This document shows, in pieces, positions 1 to 64,000 of a DNA stretch of 64,000 nt. Position numbers and translations under genes: made by a program. The notes beneath the pieces are model-generated. The model saw nothing but the letters and a program-made list of their open reading frames with translations, was not told where the DNA came from and did not search any database. Source of the DNA: Arenicola marina (lineage: Eukaryota > Annelida > Polychaeta > Arenicolidae); the NCBI GenBank assembly GCA_964019135.1, contig OZ025255.1, positions 21,677,708 to 21,741,707 on the forward strand. The letters are read 5' to 3'. How positions within the stretch are numbered: the first letter of the stretch is position 1; every line of letters starts with the position of its first letter.

Positions 1-898
1 CCGATTCCCCTCCATATGTGCTACTGCTTGATGCAGTCGAAAGCTTCCGACAACGTAAAAGTTATTCGACCTGTTGATAAAAAGAAACGTAAAAACATCT
101 GGATACTGTTGCACCTTTGGTTATATGTACTGTGGTGCGTTCGGTTATGCAGATTTTGTCTTACGTGTAATCCTTTGCTAATAACGCAGAATTATACTTC
201 AACTGTGAGATTGTCAAAACGGTAACAGGCGATATACCTCTCGTTCATAATATTGGCCCGAACGCCTCCGGCGACGTCAACCGCACATCAGGCGTCTTAT
301 GCGAACTAACACGCCGCACGAATTATGTAATAGGCAATCACGTACTTGGTCCAAAGCCGCGTGTTATACAAAAGCATAATCCCCATAACCACCGGCATGT
401 TATGGGCAGAACAAGAGGTATTTTGCCTTCCTCGGGAATAAGCTTTTCATTTCACCGTGAACTGGAAAATGAGGAAATTAATTCTTCGTGAACTGGGAAT
501 GAGGTATTAGCCGACCCTCGTGATCAAAGATTTCCTCTTAGTGTGAACTGGGAATTTTGATATTAAATAGCCCGGAATCGGGAAACCGCCAATTTATATA
601 ATACATCGGCCCTCATTATTGTATGCAGGGAGTTCATATTTTAATTCACCGTGAAGTGTGAATAAAGAAATTTATTATTCGTGACCTGAGAACATCAGCC
701 CCCTCCCCCTGCCCTCCCCCCCCCCCCCCCCCCTGTATACTGTCAGCTGTCAATATAGTGGTACCATATTTCCCACCTACTGTGTTCGATTTGGCGAATT
801 TATGAACAAGGAGCTGCGGACTCATAGCAACAATTCACAAGTCAAACCACGTGGCGTTTTTGTTGCGCACGCGTTACTTGGCCACGTGGCCACGACGC
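1..898. other. gene-poor flank with a C homopolymer
   Basis: No supported exon was seen here. Several short phrases recur loosely, such as TTCACCGTGAACTGG and its variants at about 450, 485, 545 and 640, which suggests degenerate repeat DNA. A C-rich tract lies at about 699-733 and ends in a long uninterrupted C run, a type of homopolymer found repeatedly in this window inside hAT-type MITEs. Confidence 0.5.
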
Positions 899-904
899 CT
901 TTTT

Positions 905-1080
905 ACTGGTAGCTGGAACGTGGCTACCACGTGGCCTCGAAGTGATTTTGTATGGTAGCTGGAACGTGGATATATTACGTGGCCACGACGTGATTTTTTA
1001 TGGTAGCTGGAACGTGAAAATATCACCTGGCCACGACGTGATTTTTTTATGGTAGCTGGCACGCGGTTACCACGTCGCGA
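905..1080. repeat. 46-49-bp minisatellite, about four units
   Basis: The phrase TAGCTGGAACGTGG recurs with starts at about 911, 957, 1005 and 1054, each followed by a CACGTGGCC/CGACGTGATTTTTTATGG segment. Spacings are 46, 48 and 49 bp. Units contain several CACGTGG and ACGTGG E-box-like cores. Translations of this stretch simply follow the repeat and are not taken as a gene. Confidence 0.75.
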
Positions 1081-1197
1081 GATACCACTTTCGGCTCCGA
1101 TAACATCATTCAATAAGACGTTACTCCATGTACTGTATAAATAGTTAATGATACTATTATATCTATGCATGTCATACTTATGTAAAAAATACGAAAA

Positions 1198-1400
1198 AAC
1201 ACAAATTGCTCAGATATAACTCTAACAATTTATTCATTAATTAATACCAAAAAACACAGACTTCTCAGATATAGCTCTAGCATTTTGTTTTTTTAATTAA
1301 TGAATTAATACCATAATATAATATAAAACACAGATTGCACAATTTTATTCATTTGTTAATACCAAAACAACAGATTTCTCAGATAGCTCTAACAATTAAA
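1198..1400. repeat. AT-rich tandem repeat
   Basis: Roughly three irregular units of about 55-65 bp share TCTCAGATATAGCTCTA followed by an ATTTATTCATTAATTAATACC-like segment. The units are diverged and differ in length, so the array is old or slippage-prone. No coding signal was seen. Confidence 0.6.
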
Positions 1401-1444
1401 TCACTTCGATTCTGCGGATAGCTCGTAATTCCGGCAGATCCTCT

Positions 1445-1663
1445 TCACAGCTCCACCCTAAAAAATATATGGTTCGTTGACCGGCCTCTCATATGTCTCG
1501 GAAGGAGGTGTTTCCTGAGCATGGCATCCGTTCCAGGCTTTGACTTGGACCCTGTACGGAAATCACACAGATTACATTCGAAACCTTCGCTCGCCAGAAC
1601 CACCTGGTCCAGCCAGGCTCCGCGGCCATTTCTTTCGAAATACGATTGGCGTTTCGCCATCAT
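1445..1663 (-). CDS. terminal exon of a C2H2-like zinc-finger gene
   Basis: The exon reads 72 residues from MMAKRQSY to FFRVEL and a stop. It is preceded on the minus strand by a good splice acceptor (a pyrimidine-rich stretch ending ATTCATTTCCAG), so it is probably an internal-to-last exon rather than a complete gene. The residues FECNLCDF and LRKHLLPRH give Cys-x2-Cys-x18-His-x4-His. This resembles a C2H2 zinc finger, but the loop between the second Cys and the first His is longer than the usual 12 residues. The upstream exons would lie beyond the satellite array at higher coordinates and were not found. The call could be wrong if the exon is a relic of a transposon-borne finger. The function is likely nucleic-acid or protein binding, inferred from the motif alone. 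Confidence 0.45.
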   Translation of the reverse strand: MMAKRQSYFERNGRGAWLDQVVLASEGFECNLCDFRTGSKSKPGTDAMLRKHLLPRHMRGRSTNHIFFRVEL

Positions 1664-1919
1664 CTGGAAATGAATACATAACAATTAATTACAGTTGAAA
1701 AAAACCCAAACATTTCCCACTAATTATCTTGGTTTGTTACACCCTTGGCCCCCAAATAGTCATGTCTAGAGAAGTGTTTTTCTACGCATTAGATTAGCAT
1801 TAGCGACGAAAATATAAGATTTTGGTCATTAAGAAGACGTTGTCTACATATATGAATTATTATATTAAATTACAAATTAAAAAAGATGTTTCTATTTGGC
1901 TTTGCATTTTTGTTTTGCG

Positions 1920-3851
1920 AGGGAAGTGACATCCAAGGAGAATACCAACCCATATATAGTTCAATGTTCGTAAGTGCCAGATTGGGAGTCGGCCAGTGCT
2001 GGGGAATAGGGTGGTTTATGGTATGGGATAGAAAGGCCCCACATTGAGAGGAAATGCATCTCCGGTGACTAGGGAGATGGTTTCCCACCATATACATTGC
2101 CTAATTTCCACCTGGGCCCCAAAGTGTCCAATTTGCGTAAGTGGCAGATTGGGAGTCGGCCACTGCTGGGGAATAGGGTTGCCTATGGAATGGGATAGAA
2201 AGGCCCCATATTAAGAGGAAATGTGTATCTGGTAACCAGCGAGACGGTTTCCGAAAATATACACTGCCTAATTTCCCCCTCGGCCCAAAAGAGTCCAATT
2301 TGCGTAAGTGGCAGATTGGGAGTCGGCCAGTGCTGGGGAATAGAGTTGCTTATGGAATGGGATAGAAAGGCTCTACATTGAGCGGAAAAACATCTCCGGT
2401 GACTAGGAAGATGGTTTCCTATCATATACATGGCCTAATTTCCACCTGGGCCCCAAAGAGTCCAATTTGCGTAAGTGGCAGATTGGGAGTCGGCCAGTGC
2501 TGAGGAATAGGTTTGCTAATGGAATGGGATAGAAAGGCCCCACATTGAGAGGAAATGCATCTCCGGTGACTAGGGAGATGGTTTCCCATCATAAAAATTG
2601 CCTTATTTCCACCTGGGCCCCAAAGAGTCCAATTTGCGTAAGTGGCAGATTGGGAGTCGGCCAGTGCTGGGGAATAGGGTTGTTTATGGAATGGGATAGA
2701 AATGCCCCACATTGAGAGGAAATGCATCTCCGGTGACTAGGGAGATGGTTTCCGATCATGTACATTGCCTTATTTCCACCTGGGCCCCAAAGAGTCCAAT
2801 TTGCGTAAGTGGCAGATTGGGAGTCGGCCAGTGCTGGGGAATAGGTTTGCTTATGGAATGGGATAGAAAGGCACCACATCGAGAGGAAATGCATCTCCGG
2901 TGACTAGGGAGATGGTTTCTCATCATATACATTGCCTAATTTCTACCTGGGCCCCAAAGAGTCCAATTTGCGTAAGTGGCAGATTTGGAGTCGGCCAGTG
3001 CTGAGGAATAGGTTTGCTAATGGAATGGGATAGAAAGGCCCCACATTGGGAGGAAATGCATCTCCGGTGACTAGGGAGATGGTTTCTCATCATATACATT
3101 GCCTTATTTCCACCTGGGCCCCAAAAAGTCCAATTTGCGTAAGTGGCAGATTGGGAGTCGGCCAGTGCTGAGGAATGGGGTTGTTTATGGAATGGGATAG
3201 AAAGGCACCACATTGAGAGGAAAGGCATCTCCGGTGACTAGGGAGATGGTTTCCCATCATAAACATTGCCTAATTTCCACCTGGGCCCCAAAGAGTCCAA
3301 TTTGCGTAAGTGGCAGATTGGGAGTCGGCCAGTGCTGGGGAATAGGGTTGCCTATGGAATGGGATAGAAAGGCCCCATATTAAGAGGAAATGTGTATCTG
3401 GTAACCAGGGAGATGGTTTCCGAAAATATACACTGCCTAATTCCCCCCTCGGCCCAAAAGAGTCCAATTCGCGTAAGTGGCAGATTGGGAGTCGGCCAGT
3501 GCTGGGGAATAGGGTTGCTTATGGAATGGGATAGAAAGGCTCCATATTGAGCGGAAAAACATCTCCTGTGACTAGGGAGATGGTTTCCCATCATAAAAAT
3601 TGCCTTATTTCCACCTGGGCCCCAAAGAGTCCAATTTGCGTAAGTGGCAGATTGGAAGTCGGCCAGTGCTGGCGAAAAGGTTTGCTAATGGAATGGGATA
3701 GAAAGGCCCCATATTGAGAGAAAATGCATCTCCGGTGACTAGGGAGATGGTTTTCCATCATAAAAATTGCCTTATTTCCACCTGGGCCCCAAAGAGTCCA
3801 ATTTGCGTAAGTGGCAGATTGGGAGTCGGCCAGTGCTGGAGAATAGGGTTG
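1920..3851. repeat. 167-bp satellite array
   Basis: About eleven to twelve head-to-tail units of about 167 bp occur. Each contains CACCTGGGCCCCAAAGAGTC, GGCAGATTGGGAGTCGGCCA, GAATAGGGTTG and CATCTCCGGTGACTAGGGAG blocks. Two unit subtypes alternate: the common one reads CATCTCCGGTGACTAGG, and a variant near 2220 and 3390 reads GTGTATCTGGTAACCAG with TTCCCCCTCGGCCC. The subtypes recur at about 1.17-kb spacing, hinting at a seven-unit higher-order repeat. Reading frames of about 100 residues on the minus strand repeat with the same period and are artefacts. Confidence 0.9.
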
Positions 3852-5214
3852 TTTTTTTGTTTTTTTTTTGTATAAACTTTATTTATTCAACGAGGTTACT
3901 GATAGCGAATACACATATCAACGGCCACCTCAACATGTAACAGAAATGTGGCTGTGGAGTTGAGGTTGAGTCATTAACAAGTACAGTTGATCAAATATGC
4001 AGAAAGTTCAAATTCAATACAGTGACAAAGATTTAGTGGCATACAACCCTGAAAATCAAATCGACAGCATAGCTCTTAGATAAACCGACCTGTTTCGGAA
4101 ATGAAAATTTGCACTGCTTTAAATAATTTAGTATTATCTTCAAGGTTAATGTTGGAGGAACCGAATAAGAGGAGATTGCAGAGACTAGCGAGTTGGTTCT
4201 TAGACGCAGCCGTAAGATCCAAGATAAAACCATATTCAACAACGAAGGCGATACCATTTAAAAGTTCATTGCGAAGATTGTTATAAATTGGACATTGTAG
4301 TAGATAGTGGATTGAATCTTCAGTTTTTTTAGTACAACCGTTTTGACAGTATTTGGTGGGGATGAAACCATAGTTGTACCTATGAGCGTTGAGGCCACTA
4401 AGGCCAAGACGCAGTCTGCAATGATTGACGGCTGCATAACCCGTAAACATGTCATACAGTGCATTGCGCGAATTGAAAAAACGTTCTTTATATGAAGATT
4501 TAAATGACATATATGACCCCGACTGCCTCAGTTCAGGCGGCAAGTTGTTCCATGCGCGAGCTGTGCGCCACAAGAAAGAGTTCATAACATAACTTTTTTT
4601 ACAGCTTAGAATGTATAAATCAGTACTTCTGCGGAGCACATGGTGAGAAATATCTGAGGTCTGGGGTGGAACGAGAGACGAGAGGTAACTCGGAGATAAA
4701 TTGTTAATCATCTTATATAGCAGACAGAGACTAAAATAAGTACGTCTTGTAGATAAGAGTTCAACACCAGTTTCTGCAATAAGTTTAGCATTAGGCGTGC
4801 TGGCGTATGCCCTCGTCGCCGTGAGTAATGCCTGGCGCTGCACGCCCTCTAGTTTTTCGCTTTGATACTTAGTAAGGTTGCTGTGAAAGACAGGGGTGGC
4901 GTATTCTAATAGTGGTCTAATATGCGTTTTATAAACGCATAACTTGGTTTTCCTATCAACTTGCTTAGGCATACGCTTCAATAGAGCAACAGACTTAGAA
5001 GATCTGCACACCATGTTGTTAACTTGTGTATCCCAGTTCATGTTTCTGGTGAGAGTGACACCAAGGGGGGTATGACTGTCTACGCGCCGTATTTTGGTTG
5101 AACCCAGGTACAAGTCTAGTTCATTAGGTCTCTGAAGCTTCTTACTTAAAGTCATATACACTGTTTTCGTCGGATTAAAACTTATTCTCCACTGGGAGGC
5201 CCAATTTCATAAAT
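3852..5214 (-). mobile_element. 5'-truncated non-LTR retrotransposon (LINE)
   Basis: The minus-strand insertion ends in a poly(A)-like tail (T-rich at 3852-3870) with an AATAAA-type signal just inside. It is flanked by a 12-bp direct repeat AGAATAGGGTTG at 3840-3851 and 5215-5226, a typical target-site duplication. Satellite sequence continues on both sides, so it landed inside the 167-bp array. Only the 3' part of the second ORF is present, as is common for abortive target-primed reverse transcription. The left edge of the segmental duplication (about 4282) falls inside this element. Confidence 0.9.
4076..5161 (-). pseudogene. LINE reverse transcriptase C-terminal fragment
   Basis: The 361-residue open frame matches the thumb and C-terminal part of a LINE ORF2. 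It contains HTPLGVTL followed by MNWDTQV, then KLCVYKTHIRPLLEYATPVF and EKLEGVQRQALLTATRAY, an arrangement known from Jockey/CR1/I-like clades. Near the end, CQNGC...DSIHYLLQCP gives a Cys/His cluster of the C-terminal zinc-knuckle type. The palm with the catalytic FADD box and the endonuclease are absent because the copy is 5'-truncated. The frame is uninterrupted, which suggests a fairly young insertion. The clade cannot be fixed by eye. Confidence 0.85.
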
Positions 5215-5310
5215 AGAATAGGGTTGCCTATGAAATGGCATAGAAAGGCCCCATATTAAGAGGAAATGTGTATCTGGTGACCAGGGAGATTGTTTCCTAC
5301 CATACGGCCG
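5215..5310. repeat. last partial 167-bp satellite unit
   Basis: After the LINE the satellite resumes with AGAATAGGGTTGCCTATGAA, AGAAAGGCCCC and GTATCTGGTGACCAGGGAGA, then decays into non-repeat sequence. This tail of the array is kept in the two other duplication copies. Confidence 0.8.
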
Positions 5311-5793
5311 TTCTAGTAGTACAGCCGTCGATCCTGTCCATAAACTCTTGGTAAACAGGTTGTGTTGATTTCGAGCCTCTGATTTCCACCCTATGCACAT
5401 CCCTATTATCGCCCATCAAAAAATGAACTATAATAAACCCTCGCGGCGTTGAGCGAAATAGGGTTACGGTACCCGTGTGTGTCTATGACCAGTCCAGACG
5501 TGACCAGTGCGTTTTTCTTTTAACAAAGTTAACTAATGCAAATTCTCTACATATTTAAATGAATACTCACTTAAAATGTCCCACCATGTCCACCACGTAA
5601 CTCTGTGCTGACAGTGAGAAGGAGAGTATCACTCCCGGAAGCACTTGCTGAAACCGTTTCAACGTTTTCAGTAAGTGGCAGATATTGTAACTGGAAGATC
5701 ACAACTGGCAGACTCCGGCGCGAGAGATACACACTTGAGTTGCTGAGTCATGTAGATAAGTGGAGCACCATAGCCGTGCTGACTGCTGTTTGC
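5311..5793. other. non-repetitive spacer, no gene seen
   Basis: This spacer lies between the satellite remnant and the large inverted-repeat insertion and is conserved in copies 2 and 3 (from about 21680 and 36277). No exon with credible splice borders was recognised. Confidence 0.5.
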
Positions 5794-8700
5794 GTAGCCC
5801 TGATACATGGCTGCTCATACGCGCTGGTACCCGACGCGCGACAGAGCCATGAAGTGCACCCCACATGAGGCCAGGAATTGGTGGGGGTGTTTGTGCATCT
5901 TGTAGGCTTTTGCCCTTATCAATAAATCGTCTACCTTCCAAAGCGATAAAAGGTAATTCCACAATTGTTGAACTTTTCTTTCGTTGTTTATATTCGCTGG
6001 GGGCATTTAAAAAAGTGTCATTACAGCAATAAACAACACATTTTCCTCGACCCTCGCTCCGCCATTTTGGCTTATCTTCCGTTGCGAGATTCTCAAAGTG
6101 ACGGAGCGAGTTTGCGTAAACTTGCTATTTAGTCCAATGTAATATGTTGTAGGTAAAACCTAGAAGGCGAGCGTAGACTTTGACTTTGTTGTGAAGCAAT
6201 TTTTTGGACCCCCACTGATGATAACTGGGCTAAACTGTTTCTCATAACCTTAGTTATGACTTGTTCTTTTTAAAGGTGAAGTTTTACATATTATGCTATT
6301 TTGTATATTTAATATCAAAGTTTTGGTACTGAAAAAGTAAATCTAGTAGTTTAGTAGTACATTTAATTTGTAGTCAAGTGACCTGCCCCTGACCGAATCT
6401 GTCATGATTTAGGTTCCTATTACCCTAGGTTGCTTTATTTGTGATCTGTAAAGTTTCGTTCGTGAGAAATTGCCATCTAAAAATAGGCTAAGGCAATGAA
6501 AAAATCAATTTCCATCCCCTGGTACATTGACTGACCGAAAATGTTTGTTCTCAAAGTTTAAAAGTGCCGTATTTTGTGGGGAGGGATCATTGCATGGTGT
6601 AGGTGGAGTGCCATGGTCAGATAGATGTGGCCGGCAATAGTTATGTTCCTGCCTTCCTGCTCCCTGATTTGGATTTGTAACTTCACGACTCAGCTCATGT
6701 AATGAGCTTGAGTAAAAATTATGCTCAAGATCTCTAGAATTTGAAACTGGACGACTGGTTGACTGGATTGTGTTACGGTTACCCAGTGTGAAGTAAAGTA
6801 CTGTGAATATTTTTTTATGTAAGGGTGGTCCGCCATTATTCAACGCAGCAAACCCAGCAAGAAGTAGTCTACGATAGACTACGACTACGATAGTCTACAA
6901 TATCCCAAATGACAAGCAGCTGTGATAGATCTAGAAGCTTTTAGTTTTGAAGTAGATGTGCTAAAGAAGGGGAGCACAACTTGTTTTGATTTGATAATTG
7001 GACTACTGCAAGAACTTACTACTTTTTAAATATAATGAAGAATGCTAATGGATAGATGTTCGAAGATCTTGATAACTTAATTATCTCTAGATGTAGGCTA
7101 ATCTTAACTGAAGGGTTTGTTATAAACCAAAAAAAATCTAGCTAATCTATATTAGAAATTAGTTATTTGACGGATCCTACACGGACGCCTAATGAACTTT
7201 CAAACAACCCGTTTGAATGAACACAGATGTTGCTTTGATTCGATAATTAGAGTAAGGTTACTTTTTAAAGTAAGCTTATATTAAAGAATGCCAATGGATA
7301 GATGTTCGAAGATCTTAATAGATCTAACTTATCTCTAGATGTAGACTAAGCTTAATTACATTTTTTGTTAAAAATCTGCCAAACAACAGTAATTTTTACC
7401 TCAATTTTTTTTCAAGCTTTGATCCAACTTAAATTTGCATGTGGAGTTGTTTCGCTGTTTTTGAATGCCAAATTTGCGTATAAGAACACAAGCCTAAGGC
7501 CTTAAGGTTCATAACAGACAATAAACACCTACCATATCGCTCACCAATTATCTGCCAATGGCAATGAGCAAAACATTTCAAATTCATGAATTGTCCGCCA
7601 CAAAAATGAAAACTGGTGCTGATTTGAAACGTCATAAACGTGTGTGAGCAAGTCGTTTACCGGTGCCACCGACAGGGGGCCCAAGCGCTAAATTATATGA
7701 GACAATAGAAGCGTCCGGAGCGCCACTTTTTCTTTGGCGGTGGCTGTTGACACTGCTTGTGGTCAAAGGTAACATTTCCTGTTTATGTTTATTTTGGTAC
7801 AGCCGTTGCAACGGCCAGCTCCACATGTAACTTTAAGCTTAGAAAGTCTTACATTAATTTCCAGTTAGATCTGCATTAGAAGTCTATTTTAATGAAAGGC
7901 TAAAAGACGGTTGTCCCAATCAAATGGTTCAAATAAGTAAATAAATAAGTGGTGAAAGTCATATGATTATAGCCTAAATGTGACGTTAGATCTAGCACCT
8001 TTTGGATCACCAACCTTGATCTATATTTTCAAAAGCTGAACTAGATTGTAGGCCTAACGCCAGTAACGGATCTAAATTTAGATCTGGATCTAGGCCTAAG
8101 CTTAGATCTAGAACATGTAATGCGTTAACGAAGCAATTTTTGCCTCAAATTGTTTAAAGCTTAGATCCAACTTAAACTAGATCTAGGGAACTTACATTAA
8201 CTTAACTTCCAGCTAGATCTATATTAGTCAATTAGAAGTCTATTGTCCTGAAAGGCTCAGTAAACATTAGCTAAAAGAGTCAAATGGTCCCCTGGTCAAG
8301 GTCAAAACTGTTCTATGCCCGACTATGGATCCTACACTGGCGCCTGATGAACTGTCAAATAGATCTAACTCCTAGGCTAGATCTAAATATTACACAAATA
8401 AGTTACCTTAGCACTTTAATGTATCACCAACCTTGATATAAATTGACAAAAGCTAGACTAGACGTGAAAATGTTGTAACATCAACGAAGCCTGGTAAACT
8501 GCTGACAAATCTGAAACTGTCGTCTGCGCGTTCGACTTGTGCTGCCACCAAGCGAATGCAGCCCGCGCGCGTGTTGAGCGCCCTCTGTCATGAGAGAGGA
8601 GGACACATGCATGTTGTCGCTATGATCAGCGTTTCATCAGTTGGAATTATGTTTTTGTATGTGAATTATCTACCAATTATGTATATTCTTTAGTGAATGT

Positions 8701-9117
8701 GCGGGTTTGGGCTGCATATAAGTTTTTGACAAAAAAATAAACATGAACTTTCCCGGAATGCATTTAAACGCATGCGCATGTCACACCACTGGGGGTCGAC
8801 TACCGGTTGATTTTTTTTCGCGCTTTACAGTATGGGATTGAGATACAGATTTTGTCAGTTTTTTACGTGTGTGTTATCTAAAGAGCTCACTACGCTCGCT
8901 ATAAAAGGCTGACATTGAATATGAAGCCACGAAAGAAAAGTTTAACACTTGTGGAATTACTTTTCATCACTTTTGGTGGTAGGGTATCTAGTGATAGGGG
9001 CAAATAGCTACATGATGCACATGCACCCCCACCAATTCCTGGTCTCATGCGGGTTGTACTTCATGACTCTCTCGCGCGTCGGGTACCAGCGCGTATGAGA
9101 GTCCTGTATCAGGGCTA
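5794..9117. mobile_element. hAT-like non-autonomous DNA transposon, 3.3 kb, only in copy 1
   Basis: Long terminal inverted repeats of about 205 bp (5794-6003 and 8908-9117, roughly 80% alike) begin with TAGCCCTGATAC. The flanks show an 8-bp target duplication, CTGTTTGC on the left (5786-5793) and CTTTTTGC on the right (9118-9125), with one mismatch. Copies 2 and 3 hold the empty site GACTGCTTTTTGCCTATG at 22141-22160 and 36738-36760, so the insertion boundaries are directly visible. The 8-bp duplication fits hAT. The interior is AT-rich, dense in TAGATCTAG-like words, and contains diverged internal direct repeats (about 7020-7110 against 7260-7350; 7838-8050 against 8180-8470). No transposase was recognised, so it is probably mobilised in trans. 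Confidence 0.85.
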
Positions 9118-9189
9118 CTTTTTGCCTATGTCGAGTTATCACCCTGTACAAAACAGTGGCCAGGGTGATTTAGCACTAGAGACATTTAT

Positions 9190-9902
9190 GAGCCTGTATC
9201 TGTGCTCAGGCTTGGTTAGACTTGTCTGCTAGCTCTGGGTGCGAGGATGGGCCTGTAGCTATGGTCAGGGCTGGTACGACTTGTCTGCTAGCTCTGGGTG
9301 CGAGGATGAGCCTGTAGCTGTGGTCAGGGCTGGTACGACTTGTCTGCTGGCTCTGGGTGCGAGGATGAGCCTGTACCTGTGGTCAGGGCTGGTACGACTT
9401 GTCTGCTAGCTCTGGGTGCGAGGATGAGCCTGTAGCTGTGGTCAGGGCTGGTACGACTTGTCTGCTAGCTATGGATGCGAGGATGAGCCTGTAGCTGTGG
9501 TCAGGGCTGGTACGACTTGTCTGCTAGCTCTGGGTGCGAGGATGAGCCTGTAGCTGTGGTCATGACTGGTACGACTTGTCTGCTAGCTCTGGGTGCGAGG
9601 ATGAGCCTGTAGCTGTGGTCAGGGCTGGTACGATTTGTCTGCTAGCTCTAGGTGCGAGGATGAGCCTGTAGCTGTGGTCATGACTGGTACGACTTGTCTG
9701 CTAGCTCTGGGTGCGAGGATGAGCCTGTAGCTGTGGTCAGGGCTGGTACGACTTGTCTGCTAGCTCTGGGTGCGAGGATGAGCCTGTAGCTGTGGTCAGG
9801 GCTGGTACGACTTGTCTGCTAGCTCTGGGTGCGAGGATGAGCCTGTAGCTGTGGTCAGGGTTGGTACGACTTGTCTGCTAGCTCTGGATGCTGGGTGCGA
9901 GG
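9190..9902. repeat. 59-bp satellite, left block, copy 1
   Basis: About twelve 59-bp units with the core GAGCCTGTAGCTGTGGTCAG, GGCTGGTACGACTTGTCTGC and TAGCTCTGGGTGCGAGGAT. Point variants recur (TCATGACTGG for TCAGGGCTGG, GCTGGC for GCTAGC), which mark subfamilies. A Mutator-like MITE interrupts the array at its right end. The period is not a multiple of three and no coding is supported. Confidence 0.92.
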
Positions 9903-10632
9903 TTGGCGCAAGTGCCCCCCAGGCAAGCCCGCTTCTCTAGGGGCACAACGGTAACAATGTTAAAATCCTTCGACGTTAGTAGGGAATCGACTGTAGCTTT
10001 TACTATAATGTGGGCGCGTACAATAATAGTGCTTACGTATTCTATATACCTTGTTCTATCTTCTGACATCAAGAAAGTGTGTCGACACTAGGTTGTTTCG
10101 GTTATATTTTCGCGAAGAAATGTTGGAGCACACAACTGTTCCCGACCAGCCATCCGCCATATTTGTTTTTGGCGGATGCCGCTACCTGTGAATGCGACTT
10201 GGTTCCTCCTTTCCGTTAGCATATGACTCTCCGCTAGAGGGCCTTGTCAGTCGCTCACTTTGAACTTAAGGACAACAGCAGCGCCCTCTTTCACAGGTCA
10301 TTGACTGTTACAAAGTTTGGGACCCAGGCTACAAATCGTTCAAATGGTGGCGGGATTCGCCAGGTGGCGCTGCATATGCATGGCCGTTGGTAGGGAAAAG
10401 TCGTATGCTCCAACATTTGTTCGCAAAAATATGACTGCAACTATATAGTGTTGACACTTTTTCTTGATGTCAGAAGATAGAACAAGGTATATAGAATACG
10501 TAAGCACTATTATTGTACGCGCCCACATTATAATAAAAGCTACAGCCGATTCCCTACTAACGTCGAAGGATTTTAACATTGTTACCGTTGCGCCCCTAGA
10601 GAAGCGGGCTTGCCTGGGGGCACTTGCGCCAA
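9903..10632. mobile_element. Mutator-like MITE, 730 bp, copy 1
   Basis: Terminal inverted repeats of about 233 bp start TTGGCGCAAGTGCCCCC and are about 94% alike. A 9-bp target duplication GGTGCGAGG lies at 9894-9902 and 10633-10641, cut from the 59-bp satellite itself. Long TIRs with 9-bp duplications are characteristic of Mutator-like elements. The interior of about 260 bp has no transposase, so this is a non-autonomous derivative. It sits at the same place in all three copies, so it predates the segmental duplication. Confidence 0.88.
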
Positions 10633-12233
10633 GGTGCGAGGATGAGCCTGTAGCTGTGGTCAGGGCTGGTACGATATGTCTGTTGGCTCTTGGTGCGAGG
10701 ATGAGCCTGTAGCTATGGTCAGGGCTGGTACGACTTGTCTGCTAGCTCTTGGTGCGAGGATGAGCCTGTAGCTGTGGTCAGGGCTGGTACGACTTGTCTG
10801 CTGGCTCTGGGTGCGAGGATGAGCCTGTAGCTGTGGTCAGGGCTGGTACGACTTGTCTGCTAGCTCTGGGTGCGAGGATGAGCCTGTAGCTCTGGTCAGG
10901 GCTGGTACGACATGTCTGCTAGCTCTGGGTGCGAGGATGGGCTTGTGGCTGTGGTCAGGGCTGGTACGATATGTCTGTTGGCTCTTGGTGCGAGGATGAG
11001 CCTGTAGCTGTGGTCAGGGCTGGTACGACTTGTCTGCTGGCTCTGGGTGCGAGGATGAGCCTGTAGCTGTGGTCAGGGCTGGTACGACTTGTCTGCTAGC
11101 TCTGGGTGCGAGGATGAGGCTGTAGCTGTGGTCAGGGCTGGTACGACTTGTCTGCTAGCTCTGGGTGCGAGGATGAGCCTGTAGCTATGGTCAGGGCTGG
11201 TACGACTTGTCTGCTAGCTCTGGGTGCGAGGATGAGCCTGTAGCTGTGGTCAGGGCTGGTACGACTTGTCTGCTAGCTCTGGGTGCGAGGATGAGCCTGT
11301 AGCTGTGGTCAGGGCTGGTACGACATGTCTGCTAGCTCTGGGTGCTAGGATGGGCCTGCGGCTGTGGTCAGGGCTGGTACGACTTGTCTGCTAGCTCTGG
11401 GTGCGAGGATGAGCCTGTAGCTGTGGTCAGGGCTGGTACGACATGTCTGCTGGCTCTGGGTGCGAGGATGGGCCTGCGGCTGTGGTCAGGGCTGGTACGA
11501 TATGTCTGTTGGCTCTGGGTGCGAGGATGGGCCTGTAGCTCTGGTCAGGGCTGGTACGACTTGTCTGCTAGCTCTGGGTGCGAGGATGAGCCTGTAGCTG
11601 TGGTCAGGGCTGGTACGACTTGTCTGCTAGCTCTGGGTGCGAGGATGAGCCTGTAGCTATGGTCAGGGCTGGTACGACTTGTCTGCTAGCTCTGGGTGCG
11701 AGGATGAGCCTGTAGCTGTGGTCAGGGCTGGTACGACTTGTCTGCTAGCTCTGGGTGCGAGGATGAGCCTGTAGCTATGGTCAGGGCTGGTACGACTTGT
11801 CTGCTAGCTCTGGGTGCGAGGATGAGCCTGTAGCTATGGTCAGGGCTGGTACGACTTGTCTGCTAGCTCTGGGTGCGAGGATGAGCCTGTAGCTGTGGTC
11901 AGGGCTGGTACGACTTGTCTGCTAGCTCTGGGTGCGAGGATGAGCCTGTAGCTCTGGTCAGGGCTGGTACGACATGTCTGCTAGCTCTGGGTGCGAGGAT
12001 GAGCCTGTAGCTATGGTCAGGGCTGGTACGACTTGTCTGCTAGCTCTGGGTGCGAGGATGAGCCTGTAGCTATGGTCAGGGCTGGTACGACTTGTCTGCT
12101 AGCTCTGGGTGCGAGGATGAGCCTGTAGCTGTGGTCAGGGCTGGTACGACATGTCTGCTGGCTCTGGGTGCGAGGATGGGCCTGCGGCTGTGGTCAGGGC
12201 TGGTACGATATGTCTGCTGGCTCTGGGTGCGAG
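10633..12233. repeat. 59-bp satellite, right block, copy 1
   Basis: About 27 further 59-bp units follow the MITE. Here GACATGTCTGC, GATATGTCTG and GGGCCTGCGGCTGTGG variants are common and partly periodic, implying unit-block duplication. The array ends abruptly at GAGTATGAACCACGCATG. Confidence 0.92.
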
Positions 12234-12539
12234 TATGAACCACGCATGTACAATGAATTTATGAGCGATATATCGCTTTACTTCGGGTGGGGACTTCCTA
12301 GCCAGGATGACAGATCCACAGGGCGTGGGTTGACGCTATTGCTCCTGCCTTTCGGACATGCTTCATCCAACCCAAATTCTTTGTCCCGGAAGGTTTTTTT
12401 GTCCGCTTTAGCCTTCATGTGTACACATATAGAATAAACCTTCAACTTTTCATTTCACCGGGAAATAGATCTGAAATGAATATATGCAGATATATAGGCC
12501 CATCCTGTTTGAACAAACGGTGACAAGGAACCACCTTAA
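12234..12539. other. non-repetitive spacer, no gene seen
   Basis: This short segment is conserved in copies 2 and 3 and contains AT-rich stretches and the phrase TTTTCATTTCACCGGGAAAT. No exon with credible splice borders was seen. Confidence 0.45.
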
Positions 12540-12750
12540 TAACAAATTATTGTAGTGTGCTCTGCCAGTGGCCGGTGTGGGGTTTGAATCCCACCCGTGG
12601 AAATGTCAATGTTTGTGTTGTAGAAAGATCCCATGACTTTTTCGCAAAGAGCAGGGGGCTCCTCATTTCCATTGTCGCGATAGGACATGGAGCCTTGGAA
12701 CACGTTACTTTTATGACTCGCATGCGGAAGTCAACATTTATAATAGATAT
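12540..12750 (+). mobile_element. tRNA-related SINE-like fragment, copy 1
   Basis: TAGTGTGCTCTGCCAGTGG followed by GTGGGGTTTGAATCCCAC resembles the second half of an A box and a T-arm with B box: a five-base stem GTGGG/CCCAC around GTTTGAAT. This is the usual look of a tRNA-derived SINE head. A full cloverleaf is not present and no 3' tail or flanking duplication was identified, so the right limit is approximate. It is retained in copies 2 (about 25741) and 3 (about 40338). Confidence 0.4.
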
Positions 12751-12755
12751 TGTGA

Positions 12756-12918
12756 CAGGGGCGGATCTAGGGGGGGTACGGGGGTTGCAACCCCCCCCCC
12801 TGGAAACCTGAACATACACTGTTAAAGTCGACTTCTCCGAGAACCCCCCCCCCCCCCCCCACGGGCGCAAGTTTTCAGAGAGCTCCCCCCCCACCCTTGG
12901 CAAATAGATCCGCCCCTG
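12756..12918. mobile_element. short hAT-type MITE, copy 1
   Basis: The element starts CAGGGGCGGATCTAG and ends TAGATCCGCCCCTG, with an 8-bp flank TATTGTGA (12748-12755) repeated as AATTGTGA (12919-12926). The body is dominated by G and C homopolymers around AACATACACTGTTAAAGTC. The CAGGGGCGG terminus and 8-bp duplication fit hAT. Orthologues are at 25957-26118 and 40554-40717, differing mainly in C-run length. Confidence 0.8.
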
Positions 12919-12949
12919 AATTGTGACACGTATTAGATATTGATATAGG

Positions 12950-13015
12950 TATTGCTAACTCGCATTGGGTAGGATATTGCTAACTCGCATTATACATTGC
13001 TAACTCGCAAGAGTT
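12950..13015. repeat. short tandem repeat around GCTAACTCGCA
   Basis: Three occurrences of ATTGCTAACTCGCA are spaced about 28-32 bp apart. The block is identical in copies 2 and 3. Confidence 0.6.
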
Positions 13016-13144
13016 GACTACGTTGTTCAGAATCTATTCGGGTCGAGACAATGAGTCAACACTGTATACCTTTTTTTCCTTTTTCGTTTGAAACGTGAGG
13101 ATTATGTTTGCGCGTGGGTAATCCCCAGCAGCCAAGCCCGACCG

Positions 13145-13492
13145 AGTGATTGGCTGGGCCACTCGCCAACCAAGGGTGACGTCACCGGATAGCGAGCGAG
13201 CGAAACCAGTGAGGGCGAGTTCTAAGCGAGGCAAGGCTGGCTGGGCGACCACTTGTACTGAAGTTTTATATTGCCTTCGCACACAGAGGCGTGCTCGTTT
13301 GCGGGCTGGGTGGGTGAAGGAGGGGGTTGTACAGAGTAGGGGAGGGAGACACCGTAACGTGGTCGGCGATCCGATGGGGCCATCAACACGCCGCAAAGAC
13401 GCCATTTTGAGTCACCGCAGTTGGCTGAGCTGGTTGATTCTGAGTTAAACTTGCAAGCACAGGTCCGCGTTAGTAATTAAGAGGTGAGTGTT
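13145..13492 (+). promoter_or_regulatory. CpG-rich promoter-like block with a splice donor, copy 1
   Basis: An inverted CCAAT box (GATTGGCTG at about 13147) is followed by a palindromic CRE, GTGACGTCAC at about 13177. The stretch then becomes CpG-rich, carries a YY1-like CGCCATTTTGAG (about 13400) and ends in a strong splice donor AAGAG|GTGAGT at about 13481. A second YY1-like AAAATGGCG lies at 13642. Together these resemble a TATA-less promoter and non-coding first exon. If real, its intron would span the 12-bp and 45-bp arrays and could splice to the coding exon at 17063. This linkage is inference; the TATA box near 16700 is an alternative promoter. Confidence 0.4.
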
Positions 13493-13674
13493 TCCGTTGG
13501 GTTCGGTTTGGAAGTGTTATTTTTTCCTTGCTCACTTCTCTGCAGGATATGGTGGGGCGAGGTTTCGGTCGTAAACTGAGTGTGACCTACAGCCTGACAC
13601 GGCGAAGCCTTGAGATAGCGGACGTAAACTGGAAGTAAACAAAATGGCGTTTTTTCCGAGACGTGCAATTGTGG

Positions 13675-14846
13675 CGTCGTGACCTGTGGCGTAACGTGTG
13701 GCGTAACGTGTGGCGTCGTAACGTGTGGCGTAACGTGTGGCGTAACATGTGGCGTAACGTGTGGTGTAACATGTGGCGTAACGTGTGGTGTAACATGTGG
13801 CGTAACGTGTGGTGTAACATGTGGCGTAACGTGTGGCGTAACGTGTGGCGTAACGTGTGGCGTAACATGTGGCGTAACATGTGGTGTAACGTGTGGTGTA
13901 ACATGTGGCGTAACATGTGGCGTAACGTGTGGTGTAACATGTGGCGTAACGTGTGGCGTAACGTGTGGCGTAACGTGTGGCGTAACGTGTGGCGTAACGT
14001 GTGGCGTAACGTGTGGCGTAACGTGTGGCGTAACGTGTGGCGTAACATGTGGCGTAACGTGTGGCGTAACGTGTGGCGTAACGTGTGGCGTAACATGTGG
14101 CGTAACGTGTGGCGTAACGTGTGGCGTAACGTGTGGCGTAACGTGTGGCGTAACGTGTGGCGTAACGTGTGGCGTAACGTGTGGCGTAACGTGTGGTGTA
14201 ACATGTGGCGTAACGTGTGGTGTAACATGTAGCGTAACATGTAGCGTAACGTGTGGCGTAACATGTGGCGTAACGTGTGGTGTAACATGTGGCGTAACGT
14301 GTGGTGTAACATGTGGCGTAACGTGTGGCGTAACGTGTGGCTAACGTGTGGCGTAACGTGTGGCGTAACGTGTGGTGTAACATGTGGCGTAACGTGTGGT
14401 GTAACATGTGGCGTAACGTGTGGTGTAACATGTGGCGTAACGTGTGGCGTAACATGTGGCGTAACGTGTGGCGTAACGTGTGGCGTAACGTGTGGCGTCG
14501 TGACGTGTGGCGTAACGTGTGGCGTAACGTGTGGCGTAACGTGTGGCGTAACGTGTGGCTAACGTGTGGCTAACGTGTGGCGTAACGTGTGGCGTAACGT
14601 GTGGCGTAACGTGTGGTGTAACATGTGGCGTAACGTGTGGTGTAACATGTGGCGTAACGTGTGGTGTAACGTGTGGTGTAACATGTGGCGTAACGTGTGG
14701 CGTAACGTGTGGCTAACGTGTGGCGTAACGTGTGGCGTAACGTGTGGTGTAACATGTGGCGTAACGTGTGGTGTAACATGTGGCGTAACGTGTGGTGTAA
14801 CATGTGGCGTAACGTGTGGTGTAACGTGTGGCGTAACGTGTGGCGT
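13675..14846. repeat. 12-bp CpG-dense minisatellite, copy 1 (about 97 units)
   Basis: The unit is GTAACGTGTGGC, giving one CpG within the unit and another across the unit joint. Variants convert both CpGs together, so CGTAACG becomes TGTAACA. A few units have lost one base (GTGGCTAACG) or gained GTC. Six frames stay open over long stretches because 12 is divisible by three, and the predicted peptides are low-complexity repeats, so it is not annotated as coding. The array abuts the 45-bp array directly, unlike in copies 2 and 3. Confidence 0.92.
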
Positions 14847-15730
14847 CGACATCAGTCACATCAGGAGGTGACGACGGTCACTTTACGGGTGTGGCATCAG
14901 TCACATTAGGTGACGACGGTCGCTTTACCGGTGTGACATCAGTCACATCAGGAGGTGACGACGGTCCCTTTACGGGTGTGGCATCAGTCACATTAGGTGA
15001 CGACGGTCGCTTTACGGGTGTGACATCAGTCACATTAGGAGGTGACGACGGTCACTGTACGGATGTGATATCAGCCACATTTGGAGTTGACGGCGGTCAC
15101 TTTACGGGTGTGACATCAGTCACATTAGGAGGTGACGATGGTCACTTTACGGATGTGACATCAGCCACATTAGGAGTTGACGATGGTCAATTTACGGGTG
15201 TGACATCAGTCACATTAGGACGTGACGACGGTCACTTTACGGGTGTGACATCTGTCTCATTAAGAGGTGACGACGGTCACTTTAAGGGTGTGGCATCAGT
15301 CACATTAGGAGGTGACGACGGTCACTTTACGGGTGTGACATCAGCCACATTAGGGGGTGACGACGGTCACTTTACGGGTGTGACATCAGTCACATTAGGA
15401 GGTGACGACGGTCACTCTACGGGTGTGACATCAGCCACATTAGGAGGTGACGACGGTCACTTTACGGGTGTGACATCAGTCACATTAGGAGGTGACGACG
15501 GTCACTTTACGGGTGTGACGTCAGCCACATTAGGAGGTGATGACGGTCACTTTACGGGTGTGACACCAGCCACATTAGGAGTTGACGACGGTCACTTTAC
15601 CGGTGTGACATCAGTCACATTAGGAGGTGACGACGGTCAATTTACGGGTGTGACATCAGTCACATTAGGAGGTGACGACGGGCACTTTAAGGGTGTGACA
15701 TCAGTCACATTAGGAAGTGACGACGACGGG
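14847..15730. repeat. 45-bp dyad-rich minisatellite, copy 1 (about 20 units)
   Basis: The unit combines GGTGACGACGGTCACTTTAC with GGGTGTGACATCAGTCACAT and TAGGA. Each unit contains two dyads of the form GTGAC-N4-GTCAC about 22-23 bp apart, so the 45-mer is a diverged dimer. The plus frame encodes a 15-residue repeat GDDGHFTGVTSVTLG without stops, because the period is divisible by three. No splice context or codon evidence supports translation. Past the array the sequence becomes non-repetitive. Confidence 0.9.
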
Positions 15731-16279
15731 TCGAGACTGCCGTTGGGATCAAGGGAGTTTAGCAGAATCAAGGACATACACCAATCTCGCAACAATAGTA
15801 ACATTAATATTTTGTTGCATTGTGATTGATGCCATAGTTGAAGGGTAGTCATGTAATGAACGCTAAAACTTAGTTAAATTTCGTATTTGCTCGTTGGATG
15901 GGAAGCGTTTATATCTCACATATGCTATTTGCTATGGCTTTACCCCAGCTTAAGGTTGTGTATTTTATGGAACTACATCTGCTTATGAGTTAAAAAATAC
16001 ATTAATCCGTGAATGGCAATGTAGGTGAATAAGAAATATGGCCACTGCGTGACCAGAACAAGTATTTTTCTTATGTAAATATATGGTGAGTCAGCATTGG
16101 CAAGCCCACACTTTGATTTGTTTAATTATGGGTTATATTTGGAATGCTATTGTAGGGGAACCGTAGTGGGGAGGGCGTCGGGGAGACAGCGTGTCTGGTA
16201 GCTAAGTAAGGCACCCGCGGGGAGAGGGGTCCAGCGGGATAGGTCGCCCAGTGCGAGGATCGGGGTGGGGTTGAGTGAC
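15731..16279. other. AT-rich spacer, no gene seen
   Basis: Non-repetitive sequence follows the 45-bp array and is nearly identical in all copies. It contains no recognisable exon. The conservation between copies only reflects recent duplication. Confidence 0.5.
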
Positions 16280-16685
16280 CGCTGGATGTGGCCAGGGTGG
16301 TCGCCGAGCGTGGGATGGGGTAGAGCCGGCCCCAACCACTTGAGAGGGAGACCCCCACAACATCCGCGGGGTGGGGTGGCACACTAACCGGATATGACAC
16401 CAGGCCAGGGGAGGGGCGGTGCGGACCGGGATGTGGCCAGGGTACTCCCGAGGGGTGGGGGGCAGAAGCTCTGACGGTGCCAGGGTGTCCCAGGGGGTGG
16501 GGCGGGCCCTATACAGGTTAGATAGATCGGGATGTGGCCAGGGTGCTCCCAGGGGGGTGGGGCGGGCCCTATGAAGGTTAGATAGAGCGGGATGTGGCCA
16601 GGGTACTCCCAGGGGTGGGGCGGGCCCTATGAAGGTTAGATAGAGCGGCATGTGGCCAGGGTACACCCAAGGGAGTGGGGGGGGG
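16280..16685. repeat. G-rich 60-bp minisatellite, copy 1
   Basis: GGATGTGGCCAGGGT recurs at about 16285, 16431, 16529, 16590 and 16649. The last three or four units share CCCAGGGG(G)TGGGGCGGGCCC and GAAGGTTAGATAGAGCG. It lies immediately upstream of a TATA box. The plus strand has runs of three or more G that could form quadruplexes. Reading frames on the minus strand are repeat translations. Confidence 0.8.
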
Positions 16686-16698
16686 ACCCAGGCTTTAC

Positions 16699-16708
16699 TT
16701 ATATAAAG
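16699..16708 (+). promoter_or_regulatory. TATA box upstream of the proline-rich gene, copy 1
   Basis: TTATATAAAG lies about 365 bp before the coding start and just after the G-rich minisatellite. An initiator-like purine-rich stretch follows at about 16730. An intron must lie between it and the acceptor at 17062, and its donor was not firmly identified. Orthologous boxes are at 31351-31360 and 45951-45960. Confidence 0.45.
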
Positions 16709-17072
16709 AGGGGAAGACCGGTGGGATGGAAAAAAGAGATGATCAGAGACTGACTGACTGCATGGATTTATAAAAAGAAATAAACTCAAGAAATGGAATA
16801 CATTGTTGAATCTCTATGTTAAAGTGGTGTCGCGAACGAAAGTGTCCGGAGTCAAGAACCTCACACTATTTATGAAACCCCAAGCTATAGCACATTGCTA
16901 TGTGAAGAAATCTATATCTGTTGCTCAGTCCAAACATCCAATGAATGTCAATACCTACATTGTATTGTATTGCAAACTTGCAGTATTTATCTTATTTTAT
17001 AGCTTTGTCTATTTCGCTACCTGCTATTAAGATAAATCAGGAGATTTCGTTTTGAATTGCAGCTACTTAAAT

Positions 17073-17609
17073 ATGGATAAGGACGCAGCTGGTGTATCCT
17101 CCTTGGTGAAGAATGAGGCAGCCATGGCCCAGGAGTTTCCGGCGCCAGCGGGGATGTACGCCTCCCAGCCACCCCCACCGGGGATGTACGCCTCCCAGCC
17201 ACCCCCACCGGGGATGTACGCCTCCCAGCCACCCCCACCGGGGATGTACCCGTCCCAGCCACCACCCCCGGCGGGAATGCACCTCGAGCAGCCACCCCCG
17301 GCGTACAGTGAGGCCATGATGGGCGTTCCAGGTCACGCGATGCAGCAGGGGCCTCAGCGACCGCACGTGCAGGCGGCCTCCACCGAAAGACCCAACTACC
17401 CCCGAGGCGTCCCGCCTCATCCCCAGGTGGTGGTGCCCGGCACGGTTCAACCGGGAAACCGGATGGCCGGCCAGACTGTGGTGGTCATGCGGCGGACGGA
17501 TTTGGAAGAAGTGGCCAGGCGCAACAGAAACACGAGGATGACCATCTGCGGCGTTATCATCGGCGTCAAGGTCATCGCCATTATCATCATCGTCATCATC
17601 TTCCACTAG
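17073..17609 (+). CDS. proline-rich PPxY tail-anchored membrane protein, copy 1
   Basis: Predicted 178-residue protein. The start ATG (context AAATATGG) follows a splice acceptor TTTTGAATTGCAG at 17062, so a 5' exon is non-coding or contributes little. Residues about 20-65 hold four tandem decapeptides of the type MYASQPPPPG, then PPPAYSE, a PPxY motif of the kind bound by WW domains. A middle region rich in Pro, Gln and His follows. The C terminus has a basic stretch RRNRNTR and then a hydrophobic helix ending VIAIIIIVIIFH. This topology predicts a tail-anchored protein with a cytosolic proline-rich domain. A role in membrane trafficking or WW/Nedd4-type recruitment is inferred from the motifs only. 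No LITAF cysteine domain is present and the family is not recognised. A perfect donor (CG|GTAAGTCGG at 17622) follows the stop, suggesting a 3'UTR intron. Confidence 0.75.
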   Translation: MDKDAAGVSSLVKNEAAMAQEFPAPAGMYASQPPPPGMYASQPPPPGMYASQPPPPGMYPSQPPPPAGMHLEQPPPAYSEAMMGVPGHAMQQGPQRPHVQAASTERPNYPRGVPPHPQVVVPGTVQPGNRMAGQTVVVMRRTDLEEVARRNRNTRMTICGVIIGVKVIAIIIIVIIFH

Positions 17610-19225
17610 ACTCTCCCTGCGGTAAGTCGGTGCACCGTTCGCTACGTGGTGCTGACGCTCAGTGGCGCTGACGCACCACTCCCTAGGTGGCGCTGGCACA
17701 CCGCTCGCCGCTGATGAAAACCAAGGAAAGCACTCGCTGAAACCAACGAACCGCTCGCAAGATGGAACCACATAACCGTTTCTAGGAAGAAGCCACCCAG
17801 TGTCTCCCCGATAAAGGCAAAACATAAGACGTTGAACTGTTCCTCAGAGTAAGCCAACGCACGAGTCGCCAGATGGAGGCACGCCAGGACTGGCCAGTAC
17901 CAGCGTCCTGTCTGATATACTGGCCGGGGGAACCAATTCATTGGATTAAGTGAGGACTACCGAATACAAATCGACGCATTCCCTCCTGTCCACGCTCTTG
18001 CGTCTCTAAAAACAATTTCCTGAGTTTTTAAAACTAGAGATTGTCTTTAAAATGGTAATCTTCGGCGGTGACACTGCTTTCAATCTGAAACATTCTTGAG
18101 CATGTGAAACAAAATTCTCTGAGGACCACTATGTGTGTCTTTCTATGACTAATGACATGGCGTCAGCAACGGCCTCCAACATATTGTATGTACGTGTCCG
18201 TGTCTCTGATATGTCTTCGAATCAAGGTGATGCACTTGCTCGTGCCTGAGGTCGAAGAATTGTGTACGACCCTCTGTCAATACTCATATTTGTGTTGGAT
18301 ATCAATGCTGCGTTATTTGTTATTCTTATGTTTTATTCGTTATTCGAATATAGTAGGTGATAACAGCCCCCCTCCCCCCCCCATAACAGCTCCGGCAACA
18401 GGACTCCTCTCTGACCTTGACCTTAACCACTGACGCGATACGATCTTGTGCATTGATTTGTCCTCCTCCTCGAAGTGACTGACGAATGAGGGACATTTTT
18501 GCAGTCCTTCGGCATATCGGGATTTGATGTTCATTGTGAAAACGTGAACTGCATATACAGATAGATATACCAATCTTTGCCCTGCTTACTCCCTGCTTTC
18601 GCCCTCCGACACGGTGCACTTTATTCGTAGTGAACCACGGAACTTTTTGGAACAATGCAGTTAACAACCGGTGCGCACAAAAGAATATTTCATCTATATT
18701 TGTCTTTTTTTGTATCGAAATGCCAACATAGGTTAATTTTACTCCTGAAATGATCATATTTGGGTTTGATACCATTCAGGAAAACATGGTGATTAAACTG
18801 AGATTTCATCAGTGGAAAATATGTAATGGTTTAACTTAGTTAATTCATGTTCCTGATAGTTTGTATAATAAGCAGATAAGATATTACTCAAGATGGTCTA
18901 TCAATAATCATGCATTGGTGGTTTAGCAAATTAGCGATTACTGGGTCTATGGTTAGTAGTTCTTTTTTGTGTTTGTATATATGTGGGTGAAGGAGTGGGG
19001 GGGTTGCGGGGGTGTCTGGGAGCACTCCCCATTTCAACAACCGACCACGACTCGATTCTCGTTCCAACGTGGGAAGCCGACCCGGGCCATTGTCGGTTGT
19101 CATTGCTGTTCATTGTTCATGATTATTACTCGCTTTTAATACCATGCATATTGTTCACTTCACAGTTATAAACTATTATGTAATTCTTTGGCGTGCTTTT
19201 TTATACACAATATGTGACATTTCGG
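17610..19225 (+). other. 3' untranslated or intronic region of the proline-rich gene, copy 1
   Basis: After the donor at 17622 no further coding exon was recognised. The stretch includes a C run at 18367-18381 whose length differs between copies and a G-rich tract near 18995. A poly(A) signal follows at 19226. The presumed acceptor of a 3'UTR intron was not located. Confidence 0.4.
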
Positions 19226-19251
19226 AATAAAGCTGATTTATTTTGAATAAA
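19226..19251 (+). terminator. poly(A) signals, copy 1
   Basis: Two AATAAA hexamers at 19226 and 19246 are followed by a T/G-rich stretch GGTTTTGTTTTTGTAGG, the normal arrangement of a cleavage site. They are the best candidate end for the transcript of the gene at 17073-17609. Confidence 0.5.
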
Positions 19252-19416
19252 AAAATGGTTTTGTTTTTGTAGGCAACATATATTCTCAAGTCGGGGGTCA
19301 TGTTATGCAAAGACCAAAAGTGGTAAAAGCCTCCTGAATATATAACCAATCAATCATGTTATGCAAAACATGCGGAGAGTTTACATTTTACTTCGTCGTG
19401 ACCTGGGAACATGACC

Positions 19417-19955
19417 CAGTGGCGGATCCAGCGGGGGGGCTACTGCGGCTATAGCCCCCCCCCCTGGTCAAGCCGCAGAAGCCCCCCCACCGACAGGTTT
19501 AGCTCCCGAGAATAAAGCAGCCTATCGCTGTTCACGAGCAGCAACCTAATGCTGGAGAAGGACCAGTGCCCCCCTCCCCCCCCCGCTTCCGCCGCTTATG
19601 CACTGTAATCCCGAAATTCAAGCCCCCCAGGGACGGATCTAGGGGGGGGGGGTTACGGGGTTGCAACCCCCCCCCCCTTGGGAATCTGAACATACACTGT
19701 TAAAGTCCGCGCATCCCTCCCCCCCCCCCCCTCCTGGGCGCAAGTTTTTCAGAGAGCACCCCCCACTCCCCCGGTCGGAAGTTTTCAGAGGGCAACCCCC
19801 CCTTGGCAAATTCCGCGATCCGCCCCTGTCCCCACCCCCCCCCCCCCTAAAGTTGGATTAACCCCTGTAGTATGCCCTGTAATCGCGAAATGCAAGCCTC
19901 CCCACCCTCTAAAGTCTGAATCAGCCCCTGTGACCCCCCACCCCCCCGCCCCCAA
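19417..19955. mobile_element. nested C-rich hAT-type MITEs, copy 1
   Basis: CAGTGGCGGATCCAG at 19417 is a hAT-like terminus. A second element lies inside or next to it from CAGGGACGGATCTAG (19628) to GATCCGCCCCTG (19828) and shares AACATACACTGTTAAAGTC with the MITE at 12756. More C runs and TGAATCAGCCCCTGTG-like ends follow to 19955. Mononucleotide C/G tracts make up much of the sequence. The nesting order and target duplications cannot be settled by eye. Confidence 0.65.
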
Positions 19956-20650
19956 GTGAGTAACTGGAATTTCATTGAGGTATTGTCCTTCCCCGTCGTT
20001 AGTTATCTTTGTTATGTACTGATTAAAGCTTTTATGTCATGTAGACTCGAAAGAAGACGGCAGACACTGTTGCTCAGTCAGCCGAGAACTCTGAGGACAG
20101 TGGCTAAAACATTCCATCAGGCTGTCTATGCTAATAATTAATAAATCTTACGATTATCGATTTTCTTGTTGTACTGGTTGTGCGAATGTTAGCAATATTA
20201 TCTGAAAAAAAACATATATTTTCACGTGGTCGCAACGTTGGGACCAACACAAAAATAACGTTGTGTCGACGTTGTCGTGCCGTTAACCTGTTTCCTGGGT
20301 TTATAGCCCTTTTTAGTACCCCCCCCCCCCCCCCCACTTCTCACCTCCGGGCCATGAAAGGCCATATAGTCACAAGTAGGTAGGCTGTTCATATGCGGAG
20401 AGCTTGCTACATACACTCTGGCAAACACAGATTTTTTATCGTCAACCATCTTATAAATTGTATGCGTTGCTCGTAAGGGCTCAGCCCGAGTTATAACATG
20501 TCTATCTATGCGTTGCTCCCCCGGGTTATAACTGATACTGTGTATCTATGCAGTGCACTGTTTGACTTACTCAAGGTGAGTCCACTTGCTCCGCTCGCGG
20601 GGCGTCTAGCGTTCGTAGTAATAAGCGAAAGAAATAACAGTATGACAGTA
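19956..20650. other. end of duplication unit, no gene seen
   Basis: The stretch contains an AACGTTG-rich segment at 20235-20280 and duplicated GTTATAAC...CTATCTATGC words at about 20490-20550. The final bases ATAAGCGAAAGAAATAACAG match the outer end of the inverted-repeat element that follows copy 3 at 51673. Confidence 0.5.
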
Positions 20651-21583
20651 TATAAGTTGGACATTGTAGTAGATAGTGGATTGAATCTTCAGGTTTTTTA
20701 GTACAACCGTTTTGACAGTATTTGGTGGGGATGAAACCATAGTTGTACCTATGAGCGTTGAGGCCACTAAGGCCAAGACGCAGTCTGCAATGATTGACGG
20801 CTGCATAACCCGTAAACATGTCATACAGTGCATTGCGCGAATTGAAAAAACGTTCTTTATATGAAGATTTAAATGACATATATGACCCCGACTGCCTCAG
20901 TTCAGGCGGCAAGTTGTTCCATGCGCGAGCTGTGCTCCACAAGAAAGAGTTCATAACATAACTTTTTTTACAGCTTAGAATGTATAAATCAGTACTTCTG
21001 CGGAGCACATGGTGAGAAATATCTGAGGTCTGGGGTGGAACGAGAGACGAGAGGTAACTCGGAGATAAATTGTTAATCATCTTATATAGCAGACAGAGAC
21101 TAAAATAAGTACGTCTGGTAGATAAGAGTTCAACACCAGTTTCTGCAATAAGTTTAGCATTAGGCGTGCTGGCGTATGCCCTCGTCGCCGTGAGTAATGC
21201 CTGGCGCTGCACGCCCTCTAGTTTTTCGCTTTGATACTTAGTAAGGTTGCTGTGAAAGACAGGGGTGGCGTATTCTAATAGTGGTCTAATATGCGTTTTA
21301 TAAACGCATAACTTGGTTTTCCTATCAACTTGCTTAGGCATACGCTTCAATAGAGCAACAGACTTAGAAGATCTGCACACCATGTTGTTAACTTGTGTAT
21401 CCCAGTTCATGTTTCTGGTGAGAGTGACACCAAGGGGGGTATGACTGTCTACGCGCCGTATTTTGGTTGAACCCAGGTACAAGTCTAGTTCATTAGGTCT
21501 CTGAAGCTTCTTACTTAAAGTCATATACACTGTTTTCGTCGGATTAAAACTTATTCTCCACTGGCAGGCCCAATTTCATAAAT
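20651..21583 (-). mobile_element. LINE fragment truncated by the duplication breakpoint, copy 2
   Basis: This is the 5' portion of the same LINE copy seen at 3852-5214. The 3' end, including poly(A), is missing because the duplication breakpoint cut the reverse-transcriptase frame. An open frame continues across the joint (20571-21530, minus strand) and gains about 30 unrelated residues from the neighbouring unit's end. Confidence 0.9.
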
Positions 21584-21680
21584 AGAATAGGGTTGCCTAT
21601 GAAATGGCATAGAAAGGCCCCATATTAAGAGGAAATGTGTATCTGGTGACCAGGGAGATTGTTTCCTACCATACGGCCGT
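21584..21680. repeat. 167-bp satellite remnant, copy 2
   Basis: This partial unit, starting AGAATAGGGTTGCCTATG, is the counterpart of 5215-5310. Confidence 0.8.
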
Positions 21681-22220
21681 TCTAGTAGTACAGCCGTCGA
21701 TCCTGTCCATAAACTCTTGGTAAACAGGTTGTGTTGATTTCGAGCCTCTGATTTCCACCCTATGCACATCCCTATTATCGCCCATCAAAAAATGAACTAT
21801 AATAAACCCTCGCGGCGTTGAGCGAAATAGGGTTACGGTACCCGTGTGTGTCTATGACCAGTCCAGACGTGACCAGTGCGTTTTTCTTTTAACAAAGTTC
21901 ACTAATTCTCTACATATTTAAATGAATACTCACTTAAAATGTCCCACCATGTCCACCACGTAACTCTGTGCTGACAGTGAGAAGGAGAGTATCACTCCCG
22001 GAAGCACTTGCTGAAACCGTTTCAACGTTTTCAGTAAGTGGCAGATATTGTAACTGGAAGATCACAACTGGCAGACTCCGGCGCGAGAGATACACACTTG
22101 AGCTGCTGAGTCATGTAGATAAGTGGAGCACCATAGCCGTGCTGACTGCTTTTTGCCTATGTCGAGTTATCACCCTGTACAAAACAGTGGCCAGGGTGAT
22201 TTAGCACTAGAGACATTTAT

Positions 22221-23162
22221 GAGCCTGTATCTGTGGTCAGGCCTGGTTAGACTTGTCTGCTAGCTCTGGGTGCGAGGATGGGCCTGTAGCTATGGTCAGG
22301 GCTGGTACGACTTGTCTGCTAGCTCTGGGTGCGAGGATGAGCCTGTAGCTGTGGTCAGGGCTGGTACGACTTGTCTGCTGGCTCTGGGTGCGAGGATGAG
22401 CCTGTAGCTGTGGTCAGGGCTGGTACGACTTGTCTGCTAGCTCTGGGTGCGAGGATGAGCCTGTAGCTGTGGTCAGGGCTGGTACGACTTGTCTGCTAGC
22501 TCTGGATGCGAGGATGAGCCTGTAGCTGTGGTCAGGGCTGGTACGACTTGTCTGCTAGCTCTGGGTGCGAGGATGAGCCTGTAGCTGTGGTCATGACTGG
22601 TACGACTTGTCTGCTAGCTCTGGGTGCGAGGATGAGCCTGTAGCTGTGGTCAGGGCGGGTACGATTTGTCTGCTAGCTCTAGGTGCGAGGATGAGCCTGT
22701 AGCTCTGGTCATGACTGGTACGACTTGTCTGCTAGCTCTGGGTGCGAGGATGAGCCTGTAGCTGTGGTCAGGGCTGGTACGCTTTGTCTGCTAGCTCTGG
22801 GTGCGAGGATGAGCCTGTAGCTGTGGTCAGGGCTGGTACGACTTGTCTGCTAGCTCTGGGTGCGAGGATGAGCCTGTAGCTGTGGTCAGGGTTGGTATAA
22901 CTTGTCTGCTAGCTCTGGATGCGAGGATGAGCCTGTAGCTGTGGTCAGGGCTGGTACGACTTGTCTGCTAGCTCTGGGTGCGAGGATGAGCCTGTAGCTG
23001 TGGTCATGACTGGTACGACTTGTCTGCTAGCTCTGGGTGCGAGGATGAGCCTGTAGCTGTGGTCATGACTGGTACGACTTGTCTGCTGGCTCTGGGTGCG
23101 AGGATGAGCCTGTAGCTGTGGTCAGGGCTGGTACGACATGTCTGCTGGCTCTGGGTGCGAGG
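22221..23162. repeat. 59-bp satellite, left block, copy 2
   Basis: About sixteen 59-bp units, four more than in copy 1. The extra units carry the TCATGACTGG variant, so the expansion was local. Confidence 0.92.
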
Positions 23163-23892
23163 TTGGCGCAAGTGCCCCCCAGGCAAGCCCGTTTCTCTAG
23201 GGGCACAACGGTAACAATGTTAAAATCCTTCGACGTTAGTAGGGAATCGACTGTAGCTTTTACTATAATGTGGGCGCGTACAATAATAGTGCTTACGTAT
23301 TCTATATACCTTGTTCTATCTTCTGACATCAAGAAAGTGTGTCGACACTAGGTTGTTTCGGTTATATTTTCGCGAAGAAATGTTGGAGCACACAACTGTT
23401 CCCGACCAGCCATCCGCCATATTTGTTTTTGGCGGATGCCGGTACCTGTGAATGCGACTTGGTTCCTCCTTTCCGTTAGCATATGACTCTCCGCTAGAGG
23501 GCCTTGTCAGTCGCTCACTTTGAACTTAAGGACAACAGCAGCGCCCTCTTTCACAGGTCATTGACTGTTACAAAGTTTGGGACCCAGGCTACAAATCGTT
23601 CAAATGGTGGCGGGATTCGCCAGGTGGCGCTGCATATGCATGGCCGTTGGTAGGGAAAAGTCGTATGCTCCAACATTTGTTCGCAAAATTATGACTGCAA
23701 CTATATAGTGTTGACACTTTTTCTTGATGTCAGAAGATAGAACAAGGTATATAGAATACGTAAGCACTATTATTGTACGCGCCCACATTATAATAAAAGC
23801 TACAGCCGATTCCCTACTAACGTCGAAGGATTTTAACATTGTTACCGTTGCGCCCCTAGAGAAGCGGGCTTGCCTGGGGGCACTTGCGCCAA
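23163..23892. mobile_element. Mutator-like MITE, 730 bp, copy 2
   Basis: This is the counterpart of 9903-10632 with the same 9-bp target duplication GGTGCGAGG (23154-23162 and 23893-23901) and only scattered substitutions. Confidence 0.88.
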
Positions 23893-25434
23893 GGTGCGAG
23901 GATGAGCCTGTAGCTGTGGTCAGGGCTGGTACGATATGTCTGTTGGCTCTTGGTGCGAGGATGAGCCTGTAGCTATGGTCAGGGCTGGTACGACTTGTCT
24001 GCTAGCTCTTGGTGCGAGGATGAGCCTGTAGCTGTGGTCAGGGCTGGTACGACTTGTCTGCTGGCTCTGGGTGCGAGGATGAGCCTGTAGCTGTGGTCAG
24101 GGCTGGTACGACTTGTCTGCTAGCTCTGGGTGCGAGGATGAGCCTGTAGCTCTGGTCAGGGCTGGTACGACATGTCTGCTAGCTCTGGGTGCGAGGATGG
24201 GCTTGTGGCTGTGGTCAGGGCTGGTACGATATGTCTGTTGGCTCTTGGTGCGAGGATGAGCCTGTAGCTGTGGTCAGGGCTGGTACGACTTGTCTGCTGG
24301 CTCTGGGTGCGAGGATGAGCCTGTAGCTCTGGTCAGGGCTGGTACGACTTGTCTGCTAGCTCTGGGTGCGAGGATGAGCCTGTAGCTGTGGTCAGGGCTG
24401 GTACGACTTGTCTGCTAGCTCTGGGTGCGAGGATGAGCCTGTAGCTATGGTCAGGGCTGGTACGACTTGTCTGCTAGCTCTGGGTGCGAGGATGAGCCTG
24501 TAGCTGTGGTCAGGGCTGGTACGACTTGTCTGCTAGCTCTGGGTGCGAGGATGAGCCTGTAGCTCTGGTCAGGGCTGGTACGACATGTCTGCTAGCTCTG
24601 GGTGCGAGGATGAGCCTGTAGCTGTGGTCAGGGCTGGTACGACATGTCTGCTGGCTCTGGGTGCGAGGATGGGCCTGCGGCTGTGGTCAGGGCTGGTACG
24701 ATATGTCTGTTGGCTCTGGGTGCGAGGATGGGCCTGTAGCTCTGGTCAGGGCTGGTACGACTTGTCTGCTAGCTCTGGGTGCGAGGATGAGCCTGTAGCT
24801 GTGGTCAGGGCTGGTACGACTTGTCTGCTAGCTCTGGGTGCGAGGATGAGCCTGTAGCTATGGTCAGGGCTGGTACGACTTGTCTGCTAGCTCTGGGTGC
24901 GAGGATGAGCCTGTAGCTGTGGTCAGGGCTGGTACGACTTGTCTGCTAGCTCTGGGTGCGAGGATGAGCCTGTAGCTGTGGTCAGGGCTGGTACGACTTG
25001 TCTGCTAGCTCTGGGTGCAAGGATGAGCCTGTAGCTATGGTCAGGGCTGGTACGACTTGTCTGCTAGCTCTTGGTGCGAGGATGAACCTGTAGCTGTGGT
25101 CAGGGCTGGTACGACTTGTCTGCTAGCTCTGGGTGCGAGGATGAGCCTGTAGCTGTGGTCAGGGCTGGTACGACATGTCTGCTAGCTCTGGGTGCGAGGA
25201 TGAGCCTGTAGCTGTGGTCAGGGCTGGTACGACTTGTCTGCTAGCTCTAGGTGCGAGGATGAGCCTGTAGCTCTGGTCAGGGCTGGTACGACATGTCTGC
25301 TAGCTCTGGGTGCGAGGATGGGCCTGCGGCTGTGGTCAGGGCTGGTACGATATGTCTGCTGGCTCTGGGTGCGAGGATGGGCCTGTGGCTGTAGTCAGGG
25401 CTGGTACGATATGTCTGCTAGCTCTGGGTGCGAG
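23893..25434. repeat. 59-bp satellite, right block, copy 2
   Basis: About 26 units, one fewer than in copy 1, ending at GAGTATGAACCACGC. Variant order differs from copy 1 but matches copy 3. Confidence 0.92.
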
Positions 25435-25740
25435 TATGAACCACGCATGTACAATGAATTTATGAGCGATATATCGCTTTACTTCGGGTGGGGACTTCCT
25501 AGCCAGGATGACAGATCCACAGGGCGTGGGTTGACGCTATTGCTCCTGCCTTTCGGACATGTTTCATCCAACCCAAATTCTTTGTCCCGGAAGGTTTTTT
25601 TGTCCGCTTTAGCCTTCATGTGTACACATATAGAATAAACCTTCAACTTTTCATTTCACCGGGAAATAGATCTGAAATGAATATATGCAGATATATAGGC
25701 CCATCCTGTTTGAACAAACGGTGACAAGGAACCACCTTAA

Positions 25741-25951
25741 TAACAAATTATTGTAGTGTGCTCTGCCAGTGGCCGGTGTGGGGTTTGAATCCCACCCGTG
25801 GAAATGTCAATGTTTGTGTTGTAGAAAGATCCCATGACTTTTTCGCAAAGAGCAGGGGGCTCCTCATTTCCATTGTCGCGATAGGACATAGAGCCTTGGA
25901 ACACGTTACTTTTATGACTCGCATGCGGAAGTCAACATTTATAATAGATAT
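25741..25951 (+). mobile_element. tRNA-related SINE-like fragment, copy 2
   Basis: This is the counterpart of 12540-12750, with the same T-arm-like GTGGGGTTTGAATCCCAC. Confidence 0.4.
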
Positions 25952-25956
25952 TGTGA

Positions 25957-26118
25957 CAGGGGCGGATCTAGGGGGGAAACGGGGGTTGCAACCCCCCCCC
26001 CCCTGGAAACCTGAACATACACTGTTAAAGTCGACTTCTCCGAGAACCCCCCCCCCCCCCCCGGGCGCAAGTTTTCAGAGAGCTCCCCCCCCACCCTTGG
26101 CAAATAGATCCGCCCCTG
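25957..26118. mobile_element. short hAT-type MITE, copy 2
   Basis: This is the counterpart of 12756-12918, with the same termini and a different C-run length. Confidence 0.8.
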
Positions 26119-26350
26119 AATTGTGACACGTATTAGATATTGATATAGGTATTGCTAACTCGCATTGGGTAGGATATTGCTAACTCGCATTATACATTGC
26201 TAACTCGCAAGAGTTGACTACGTTGTTCAGAATCTATTCGGGTCGAGACAATGAGTCAACACTGTATACCTTTTTTTCCTTTTTCGTTTGAAACGTGAGG
26301 AAAATATGATGTTTGCGCGTGGGTAATCCCCAGCAGCCAAGCCCGACCGA

Positions 26351-26695
26351 GTGATTGGCTGGGCCACTCTCCAACCAAGGGTGACGTCACCGGCTAGCGA
26401 GCGAGCGAAACCAGTGATTGCGAGTTCTAAGCGAGGCAAGGCTGGCTGGGCGACCACTTGTACTGAAGTTTTATATTGCCTTCGCACAGAGGCGTGCTCG
26501 TTTGCGGGCTGGGTGGGTGAAGGAGGGGGTTGTACAGAGTAGGGGAGGGAGACACCGTAACGTGGTCGGCGATCCGATGGGGCCATCAACACGCCGCAAA
26601 GACGCCATTTCGAGTCACCGCAGTTGGCTGAGCTGGTTGATTCTGAGTTAAACTTGCAAGCACAGGTCCGCGTTAGTAATTAAGAGGTGAGTGTT
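26351..26695 (+). promoter_or_regulatory. CpG-rich promoter-like block with a splice donor, copy 2
   Basis: Inverted CCAAT, CRE (GTGACGTCAC) and the donor AAGAG|GTGAGT are all kept. The first YY1-like site is altered (CGCCATTTCGAG). Confidence 0.4.
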
Positions 26696-26867
26696 TCCGT
26701 TGGGTTCGGTTTGGAAGTGTTATTTTTTCCTTGCTCACTTCTCTGTAGTGGGGCGAGGTTTCGGTCGTAAACTGAGTGTGACCTACAGCCTGACACGGCG
26801 AAGCCTTGAGGTAGCGGACGTAAACTGGAAGTAAACAAAATGGCGTTTTTTCTGAGACGTGCAATTG

Positions 26868-28196
26868 TGGCGTCGTGACCTGTGGCGTAACGTGTGGCGC
26901 AACGTGTGGCGTCGTAACGTGTGGCGTAACGTGTGGCGTAACATGTGGCGTAACGTGTGGCGTAACGTGTGGTGTAACATGTGGCGTAACGTGTGGCGTA
27001 ACATGTGGCGTAACATGTGGCGTAACATGTGGCGTAACGTGTGGCGTAACGTGTGGCGTAACATGTGGTGTAACATGTGGTGTAACGTGTGGTGTAACAT
27101 GTGGCGTAACGTGTGGTGTAACATGTGGCGTAACGTGTGGTGTAACATGTGGCGTAACGTGTGGCGTAACGTGTGGCGTAACGTGTGGCGTAACATGTGG
27201 CGTAACGTGTGGCGTAACGTGTGGCGTAACGTGTGGCGTAACGTGTGGCGTAACGTGTGGTGTAACATGTGGCGTAACGTGTGGTGTAACGTGTGGTGTA
27301 ACATGTGGCGTAACGTGTGGCGTAACGTGTGGCGTAACGTGTGGTGTAACATGTGGCGTAACGTGTGGTGTAACATGTGGCGTAACGTGTGGCGTAATGT
27401 GTGGTGTAACGTGTGGCGTAACGTGTGGCGTAACGTGTGGTGTAACGTATGGCGTAACGTGTGGCGTAACGTGTGGTGTAACATGTGGCGTAACGTGTGG
27501 TGTAACATGTGGCGTAACGTGTGGTGTAACATGTGGCGTAACGTGTGGCGTAATGTGTGGTGTAACATGTGGCGTAACGTGTGGTGTAACATGTGGCGTA
27601 ACGTGTGGCGTAACGTGTGGCGTAACGTGTGGCGTAACGTGTGGTGTAACATATGGCGTAACGTGTGGCGTAACGTGTGGTGTAACATGTGGCGTAACGT
27701 GTGGTGTAACATGTGGCGTAACGTGTGGCGTAACGTGTGGTGTAACATGTGGCGTAACGTGTGGCGTAACGTGTGGTGTAACGTGTGGCGTAACGTGTGG
27801 CGTAACATGTGGCGTAACGTGTGGCGTAACGTGTGGCGTAACGTGTGGCGTAACATATGGCGTAACGTGTGGCGTAACGTGTGGCGTAACGTGTGGCGTA
27901 ACGTGTGGTGTAACATGTGGCGTAACGTGTGGTGTAACATGTGGCGTAACATGTGGCGTAACGTGTGGCGTAACGTGTGGTGTAACATGTGGCGTAACGT
28001 GTGGCGTAACGTGTGGCGTAACGTGTGGTGTAACATGTGGCGTAACGTGTGGCGTAACATGTGGCGTAACGTGTGGTGTAACATGTGGCGTAACGTGTGG
28101 CGTAACGTGTGGCGTCGTGACGTGTGGTGTAACATGTGGCGTAACGTGTGGCATCGTAACATGTGTCGTAACGTGTGGCGTAACGTGTGACGTTTG
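26868..28196. repeat. 12-bp CpG-dense minisatellite, copy 2 (about 110 units)
   Basis: The unit is the same as in copy 1, but the array is longer and the order of the CG and TG/CA variants differs. The variant order is the same as in copy 3, as judged from identical predicted peptides over more than 440 codons. Confidence 0.92.
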
Positions 28197-30378
28197 GCGT
28201 CAGTCACTTTAAGGATGTGACATCAGTCACATAGGGCTATAAAGTCTCGTTCGCTTAGACTTCCGGTTTACTCATTTTGGGGACAAACAAACGAAGCACG
28301 TGTTCGGAACGAGTTTAGAATCTCTGCGCACACTGGTATCCTGACTATCTGTGACGTAGGCGTGACGTGTATGTTACGCAAAGAGAGAGACTGGGAACCA
28401 GACTACCTGCGCAAAAGCCAGGCGCCAAGGGGTGGGTATATTGCGGAAGACCTAGCGCTATGATTAAAAATATTTAAGAAATATAGCTTCACAAAACGGA
28501 TAGATGACATATTTTTTGTTCGTTTGCGCCATCACAATGACGAATATTTGTTACGACGGGACAATACGACTGAGAAACTAACGTTTCTTTGCATTTCCTG
28601 CGAAAACGAGACATTATGACGTCACACGGATTCTCTCCGGTGACAACGTTGGGGCAACGCTTCAAACAGAAAACTTACAAAAATTAAGAAACTTGGTCTT
28701 TTCGTGATCCAAAAGTGATACGAAAACATCCAACTGGTCTTATTTTATCTTTACCATGTGGTTTAATGACGCACCCGTGTGTTGTTACTCCATGTACTGC
28801 ATAATTTGACAGCGGAATGGTTAAGTCGATCACTTGCTCTCGCCATTTTTGTTACCGCGGAGGCACGCGAAACCCTGTGACGTCACTCGCTGTTTGGTGA
28901 ACTTGCGAAAGCCCGGGTGCAAGGCTAAATTTAGAACGTTATTTTTAGCTTTCGAGTGTTTTGAAGGCGGATTTTTCCTTGTATATTCCCAAAGTTCTGC
29001 GCTTCATCGCCTCCAAATATTTTAACGTATATCTCTCATAGCTATGTTTAGTGAAATGGTACTCATAGTCTTTAGAATATACCTGGAAAGAAAGTGACTT
29101 ATAGCTGCCTATACTTCAACATGGAGCACGTGTGTTTGTTTGTCCCCAAAACTGAAGTCTCGCAGCCCGATCGCGAGAACTGTATAGCCCTATTAGGAGG
29201 TGACGACAGTCAAGTTACGGGTGTGAAATTTGTCACATTAGGAGGTGACGACGGTCACTTTACGGGTGTGACATCAGCCACATCAGGAGGTGACGACGGT
29301 CACTTTACGGGTGTGGCATCAGTCACATTAGGAGGTGACGACGGTCACTGTACGGATGTGACATCAGCCACATTTGGAGGTGACGGCGGTCACTTTACGG
29401 GTGTGACATCAGTCACATTAGGAGGTGACGACGGCCACTTTACGGATGTGACATCAGCCACATTAGGAGTTGACGATGGTCAATTTACGGGTGTGACATC
29501 AGTCACATTAGGACGTGACGACGGTCACTTTACGGGTGTGACATCTGTCTCATTAGGAGGTGATGACGGTCACTTTACGGGTGTGGCATCAGCCACATTA
29601 GGGGGTGACGACGGTCAATTTACGGGTGTGACATCAGTCACATTAGGACGTGACGACGGTCACTTTACGGGTGTGACGTCAGCCACATTAGGAGGTGATG
29701 ACGGTCACTTTACGGGTGTGACACCAGCCACATTAGGAGGTGACGACGGTCACTTTACGGGTGTGACGTCAGCCACATTAGGAGGTGACGACGGTCACTT
29801 TACGGGTGTGACACCAGCCAAATTAGGAGTTGACGACGGTCACTTTACCGGTGTGACATCAGTCACATTAGGAGGTGACGACGGTCAATTTACGGGTGTG
29901 ACATCAGTCACATTAGGAGGTGACGACGGGCACTTTAAGGGTGTGACATCAGTCACATTAGGAGGTGACGACGGTCACTTTACGGGTGTGACATCAGCCA
30001 CATTTGGAGGTGACGGCGGTCACTTTACGGGTGTGACATCAGTCACATTAGGAGGTGACGACGGCCACTTGACGGATGTGACATCAGCCACATTAGGAGT
30101 TGACGATGGTCAATTTACGGGTGTGACATCAGTCACATTAGGACGTGACGACGGTCACTTTACGGGTGTGACATCTGTCTCATTAGGAGGTGATGACGGT
30201 CACTTTACGGGTGTGACACCAGCCACATTAGGAGTTGACGACGGTCACTTTACCGGTGTGACATCAGTCACATTAGGAGGTGACGACGGTAAATTTACGG
30301 GTGTGACATGAGTCACATTAGGAGGTGACGACGGGCACTTTAAGGGTGTGACATCAGTCACATTAGAAAGTGACGACG
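28197..30378. repeat. 45-bp dyad-rich minisatellite, copy 2, split by a MITE
   Basis: A partial unit at 28197-28232 precedes the 959-bp MITE. About 26 units follow from 29192. An internal block of about seven units appears twice (29340-29580 and 29970-30220 share variant order), showing segmental expansion inside the array. The plus frame stays open for about 370 codons across the units. Confidence 0.9.
28233..29191. mobile_element. MITE with AGGGCTATA ends, 959 bp, copy 2
   Basis: Terminal inverted repeats of roughly 100 bp start AGGGCTATA. They include GGGGACAAACAAAC and a CACGTG core on both sides. The flanking dinucleotide is AT on each side, and removing the element plus one AT restores the array consensus CACATTAGGAGG exactly. 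Relatives in this window are at 42832-43790, 59690-60646 and, degraded, 48717-49578. No transposase was seen. The superfamily is uncertain, since a TA duplication (Tc1/mariner-like) fits the array consensus less well than AT. Confidence 0.8.
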
Positions 30379-30930
30379 ACGGGTCGAGACTGCCGTTGGG
30401 ATCAATGGAGTTTAGCAGAGTCAAGGACATACACCAATCTCGCAACAATAGTAACATTAATATTTTGTTGCATTGTGATTGATGCCATAGTTGAAGGGTA
30501 GTCATGTAATGAACGATGAAACTTAGTTAAATTTCGTATTTGCTCGTTGGATGGGAAGCGTTTATATCTCACATATGCTATTTGCTATGGCTTTACCCCA
30601 GCTTAAGGTTGTGTATTTTATGGAACTACATCTGCTTATGAGTTAAAAAATACATTAATCCGTGAATGGCAATGTAGGTGAATAAGAAATATGGCCACTG
30701 CGTGACCAGAACAAGTATTTTTCTTATGTAAATATATGGTGAGTCAGCATTGGCAAGCCCACACTTTGATTTGTTTAATTATGGGTTATATTTGGAATGC
30801 TATTGTAGGGGAACCGTAGTGGGGAGGGCGTCGGGGAGACAGCGTGTCTGGTAGCTAAGTAAGGCACCCGCGGGGAGAGGGGTCCAGCGGGATAGGTCGC
30901 CCAGTGCGAGGATCGGGGTGGGGTTGAGTG
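30379..30930. other. AT-rich spacer, no gene seen, copy 2
   Basis: This is the counterpart of 15731-16279. No exon was recognised. Confidence 0.5.
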
Positions 30931-31335
30931 ACCGCTGGATGTGGCCAGGGTGGTCGCCGAGCGTGGGATGGGGTAGAGCCGGCCCCAACCACTTGAGAGG
31001 GAGACCCCCACAACATCCGCGGGGTGGGGTGGCACACTAACCGGATATGACACCAGGCCAGGGGAGGGGCGGTGCGGACCGGGATGTGGCCAGGGTACTC
31101 CCGAGGGGTGGGGGGCAGAAGCTCTGACGGTGCCAGGGTGTCCCAGGGGGTGGGGCGGGCCCTATACAGGTTAGATAGATCGGGATGTGGCCAGGGTGCT
31201 CCCAGGGGGGTGAGGCGGGCCCTATGAAGGTTAGATAGAGCGGGATGTGGCCAGGGTACTCCCAGGGGTGGGGCGGGCCCTATGAAGGTTAGATAGAGCG
31301 GCATGTGGCCAGGGTACACCCAAGGGAGGGGGGGG
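30931..31335. repeat. G-rich 60-bp minisatellite, copy 2
   Basis: This is the counterpart of 16280-16685, with the same unit order and a different G-run length next to the TATA box. Confidence 0.8.
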
Positions 31336-31350
31336 GGACCCAGGCTTTAC

Positions 31351-31360
31351 TTATATAAAG
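31351..31360 (+). promoter_or_regulatory. TATA box, copy 2
   Basis: TTATATAAAG sits in the same position relative to the gene as in copy 1. Confidence 0.45.
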
Positions 31361-31724
31361 AGGGGAAGACCGGTGGGATGGAAAAAAGAGATGATCAGAG
31401 ACTGACTGACTGCATGGATTTATAAAAAGAAATAAACTCAAGAAATGGAATACATTGTTGAATCTCTATGTTAAAGTGGTGTCGCGAACGAAAGTGTCCG
31501 GAGTCAAGAACCTCACACTATTTATGAAACCCCAAGCTATAGCACATTGCTGTGTGAAGAAATCTATATCTGTTGCTCAGTCCAAACATCCAATGAATGT
31601 CAATACCTACATTGTATTGTATTGCAAACTTGCAGTATTTATCTTATTTTATAGCTTTGTCTATTTCGCTACCTGCTATTAAGATAAATCAGGAGATTTC
31701 GTTTTGAATTGCAGCTACTTAAAT

Positions 31725-32201
31725 ATGGATAAGGACGCAGCTGGTGTATCCTCCTTGGTGAAGAATGAGGCAGCCATGGCCCAGGAGTTTCCGGCGCCAG
31801 CGGGGATGTACGCCTCCCAGCCACCCCCACCGGGGATGTACCCGTCCCAGCCACCACCCCCGGCGGGAATGCACCTCGAGCTGCAACCCCCGGCGTACAG
31901 TGAGGCCATGATGGGCGTTCCAGGTCACGCGATGCAGCAGGGGCCTCAGCGACCGCACGTGCAGGCGGCCTCCACCCAAAGACCCAACTACCCCCGAGGC
32001 GTCCCGCCTCATCCCCAGGTGGTGGTGCCCGGCACGGTTCAACCGGGAAACCGGATGGCCGGCCAGACTGTGGTGGTCATGCGGCGGACGGATTTGGAAG
32101 AAGTGGCCTGGCGCAACAGAAACACGAGGATGACCAGCTGGGGCATTATCATCGGCGTCAAGGTCATCGCCATTATCATCATCGTCATCACCTTCCACTA
32201 G
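31725..32201 (+). CDS. proline-rich PPxY tail-anchored membrane protein, copy 2
   Basis: Predicted 158-residue protein, the tandem paralogue of 17073-17609. It has two rather than four decapeptide repeats of the MYASQPPPPG type, which accounts exactly for the 20-residue difference. The PPxY core survives as LQPPAYSE although the preceding residues changed. The tail anchor differs at several positions (MTSWGIIIGVKV and a T in the last residues) but stays hydrophobic. The splice acceptor before the start and the GTAAGTCGG donor after the stop are kept. The open frame argues for function or very recent duplication. The family is not recognised. Confidence 0.75.
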   Translation: MDKDAAGVSSLVKNEAAMAQEFPAPAGMYASQPPPPGMYPSQPPPPAGMHLELQPPAYSEAMMGVPGHAMQQGPQRPHVQAASTQRPNYPRGVPPHPQVVVPGTVQPGNRMAGQTVVVMRRTDLEEVAWRNRNTRMTSWGIIIGVKVIAIIIIVITFH

Positions 32202-33813
32202 ACTCTCACTGCGGTAAGTCGGTGCACCATTCGCTACGTGGCGCTGACGCTCAGTGGCGCTGACGCACCACTCCCTAGGTGGCGCTGGCACACCGCTCGC
32301 CGCTGATGAAAACCAAGGAAAGCACTCGCTGAAACCAACGAACCGCTCGCAAGATGGAACCACATAACCGTTTCTAGGAAGAAGCCACCCAGTGTCTCCC
32401 CGATAAAGGCAAAACATAAGACGTTGAACTGTTCCTCAGAGTAAGCCAACGCACGAGTCGCCAGATGGAGGCACGCCAGGACTGGCCAGTACCAGCGTCC
32501 TGTCTGATATACTGGCCGGGGGAACCAATTCATTGGATTAAGTGAGGACTACCGAAAACAAATCGACGCATTCCCTCCTGTCCACGCTCTTGCGTCTCTA
32601 AAAACAATTTCCTGAGTTTTTAAAACTAGAGATTGTCTTTAAAATGGTAATCTTCGGCGGTGACACTGCTTTCAATCTGAAACATTCTTGAGCATGTGAA
32701 ACAAAATTCTCTGAAGACCACTATGTGTGTCTTTCTATGACTAATGACATGGCGTCAGCAACGGCCTCCAACATATTGTATGTACGTGTCCGTGTCTCTG
32801 ATATGTCTTCGAATCAAGGTGATGCACTTGCTCGTGCCTGAGGTCGAAGAATTGTGTACGACCCTCTGTCAATACTCATATTTGTGTTGGATATCAATGC
32901 TGCGTTATTTGTTATTCTTATGTTTTATTCGTTATTCGAATATAGTAGGTGATAACAGCCCCCCCCCCCATAACAGCTCTGGCAACAGGACCCCTCTCTG
33001 ACCTTGACCTTAACCACTGACGCGATACGATCTTGTGCATTGATTTGTCCTCCTCCTCGAAGTGACTGACGAATGAGGGACATTTTTGCAGTCCTTCGGC
33101 ATATCGGGATTTGATGTTCATTGTGAAAACGTGAACTGCATATACAGATAGATATACCAATCTTTGCCCTGCTTACTCCCTGCTTTCGCCCTCCGACACG
33201 GTGCACTTTATTCGTAGTGAACCACGGAACTTTTTGGAACAATGCAGTTAACAACCGGTGCGCACAAAAGAATATTTCATCTATATTTGTCTTTTTTTTG
33301 TATCGAAATGCCAACATAGGTTAATTTTACTCCTGAAATGATCATATTTGGGTTTGATACCATTCAGGAAAACATGGTGATTAAACTGAGATTTCATCAG
33401 TGGAAAATATGTAATGGTTTAACTTAGTTAATTCATGTTCCTGATAGTTTGTATAATAAGCAGATAAGATATTACTCAAGATGGTCTATCAATAATCATG
33501 CATTGGTGGTTTAGCAAATTAGCGATTACTGGGTCTATGGTTAGTAGTTCTTTTTTGTGTTTGTATATATGTGGGTGAAGGAGTGGGGGGGTTGCGGGGG
33601 TGTCTGGGAGCACTCCCCATTTCAACAACCGACCACGACTCGATTCTCGTTCCAACGTGGGAAGCCGACCCGGGCCATTGTCGGTTGTCATTGCTGTTCA
33701 TTGTTCATGATTATTACTCGCTTTTAATACCATGCATATTGTTCACTTCACAGTTATAAACTATTATGTAATTCTTTGGCGTGCTTTTTTATACACAATA
33801 TGTGACATTTCGG
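32202..33813 (+). other. 3' untranslated or intronic region, copy 2
   Basis: This is the counterpart of 17610-19225. The C run near 32959 is shorter than in the other two copies, and no coding exon was recognised. Confidence 0.4.
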
Positions 33814-33840
33814 AATAAAGCTGATTTATTTTGAATAAAA
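33814..33840 (+). terminator. poly(A) signals, copy 2
   Basis: Two AATAAA hexamers are followed by a GT-rich stretch, as in copy 1. Confidence 0.5.
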
Positions 33841-34004
33841 AAATGGTTTTGTTTTTGTAGGCAACATATATTCTCAAGTCGGGGGTCATGTTATGCAAAG
33901 ACCAAAAGTGGTAAAAGCCTCCTGAATATATAACCAATCAATCATGTTATGCAAAACATGCGGAGAGTTTACATTTTACTTCGTCGTGACCTGGGAACAT
34001 GACC

Positions 34005-34551
34005 CAGTGGCGGATCCAGCGGGGGGGCTACTGCGGCTATAGCCCCCCCCCCTGGTCAAGCCGCAGAAGCCCCCCCACCGACAGGTTTAGCTCCCGAGAA
34101 TAAAGCAGCCTATCGCTGTTCACGAGCAGCAACCTAATGCTGGAGAAGGACCAGTGCCCCCCTCCCCCCCCCCCCCCGCTTCCGCCGCTTATGCACTGTA
34201 ATCCCGAAATTCAAGCCCCCCAGGGACGGATCTAGGGGGGGGGGGTTACGGGGTTGCAACCCCCCCCCCCCCCTTGGGAATCTGAACATACACTGTTAAA
34301 GTCCGCGCATCCCTCCCCCCCCCCCCTCCTGGGCGCAAGTTTTTCAGAGAGCACCCCCCACTCCCCCGGTCGGAAGTTTTCAGAGGGCAACCCCCCCTTG
34401 GCAAATTCCGCGATCCGCCCCTGTCCCCACCCCCCCCCCCCCCTAAAGTTGGATTAACCCCTGTAGTATGCCCTGTAATCGCGAAATGCAAGCCTCCCCA
34501 CCCTCTAAAGTCTGAATCAGCCCCTGTGACCCCCCACCCCCCCGCCCCCAA
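34005..34551. mobile_element. nested C-rich hAT-type MITEs, copy 2
   Basis: This is the counterpart of 19417-19955. The inner element ends GATCCGCCCCTG at 34423. C-run lengths differ from both other copies. Confidence 0.65.
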
Positions 34552-35248
34552 GTGAGTAACTGGAATTTCATTGAGGTATTGTCCTTCCCCGTCGTTAGTT
34601 ATCTTTGTTATGTACTGATTAAAGCTTTTATGTCATGTAGACTCGAAAGAAGACGGCAGACACTGTTGCTCAGTCAGCCGAGAACTCTGAGGACAGTGGC
34701 TAAAACATTCCATCAGGCTGTCTATGCTAATAATTAATAAATCTTACGATTATCGATTTTCTTGTTGTACTGGTTGTGCGAATGTTAGCAATATTATCTG
34801 AAAAAAAACATATATTTTCACGTGGTCGCAACGTTGGGACCAACACAAAAATAACGTTGTGTCGACGTTGTCGTGCCGTTAACCTGTTTCCTGGGTTTAT
34901 AGCCCTTTTTAGTACCCCCCCCCCCCCCCCCCACTTCTCACCTCCGGGCCATGAAAGGCCATATAGTCACAAGTAGGTAGGCTGTTCATATGCGGAGAGC
35001 TTGCTACATGCACTCTGGCAAACACAGATTTTTTATCGTCAACCATCTTATAAATTGTATGCGTTGCTCGTAAGGGCTCAGCCCGAGTTATAACATGTCT
35101 ATCTATGCGTTGCTCCCCCGGGTTATAACTGATACTGTGTATCTATGCAGTGCACTGTTTGACTTACTCAAGGTGAGTCCACTTGCTCCGCTCGCGGGGC
35201 GTCTAGCGTTCGTAGTAATAAGCGAAAGAAATAACAGTATGACAGTAT

Positions 35249-36180
35249 ATAAGTTGGACATTGTAGTAGATAGTGGATTGAATCTTCAGGTTTTTTAGTA
35301 CAACCGTTTTGACAGTATTTGGTGGGGATGAAACCATAGTTGTACCTATGAGCGTTGAGGCCACTAAGGCCAAGACGCAGTCTGCAATGATTGACGGCTG
35401 CATAACCCGTAAACATGTCATACAGTGCATTGCGCGAATTGAAAAAACGTTCTTTATATGAAGATTTAAATGACATATATGACCCCGACTGCCTCAGTTC
35501 AGGCGGCAAGTTGTTCCATGCGCGAGCTGTGCTCCACAAGAAAGAGTTCATAACATAACTTTTTTTACAGCTTAGAATGTATAAATCAGTACTTCTGCGG
35601 AGCACATGGTGAGAAATATCTGAGGTCTGGGGTGGAACGAGAGACGAGAGGTAACTCGGAGATAAATTGTTAATCATCTTATATAGCAGACAGAGACTAA
35701 AATAAGTACGTCTGGTAGATAAGAGTTCAACACCAGTTTCTGCAATAAGTTTAGCATTAGGCGTGCTGGCGTATGCCCTCGTCGCCGTGAGTAATGCCTG
35801 GCGCTGCACGCCCTCTAGTTTTTCGCTTTGATACTTAGTAAGGTTGCTGTGAAAGACAGGGGTGGCGTATTCTAATAGTGGTCTAATATGCGTTTTATAA
35901 ACGCATAACTTGGTTTTCCTATCAACTTGCTTAGGCATACGCTTCAATAGAGCAACAGACTTAGAAGATCTGCACACCATGTTGTTAACTTGTGTATCCC
36001 AGTTCATGTTTCTGGTGAGAGTGACACCAAGGGGGGTATGACTGTCTACGCGCCGTATTTTGGTTGAACCCAGGTACAAGTCTAGTTCATTAGGTCTCTG
36101 AAGCTTCTTACTTAAAGTCATATACACTGTTTTCGTCGGATTAAAACTTATTCTCCACTGGCAGGCCCAATTTCATAAAT
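35249..36180 (-). mobile_element. LINE fragment truncated by the duplication breakpoint, copy 3
   Basis: This is the same truncated reverse-transcriptase segment as at 20651-21583, and the predicted residues are identical to copy 2. Confidence 0.9.
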
Positions 36181-36277
36181 AGAATAGGGTTGCCTATGAA
36201 ATGGCATAGAAAGGCCCCATATTAAGAGGAAATGTGTATCTGGTGACCAGGGAGATTGTTTCCTACCATACGGCCGT
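36181..36277. repeat. 167-bp satellite remnant, copy 3
   Basis: Counterpart of 5215-5310 and 21584-21680. Confidence 0.8.
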
Positions 36278-36817
36278 TCTAGTAGTACAGCCGTCGATCC
36301 TGTCCATAAACTCTTGGTAAACAGGTTGTGTTGATTTCGAGCCTCTGATTTCCACCCTATGCACATCCCTATTATCGCCCATCAAAAAATGAACTATAAT
36401 AAACCCTCGCGGCGTTGAGCGAAATAGGGTTACGGTACCCGTGTGTGTCTATGACCAGTCCAGACGTGACCAGTGCGTTTTTCTTTTAACAAAGTTAACT
36501 AATTCTCTACATATTTAAATGAATACTCACTTAAAATGTCCCACCATGTCCACCACGTAACTCTGTGCTGACAGTGAGAAGGAGAGTATCACTCCCGGAA
36601 GCACTTGCTGAAACCGTTTCAACGTTTTCAGTAAGTGGCAGATATTGTAACTGGAAGATCACAACTGGCAGACTCCGGCGCGAGAGATACACACTTGAGC
36701 TGCTGAGTCATGTAGATAAGTGGAGCACCATAGCCGTGCTGACTGCTTTTTGCCTATGTCGAGTTATCACCCTGTACAAAACAGTGGCCAGGGTGATTTA
36801 GCACTAGAGACATTTAT

Positions 36818-37759
36818 GAGCCTGTATCTGTGGTCAGGCCTGGTTAGACTTGTCTGCTAGCTCTGGGTGCGAGGATGGGCCTGTAGCTATGGTCAGGGCT
36901 GGTACGACTTGTCTGCTAGCTCTGGGTGCGAGGATGAGCCTGTAGCTGTGGTCAGGGCTGGTACGACTTGTCTGCTGGCTCTGGGTGCGAGGATGAGCCT
37001 GTAGCTGTGGTCAGGGCTGGTACGACTTGTCTGCTAGCTCTGGGTGCGAGGATGAGCCTGTAGCTGTGGTCAGGGCTGGTACGACTTGTCTGCTAGCTCT
37101 GGATGCGAGGATGAGCCTGTAGCTGTGGTCAGGGCTGGTACGACTTGTCTGCTAGCTCTGGGTGCGAGGATGAGCCTGTAGCTGTGGTCATGACTGGTAC
37201 GACTTGTCTGCTAGCTCTGGGTGCGAGGATGAGCCTGTAGCTGTGGTCAGGGCGGGTACGATTTGTCTGCTAGCTCTAGGTGCGAGGATGAGCCTGTAGC
37301 TCTGGTCATGACTGGTACGACTTGTCTGCTAGCTCTGGGTGCAAGGATGAGCCTGTAGCTGTGGTCAGGGCTGGTACGATTTGTCTGCTAGCTCTGGGTG
37401 CGAGGATGAGCCTGTAGCTGTGGTCAGGGCTGGTACGACTTGTCTGCTAGCTCTGGGTGCGAGGATGAGCCTGTAGCTGTGGTCAGGGTTGGTATGACTT
37501 GTCTGCTAGCTCTGGATGCGAGGATGAGCCTGTAGCTGTGGTCAGGGCTGGTACGACTTGTCTGCTAGCTCTGGGTGCGAGGATGAGCCTGTAGCTGTGG
37601 TCATGACTGGTACGACTTGTCTGCTAGCTCTGGGTGCGAGGATGAGCCTGTAGCTGTGGTCATGACTGGTACGACTTGTCTGCTGGCTCTGGGTGCGAGG
37701 ATGAGCCTGTAGCTGTGGTCAGGGCTGGTACGACATGTCTGCTGGCTCTGGGTGCGAGG
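36818..37759. repeat. 59-bp satellite, left block, copy 3
   Basis: About sixteen units with the same variant order as copy 2, apart from a few substitutions. Confidence 0.92.
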
Positions 37760-38489
37760 TTGGCGCAAGTGCCCCCCAGGCAAGCCCGTTTCTCTAGGGG
37801 CACAACGGTAACAATGTTAAAATCCTTCGACGTTAGTAGGGAATCGACTGTAGCTTTTACTATAATGTGGGCGCGTACAATAATAGTGCTTACGTATTCT
37901 ATATACCTTGTTCTATCTTCTGACATCAAGAAAGTGTGTCGACACTAGGTTGTTTCGGTTATATTTTCGCGAAGAAATGTTGGAGCACACAACTGTTCCC
38001 GACCAGCCATCCGCCATATTTGTTTTTGGCGGATGCCGGTACCTGTGAATGCGACTTGGTTCCTCCTTTCCGTTAGCATATGACTCTCCGCTAGAGGGCC
38101 TTGTCAGTCGCTCACTTTGAACTTAAGGACAACAGCAGCGCCCTCTTTCACAGGTCATTGACTGTTACAAAGTTTGGGACCCAGGCTACAAATCGTTCAA
38201 ATGGTGGCGGGATTCGCCAGGTGGCGCTGCATATGCATGGCCGTTGGTAGGGAAAAGTCGTATGCTCCAACATTTGTTCGCAAAAATATGACTGCAACTA
38301 TATAGTGTTGACACTTTTTCTTGATGTCAGAAGATAGAACAAGGTATATAGAATACGTAAGCACTATTATTGTACGCGCCCACATTATAATAAAAGCTAC
38401 AGCCGATTCCCTACTAACGTCGAAGGATTTTAACATTGTTACCGTTGCGCCCCTAGAGAAGCGGGCTTGCCTGGGGGCACTTGCGCCAA
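37760..38489. mobile_element. Mutator-like MITE, 730 bp, copy 3
   Basis: Counterpart of 9903-10632, with the 9-bp duplication GGTGCGAGG at 37751-37759 and 38490-38498. Confidence 0.88.
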
Positions 38490-40031
38490 GGTGCGAGGAT
38501 GAGCCTGTAGCTGTGGTCAGGGCTGGTACGATATGTCTGTTGGCTCTTGGTGCGAGGATGAGCCTGTAGCTATGGTCAGGGCTGGTACGACTTGTCTGCT
38601 AGCTCTTGGTGCGAGGATGAGCCTGTAGCTGTGGTCAGGGCTGGTACGACTTGTCTGCTGGCTCTGGGTGCGAGGATGAGCCTGTAGCTGTGGTCAGGGC
38701 TGGTACGACTTGTCTGCTAGCTCTGGGTGCGAGGATGAGCCTGTAGCTCTGGTCAGGGCTGGTACGACATGTCTGCTAGCTCTGGGTGCGAGGATGGGCT
38801 TGTGGCTGTGGTCAGGGCTGGTACGATATGTCTGTTGGCTCTTGGTGCGAGGATGAGCCTGTAGCTGTGGTCAGGGCTGGTACGACTTGTCTGCTGGCTC
38901 TGGGTGCGAGGATGAGCCTGTAGCTCTGGTCAGGGCTGGTACGACTTGTCTGCTAGCTCTGGGTGCGAGGATGAGCCTGTAGCTGTGGTCAGGGCTTGTA
39001 CGACTTGTCTGCTAGCTCTGGGTGCGAGGATGAGCCTGTAGCTATGGTCAGGGCTGGTACGACTTGTCTGCTAGCTCTGGGTGCGAGGATGAGCCTGTAG
39101 CTGTGGTCAGGGCTGGTACGACTTGTCTGCTAGCTCTGGGTGCGAGGATGAGCCTGTAGCTCTGGTCAGGGCTGGTACGACATGTCTGCTAGCTCTGGGT
39201 GCGAGGATGAGCCTGTAGCTGTGGTCAGGGCTGGTACGACATGTCTGCTGGCTCTGGGTGCGAGGATGGGCCTGCGGCTGTGGTCAGGGCTGGTACGATA
39301 TGTCTGTTGGCTCTGGGTGCGAGGATGGGCCTGTAGCTCTGGTCAGGGCTGGTACGACTTGTCTGCTAGCTCTGGGTGCGAGGATGAGCCTGTAGCTGTG
39401 GTCAGGGCTGGTACGACTTGTCTGCTAGCTCTGGGTGCGAGGATGAGCCTGTAGCTATGGTCAGGGCTGGTACGACTTGTCTGCTAGCTCTGGGTGCGAG
39501 GATGAGCCTGTAGCTGTGGTCAGGGCTGGTACGACTTGTCTGCTAGCTCTGGGTGCGAGGATGAGCCTGTAGCTGTGGTCAGGGCTGGTACGACTTGTCT
39601 GCTAGCTCTGGGTGCGAGGATGAGCCTGTAGCTATGGTCAGGGCTGGTACGACTTGTCTGCTAGCTCTGGGTGCGAGGATGAACCTGTAGCTGTGGTCAG
39701 GGCTGGTACGACTTGTCTGCTAGCTCTGGGTGCGAGGATGAGCCTGTAGCTGTGGTCAGGGCTGGTACGACATGTCTGCTAGCTCTGGGTGCGAGGATGA
39801 GCCTGTAGCTGTGGTCAGGGCTGGTACGACTTGTCTGCTAGCTCTAGGTGCGAGGATGAGCCTGTAGCTCTGGTCAGGGCTGGTACGACATGTCTGCTAG
39901 CTCTGGGTGCGAGGATGGGCCTGCGGCTGTGGTCAGGGCTGGTACGATATGTCTGCTGGCTCTGGGTGCGAGGATGGGCCTGTGGCTGTAGTCAGGGCTG
40001 GTACGATATGTCTGCTAGCTCTGGGTGCGAG
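38490..40031. repeat. 59-bp satellite, right block, copy 3
   Basis: About 26 units, the same length as in copy 2. Confidence 0.92.
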
Positions 40032-40337
40032 TATGAACCACGCATGTACAATGAATTTATGAGCGATATATCGCTTTACTTCGGGTGGGGACTTCCTAGC
40101 CAGGATGACAGATCCACAGGGCGTGGGTTGACGCTATTGCTCCTGCCTTTCGGACATGTTTCATCCAACCCAAATTCTTTGTCCCGGAAGGTTTTTTTGT
40201 CCGCTTTAGCCTTCATGTGTACACATATAGAATAAACCTTCAACTTTTCATTTCACCGGGAAATAGATCTGAAATGAATATATGCAGATATATAGGCCCA
40301 TCCTGTTTGAACAAACGGTGACAAGGAACCACCTTAA

Positions 40338-40548
40338 TAACAAATTATTGTAGTGTGCTCTGCCAGTGGCCGGTGTGGGGTTTGAATCCCACCCGTGGAA
40401 ATGTCAATGTTTGTGTTGTAGAAAGATCCCATGACTTTTTCGCAAAGAGCAGGGGGCTCCTCATTTCCATTGTCGCGATAGGACATAGAGCCTTGGAACA
40501 CGTTACTTTTATGACTCGCATGCGGAAGTCAACATTTATAATAGATAT
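40338..40548 (+). mobile_element. tRNA-related SINE-like fragment, copy 3
   Basis: Counterpart of 12540-12750. Confidence 0.4.
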
Positions 40549-40553
40549 TGTGA

Positions 40554-40717
40554 CAGGGGCGGATCTAGGGGGGAAACGGGGGTTGCAACCCCCCCCCCCC
40601 TGGAAACCTGAACATACACTGTTAAAGTCGACTTCTCCGAGAACCCCCCCCCCCCCCCCCCCGGGCGCAAGTTTTCAGAGAGCTCCCCCCCACCCTTGGC
40701 AAATAGATCCGCCCCTG
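40554..40717. mobile_element. short hAT-type MITE, copy 3
   Basis: Counterpart of 12756-12918, with a slightly longer C run. Confidence 0.8.
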
Positions 40718-40949
40718 AATTGTGACACGTATTAGATATTGATATAGGTATTGCTAACTCGCATTGGGTAGGATATTGCTAACTCGCATTATACATTGCT
40801 AACTCGCAAGAGTTGACTACGTTGTTCAGAATCTATTCGGGTCGAGACAATGAGTCAACACTGTATACCTTTTTTTCCTTTTTCGTTTGAAACGTGAGGA
40901 AAATATGATGTTTGCGCGTGGGTAATCCCCAGCAGCCAAGCCCGACCGA

Positions 40950-41294
40950 GTGATTGGCTGGGCCACTCTCCAACCAAGGGTGACGTCACCGGCTAGCGAG
41001 CGAGCGAAACCAGTGATTGCGAGTTCTAAGCGAGGCAAGGCTGGCTGGGCGACCACTTGTACTGAAGTTTTATATTGCCTTCGCACAGAGGCGTGCTCGT
41101 TTGCGGGCTGGGTGGGTGAAGGAGGGGGTTGTACAGAGTAGGGGAGGGAGACACCGTAACGTGGTCGGCGATCCGATGGGGCCATCAACACGCCGCAAAG
41201 ACGCCATTTCGAGTCACCGCAGTTGGCTGAGCTGGTTGATTCTGAGTTAAACTTGCAAGCACAGGTCCGCGTTAGTAATTAAGAGGTGAGTGTT
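40950..41294 (+). promoter_or_regulatory. CpG-rich promoter-like block with a splice donor, copy 3
   Basis: It has the same CCAAT, CRE and GTGAGT donor arrangement as copy 2. Confidence 0.4.
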
Positions 41295-41466
41295 TCCGTT
41301 GGGTTCGGTTTGGAAGTGTTATTTTTTCCTTGCTCACTTCTCTGTAGTGGGGCGAGGTTTCGGTCGTAAACTGAGTGTGACCTACAGCCTGACACGGCGA
41401 AGCCTTGAGGTAGCGGACGTAAACTGGAAGTAAACAAAATGGCGTTTTTTCTGAGACGTGCAATTG

Positions 41467-42795
41467 TGGCGTCGTGACCTGTGGCGTAACGTGTGGCGCA
41501 ACGTGTGGCGTCGTAACGTGTGGCGTAACGTGTGGCGTAACATGTGGCGTAACGTGTGGCGTAACGTGTGGTGTAACATGTGGCGTAACGTGTGGCGTAA
41601 CATGTGGCGTAACATGTGGCGTAACATGTGGCGTAACGTGTGGCGTAACGTGTGGCGTAACATGTGGTGTAACATGTGGTGTAACGTGTGGTGTAACATG
41701 TGGCGTAACGTGTGGTGTAACATGTGGCGTAACGTGTGGTGTAACATGTGGCGTAACGTGTGGCGTAACGTGTGGCGTAACGTGTGGCGTAACATGTGGC
41801 GTAACGTGTGGCGTAACGTGTGGCGTAACGTGTGGCGTAACGTGTGGCGTAACGTGTGGTGTAACATGTGGCGTAACGTGTGGTGTAACGTGTGGTGTAA
41901 CATGTGGCGTAACGTGTGGCGTAACGTGTGGCGTAACGTGTGGTGTAACATGTGGCGTAACGTGTGGTGTAACATGTGGCGTAACGTGTGGCGTAATGTG
42001 TGGTGTAACGTGTGGCGTAACGTGTGGCGTAACGTGTGGTGTAACGTATGGCGTAACGTGTGGCGTAACGTGTGGTGTAACATGTGGCGTAACGTGTGGT
42101 GTAACATGTGGCGTAACGTGTGGTGTAACATGTGGCGTAACGTGTGGCGTAATGTGTGGTGTAACATGTGGCGTAACGTGTGGTGTAACATGTGGCGTAA
42201 CGTGTGGCGTAACGTGTGGCGTAACGTGTGGCGTAACGTGTGGTGTAACATATGGCGTAACGTGTGGCGTAACGTGTGGTGTAACATGTGGCGTAACGTG
42301 TGGTGTAACATGTGGCGTAACGTGTGGCGTAACGTGTGGTGTAACATGTGGCGTAACGTGTGGCGTAACGTGTGGTGTAACGTGTGGCGTAACGTGTGGC
42401 GTAACATGTGGCGTAACGTGTGGCGTAACGTGTGGCGTAACGTGTGGCGTAACATATGGCGTAACGTGTGGCGTAACGTGTGGCGTAACGTGTGGCGTAA
42501 CGTGTGGTGTAACATGTGGCGTAACGTGTGGTGTAACATGTGGCGTAACATGTGGCGTAACGTGTGGCGTAACGTGTGGTGTAACATGTGGCGTAACGTG
42601 TGGCGTAACGTGTGGCGTAACGTGTGGTGTAACATGTGGCGTAACGTGTGGCGTAACATGTGGCGTAACGTGTGGTGTAACATGTGGCGTAACGTGTGGC
42701 GTAACGTGTGGCGTCGTGACGTGTGGTGTAACATGTGGCGTAACGTGTGGCATCGTAACATGTGTCGTAACGTGTGGCGTAACGTGTGACGTTTG
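41467..42795. repeat. 12-bp CpG-dense minisatellite, copy 3 (about 110 units)
   Basis: Predicted translations in three frames are identical to copy 2 over the whole array, so unit number and variant order match exactly or nearly so. Confidence 0.92.
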
Positions 42796-44977
42796 GCGTC
42801 AGTCACTTTAAGGATGTGACATCAGTCACATAGGGCTATAAAGTCTCGTTCGCTTAGACTTCCGGTTTACTCATTTTGGGGACAAACAAACGAAGCACGT
42901 GTTCGGAACGAGTTTAGAATCTCTGCGCACACTGGTATCCTGACTATCTGTGACGTAGGCGTGACGTGTATGTTACGCAAAGAGAGAGACTGGGAACCAG
43001 ACTACCTGCGCAAAAGCCAGGCGCCAAGGGGTGGGTATATTGCGGAAGACCTAGCGCTATGATTAAAAATATTTAAGAAATATAGCTTCACAAAACGGAT
43101 AGATGACATATTTTTTGTTCGTTTGCGCCATCACAATGACGAATATTTGTTACGACGGGACAATACGACTGAGAAACTAACGTTTCTTTGCATTTCCTGC
43201 GAAAACGAGACATTATGACGTCACACGGATTCTCTCCGGTGACAACGTTGGGGCAACGCTTCAAACAGAAAACTTACAAAAATTAAGAAACTTGGTCTTT
43301 TCGTGATCCAAAAGTGATACGAAAACATCCAACTGGTCTTATTTTATCTTTACCATGTGGTTTAATGACGCACCCGTGTGTTGTTACTCCATGTACTGCA
43401 TAATTTGACAGCGGAATGGTTAAGTCGATCACTTGCTCTCGCCATTTTTGTTACCGCGGAGGCACGCGAAACCCTGTGACGTCACTCGCTGTTTGGTGAA
43501 CTTGCGAAAGCCCGGGTGCAAGGCTAAATTTAGAACGTTATTTTTAGCTTTCGAGTGTTTTGAAGGCGGATTTTTCCTTGTATATTCCCAAAGTTCTGCG
43601 CTTCATCGCCTCCAAATATTTTAACGTATATCTCTCATAGCTATGTTTAGTGAAATGGTACTCATAGTCTTTAGAATATACCTGGAAAGAAAGTGACTTA
43701 TAGCTGCCTATACTTCAACATGGAGCACGTGTGTTTGTTTGTCCCCAAAACTGAAGTCTCGCAGCCCGATCGCGAGAACTGTATAGCCCTATTAGGAGGT
43801 GACGACAGTCAATTTACGGGTGTGAAATTTGTCACATTAGGAGGTGACGACGGTCACTTTACGGGTGTGACATCAGCCACATCAGGAGGTGACGACGGTC
43901 ACTTTACGGGTGTGGCATCAGTCACATTAGGAGGTGACGACGGTCACTGTACGGATGTGACATCAGCCACATTTGGAGGTGACGGCGGTCACTTTACGGG
44001 TGTGACATCAGTCACATTAGGAGGTGACGACGGCCACTTTACGGATGTGACATCAGCCACATTAGGAGTTGACGATGGTCAATTTACGGGTGTGACATCA
44101 GTCACATTAGGACGTGACGACGGTCACTTTACGGGTGTGACATCTGTCTCATTAGGAGGTGATGACGGTCACTTTACGGGTGTGGCATCAGCCACATTAG
44201 GGGGTGACGACGGTCAATTTACGGGTGTGACATCAGTCACATTAGGACGTGACGACGGTCACTTTACGGGTGTGACGTCAGCCACATTAGGAGGTGATGA
44301 CGGTCACTTTACGGGTGTGACACCAGCCACATTAGGAGGTGACGACGGTCACTTTACGGGTGTGACGTCAGCCACATTAGGAGGTGACGACGGTCACTTT
44401 ACGGGTGTGACACCAGCCACATTAGGAGTTGACGACGGTCACTTTACCGGTGTGACATCAGTCACATTAGGAGGTGACGACGGTCAATTTACGGGTGTGA
44501 CATCAGTCACATTAGGAGGTGACGACGGGCACTTTAAGGGTGTGACATCAGTCACATTAGGAGGTGACGACGGTCACTTTACGGGTGTGACATCAGCCAC
44601 ATTTGGAGGTGACGGCGGTCACTTTACGGGTGTGACATCAGTCACATTAGGAGGTGACGACGGCCACTTGACGGATGTGACATCAGCCACATTAGGAGTT
44701 GACGATGGTCAATTTACGGGTGTGACATCAGTCACATTAGGACGTGACGACGGTCACTTTACGGGTGTGACATCTGTCTCATTAGGAGGTGATGACGGTC
44801 ACTTTACGGGTGTGACACCAGCCACATTAGGAGTTGACGACGGTCACTTTACCGGTGTGACATCAGTCACATTAGGAGGTGACGACGGTAAATTTACGGG
44901 TGTGACATGAGTCACATTAGGAGGTGACGACGGGCACTTTAAGGGTGTGACATCAGTCACATTAGAAAGTGACGACG
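42796..44977. repeat. 45-bp dyad-rich minisatellite, copy 3, split by a MITE
   Basis: The array has the same number and order of units as copy 2. Only a few substitutions separate them, for example CAATTTACG for CAAGTTACG in the first unit after the MITE. Confidence 0.9.
42832..43790. mobile_element. MITE with AGGGCTATA ends, 959 bp, copy 3
   Basis: Counterpart of 28233-29191 at the same insertion point in the 45-bp array. Confidence 0.8.
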
Positions 44978-45529
44978 ACGGGTCGAGACTGCCGTTGGGA
45001 TCAATGGAGTTTAGCAGAGTCAAGGACATACACCAATCTCGCAACAATAGTAACATTAATATTTTGTTGCATTGTGATTGATGCCATAGTTGAAGGGTAG
45101 TCATGTAATGAACGATGAAACTTAGTTAAATTTCGTATTTGCTCGTTGGATGGGAAGCGTTTATATCTCACATATGCTATTTGCTATGGCTTTACCCCAG
45201 CTTAAGGTTGTGTATTTTATGGAACTACATCTGCTTATGAGTTAAAAAATACATTAATCCGTGAATGGCAATGTAGGTGAATAAGAAATATGGCCACTGC
45301 GTGACCAGAACAAGTATTTTTCTTATGTAAATATATGGCGAGTCAGCATTGGCAAGCCCACACTTTGATTTGTTTAATTATGGGTTATATTTGGAATGCT
45401 ATTGTAGGGGAACCGTAGTGGGGAGGGCGTCGGGGAGACAGCGTGTCTGGTAGCTAAGTAAGGCACCCGCGGGGAGAGGGGTCCAGCGGGATAGGTCGCC
45501 CAGTGCGAGGATCGGGGTGGGGTTGAGTG
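44978..45529. other. AT-rich spacer, no gene seen, copy 3
   Basis: Counterpart of 15731-16279. Confidence 0.5.
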
Positions 45530-45936
45530 ACCGCTGGATGTGGCCAGGGTGGTCGCCGAGCGTGGGATGGGGTAGAGCCGGCCCCAACCACTTGAGAGGG
45601 AGACCCCCACAACATCCGCGGGGTGGGGTGGCACACTAACCGGATATGACACCAGGCCAGGGGAGGGGCGGTGCGGACCGGGATGTGGCCAGGGTACTCC
45701 CGAGGGGTGGGGGGCAGAAGCTCTGACGGTGCCAGGGTGTCCCAGGGGGTGGGGCGGGCCCTATACAGGTTAGATAGATCGGGATGTGGCCAGGGTGCTC
45801 CCAGGGGGGTGAGGCGGGCCCTATGAAGGTTAGATAGAGCGGGATGTGGCCAGGGTACTCCCAGGGGTGGGGCGGGCCCTATGAAGGTTAGATAGAGCGG
45901 CATGTGGCCAGGGTACACCCAAGGGAGGGGGGGGGG
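45530..45936. repeat. G-rich 60-bp minisatellite, copy 3
   Basis: Counterpart of 16280-16685. Confidence 0.8.
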
Positions 45937-45950
45937 GACCCAGGCTTTAC

Positions 45951-45960
45951 TTATATAAAG
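45951..45960 (+). promoter_or_regulatory. TATA box, copy 3
   Basis: TTATATAAAG in the same position as in the other copies. Confidence 0.45.
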
Positions 45961-46324
45961 AGGGGAAGACCGATGGGATGGAAAAAAGAGATGATCAGAG
46001 ACTGACTGACTGCATGGATTTATAAAAAGAAATAAACTCAAGAAATGGAATACATTGTTGAATCTCTATGTTAAAGTGGTGTCGCGAACGAAAGTGTCCG
46101 GAGTCAAGAACCTCACACTATTTATGAAACCCCAAGCTATAGCACATTGCTGTGTGAAGAAATCTATATCTGTTGCTCAGTCCAAACATCCAATGAATGT
46201 CAATACCTACATTGTATTGTATTGCAAACTTGCAGTATTTATCTTATTTTATAGCTTTGTCTATTTCGCTACCTGCTATTAAGATAAATCAGGAGATTTC
46301 GTTTTGAATTGCAGCTACTTAAAT

Positions 46325-46801
46325 ATGGATAAGGACGCAGCTGGTGTATCCTCCTTGGTGAAGAATGAGGCAGCCATGGCCCAGGAGTTTCCGGCGCCAG
46401 CGGGGATGTACGCCTCCCAGCCACCCCCACCGGGGATGTACCCGTCCCAGCCACCACCCCCGGCGGGAATGCACCTCGAGCTGCAACCCCCGGCGTACAG
46501 TGAGGCCATGATGGGCGTTCCAGGTCACGCGATGCAGCAGGGGCCTCAGCGACCGCACGTGCAGGCGGCCTCCACCCAAAGACCCAACTACCCCCGAGGC
46601 GTCCCGCCTCATCCCCAGGTGGTGGTGCCCGGCACGGTTCAACCGGGAAACCGGATGGCCGGCCAGACTGTGGTGGTCATGCGGCGGACGGATTTGGAAG
46701 AAGTGGCCTGGCGCAACAGAAACACGAGGATGACCAGCTGGGGCATTATCATCGGCGTCAAGGTCATCGCCATTATCATCATCGTCATCACCTTCCACTA
46801 G
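46325..46801 (+). CDS. proline-rich PPxY tail-anchored membrane protein, copy 3
   Basis: Predicted 158-residue protein with the same residues as copy 2: two decapeptide repeats, the PPAYSE motif, the basic stretch RNRNTR and the C-terminal hydrophobic anchor. The upstream TATA box, the splice acceptor at 46314 and the post-stop donor are all kept. Identity with copy 2 is expected if the two copies arose very recently or are being homogenised. Whether all three genes are expressed cannot be told from sequence. Confidence 0.75.
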   Translation: MDKDAAGVSSLVKNEAAMAQEFPAPAGMYASQPPPPGMYPSQPPPPAGMHLELQPPAYSEAMMGVPGHAMQQGPQRPHVQAASTQRPNYPRGVPPHPQVVVPGTVQPGNRMAGQTVVVMRRTDLEEVAWRNRNTRMTSWGIIIGVKVIAIIIIVITFH

Positions 46802-48419
46802 ACTCTCACTGCGGTAAGTCGGTGCACCATTCGCTACGTGGCGCTGACGCTCAGTGGCGCTGACGCACCACTCCCTAGGTGGCGCTGGCACACCGCTCGC
46901 CGCTGATGAAAACCAAGGAAAGCACTCGCTGAAACCAACGAACCGCTCGCAAGATGGAACCACATAACCGATTCTAGGAAGAAGCCACCCAGTGTCTCCC
47001 CGATAAAGGCAAAACATAAGACGTTGAACTGTTCCTCAGAGTAAGCCAATGCACGAGTCGCCAGATGGAGGCACGCCAGGACTGGCCAGTACCAGCGTCC
47101 TGTCTGATATACTGGCCGGGGGAACCAATTCATTGGATTAAGTGAGGACTACCGAAAACAAATCGACGCATTCCCTCCTGTCCACGCTCTTGCGTCTCTA
47201 AAAACAATTTCCTGAGTTTTTAAAACTAGAGATTGTCTTTAAAATGGTAATCTTCGGCGGTGACACTGCTTTCAATCTGAAACATTCTTGAGCATGTGAA
47301 ACAAAATTCTCTGAAGACCACTATGTGTGTCTTTCTATGACTAATGACATGGCGTCAGCAACGGCCTCCAACATATTGTATGTACGTGTCCGTGTCTCTG
47401 ATATGTCTTCGAATCAAGGTGATGCACTTGCTCGTGCCTGAGGTCGAAGAATTGTGTACGACCCTCTGTCAATACTCATATTTGTGTTGGATATCAATGC
47501 TGCATTATTTGTTATTCTTATGTTTTATTCGTTATTCGAATATAGTAGGTGATAACAGCCCCCCCCCCCCCCCATAACAGCTCCGGCAACAGGACTCCTC
47601 TCTGACCTTGACCTTAACCACTGACGCGATACGATCTTGTGCATTGATTTGTCCTCCTCCTCGAAGTGACTGACGAATGAGGGACATTTTTGCAGTCCTT
47701 CGGCATATCGGGATTTGATGTTCATTGTGAAAACGTGAACTGCATATACAGATAGATATACCAATCTTTGCCCTGCTTACTCCCTGCTTTCGCGCTCCGA
47801 CACGGTGCACTTTATTCGTAGTGAACCACGGAACTTTTTGGAACAATGCAGTTAACAACCGGTGCGCACAAAAGAATATTTCATCTATATTTGTCTTTTT
47901 TTGTATCGAAATGCCAACATAGGTTAATTTTACTCCTGAAATGATCATATTTGGGTTTGATACCATTCAGGAAAACATGGTGATTAAACTGAGATTTCAT
48001 CAGTGGAAAATATGTAATGGTTTAACTTAGTTAATTCATGTTCCTGATAGTTTGTATAATAAGCAGATAAGATATTACTCAAGATGGTCTATCAATAATC
48101 ATGCATTGGTGGTTTAGCAAATTAGCGATTACTGGGTCTATGGTTAGTAGTTCTTTTATGTGTTTGTATATATGTGGGTGAAGGAGGGGGGGGGGGGTCG
48201 CGGGGGTGTCTGGGAGCACTCCCCATTTCAACAACCGACCACGACTCGATTCTCGTTCCAACGTGGGAAGCCGACCCGGGCCATTGTCGGTTGTCATTGC
48301 TGTTCATTGTTCATGATTATTACTCGCTTTTAATACCATGCATATTGTTCACTTCACAGTTATAAACTATTATGTCATTTTATGGCGTGCTTTTTTATAC
48401 ACAACATGTGACATTTCGG
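46802..48419 (+). other. 3' untranslated or intronic region, copy 3
   Basis: Counterpart of 17610-19225, with longer C and G runs at about 47560 and 48186. No coding exon was recognised. Confidence 0.4.
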
Positions 48420-48446
48420 AATAAAGCTGATTTATTTTGAATAAAA
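48420..48446 (+). terminator. poly(A) signals, copy 3
   Basis: Two AATAAA hexamers are followed by a GT-rich stretch, as in the other copies. Confidence 0.5.
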
Positions 48447-48561
48447 AAATGGTTTTGTTTTTGTAGGCAACATATATTCTCAAGTCGGGGGTCATGTTAT
48501 GCAAAGACCGAAAGTGGTAAAAGCCTCCTGAATATATAACCAATCAATCATGTTATGCAAA

Positions 48562-50426
48562 TGACTTCACCTCATTTTCGACCGGGGAAATGTTTAATGT
48601 CGTTTGCGAAACTCACGAGCTACGGAAAGCGGAGGTGGGACTAATTCACCATATAGTCAGGAATGGGGTTGCCGCCTGTGCCAATGGAGAGTCAGAGAGC
48701 AATTTGTTACAATTTGGCACATACAGTTCACGCGATCGGGTCGCATGACTTCAGATTTGGTCTCACAAAACACGTGCTCCATGTTGAAGCAGCTGTAAGT
48801 CAATTTCTTTCCAGGTTTATTGTAAGGACTATGGGTCTCATTTCACTAAACATGGCTATAGAAGGCATGCGATATAATATTTGGAGGCGATGAACCGCGG
48901 AACTTTTGAAATCTGCAAGGAAAATTCTTTTTCAAAACACTCGGAGGCCAAAAATAGCGTTGTAAATTTGGCCCTGCGTCTGGGCTTTCGCTGGTTCCCC
49001 GAACAGTGACGTCACAGAGTTCCACGGGCCACCGCGGTAATAAAGATGACGAGAGCAAGTTGTCGATGTAACCCTTTCCGCTATCAAACTGTACAGTGCA
49101 TGGCATAAGAACCAGAGAGCACATCGATGCGTCATTAATTAAACCACATGGAAAAGGTAAAACAAGACCATTTGGATGTTTTCGTACACATTTTTGTTCA
49201 TGACAAGACAAAGTTTCTTCATTCTTTGTAAGTTTACAAATTCGTGTGACGTCATAATGCTTTGTTTTCATAGGAAATACAAACAAATGCTAGTTCCTCC
49301 GCCGTGTTGTCCCGTCTATCCATTTTGTGCAGCTATATTTCTTAAATACTCTTAATCCTATAGCTGGGCGATCCGAAATGGACCCACCCCTCTGCGCCTT
49401 GCTCTTGCGCATGTAGTCTGGTTCCCTGTCTCTCTCTTTGCGTAACTAAATATGTCACACCTCCGTCGCGATAGTCAGGATACCAGTGTGCGCAGAGATT
49501 CTAAACACCTTCCAAACACGTGCTTTCTTTGTTTGTCCCCAAAATAGGTAAACCGGAAGTCTTGGCGAACGAGCCTTTCCAGCAAGCACACAACGTTCGC
49601 ACAACGTTGGTCTTTGGTTGTAATCACGTCGTCTCGCAGTTAACATTAGGACAACGTTGTTGTAACGTTTGTCGCAAACTAATTTTTTCTAGCCGATATT
49701 CCATCGAAAAACAACATTTGCCATTTGTGATGACTCATGAAAATTGGCTGCGTGTAGCAGTTGTTATAAATACAAAATGGTTAGAGGTCAGGGGTGGATG
49801 TTTTGACAACGTTAGGACGACTTTACCAGAAAAATCAGTCATCATGAAAGCAAGATGTAATTGATTGTCTGTTGACAGTCACGCTTCCATTAATTGATTT
49901 GTCATATACACATTTTGTTCTCACTGAGGGCACAATTTGAATACTGGAATGAATGTTTTCTACATACAACGTTTCTGCCACGTGGAACGTTTTTCGAAGT
50001 GTCCTGGTTGCCTGGCCCCTGCTTTTGTATGCGCAGTGGTACCCGCTCAATGACCCGGTAAGCATACGAAAGCATAATGCTGCAGCGCCGCCTATTGGAG
50101 AAGATTAATACCGAAGATTTTTTTTTAATTTAGCCGCGTCATCATTGGACCGTTGATCCACTGCGTGCCCAAGAATTTCGGTTTTGTGTCGCCTGCGGCA
50201 GCTACATCTTGTGCAAGGTATATTTTTACCCATAAGCTTGATCAAATAGCCCTATAGGTTGGGAAAATGAACATTGCAATTTGCAAGACGTTAATGCTGT
50301 CATACATGATCATAAATGTATTAGGCTCACTCAGACGTCAGTGGCAGGGTGTACAACACAGGCACCGTAAAGCGACGGAGGGGGGGGGGGAGGCTTTGTA
50401 TGCCCCTTACCCTTACCCCCCCCTCC
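48562..50426. other. copy 3-specific replacement segment
   Basis: Copies 1 and 2 have about 60 bp between ATGTTATGCAAA and the hAT-like CAGTGGCGGATCC. Copy 3 has about 1.9 kb here instead. The segment contains a degraded member of the AGGGCTATA MITE family, an AACGTTG-rich stretch at about 49590-49680, and otherwise unrecognised DNA. It could be an insertion with loss of the original 60 bp, a gene-conversion tract from elsewhere, or the ancestral arrangement. No gene was recognised in it. Confidence 0.7.
48717..49578. mobile_element. degraded MITE of the AGGGCTATA family
   Basis: The left part shows ACAGTTCACGCGAT, CACGTGCTCCATGTTGAAG and TCTCATTTCACTAAACATGG. The right part shows GTTTGTCCCCAAAATAGGTA and GGCGAACGAG, all colinear with 59690-60646. 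The outermost AGGGCTATA ends are missing or mutated, and the divergence is higher than between the other copies, so it is older. Confidence 0.7.
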
Positions 50427-50992
50427 CAGTGGGGATCCAGCGGGGGGGCTACTGCGGCTATAGCCCCCCCCCCCCCGCCTGGTCAAGCCGCAGAAGCCCC
50501 CCCACCGACAGGTTTAGCTCCCGAGAATAAAGCAGCCTATCGCTGTTCACGAGCAGCAACCTAATGCTGGAGAAGGACCAGTGCCCCCCTCCCCCCCCCC
50601 CCCACCGCTTCCGCCGCTTATGCACTGTAATTCCGAAATTCAAGCCCCCCAGGGACGGATCTAGGGGGGGGGGGGGGTTACGGGGTTGCAACCCCCCCCC
50701 CCCCCCTTGGGAATCTGAACATACACTGTTAAAGTCCGCGCATCCCTCCCCCCCCCCCCCCCCCCCTTCCTGGGCGCAAGTTTTTCAGGGAGCACCTTCC
50801 ACTCCCCCGGTCGGAAGTTTTCAGAGGGCAACCCCCCCTTGGCAAATTCCGCGATCCGCCCCTGTCCCCACCCCCCCCCCCCCCTAAAGTTGGATTAACC
50901 CCTGTAGTATGCCCTGTAATCGCGAAATGCAAGCCTCCCCACCCTCTAAAGTCTGAATCAGCCCCTGTGACCCCCCACCCCCCCGCCCCCAA
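50427..50992. mobile_element. nested C-rich hAT-type MITEs, copy 3
   Basis: Counterpart of 19417-19955. It begins CAGTGGGGATCCAG, missing two terminal bases relative to the others, and C runs are the longest of the three copies. Confidence 0.65.
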
Positions 50993-51672
50993 GTGAGTAA
51001 CTGGAATTTCATTGAGGTATTGTCCTTCCCCGTCGTTAGTTATCTTTGTTATGTACTGATTAAAGCTTTTATTTCATGTAGACTCGAAAGAAGACGGCAG
51101 ACACTGTTGCTCAGTCAGCCGAGAACTCTGAGGACAGTGGCTAAAACATTCCATCAGGCTGTCTATGCTAATAATTAATAAATCTTACGATTATCGATTT
51201 TCTTGTTGTACTGGTTGTGCGAATGTTAGCAAAATGTTAGCAATATTATCTGAAAAAAAGCATATATTTTCACGTGGTCGCAACGTTGGGACCAACACAA
51301 AAATAATGTTGTGTCGACGTTGTCGTGCCGTTAACCTGTTTCCTGGGTTTATAGCCCTTTTTAGTCCCCCCCCCACCCCCACTTCTCACCTCCGGGCCAT
51401 GAAAGGCCATATAGTCACAAGTAGGTAGGCTGTTCATATGCGGAGAGCTTGCTACATGCACTCTGGCAAACACAGATTTTTTATCGTCAACCATCTTATA
51501 AATTGTATGCGTTGCTCGTAAGGGCTCAGCCCGAGTTATAACATGTCTATCTATGCGTTGCTTCCCCGGGTTATAATTGATACTGTGTATCTATGCAGTG
51601 CACTGTTTGACTTACTCAAGGTGAGTCCACTCGCTCCGCTCGCGGGGCGTCTAGCGTTCGTAGTAATAAGCG

Positions 51673-53683
51673 AATGAAATAACAGTATGACAGTATTTTG
51701 TTTTATACGTTAAATAGTAGCAGGCAGAAGGTAGACATTGAGCAGAAATAATATAGATAATTATATTGACATAAATTGAGACCGGGAGCTACTGAATAAC
51801 GGGACATACATGTTAAAGATATTTAAACACTTTCTGTGCAATTATTGTGCATCCAGTACAGAATACTCAAATTGCGGCTAAAGCACGCTAATAAATGAAT
51901 ATCAGTCCAGTAAAACTAAGGCCCAAGCTCACAGATTGATTCAGTAAAAAAAAAGGGGGGCTGTTTCCCGTCCGTTGTTCGTCATTTAACGTAGTACTAC
52001 TACCTTCAGTGGATAAAATCTGCCTGACGTCCTGGTTGGATCTATAGAATTGACGTGTAGTCCGCTTAACTATCCTGTAAAATTGGATACTGCTGTGAAT
52101 GATGTTAAGAGCAGCGTGTTATCAGTGGTTATAGGCATGGTTCCCAGGGCAGAGTTCCCCGGGCAGAGTTCGTTCTCTTGCTACTGATGGGAAGGCGCGA
52201 GACAGTACGGGATTTGTTTGCTTTGATGACGGTTCGGGCGATAATACGTTGGGAAAAATATTACTGTTGGCACCAAGCCAGGTAGCCCGCCGCACCCGAA
52301 AGCGATATTATGCGCGGGATAAGGTGATAATCACCCAGCGGTTGTGTTGACACATGCGATAGCTTTGACACATCTAAAAGCGGCGGCTGGATATTAATAG
52401 GTTCAAGGCGGTTGCTGATGCCAATGGGCTCTTGCATGCCGCGGCATAGTGGGACAGACAGCTTCATTTTATTAGTATAGAAGTCAAGGTCATCTGAGAA
52501 TTGGAAATATATAGTCGTTTGTGTATCAATCAGATGGTTGGTTGGTTGGTTATTCAGGACGCTTTAACCACTTTCGGTCATATCGCTATAGACTTATATG
52601 TTAGAGAACAAGGGTTACGTAAAGCCTAGGTCTTGCGTAATATTGTAAGATCGGACCCCTGGGTTAGGTTGAGGTTTCGAATCTCATGTGTGACATGTTC
52701 GGTTCGGCCAGGGCGTGTATAAAGACTTCTGGTCTTCGCATTCACAAAGGAAGTCGCTTGCGTATTTCCATCAAGCCTTTATTCATAGCGGTTGCACATC
52801 TTGTTGTGTTGTCTGAGATTCTTCTTTAGTTGAATTCTTGGTTTCTGGACTCCCTCCTTAGTTCCTCCACTAGGTGTCTGGACTCTCGGATCCGTGCCCC
52901 TTATATACCCACACGCTCCTACACCCCTGAGAGTGTACTCTCTTATCAGGAATTTGGGAGGAATTTGGTGGAAAGATGTTTTCACTCTCTTTCTCTAGTT
53001 TGCGCGTCTGGATTTCGGTTCAGACTGGCTGGCGCCGAGTGTCACCATTGTCACCTTATCTCCCTTTGTTTTTAGTTCCATGACGCAAACATCACGTCCG
53101 CCAACCTCCCTTCCGGAGCTATATAAGGACCTAGCGCTTCCGGGTCGATGGATCTAGAACGTTCTATAAAATTGTATCTATACTGATAAAATGAAGCTCT
53201 CTGTCCCACTATGCCGCGGCATTCAAGAGCGGGTGCTTATCCCGCATGGTGACCATATCTGCGGCGGGCTACCTGGCTTGGTGCCAACAGCAATAATATT
53301 TTTCCCAACGCATTATCGCCCGAACCGTCATCAAAACAAACAAATCCCGTACTGTCTCGCGTCCACAACTTCCCATCAGTAGCACATTTTGTCCACTGAA
53401 GGTTCGTTAAATGACGAACAACGGGAGGGAAACAGCCCCTTTTTTTACTCAATCAGCCCCTTTTTTTCACTCAATCAATGTATGAGCTTGGGCCTTAGTT
53501 TTACTGGACTGATATTTGTTTATTAGCGTGCTTTAGCCGCAATTTGAGTATTCAGTAGCTCCCGGTCTCAATTTATGTCAATAAATCGATATTATTTCGG
53601 CCCAATGTCTACCTTCTGCCTGCTACTATTTGACGTATAAAACAAAATACGGTCCTACTGTTATTTCTTTCGTTTATTTGTAG
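51673..53683. mobile_element. large inverted-repeat element, about 2 kb
   Basis: A left arm (about 51673-52470) and a right arm (about 53183-53683) are reverse complements over nearly 500 bp. Shared blocks include TATTTTGTTTTATACGT, GTAGCAGGCAGAAGGTAGAC, TGAGACCGGGAGCTACTGAA, GACAGTACGGGATTTGTTTG, CCAAGCCAGGTAGCCCGCCG and CCGCGGCATAGTGGGACAGA. The left arm holds extra segments of about 70 and 170 bp absent from the right. The spacer includes an LTR-like relic. The outer 24 bp of the left arm lie inside the segmental duplication. It may be a foldback-type DNA transposon. No transposase or clear target duplication was found. Confidence 0.75.
52687..53094 (-). mobile_element. LTR-like relic (possible solo LTR)
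   Basis: On the minus strand the segment starts TGATGTTTGC and ends in CACACA. It has a TATA-like TATATAAGG about 200 bp in and an AATAAA signal downstream, the general order of an LTR promoter and poly(A) site. A T-arm-like GAGATTCGAAACCTC directly follows its 3' end, which could be a primer-binding region. No internal coding region accompanies it, so if it is an LTR it is a fossil. The family and age cannot be judged. Confidence 0.3.
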
Positions 53684-53834
53684 TATAGCTAATAAGCGTC
53701 ACGAGTACTGGGACACGCGATTGCATCATCGCTGGTAGGTGCAGTGACCTAACCTACTTCCACGCGAATCCCAGGACACAGACACGGTCTCATGCGTCGG
53801 GAACCTTCTAGAACTATGACTAAGCGTATGGTTT
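53684..53834. other. short unique spacer
   Basis: Nothing recognisable was seen between the inverted-repeat element and the next MITE. Confidence 0.4.
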
Positions 53835-54330
53835 ACGTCTGTTAAGGCCCAAAACGTCATAGTGACGAAAACGTCAGATCACATGGTCTGAGCCATCTAG
53901 GAGCAAATGTGCAGTTTCACACTGTGCCTCGATCGCACTGTCTGTTGACGGGGGCTATGAATATATGAGGCAGTAACTCTTCAGTTTCAAATATATTTAA
54001 GTGCTTTCATAAAGGATGGAATATGGGTATCGCCTCCCCCCCCCCCCCCTCCCTCCGGGTCCATCCCTTGGAATCTTCTATTTCAAGAAACCTTAGATTT
54101 CCTTATTTTCCTGCGCCTTAATTCGCAAATTTCGGCCTCCAAGGGGTCTCTAATTGTCAATCAATCAATCCTTTAGCTCCGAGTGGCCTCGCCCTGTCTC
54201 CTTCAGAAACGCCACGCAGGGTTGTGTGGGCGAAAACCGGGATGGTTGAAATTAAACTTTAAACTGTATATTACATTCTACCAAGGTATGACGTTTTGGT
54301 CACTATGACGTTTTGGGTTCTAACATACGT
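53835..54330. mobile_element. MITE with CCCAAAACGTCATAGTGAC ends
   Basis: Terminal inverted repeats of roughly 45 bp carry ACGTCTGTTAAGGCCC or ACGTATGTTAGAACCC at the edge. These are followed by AAAACGTCATAGTGAC and a second AAAACGTCA. The interior of about 400 bp includes a C run at about 54036. No coding region was seen. The element border and superfamily are uncertain. Confidence 0.65.
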
Positions 54331-55313
54331 CATATATCCGGTACAGTAGTTACGCAATGTCCCCTTCTGGGTGCGGATTAGTCACGCCCAGTGCGATAAG
54401 TACAGGGCGGGGACTTTACGATATATTATTTTGTAACGTATTCCGGCATCCGCTGTATGTTTTGTTAATCTAGGTAAATTCATCTTTGCCTGCTGGCGAG
54501 GCGCACTCAAACCGGTCCCTCTTGGGATGTCACAAAATATGTACTCCGGGTGGGGAGTTCCGGAATGGATCGGTCTTTGCTTGATTCTATTTTGATGGTT
54601 CATGCCGGTGTGGCATGCGGAAGTGTCCTCCTGCGCAGCTGTCCCCGTTATATCAAATACATGATATTAAGACTCTCTCCGCTCCATGTGTTTGTACGGT
54701 GTCATTATGATAGATACAGGGGGTGGGGGGGGGGACATCTCCGCATTGGGGACAATCCCGCATACCACACCGGGTCTACACGGTACGAGAATTCCTTGTA
54801 CACTCGTAACAACGGTTGAAGCATCGGTCGGTCAACATTTCACACGGTCAAACCGCGTAAGATACGATGCAATGCGTTAAACTCCGTTGCAACAAATAAA
54901 CTTTTCAACCAAATGTGCAACCAGAAGGTCGGTTTTCCACGCATTGCAAGTTGATCGCAGGTTTTAAAGTTTCAATTAACTTGACGATTTGGGAACTCAA
55001 ACAATTAGCGTTGAAATGATCACTTTGATATTGTTTGCTTTATGACAGTTATGAACTTATGTGTGGCTTGCATGCAGGACGTTATGACAGGTAATCTAAT
55101 AGTATGTTCGCTAGGTGGCGGTAATAATAATTGTAGGTCGGTTGGTACCTGGTTTGACCGTGTAAGTGTGGCTGTGAAAGTAATTATTACTTTAAAAGTA
55201 TCCAATAATAAAACGCCTCGATGAGCTACTCTGACAACGGTTGCCGAGCTATCCCGTGGTTGAAAACGATTTTTACACACACAACTAACCGGCAAATGAG
55301 ACATATAAATAGT
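54331..55313. other. intergenic DNA, no gene supported
   Basis: The stretch includes a G run near 54720 and AT-rich sequence. A minus-strand open frame of 166 codons (55020-55520) overlaps the presumed 3' end of the collagen/EGF gene. It has no recognisable domain and is left unannotated as a gene. Confidence 0.4.
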
Positions 55314-55319
55314 TTTATT
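55314..55319 (-). terminator. possible poly(A) signal of the collagen/EGF gene
   Basis: AATAAA on the minus strand lies about 670 bp after the stop codon at 55987. It is the nearest canonical hexamer noticed downstream of the terminal exon. Confidence 0.35.
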
Positions 55320-55753
55320 GGCACTAATGAACAGTGACACTGGCTCAAGTGAAGAGAGTGCGGGGATTCTTAGCGATAATGCCCCAGCCAAAGTTCTGTA
55401 GGTCGCGACCGTAAGCCTATGCAAGGAATTGTTGATTCGCATACTCAGAACATATATAGCAGAGCCCCAGCTGTAAGGCTCAATAACAAGAAATATCAAA
55501 CCAAACAAAAACACGTTCATTCAGAGGTACGGGTTTGGTTTACATTCTGTGAATGATTTAAACTTCAGCAAAATATCCGTTTTGTTTTCTGTTTCAAAGT
55601 AGATAATAAAGGTAAGCATTCAACGTTTATCACCAGCACTGATCCATTCATCATTTGAAACAGAACAATCGCTTGTCCCGTTCTTGCTCTCTGCCGTTGC
55701 CATACATATGACGTCATCGGCAAGATGCCATACGTATGGCTGGTCGATTTGAG

Positions 55754-56274
55754 ATAATGAGCCATTAGGGGCGGGGCATTGCGTACAGGGGGCGTGGCCT
55801 TGCGCATATTGGTCGGGCCTATCCAGCTTCAGGTAAAACTCGGCCGGTTGGTTGCGGAACACTAGTACTTGAGGAAGGTTCTGAGAAAAAACCGGTCGAC
55901 AGAGTAGTAGAGCGAAGAGGATTATAACTGCCAAACCGATAACAGGCACAGATAATATGGCGATCAGAAGACTCGTGCCCCACCCATTATACGGATAATG
56001 AGCCATTAGGGGCGGGGCATTGCGTACAGGGGGCGTGGCCTTGCGTACAAGGGGCGTGGCCTTGCGTACAAGGGGCGGGGCATTGCGCATATGGGTCGGG
56101 CCTATCCAGCTTCAGGTAAAACTCGGCCGGTTGGTTGCTTTTTAGTACTTGAGGAAGGTTCTGAGAAAAAAACGGTCGACAGAGTAGTAGAGCGAAGAGG
56201 ATTATAACTGCCAAACCGATAACAGGCACAGATAATATGGCGATCAGAAGACTCGTGCCCCACCCATTATACGG
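55754..56274. repeat. tandem duplication inside a coding exon (241 + 280 bp)
   Basis: Two direct copies (55754-55994 and 55995-56274) each encode the same transmembrane helix and tail of the minus-strand gene. The second contains two extra 21-bp units encoding GHAPCTQ-type heptapeptides, and there is a 3-bp difference near the [16 protein letters not shown] residues. The two helices read the same, so the duplication is recent. Confidence 0.88.
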
Positions 56275-56555
56275 CGCAGGCAAGTCACCCTTGGATTTCA
56301 AAGGTCCGCCGGTCTCATTGCCGCCGCCAAGTAATCTGAGGGTTAAGTTGTACCCTCCTTTGCCCTTTGTCAAGACAGATTTTTTCTGAACGGGAGCTGC
56401 AGCCCTCCGCAGCGCCTGGGATAGAGTAAGGTTTCTCGGCATACGGGAGATCCCGGCCGCTGCTCCCGTAGTGGCGTTGGCCGGGCCGGAGGTGTTGGCT
56501 GGTAGCGACCGTGTCTGACGGAACCGTGGGGATGACTGTTCCATCAGGTTCGGGT
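55987..56555 (-). CDS. terminal exon: stalk, transmembrane helix and tail
   Basis: The acceptor is TTTTCCCGCCTTGCAG before 56555, phase 1. The extracellular stalk has several N-glycosylation sequons (NTS, NAT, two NLT, NET). A helix [20 protein letters not shown] follows, then [13 protein letters not shown] and a tail with repeated GHAPCTQ. The frame stops after NGSLSV because of the tandem duplication. The second copy of the unit continues past the same NGSLS into an alternative tail, QIDQPYVWHL...ISAGDKR (to 55620), which was probably the original C terminus. Confidence 0.75.
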
Positions 56556-59500
56556 CTGCAAGGCGGGAAAAGGCCATGTGTATAAAATAGACGAGTCAAC
56601 GTTAAACATTTAACATTTGATAAAAAATATTACACGTATTGCACAACATGTATGACATGGTCTACAAACGGAGATGTAATAAACATCACATCAATATAAG
56701 GGGAATGGAAGGGGTAGTTGGCGACACGCGACACAGGCATATTTGAAAAACCGACATTCGACATTGAGAATTTTGAAAAATCGACACTGGACACTGGACC
56801 CCCTCTTCCAGACCCCTAATATAATCATCACAATAGCTTAAGTTATAAAATTGATATCATCCTAGAGGGCATCTTTCAAGGTTCAGGTTATACGGGTCGG
56901 CAGAGAGGGAGAGGGAGGGTGGAGCGGTTTGTTTTACATTCCATGCAGAAGACCACTGACCCCTGTCCTTGTCAGAGAAAAGCCCGAAGCTGGCGCCGAT
57001 ACAGGTGTAACTGCCGTACGTGTTGATGCAGAGGTCAGAGGGACGCAGACAGGCCAGGCCGACTGACTCACATTCGTCGATGTCTGGCGCGGAGGGTAAA
57101 ACAAACGTATCATATTCAGTGTTTAGTAGCACGCCCCCATTCTTCTGCCTTAAATCGGTCATTTTATTACTGACAACACCCGGGAGCTATTTCGCAGCGG
57201 TACGGTACGGTAGTCACACAGTAATGTTTGCCGGCACAGCCTCGCTTTGGCGTCAATATGGCGATTCCGTAAATAAGGCCAATGGTAAAGAAGCCGTATC
57301 TATGTGGTCACGACCGGGTTACGATGGTTGTTTATACGTAGGCCTAGACTTTCGCATTTCGCTTCAGAATTTTTGTACAACTTAGTCATTCCGTTTAGAC
57401 CACAAATTGCGGCATAATTTCTAAAAATAAGAGTCACATTTCTAGGCGCTTGAAGACCATTGACCCCGCTCGATTCAGAAAAAGAATATTGTTCTGGATT
57501 AATCAAAACAGCGTTTAAAATCGTCGGTTATGACATTATCTAGCATAGTGAGTTTAAACAATACTGCAACTAATGTCAAAATACGAATTTGATGAGGCTA
57601 GACTTATTGTAAATTTCGCATAAGGATATTTCTTATGGTAAAATTTCAACCCGTGTTATGCACTAGTTCACTTTTGGCGGAAGATCGAGTTTGAGCCTCC
57701 GTCCTACCGAGACAACTTCGACGGTCTTCCTGTAGAGCGAAGCCGCTATAGCAATCGCAGCGGAAGCTCCCCACACTGTTGTGGCAGCTCTGACTGCATG
57801 GCAAGTACTCGCCACACTCATCGATGTCTGAAAACGAAGGACAGGACAGAGACAATGATACGTGCATCGGCCAAAATCAGACTAGTTATCCGGTTTGCAG
57901 GGGCCATTTTTAAATTTAGTTTTAACATTTGAACTATTTTCCTACATATAAATACGTAGATCTATATATGATAATCTGGTATTTTCGGTTTACAATTTGA
58001 ACCATTATTCCTTCAAATATATGGTTTTAACCTAACATGTAATAGCCCAGATGCATCTACGTTAGTGCGATTAACCCATTAACAGTGCATGTACAAGACA
58101 AATTGAAGGAGCAAAGTACCTGTACAAGTCCTGCCGTTAGTTTGAAGACGGTAGCCATGGTAGCATTCACATTCGTAACCCAGCAACGTGTTAATGCACA
58201 CGTGATCACATCTGTGCTCAGTGGCGCACTCGTCTACATCTGGTCGCGACAAACATAAACAAATACATCATCGTTAAAGTAGTTACTATAGTAAGTACGT
58301 TTTTGGCAGATATATATATTAGATATGTTTTCTCCATTATCTCAGACTCCTCGAGGTTGAGGATATTACCCCCCAGCTCCCCTTATTCCTGAACTGTGAC
58401 TATCATTTGTAGCACAATAACAGTTGTGCCATAGATACCACCCCCCCCCCCCCCTCTCCCGAAGCCGGCACCAGTACCAGTGTAGTTCAATGAATAAATG
58501 TCATCAGACGCCCCCCCACCCCCCACCCCACCACCCACCCTAGATATCAAATAGTCCGTCCCTTAAGATCCATCTTAATATCCAAAAGCCACTGAGGAAG
58601 GCAATAAAAAGAGAAAATAAGCCATTCCTCACCTAATCAGGCACAGAAGGTACCCTAAAAGTGAAAAAGCGACGACCCAGAATAATTTCTGGCTCATGGT
58701 GGCTCCAAAATAGAAACGAATTAAGCATGGAGGAGTTTAAATCACATTCCACTATTTTATCATGTTTTACAATGATATCACTACCACCTTAAGTAGAGAC
58801 AGAGGGGTGAGCTTACCTAGTGGTAGAGTGCCGGTCGCTCCAACAAAACCTGTTGAGAGGACGTAATTATAAATTATTTGTTTCGTTTTCACTGCTGAAA
58901 GGCAGGGTTGCATGTAGCAGAATGGTAGGCTAGGCCGACACATCATTTAATAAAGACCTTTAATGGCTATCGCTTTAAACATGGAAATACTACATGGCGG
59001 TGACCACTGATCCGCCACTATTTATTCTGGCACTGACTTGGCTGCGGCCCATATTGTGACACCAGGTCTGGGATACACCCATCTCGCACCCCGCGACCGG
59101 GTACTTTCTGCAAACGTTCGATTTGCCACCTCTCAGGGTAGAATTTGAGCAAGGTTCGTAATGGGATAGGCATATGATATTGCTTCTCGTGTGCCAGATG
59201 GGTTGATCTCAACGCAAATCTCATATGCTACCCTCGCATAAAGGTTCGGACAGGATATATGGGAGTCTTGTGGTGAAATAAACCCATCTCGCACTCGAAC
59301 CAATGCCGCATATGCATATCACCAACGACAGTAACATATATCGCGACCATCTAAAACATGCCTTTGCCCTATCCGGAGGGTACGTGTGTTGGGGCCGAAA
59401 ACGTCTGACTGCCCCAAAACTCCTACATAGCTAGGAACAAACTAACAGTTACATTTGACGTTTCAATCCCACACAATCTGTCGATATGACACCGCGATAC

Positions 59501-62500
59501 GCTCGTTCTGCAGCGACGTACAAACAACATTGAGTTTTCATGAGAAACTGGTGGGGGTGTGGGCGGAGGGCGGACGGATGAGCTCTTAGTGTCGGGGCGG
59601 TCAAAGAATTTATAGAATACTTGTAAGTTCTTTGGGGCGGTGCCCAGCAAGGTATGGAAAAAGCGTTAGCGGTATAGGGGGTCGGGTATAGGGCTATACA
59701 GTTCTCGCGATAGGGCCGCGAGACTTCAGTTTTGGAGACAAACAAACACACGTGCTCCATGTTGAAGTATAGGCAGCTATAAGTCAATTTCATTCCAGGT
59801 TTATTCTAAAGACTATGAGTGCCATTTCACTAAACATAGCTATGATAGGTATACGTTAAAATATTCGGAGGCGATAAAGCGCAGAACTTTGGGAATATAG
59901 AAGGAAAAATCCGTCTTCAAAACACTCGAAAGCTAAAAAATAGCGTTCTGAATTTGGTCCTGCACCTGGGCTTTCGCGAGTTCTCCAAACAGCGAGTGAC
60001 GTCACAGAGTTCCACGTGCCTCCGCGGTAACAAAAATGGCGAGAGCAAGCGATCGACTTAACCATTCCGCTGTCAAAATGTGCACTGCATGGAGTAACAA
60101 CACACAGATGCATCATTAAACCACATGGTAAAGGTAAAATAAGAGCAGTTGGGTGTTTTCGTATCACTTTTGGAACACGAAAAGACCAAGCTTGATAATT
60201 TTTTGTAAGTTTTCTGTTTGAAGCGTTGCGCCAACGTTGTCACCGCGGAGAATCTATGTGACGTCATAATGCCTCGTTTTTGTATGATATACAAAAAAAC
60301 GTTAGTTTCTCAGCCGTGTTGTCCCGTCGTAAAAAATGTTCGTCATTGTGATGGCGCAAATAAAAAATATGTCGTCTATCCGTTTTGTGCAGCTATATTT
60401 CTTAAATATTCTTATTCATATCGCTAGGCCTTCCGCAATGGACCCACCCCTCGGCGCCTGGCTCTTGCGCAGATAGTCTGGTTCATAGTCTCTCTCTTTG
60501 CGTAACATACACGTCATGCCTACGTCACAGATAGTCAGGGTACCAGTGTGTGCAGTGATTCTAAACTCGTTCCAAACACGTGATTCGTTTGTTTGTCCCC
60601 AAAATGAGTAAACCGGAAGTCTAGGCGAACGAGACTTTATAGCCCTATAGCATTGGCCTCTTTGCTCTTTATGGGACTTGTCACACCCCTCCGGACCTAG
60701 ATCGACCAACTGAAACAATACTTATGCGAAATTGGGAGGGTATGGAACAGATCTGGGGATATATTGATTCTTTGATGCCTGTTTTGTGCTTGGACAAAAA
60801 TCGATATGTAACTGTGCATTATGTTATAGGTGTGAAAGTCATGATCCTGGCCCGTTTTGGGCAGTCGGACGTTTTCGGCTCTCACAGACGTGGAGGATAT
60901 ATATTAACCCCTGTCTCGGGAGAAGAATTTATATCCCGCTGGTCGGCGGCCGTAGTATGGTTTCTAGTCCTTCATATCAAAACAGGCGTTGTATAGTGGG
61001 ATAAACATGTAAAATTACTTAAATTAATGCTTTCATATGTGAAGGCATAAGATCCTACCTCTAGGTCCCTGGACTCCCGTGGCTCCGATTTGACCTGCGT
61101 TGGTAACGTATGTAGAAACAGTTATGCTACAAAATACCGCTGGCTACATTTAACTTGGGAGGTAATTTATAGTGAATTTGGTATAAATGCTGTGTTAGTA
61201 ACTAGAATATTATGTTGTTTCATACATTATTATTTCCTGTCATATTACAATTCTTCTCTTTGTCAGTTTATCAATAATTATATAAATTAAAATTAAAGTT
61301 TAAGTTTATAAATTAATCGTGGATCCACGAAGGGGGTGAGAATATTGTATCGTCATACAAATATTACACACGTTGTGCGCATGTCCCTATGTGCGCGTGT
61401 TTTAGGGTATTCTCCAGCGTTTTTGTTTGTAATAATGCAAAATATAGTCAGCGTGAAAGAATATACACACACCTTAAAGCCAAGACATGCATTGTCATAA
61501 CGTACCCGTGTGTCCCGTGCCGCCTGTAGCTCCGGTACGCCCCGTGCCCCCGCCCCTCCCCTCAGGCCCGGGTTCGCCCGTCAAGCCAGTAGCTCCGTGC
61601 CGGCCGCTCGGCCCCGTGGACCCGGTCGCCCCCGTCACCCCGCGGGGTCCGCCCCGCCCGGTGGCCCCAGTGGCTCCTGTGCGGCCCGTGGTCCCCGTGG
61701 CGCCAGCCCCTCCCCTGGGGCCAGAGGAACCCGTGGCGCCCGCCTGGCCGCGGGGGCCGGAGACCCCTGTAGAACCAGTCGCGCCCGTTCGACCAGTGGC
61801 TCCACTGATACCTGTTGGAATAACAAGGGCAAATATAAACACTGGGACGCTATGATCCATTTGTCTTTCGCTATCAAAAAGTAAGGGCAACTGATCAACC
61901 CAACGGATCCCACACAATATTCCGGGCTGTAATATCCACCACGATTATAACATTAAATAACACAAATATCGCATTAAATTAAACATCTATCACATTAAAT
62001 AAAACATTGATCACATTATAAAAAACATTAATCACATTAAATAAAACCTCTATCACATTAAATAAAACATATATCACATAAAATCTAACATCTATAACAT
62101 TAAATCCCACGTCTATCACATGAAATAAAGCATCTATAACAGCTTTAACGTGAAATAACAAATCGCCAAGACTAAAGCTACAACGGTGAGATTTTGCTGG
62201 CATTAAACATAACCGGATGCATAGCAAAGACGTTCTCAATATCCTTCCGCGGCCTGCCTACCATCGTTACCTATAATACAGTAATATCAACAACTCCTAA
62301 TTCTACTCAGCTTGGAAGCTGCTATATACGCACCAATCCCCCGATCTCCCTTCGCGCCTCGCTTCCCGTTCTGGCCCGTCGCTCCGCTACGGCCGGAGGG
62401 TCCCGACGGACCCCGCCCCCCTGTAGCCCCCGTCGTCCCTGGATACCCCACTCTGCCGGTGGCACCAGTGGCTCCCGACCGCCCCGTGTCGCCGGGGAGA

Positions 62501-63584
62501 CCGGAGGGTCCTCGCCCCCCGGTGGCCCCCGAGGATCCCGTGCGGCCTCTGGCTCCCGTCAACCCCTGGCTGCCACGTGCGCCAGTCCGTCCCGCCGTGC
62601 CTGTGGACGGAAGAAAGCCAGGCGGTCTATACGCGCACGTTATGATACCGGTATTTAAACCAGTAAAGACGGGGTTTCATGTTGTTGAAAGTAAAGAAAT
62701 CATATTTGTGGACGATAAAGTCCTTGAGACTCGTTCCCAGAAGGTTACTTCAAGTTTCTTCAGACGAAGTAGCATTTTAAGTTTCTTTCTCAAGGAAATA
62801 ATACATGAAACCATTAACAAACAAGATTGCCGCATGGTGTATTAATCCATTGTATCTGTGGATACATATACACACATGTAGATACATATACACACATGTG
62901 AATACATATACACACATGTGAATACATATACACACATGGATACATATACACAGATGTGGATACATATAGACACGTAAATACATATACACATGTGGAATCC
63001 ACGTCCACATCCACATTGTGGATACGCATAGACCTGTGGCGGATTTCACGAACGTAGTTTAGCCGACTACGGGGCTTAGTCGACTAAAGTTACCATGTAA
63101 AAGATGGGCGATTTTAGTCGACTAAACCCCGTAGCCGGCTAAACTATGTACGTGAAATAGGCCACTGTACGCATAGACCTCTGACCTGTGAATGTGAATA
63201 GACATGTGAATACATATACACGTGAATATATAAATACATAGAAACATCTACAGCTACATATAAAAAGGATACAGCTACACATGGGCATGCTACGCTGTGA
63301 TGTACCTGTTGGCCCTGGTGGGCCGGAGGGTCCCGTGCCCCCCGTGGCGCCGCTCCCCCCTCGCGCCCCCCTCTCCCCCGCGCTGCCTGTGGCGCCCGTG
63401 TCACCCCTCCGCCCGGGGGAGCCTGCGCGACCCTCGGGACCGGCCCGACCCGTGTCTCCGGAGAGTCCGGTGGATCCAGTACGCCCAGCTGATCCGGACG
63501 CCCCGAGGTCGCCCTTGGATCCCCGAAATCCTGTGGATCCGGAGAGTCCGCGCGGTCCGGGGCGCCCCGTGGGACCGGTTAATC
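55987..63584 (-). CDS. collagen-like / cbEGF / transmembrane protein gene (3' part)
   Basis: At least nine exons on the minus strand: 63306-63584, 62334-62600, 61506-61811, 61059-61094, 58817-58849, 58120-58239, 57708-57827, 56961-57083 and 55987-56555. Every internal exon has phase 1 at both ends and usable GT/AG borders, and the frame runs through all of them. The protein order is three large collagen Gly-X-Y segments, two tiny Gly-X-Y exons, three calcium-binding EGF domains, an N-glycosylated stalk, one transmembrane helix and a Pro/Cys-rich tail. The likely role is a cell-surface adhesion or matrix receptor, inferred from domains. The signal peptide and any upstream domains lie beyond the window. 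This order differs from CCBE1 (EGF then collagen, secreted), so no gene symbol is given. Confidence 0.8.
56961..57083 (-). CDS. cbEGF exon 3 (incomplete cysteine set)
   Basis: The 123-bp exon, phase 1-1, begins [12 protein letters not shown] and contains [10 protein letters not shown], the calcium-binding EGF signature with the hydroxylatable Asn. After the fourth cysteine the usual Cys-x-Cys and the sixth cysteine are missing ([14 protein letters not shown]). The donor AGGG|GTCAGT is weaker than those of the other EGF exons, and a different donor might exist. Confidence 0.65.
57708..57827 (-). CDS. cbEGF exon 2
   Basis: The exon is 120 bp, phase 1-1. It begins [15 protein letters not shown], continues [15 protein letters not shown] and ends QEDRRSCL, giving all six cysteines and the D-x-D-E calcium ligands. 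Acceptor ACGAAG...TTTTCAG-type and donor CTCG|GTAGGA are good. Confidence 0.85.
58120..58239 (-). CDS. cbEGF exon 1
   Basis: The exon is 120 bp, phase 1-1. It begins [15 protein letters not shown], continues [15 protein letters not shown] and ends TNGRTCT, with six cysteines and calcium-binding residues. Acceptor GTCGCGACCAG and donor ACAG|GTACTT. Confidence 0.85.
58817..58849 (-). CDS. 33-bp collagen-like micro-exon
   Basis: After ACGTCCTCTCAACAG the exon encodes [11 protein letters not shown] and ends CTAG|GTAAGC, an excellent donor. Phase 1 at both ends lets it join the 36-bp collagen exon to the first EGF exon in frame. The last residues leave the Gly-X-Y pattern, as expected at the collagen/EGF boundary. 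Confidence 0.6.
   Translation of the reverse strand, partial: VLLERPALYH
58850..61058. other. intron of the collagen/EGF gene
   Basis: The intron contains the 957-bp MITE at 59690-60646. No other collagen or EGF exon was recognised, although small exons could be missed. Confidence 0.5.
59690..60646. mobile_element. MITE with AGGGCTATA ends, intronic
   Basis: It has the same family ends as 28233-29191 in opposite orientation, 957 bp, with AT flanking both ends. The body is colinear with the copies in the 45-bp arrays, including CACGTGCTCCATGTTGAAG, GTGACGTCACAGAGTTCCAC and AAACCACATGG blocks. No transposase was seen. Confidence 0.82.
61059..61094 (-). CDS. 36-bp collagen micro-exon
   Basis: After CGTTACCAACGCAG the exon encodes [12 protein letters not shown], four Gly-X-Y triplets, and ends TAGAG|GTAGGA. 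Phase 1 at both ends. Collagen exons in multiples of nine bases are a family hallmark, which supports the call despite the small size. Confidence 0.75.
61506..61811 (-). CDS. collagen Gly-X-Y exon, 306 bp
   Basis: Thirty-four uninterrupted Gly-X-Y triplets begin [16 protein letters not shown] and end GATGGTGHT. The exon is rich in GAT and GRT triplets with few prolines at Y. The acceptor is TTGTTATTCCAACAG and the donor ACGG|GTACGT, phase 1-1. Low hydroxyproline potential with many Thr is reminiscent of short invertebrate or collectin-like collagens; this is a comparison only. Confidence 0.88.
61970..62145. repeat. intronic AT-rich minisatellite, about 23-bp unit
   Basis: About seven copies of ATCACATTAAATAAAACATCT with mutations lie in the intron between two collagen exons. 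Confidence 0.75.
62334..62600 (-). CDS. collagen Gly-X-Y exon, 267 bp
   Basis: The exon encodes a Gly-X-Y run from [13 protein letters not shown] through [17 protein letters not shown]. The acceptor is TTTCTTCCGTCCACAG and the donor ATTG|GTGCGT, phase 1-1. The length is a multiple of three but not of nine, so the joint with the next exon leaves a one-residue interruption (GDR-GI-GIS). Confidence 0.85.
62860..63020. repeat. intronic 21-bp minisatellite
   Basis: Tandem units of the type GATACATATACACACATGTG, about seven or eight copies with decay at the right end. Confidence 0.8.
63034..63167. mobile_element. near-perfect hairpin MITE, 134 bp
   Basis: Two arms of roughly 50 bp (ATTTCACGAACGTAGTTTAG, then CCGACTACGGGGC and TTAGTCGACTAAA) are reverse complements around a short loop near 63100. 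It is flanked by TACGCATAGAC at 63023-63033 and 63168-63178. That is an apparent 11-bp duplication, but the flank belongs to the minisatellite, so repeat units could mimic it. Confidence 0.75.
63306..63584 (-). CDS. collagen Gly-X-Y exon, 279 bp, with an RGD
   Basis: Thirty-one Gly-X-Y triplets begin [16 protein letters not shown] and end [21 protein letters not shown] contains an RGD tripeptide, which in triple-helical collagen is usually cryptic. The acceptor is GTTTGTGTTACAG and the donor CAACAG|GTACAT, phase 1-1. It is the most upstream exon recognised. Confidence 0.87.
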
Positions 63585-64000
63585 CTGTAACACAAACGAC
63601 GCGTAGCGGACGATTCAGGATTGAGACTGATACACGGACAGGGGGCACTCAAATCTATCGCGTAAGCGGAACGCCCTCTGCCGGGAGGTCGAGACAGAGA
63701 GTTTCGTACTGATTATTCACCGAGAGACTGTTTCTGGGCATGTGATGTTTGATCACGTGGGCATCGGAATGAGACTATTGCGGATGTTAATATAAATATG
63801 GATATTACACATGAATGACCACCAAATGTTACTTTTGAAACGCGATTATTTCAAATATCAAATGCATTATCAATGTGACCAATGGGCATGTGACGATTGT
63901 AAACGCGTCTATTGGGGACGCCATGACAATAACGTGAATATAGCGATACACTGCGAGATAAGGTAAATGCAAATATTTAAAAAATATTCTGCAACGGTTC
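63585..64000. other. intron or upstream sequence at the window edge
   Basis: No exon was recognised. The preceding exons of the collagen/EGF gene should lie beyond 64000. Confidence 0.4.

Follow-up and report, generated by a model that had tools for sequence, protein, structure and literature searches.

A tandem triplication in the genome assembly of the annelid Arenicola marina whose middle unit is a mosaic of its neighbours

At Bar of Drosophila, unequal exchange takes the locus from two copies to three. The same locus provided the first demonstration of unequal crossover, as recounted in a study of yeast gene arrays (PMC4232551). According to that study, the tandem arrays of CUP1 in Saccharomyces cerevisiae, the product of which is a copper-binding metallothionein, comprise five repeat types among 101 isolates, and their copy number can be changed by unequal crossovers (PMC4232551). 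The tandem gene family Sdic of Drosophila melanogaster has a reported effect on sperm competition (PMC7475035).

Here we describe a tandem array in Arenicola marina, within a window of 64,000 nucleotides (assembly GCA_964019135.1, contig OZ025255.1, positions 21,677,708 to 21,741,707 of the forward strand; all coordinates below are those of the window). As at Bar, a tandem duplication appears to have reached three copies via unequal exchange; at Bar this was established by crosses, whereas here the exchange is read from a sequence mosaic. As at CUP1, the founding duplication would have been joined with very little or no homology (PMC4232551), but CUP1 is represented by five types and has a known role, whereas we deal with one assembly, a different locus and an open frame without assigned function. 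The array also resembles Sdic in being, to all appearance, a young and lineage-specific tandem family (PMC7475035), although Sdic has been linked to sperm competition and the frame in our array is known from sequence alone. The kind of event is textbook, an ordinary route of copy-number gain that has been caught early, and the mechanism is established; the value of the locus is as an illustration and as a testable young locus. The ends, the joint and the mosaic can be read directly. Both copy-number steps, the non-homologous founding and the unequal exchange, are legible in one sequence and provide a clean natural example, with transposons acting as exchange markers that are independent of substitutions. 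We put the probability at about 80% that the array arose in two steps, a tandem segmental duplication followed by triplication through unequal crossover, giving the arrangement A–(B/A)–B.

An initial annotation, made from the letters of the window, had proposed a tandem triplication at 4282–51696 and suggested self-alignment as a check. Self-BLAST of the window resolves this interval into three direct, head-to-tail units (Table 1), which bears out the proposal, and the inner junctions that had been placed at 20651 and 35249 are accurate to within one base. The triplication is confirmed as real in the assembled sequence. The unit alignments end at 4282 on the left and at 51696 on the right. Between units 2 and 3 there are 26 mismatches in a first aligned block of 13315 columns and 12 in a second one of 1277; units 1 and 2 align in four blocks of 96.9–99.4% identity. 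The units vary in size because unit 1 carries a 3.3-kb transposon, units 2 and 3 share a 0.96-kb one, unit 3 alone has a 1.86-kb segment, and satellite copy numbers differ. Searches of the window with Rfam and with ARAGORN (bacterial code) returned no match.

Table 1. Coordinates of the array, its joints, exchange markers and open frames in the window.
Feature	Position	Strand	Remarks
Unit 1	4282..20650	+	16.4 kb, by self-alignment; left edge is where the duplicated segment originally began
Unit 2	20651..35247	+	14.6 kb; recombinant middle unit, left part unit-3-like, right part unit-1-like
Unit 3	35248..51696	+	16.4 kb, by self-alignment; right edge is the original right end
Inner junction 1	20644..20666	+	shared base at 20651
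Inner junction 2	35241..35263	+	identical to junction 1; shared base at 35248
LINE-like element, 5'-truncated	3852..5214	-	sits in 167-bp satellite; cut by the unit's left break
Dispersed element, ~840 bp, MITE-like by eye	51649..52482	+	cut by the array's right break
Transposon with ~200-bp imperfect inverted ends (GTAGCCCTGATACA)	5794..9118		within the array, unit 1 only
0.96-kb terminal-inverted-repeat transposon	28233..29191		inside 45-bp satellite; same site in unit 3 at 42832-43790
1.86-kb segment	48562..50424		unit 3 only; the same 47 bp instead at 19368-19414 (unit 1) and 33956-34002 (unit 2)
Most likely exchange interval, unit 2	32242..33190		equivalents 17650-18603 (unit 1) and 46842-47794 (unit 3)
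Proline-rich, C-terminally hydrophobic open frame, unit 1	17073..17609	+	178 aa; two extra 10-aa repeats
Proline-rich open frame, unit 2	31725..32201	+	158 aa
Proline-rich open frame, unit 3	46325..46801	+	158 aa; all 477 nt the same as in unit 2
Solo-LTR-like element	30804..31517	+	TG..CA ends and 4-bp CTAT flanks by eye; TATA motif at 31352

Each outer edge of the array cuts a repeat that continues outside it, so the outer edges are original sequence and the inner joint is new. On the left, this repeat is an element that we judged by eye to be LINE-like and that has no Pfam match. It is flanked by a 12-bp target duplication (AGAATAGGGTTG, at 3840-3851 and 5215-5226) within a satellite of which 11 copies occupy 1958-3851. 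Its reading frame runs unbroken leftward through 4282 in unit 1; in units 2 and 3, where 924 bp of the element recur at 99.5% identity, the frame exits the element at the joint. On the right, the break lies ~48 bp into a dispersed element with at least 226 matching pieces in the assembly (40 of 2329 candidates scored); only its first ~50 bp are present where units 1 and 2 stop, and in 6 of 6 other aligned copies the element runs past the position equivalent to 51696.

The two inner junctions had been described as identical, and they are: the same 23-mer (GACAGTATATAAGTTGGACATTG) occurs at both and nowhere else in the window when up to 3 mismatches are allowed (shuffle mean 0.00, n = 100), and its only 2 exact matches in the 867-Mb assembly lie inside the array (reversed control, 0). 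The original ends overlap by 1 bp (T). The initial annotation was thus right that the overlap at the first joint is minimal and wrong about its size, which it had given as two or three bases; likewise, it had placed the junctions inside the LINE, which holds for the left break and fails for the right one, that being inside the other dispersed element. Its proposal that the first joint formed by non-homologous or microhomology joining gains support. Direct repeats with a joint of near-zero homology were found, as befits a tandem duplication by non-homologous joining, and because the joint fuses a LINE-like element to an unrelated dispersed element with a 1-bp overlap, homologous recombination between the two elements did not create the first duplication.

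To trace the ancestry of the middle unit, we aligned unit segments separately, removed columns with a gap in any unit and excluded satellite arrays and the block 9115-9891, in which the register is uncertain. Across the resulting 7553 non-satellite sites, unit 2 matches unit 3 against unit 1 at 41 sites, unit 1 matches unit 2 at 29 and unit 1 matches unit 3 at 3. The favoured partner changes along unit 2. Up to 32242, unit 2 sides with unit 3 at 37 sites versus 2 with unit 1, and up to 32992 (5360 sites) the counts are 40 for units 2 and 3, 5 for units 2 and 1, and 3 for units 1 and 3; from 33190 onwards (1996 sites), 24 sites group unit 2 with unit 1 versus 1 with unit 3. The best single switch yields a log-likelihood gain of 27.7, a value that none of 10000 permutations attains (their maximum is 15.3). 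A cluster that contains 11 of the 40 left-part differences within 361 bp (31882-32242; permutation P = 0.004, for a window length picked post hoc) does not account for this gain, which is 25.5 with the cluster counted once and 20.7 with neighbours less than 10 bp apart merged, again with 0 of 10000 permutations reaching it in either case.

The location of the exchange is less certain than the exchange itself. With the cluster counted once, the best switch falls further left, at 30518-30740 (25 to 0, then 6 to 29), and the place of exchange is most safely stated as 30518-33190. Within this range the interval 32242-33190 seems most likely, since the 477-nt open frame is the same in units 2 and 3 and its 60-bp repeat state is common to both. 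Two observations sit uneasily with a clean crossover: the 948 bp of that interval hold mixed sites (3 unit-3-like, 3 unit-1-like and 2 that pair units 1 and 3), and the pre-exchange divergence is uneven.

Structural differences among the units provide markers of a second kind. The 3.3-kb transposon of unit 1 is bounded by a 7-bp target duplication with one mismatch (TGTTTGC/TTTTTGC); neither unit 2, with its empty site at about 22150, nor unit 3 carries it. The 0.96-kb transposon is identical between units 2 and 3 and absent in unit 1. Its other copies in the genome have 96–100% identity among the 40 scored of 2705 candidates, with one extra 302-bp piece at 89%. We had considered a 1.4-kb loss from unit 1 at this place and dropped it, as 28233-29191 is a young transposon with inverted ends and near-identical copies elsewhere and the remainder is satellite; it appears more likely that the transposon entered the ancestor from which the left parts of units 2 and 3 derive. 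For the 1.86-kb segment, the idea of a fresh insertion in unit 3 was abandoned: over stretches of more than 500 bp, its copies elsewhere are only 68–80% identical among the 40 scored of 3339 candidates, with one 246-bp piece at 87%. The segment would more likely be old sequence lost from the unit-1 lineage, an account that is likelier but not proven; a genome search around the 47-bp filler found the dispersed element to its right and nothing that polarizes the filler. The transposons and the segment agree with the same switch as the substitutions, and the pattern is the one left by unequal crossing-over in an ancestor with two copies. A middle unit with one switch, between identical inner joints, is what non-allelic homologous recombination (NAHR) leaves when it produces a triplication, and the suggestion that the second copy-number step followed by unequal exchange is supported by a unit 2 that resembles unit 3 in its left part and unit 1 in its right part.

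The two-step history would have begun with a break in the LINE-like element and another in the second dispersed element, roughly 12–16 kb apart, that were joined with a 1-bp overlap, by end joining or by microhomology-primed replication, to give copies A and B. These copies would then have gained private transposons, lost segments and built up about 1% substitutions before mispairing brought B of one chromatid or homologue together with A of another, and a crossover, whose likeliest place is the equivalent of 32242-33190, would have produced the three-copy array. We infer the order of these events, the repair pathway of the first step and the occurrence of the crossover in a cell rather than in the assembly. 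The divergence between A and B that predates the exchange is ~0.75% on the left (40/5360, cluster included) and 1.2% on the right (24/1996). The parts copied by the exchange have fewer substitutions: on the left, 11595 columns of units 2 and 3 contain 12 mismatches and 3 gap openings, and on the right, 2059 columns of units 1 and 2 contain 1 mismatch and 6 gap openings. As there are fewer mismatches within the exchanged halves than between A and B, the exchange is, by substitutions, several times more recent than the founding duplication.

Such a mosaic, with identical joints, is equally predicted if each haplotype carries two copies and the assembler walked from B to A, or between haplotypes, and so built a false middle unit. 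Such an error within one haplotype predicts differences at the level of sequencing errors only, which is at odds with the mismatches and gap openings seen (12 and 3, respectively, over 11.6 kb; 1 and 6 over 2 kb); the few differences in the copied halves could, however, be allelic if heterozygosity is low. In the searches made, the open frame and the exact joint were absent from all other contigs of the 762, and a true two-copy array would be needed in any case. In view of the differences within the exchanged halves, and with no stray contig bearing the frame or the joint in these searches, we consider an assembly error at the second step unlikely.

Identical joints would also fit a replicative triplication in one step, by template switching or rolling amplification, followed by gene conversion that left the right end of unit 2 unit-1-like and the rest unit-3-like. 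Some conversion may have taken place, as suggested by the mixed sites of the 948-bp interval and by the clustered tract. Yet conversion would have had to span about 11.6 kb and 2 kb, with the two tracts meeting in one interval, and to carry the transposon insertion and the 1.86-kb difference as well, whereas a single crossover is one event; we therefore regard this route as highly improbable. The two-step history with one unequal crossover is the reading that we retain.

One open frame lies in each unit, and in searches of the assembly it was found in the three array units only. Its N-terminal part is rich in proline and contains 10-residue repeats; a PPAY motif and one hydrophobic stretch at the C terminus are also present, and an acceptor-like TTGCAG precedes the frame (read in unit 2). 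The 19-residue hydropathy is 2.71 from residue 139, over a helix long enough to span a membrane. A structure model built without an alignment places a helix at 121-157 (mean pLDDT of 91 and 96 over the last two blocks) and is confident in this last helix only, the overall mean being 61. The product might thus suit a tail-anchored membrane protein. No known protein family emerged from Pfam or the PDB. The 158-aa form matched no Pfam family up to an E value of 1, and the 178-aa form matched two (E = 0.033 and 0.23), both below the cut-offs. The PDB search, up to E = 1, gave 5 matches, the best of which (9.7e-05 and 5.1e-04) are methyl-coenzyme M reductase gamma subunits and the others have E values of at least 0.027; in our judgement, these matches look compositional. 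For Pfam, we queried 10 chosen frames, 8 of them taken from 163 listed frames minus their stop codons and 2 cut to the open-frame ATG. The only one of the 10 to pass the cut-off was a collagen-like frame in the flank.

The initial annotation had placed a small membrane-protein gene in each unit; the frame is indeed present in all three, and its status as a gene is plausible but unproven. The GC content by codon position (0.65/0.49/0.77) favours coding, as do the in-frame repeat change and the intact frames in the units. Counting against a gene, a frame of at least 172 codons appears in 68 of 1000 shuffles; the antisense frame is longer, at 238 codons, a length reached in 7 of 1000 shuffles. 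Between unit 1 and units 2 and 3, all 8 of the 8 substitutions in the frame are nonsynonymous (probability 0.14 without selection), compared with 8 of 11 in the antisense frame, and these substitutions give no sign of purifying selection.

The substitutions in the frame belong to the cluster of 11 differences at 31882-32242, and since this cluster extends beyond the stop codon, a conversion tract or an allelic difference is a better account of it than selection on a protein. A bolder reading is that the array holds a young, lineage-restricted family of proline-rich membrane proteins, perhaps driven by the solo-LTR-like element upstream, whose copies are multiplying and diverging under positive selection; we think this improbable. 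The selection part of that reading draws on the 8 of 8 protein-changing substitutions and on the in-frame gain or loss of a 20-residue repeat. The solo-LTR-like element lies ~200 bp upstream of the open frame and has copies at 16151-16865 and 45403-46117, and its last ~118 bp, the part used in the genome search, have dispersed relatives.

Unit 1 differs from units 2 and 3 at 11 positions packed into 361 bp, in a cluster that adjoins the exchange interval, the likeliest place of the proposed unequal crossover; this cluster may represent a conversion tract. In all three units, the open frame (proline-rich, 158 or 178 amino acids) lies about 200 bp downstream of a solo-LTR-like element, which is a possible promoter.

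The same chromosome holds, at a distance of about 660 kb, a second copy of a 0.65-kb piece of the unit (C8:21.045 Mb; approximately 4274–4926 of the stretch L047). The piece takes in the end of the solo-LTR-like element together with its flank. The distant copy has sharp edges, is about 99% identical, with 7 substitutions relative to unit 1 (a count made by eye that leaves out gaps), and carries the unit 1 state at two sites at which unit 1 differs from units 2 and 3.

Coordinates of features in the window
Feature	Position	Strand	Remark
Solo-LTR-like element	30804–31517		contains a TATA motif
Unit piece with distant copy	30979–31633		
Difference cluster	31882–32242		
Transposon relative in unit-3-only segment	48721–49578		inverted; 79–86% identical
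202-aa open frame	55990–56595	−	one hydrophobic stretch (by eye)
Transposon relative in right flank	59690–60648		91% identical
Collagen-like repeats	61478–63712	−	
Frame within these repeats	63142–63648		Pfam Collagen, E = 2 × 10−14

The 0.96-kb terminal-inverted-repeat transposon of units 2 and 3 has further family members in the segment that is found only in unit 3 and in the right flank. The right flank also contains a 202-aa open frame, which includes a 21-bp minisatellite and had no match in Pfam, and collagen-like repeats, which outside the frame with the Pfam match were judged by eye. Separately, contig C762 (stretch L067) carries mitochondrial genes in the order nad3–nad2–cox1–cox2 (by eye), which is in keeping with a mollusc or an annelid, and its COX1 has 13 TGA codons.
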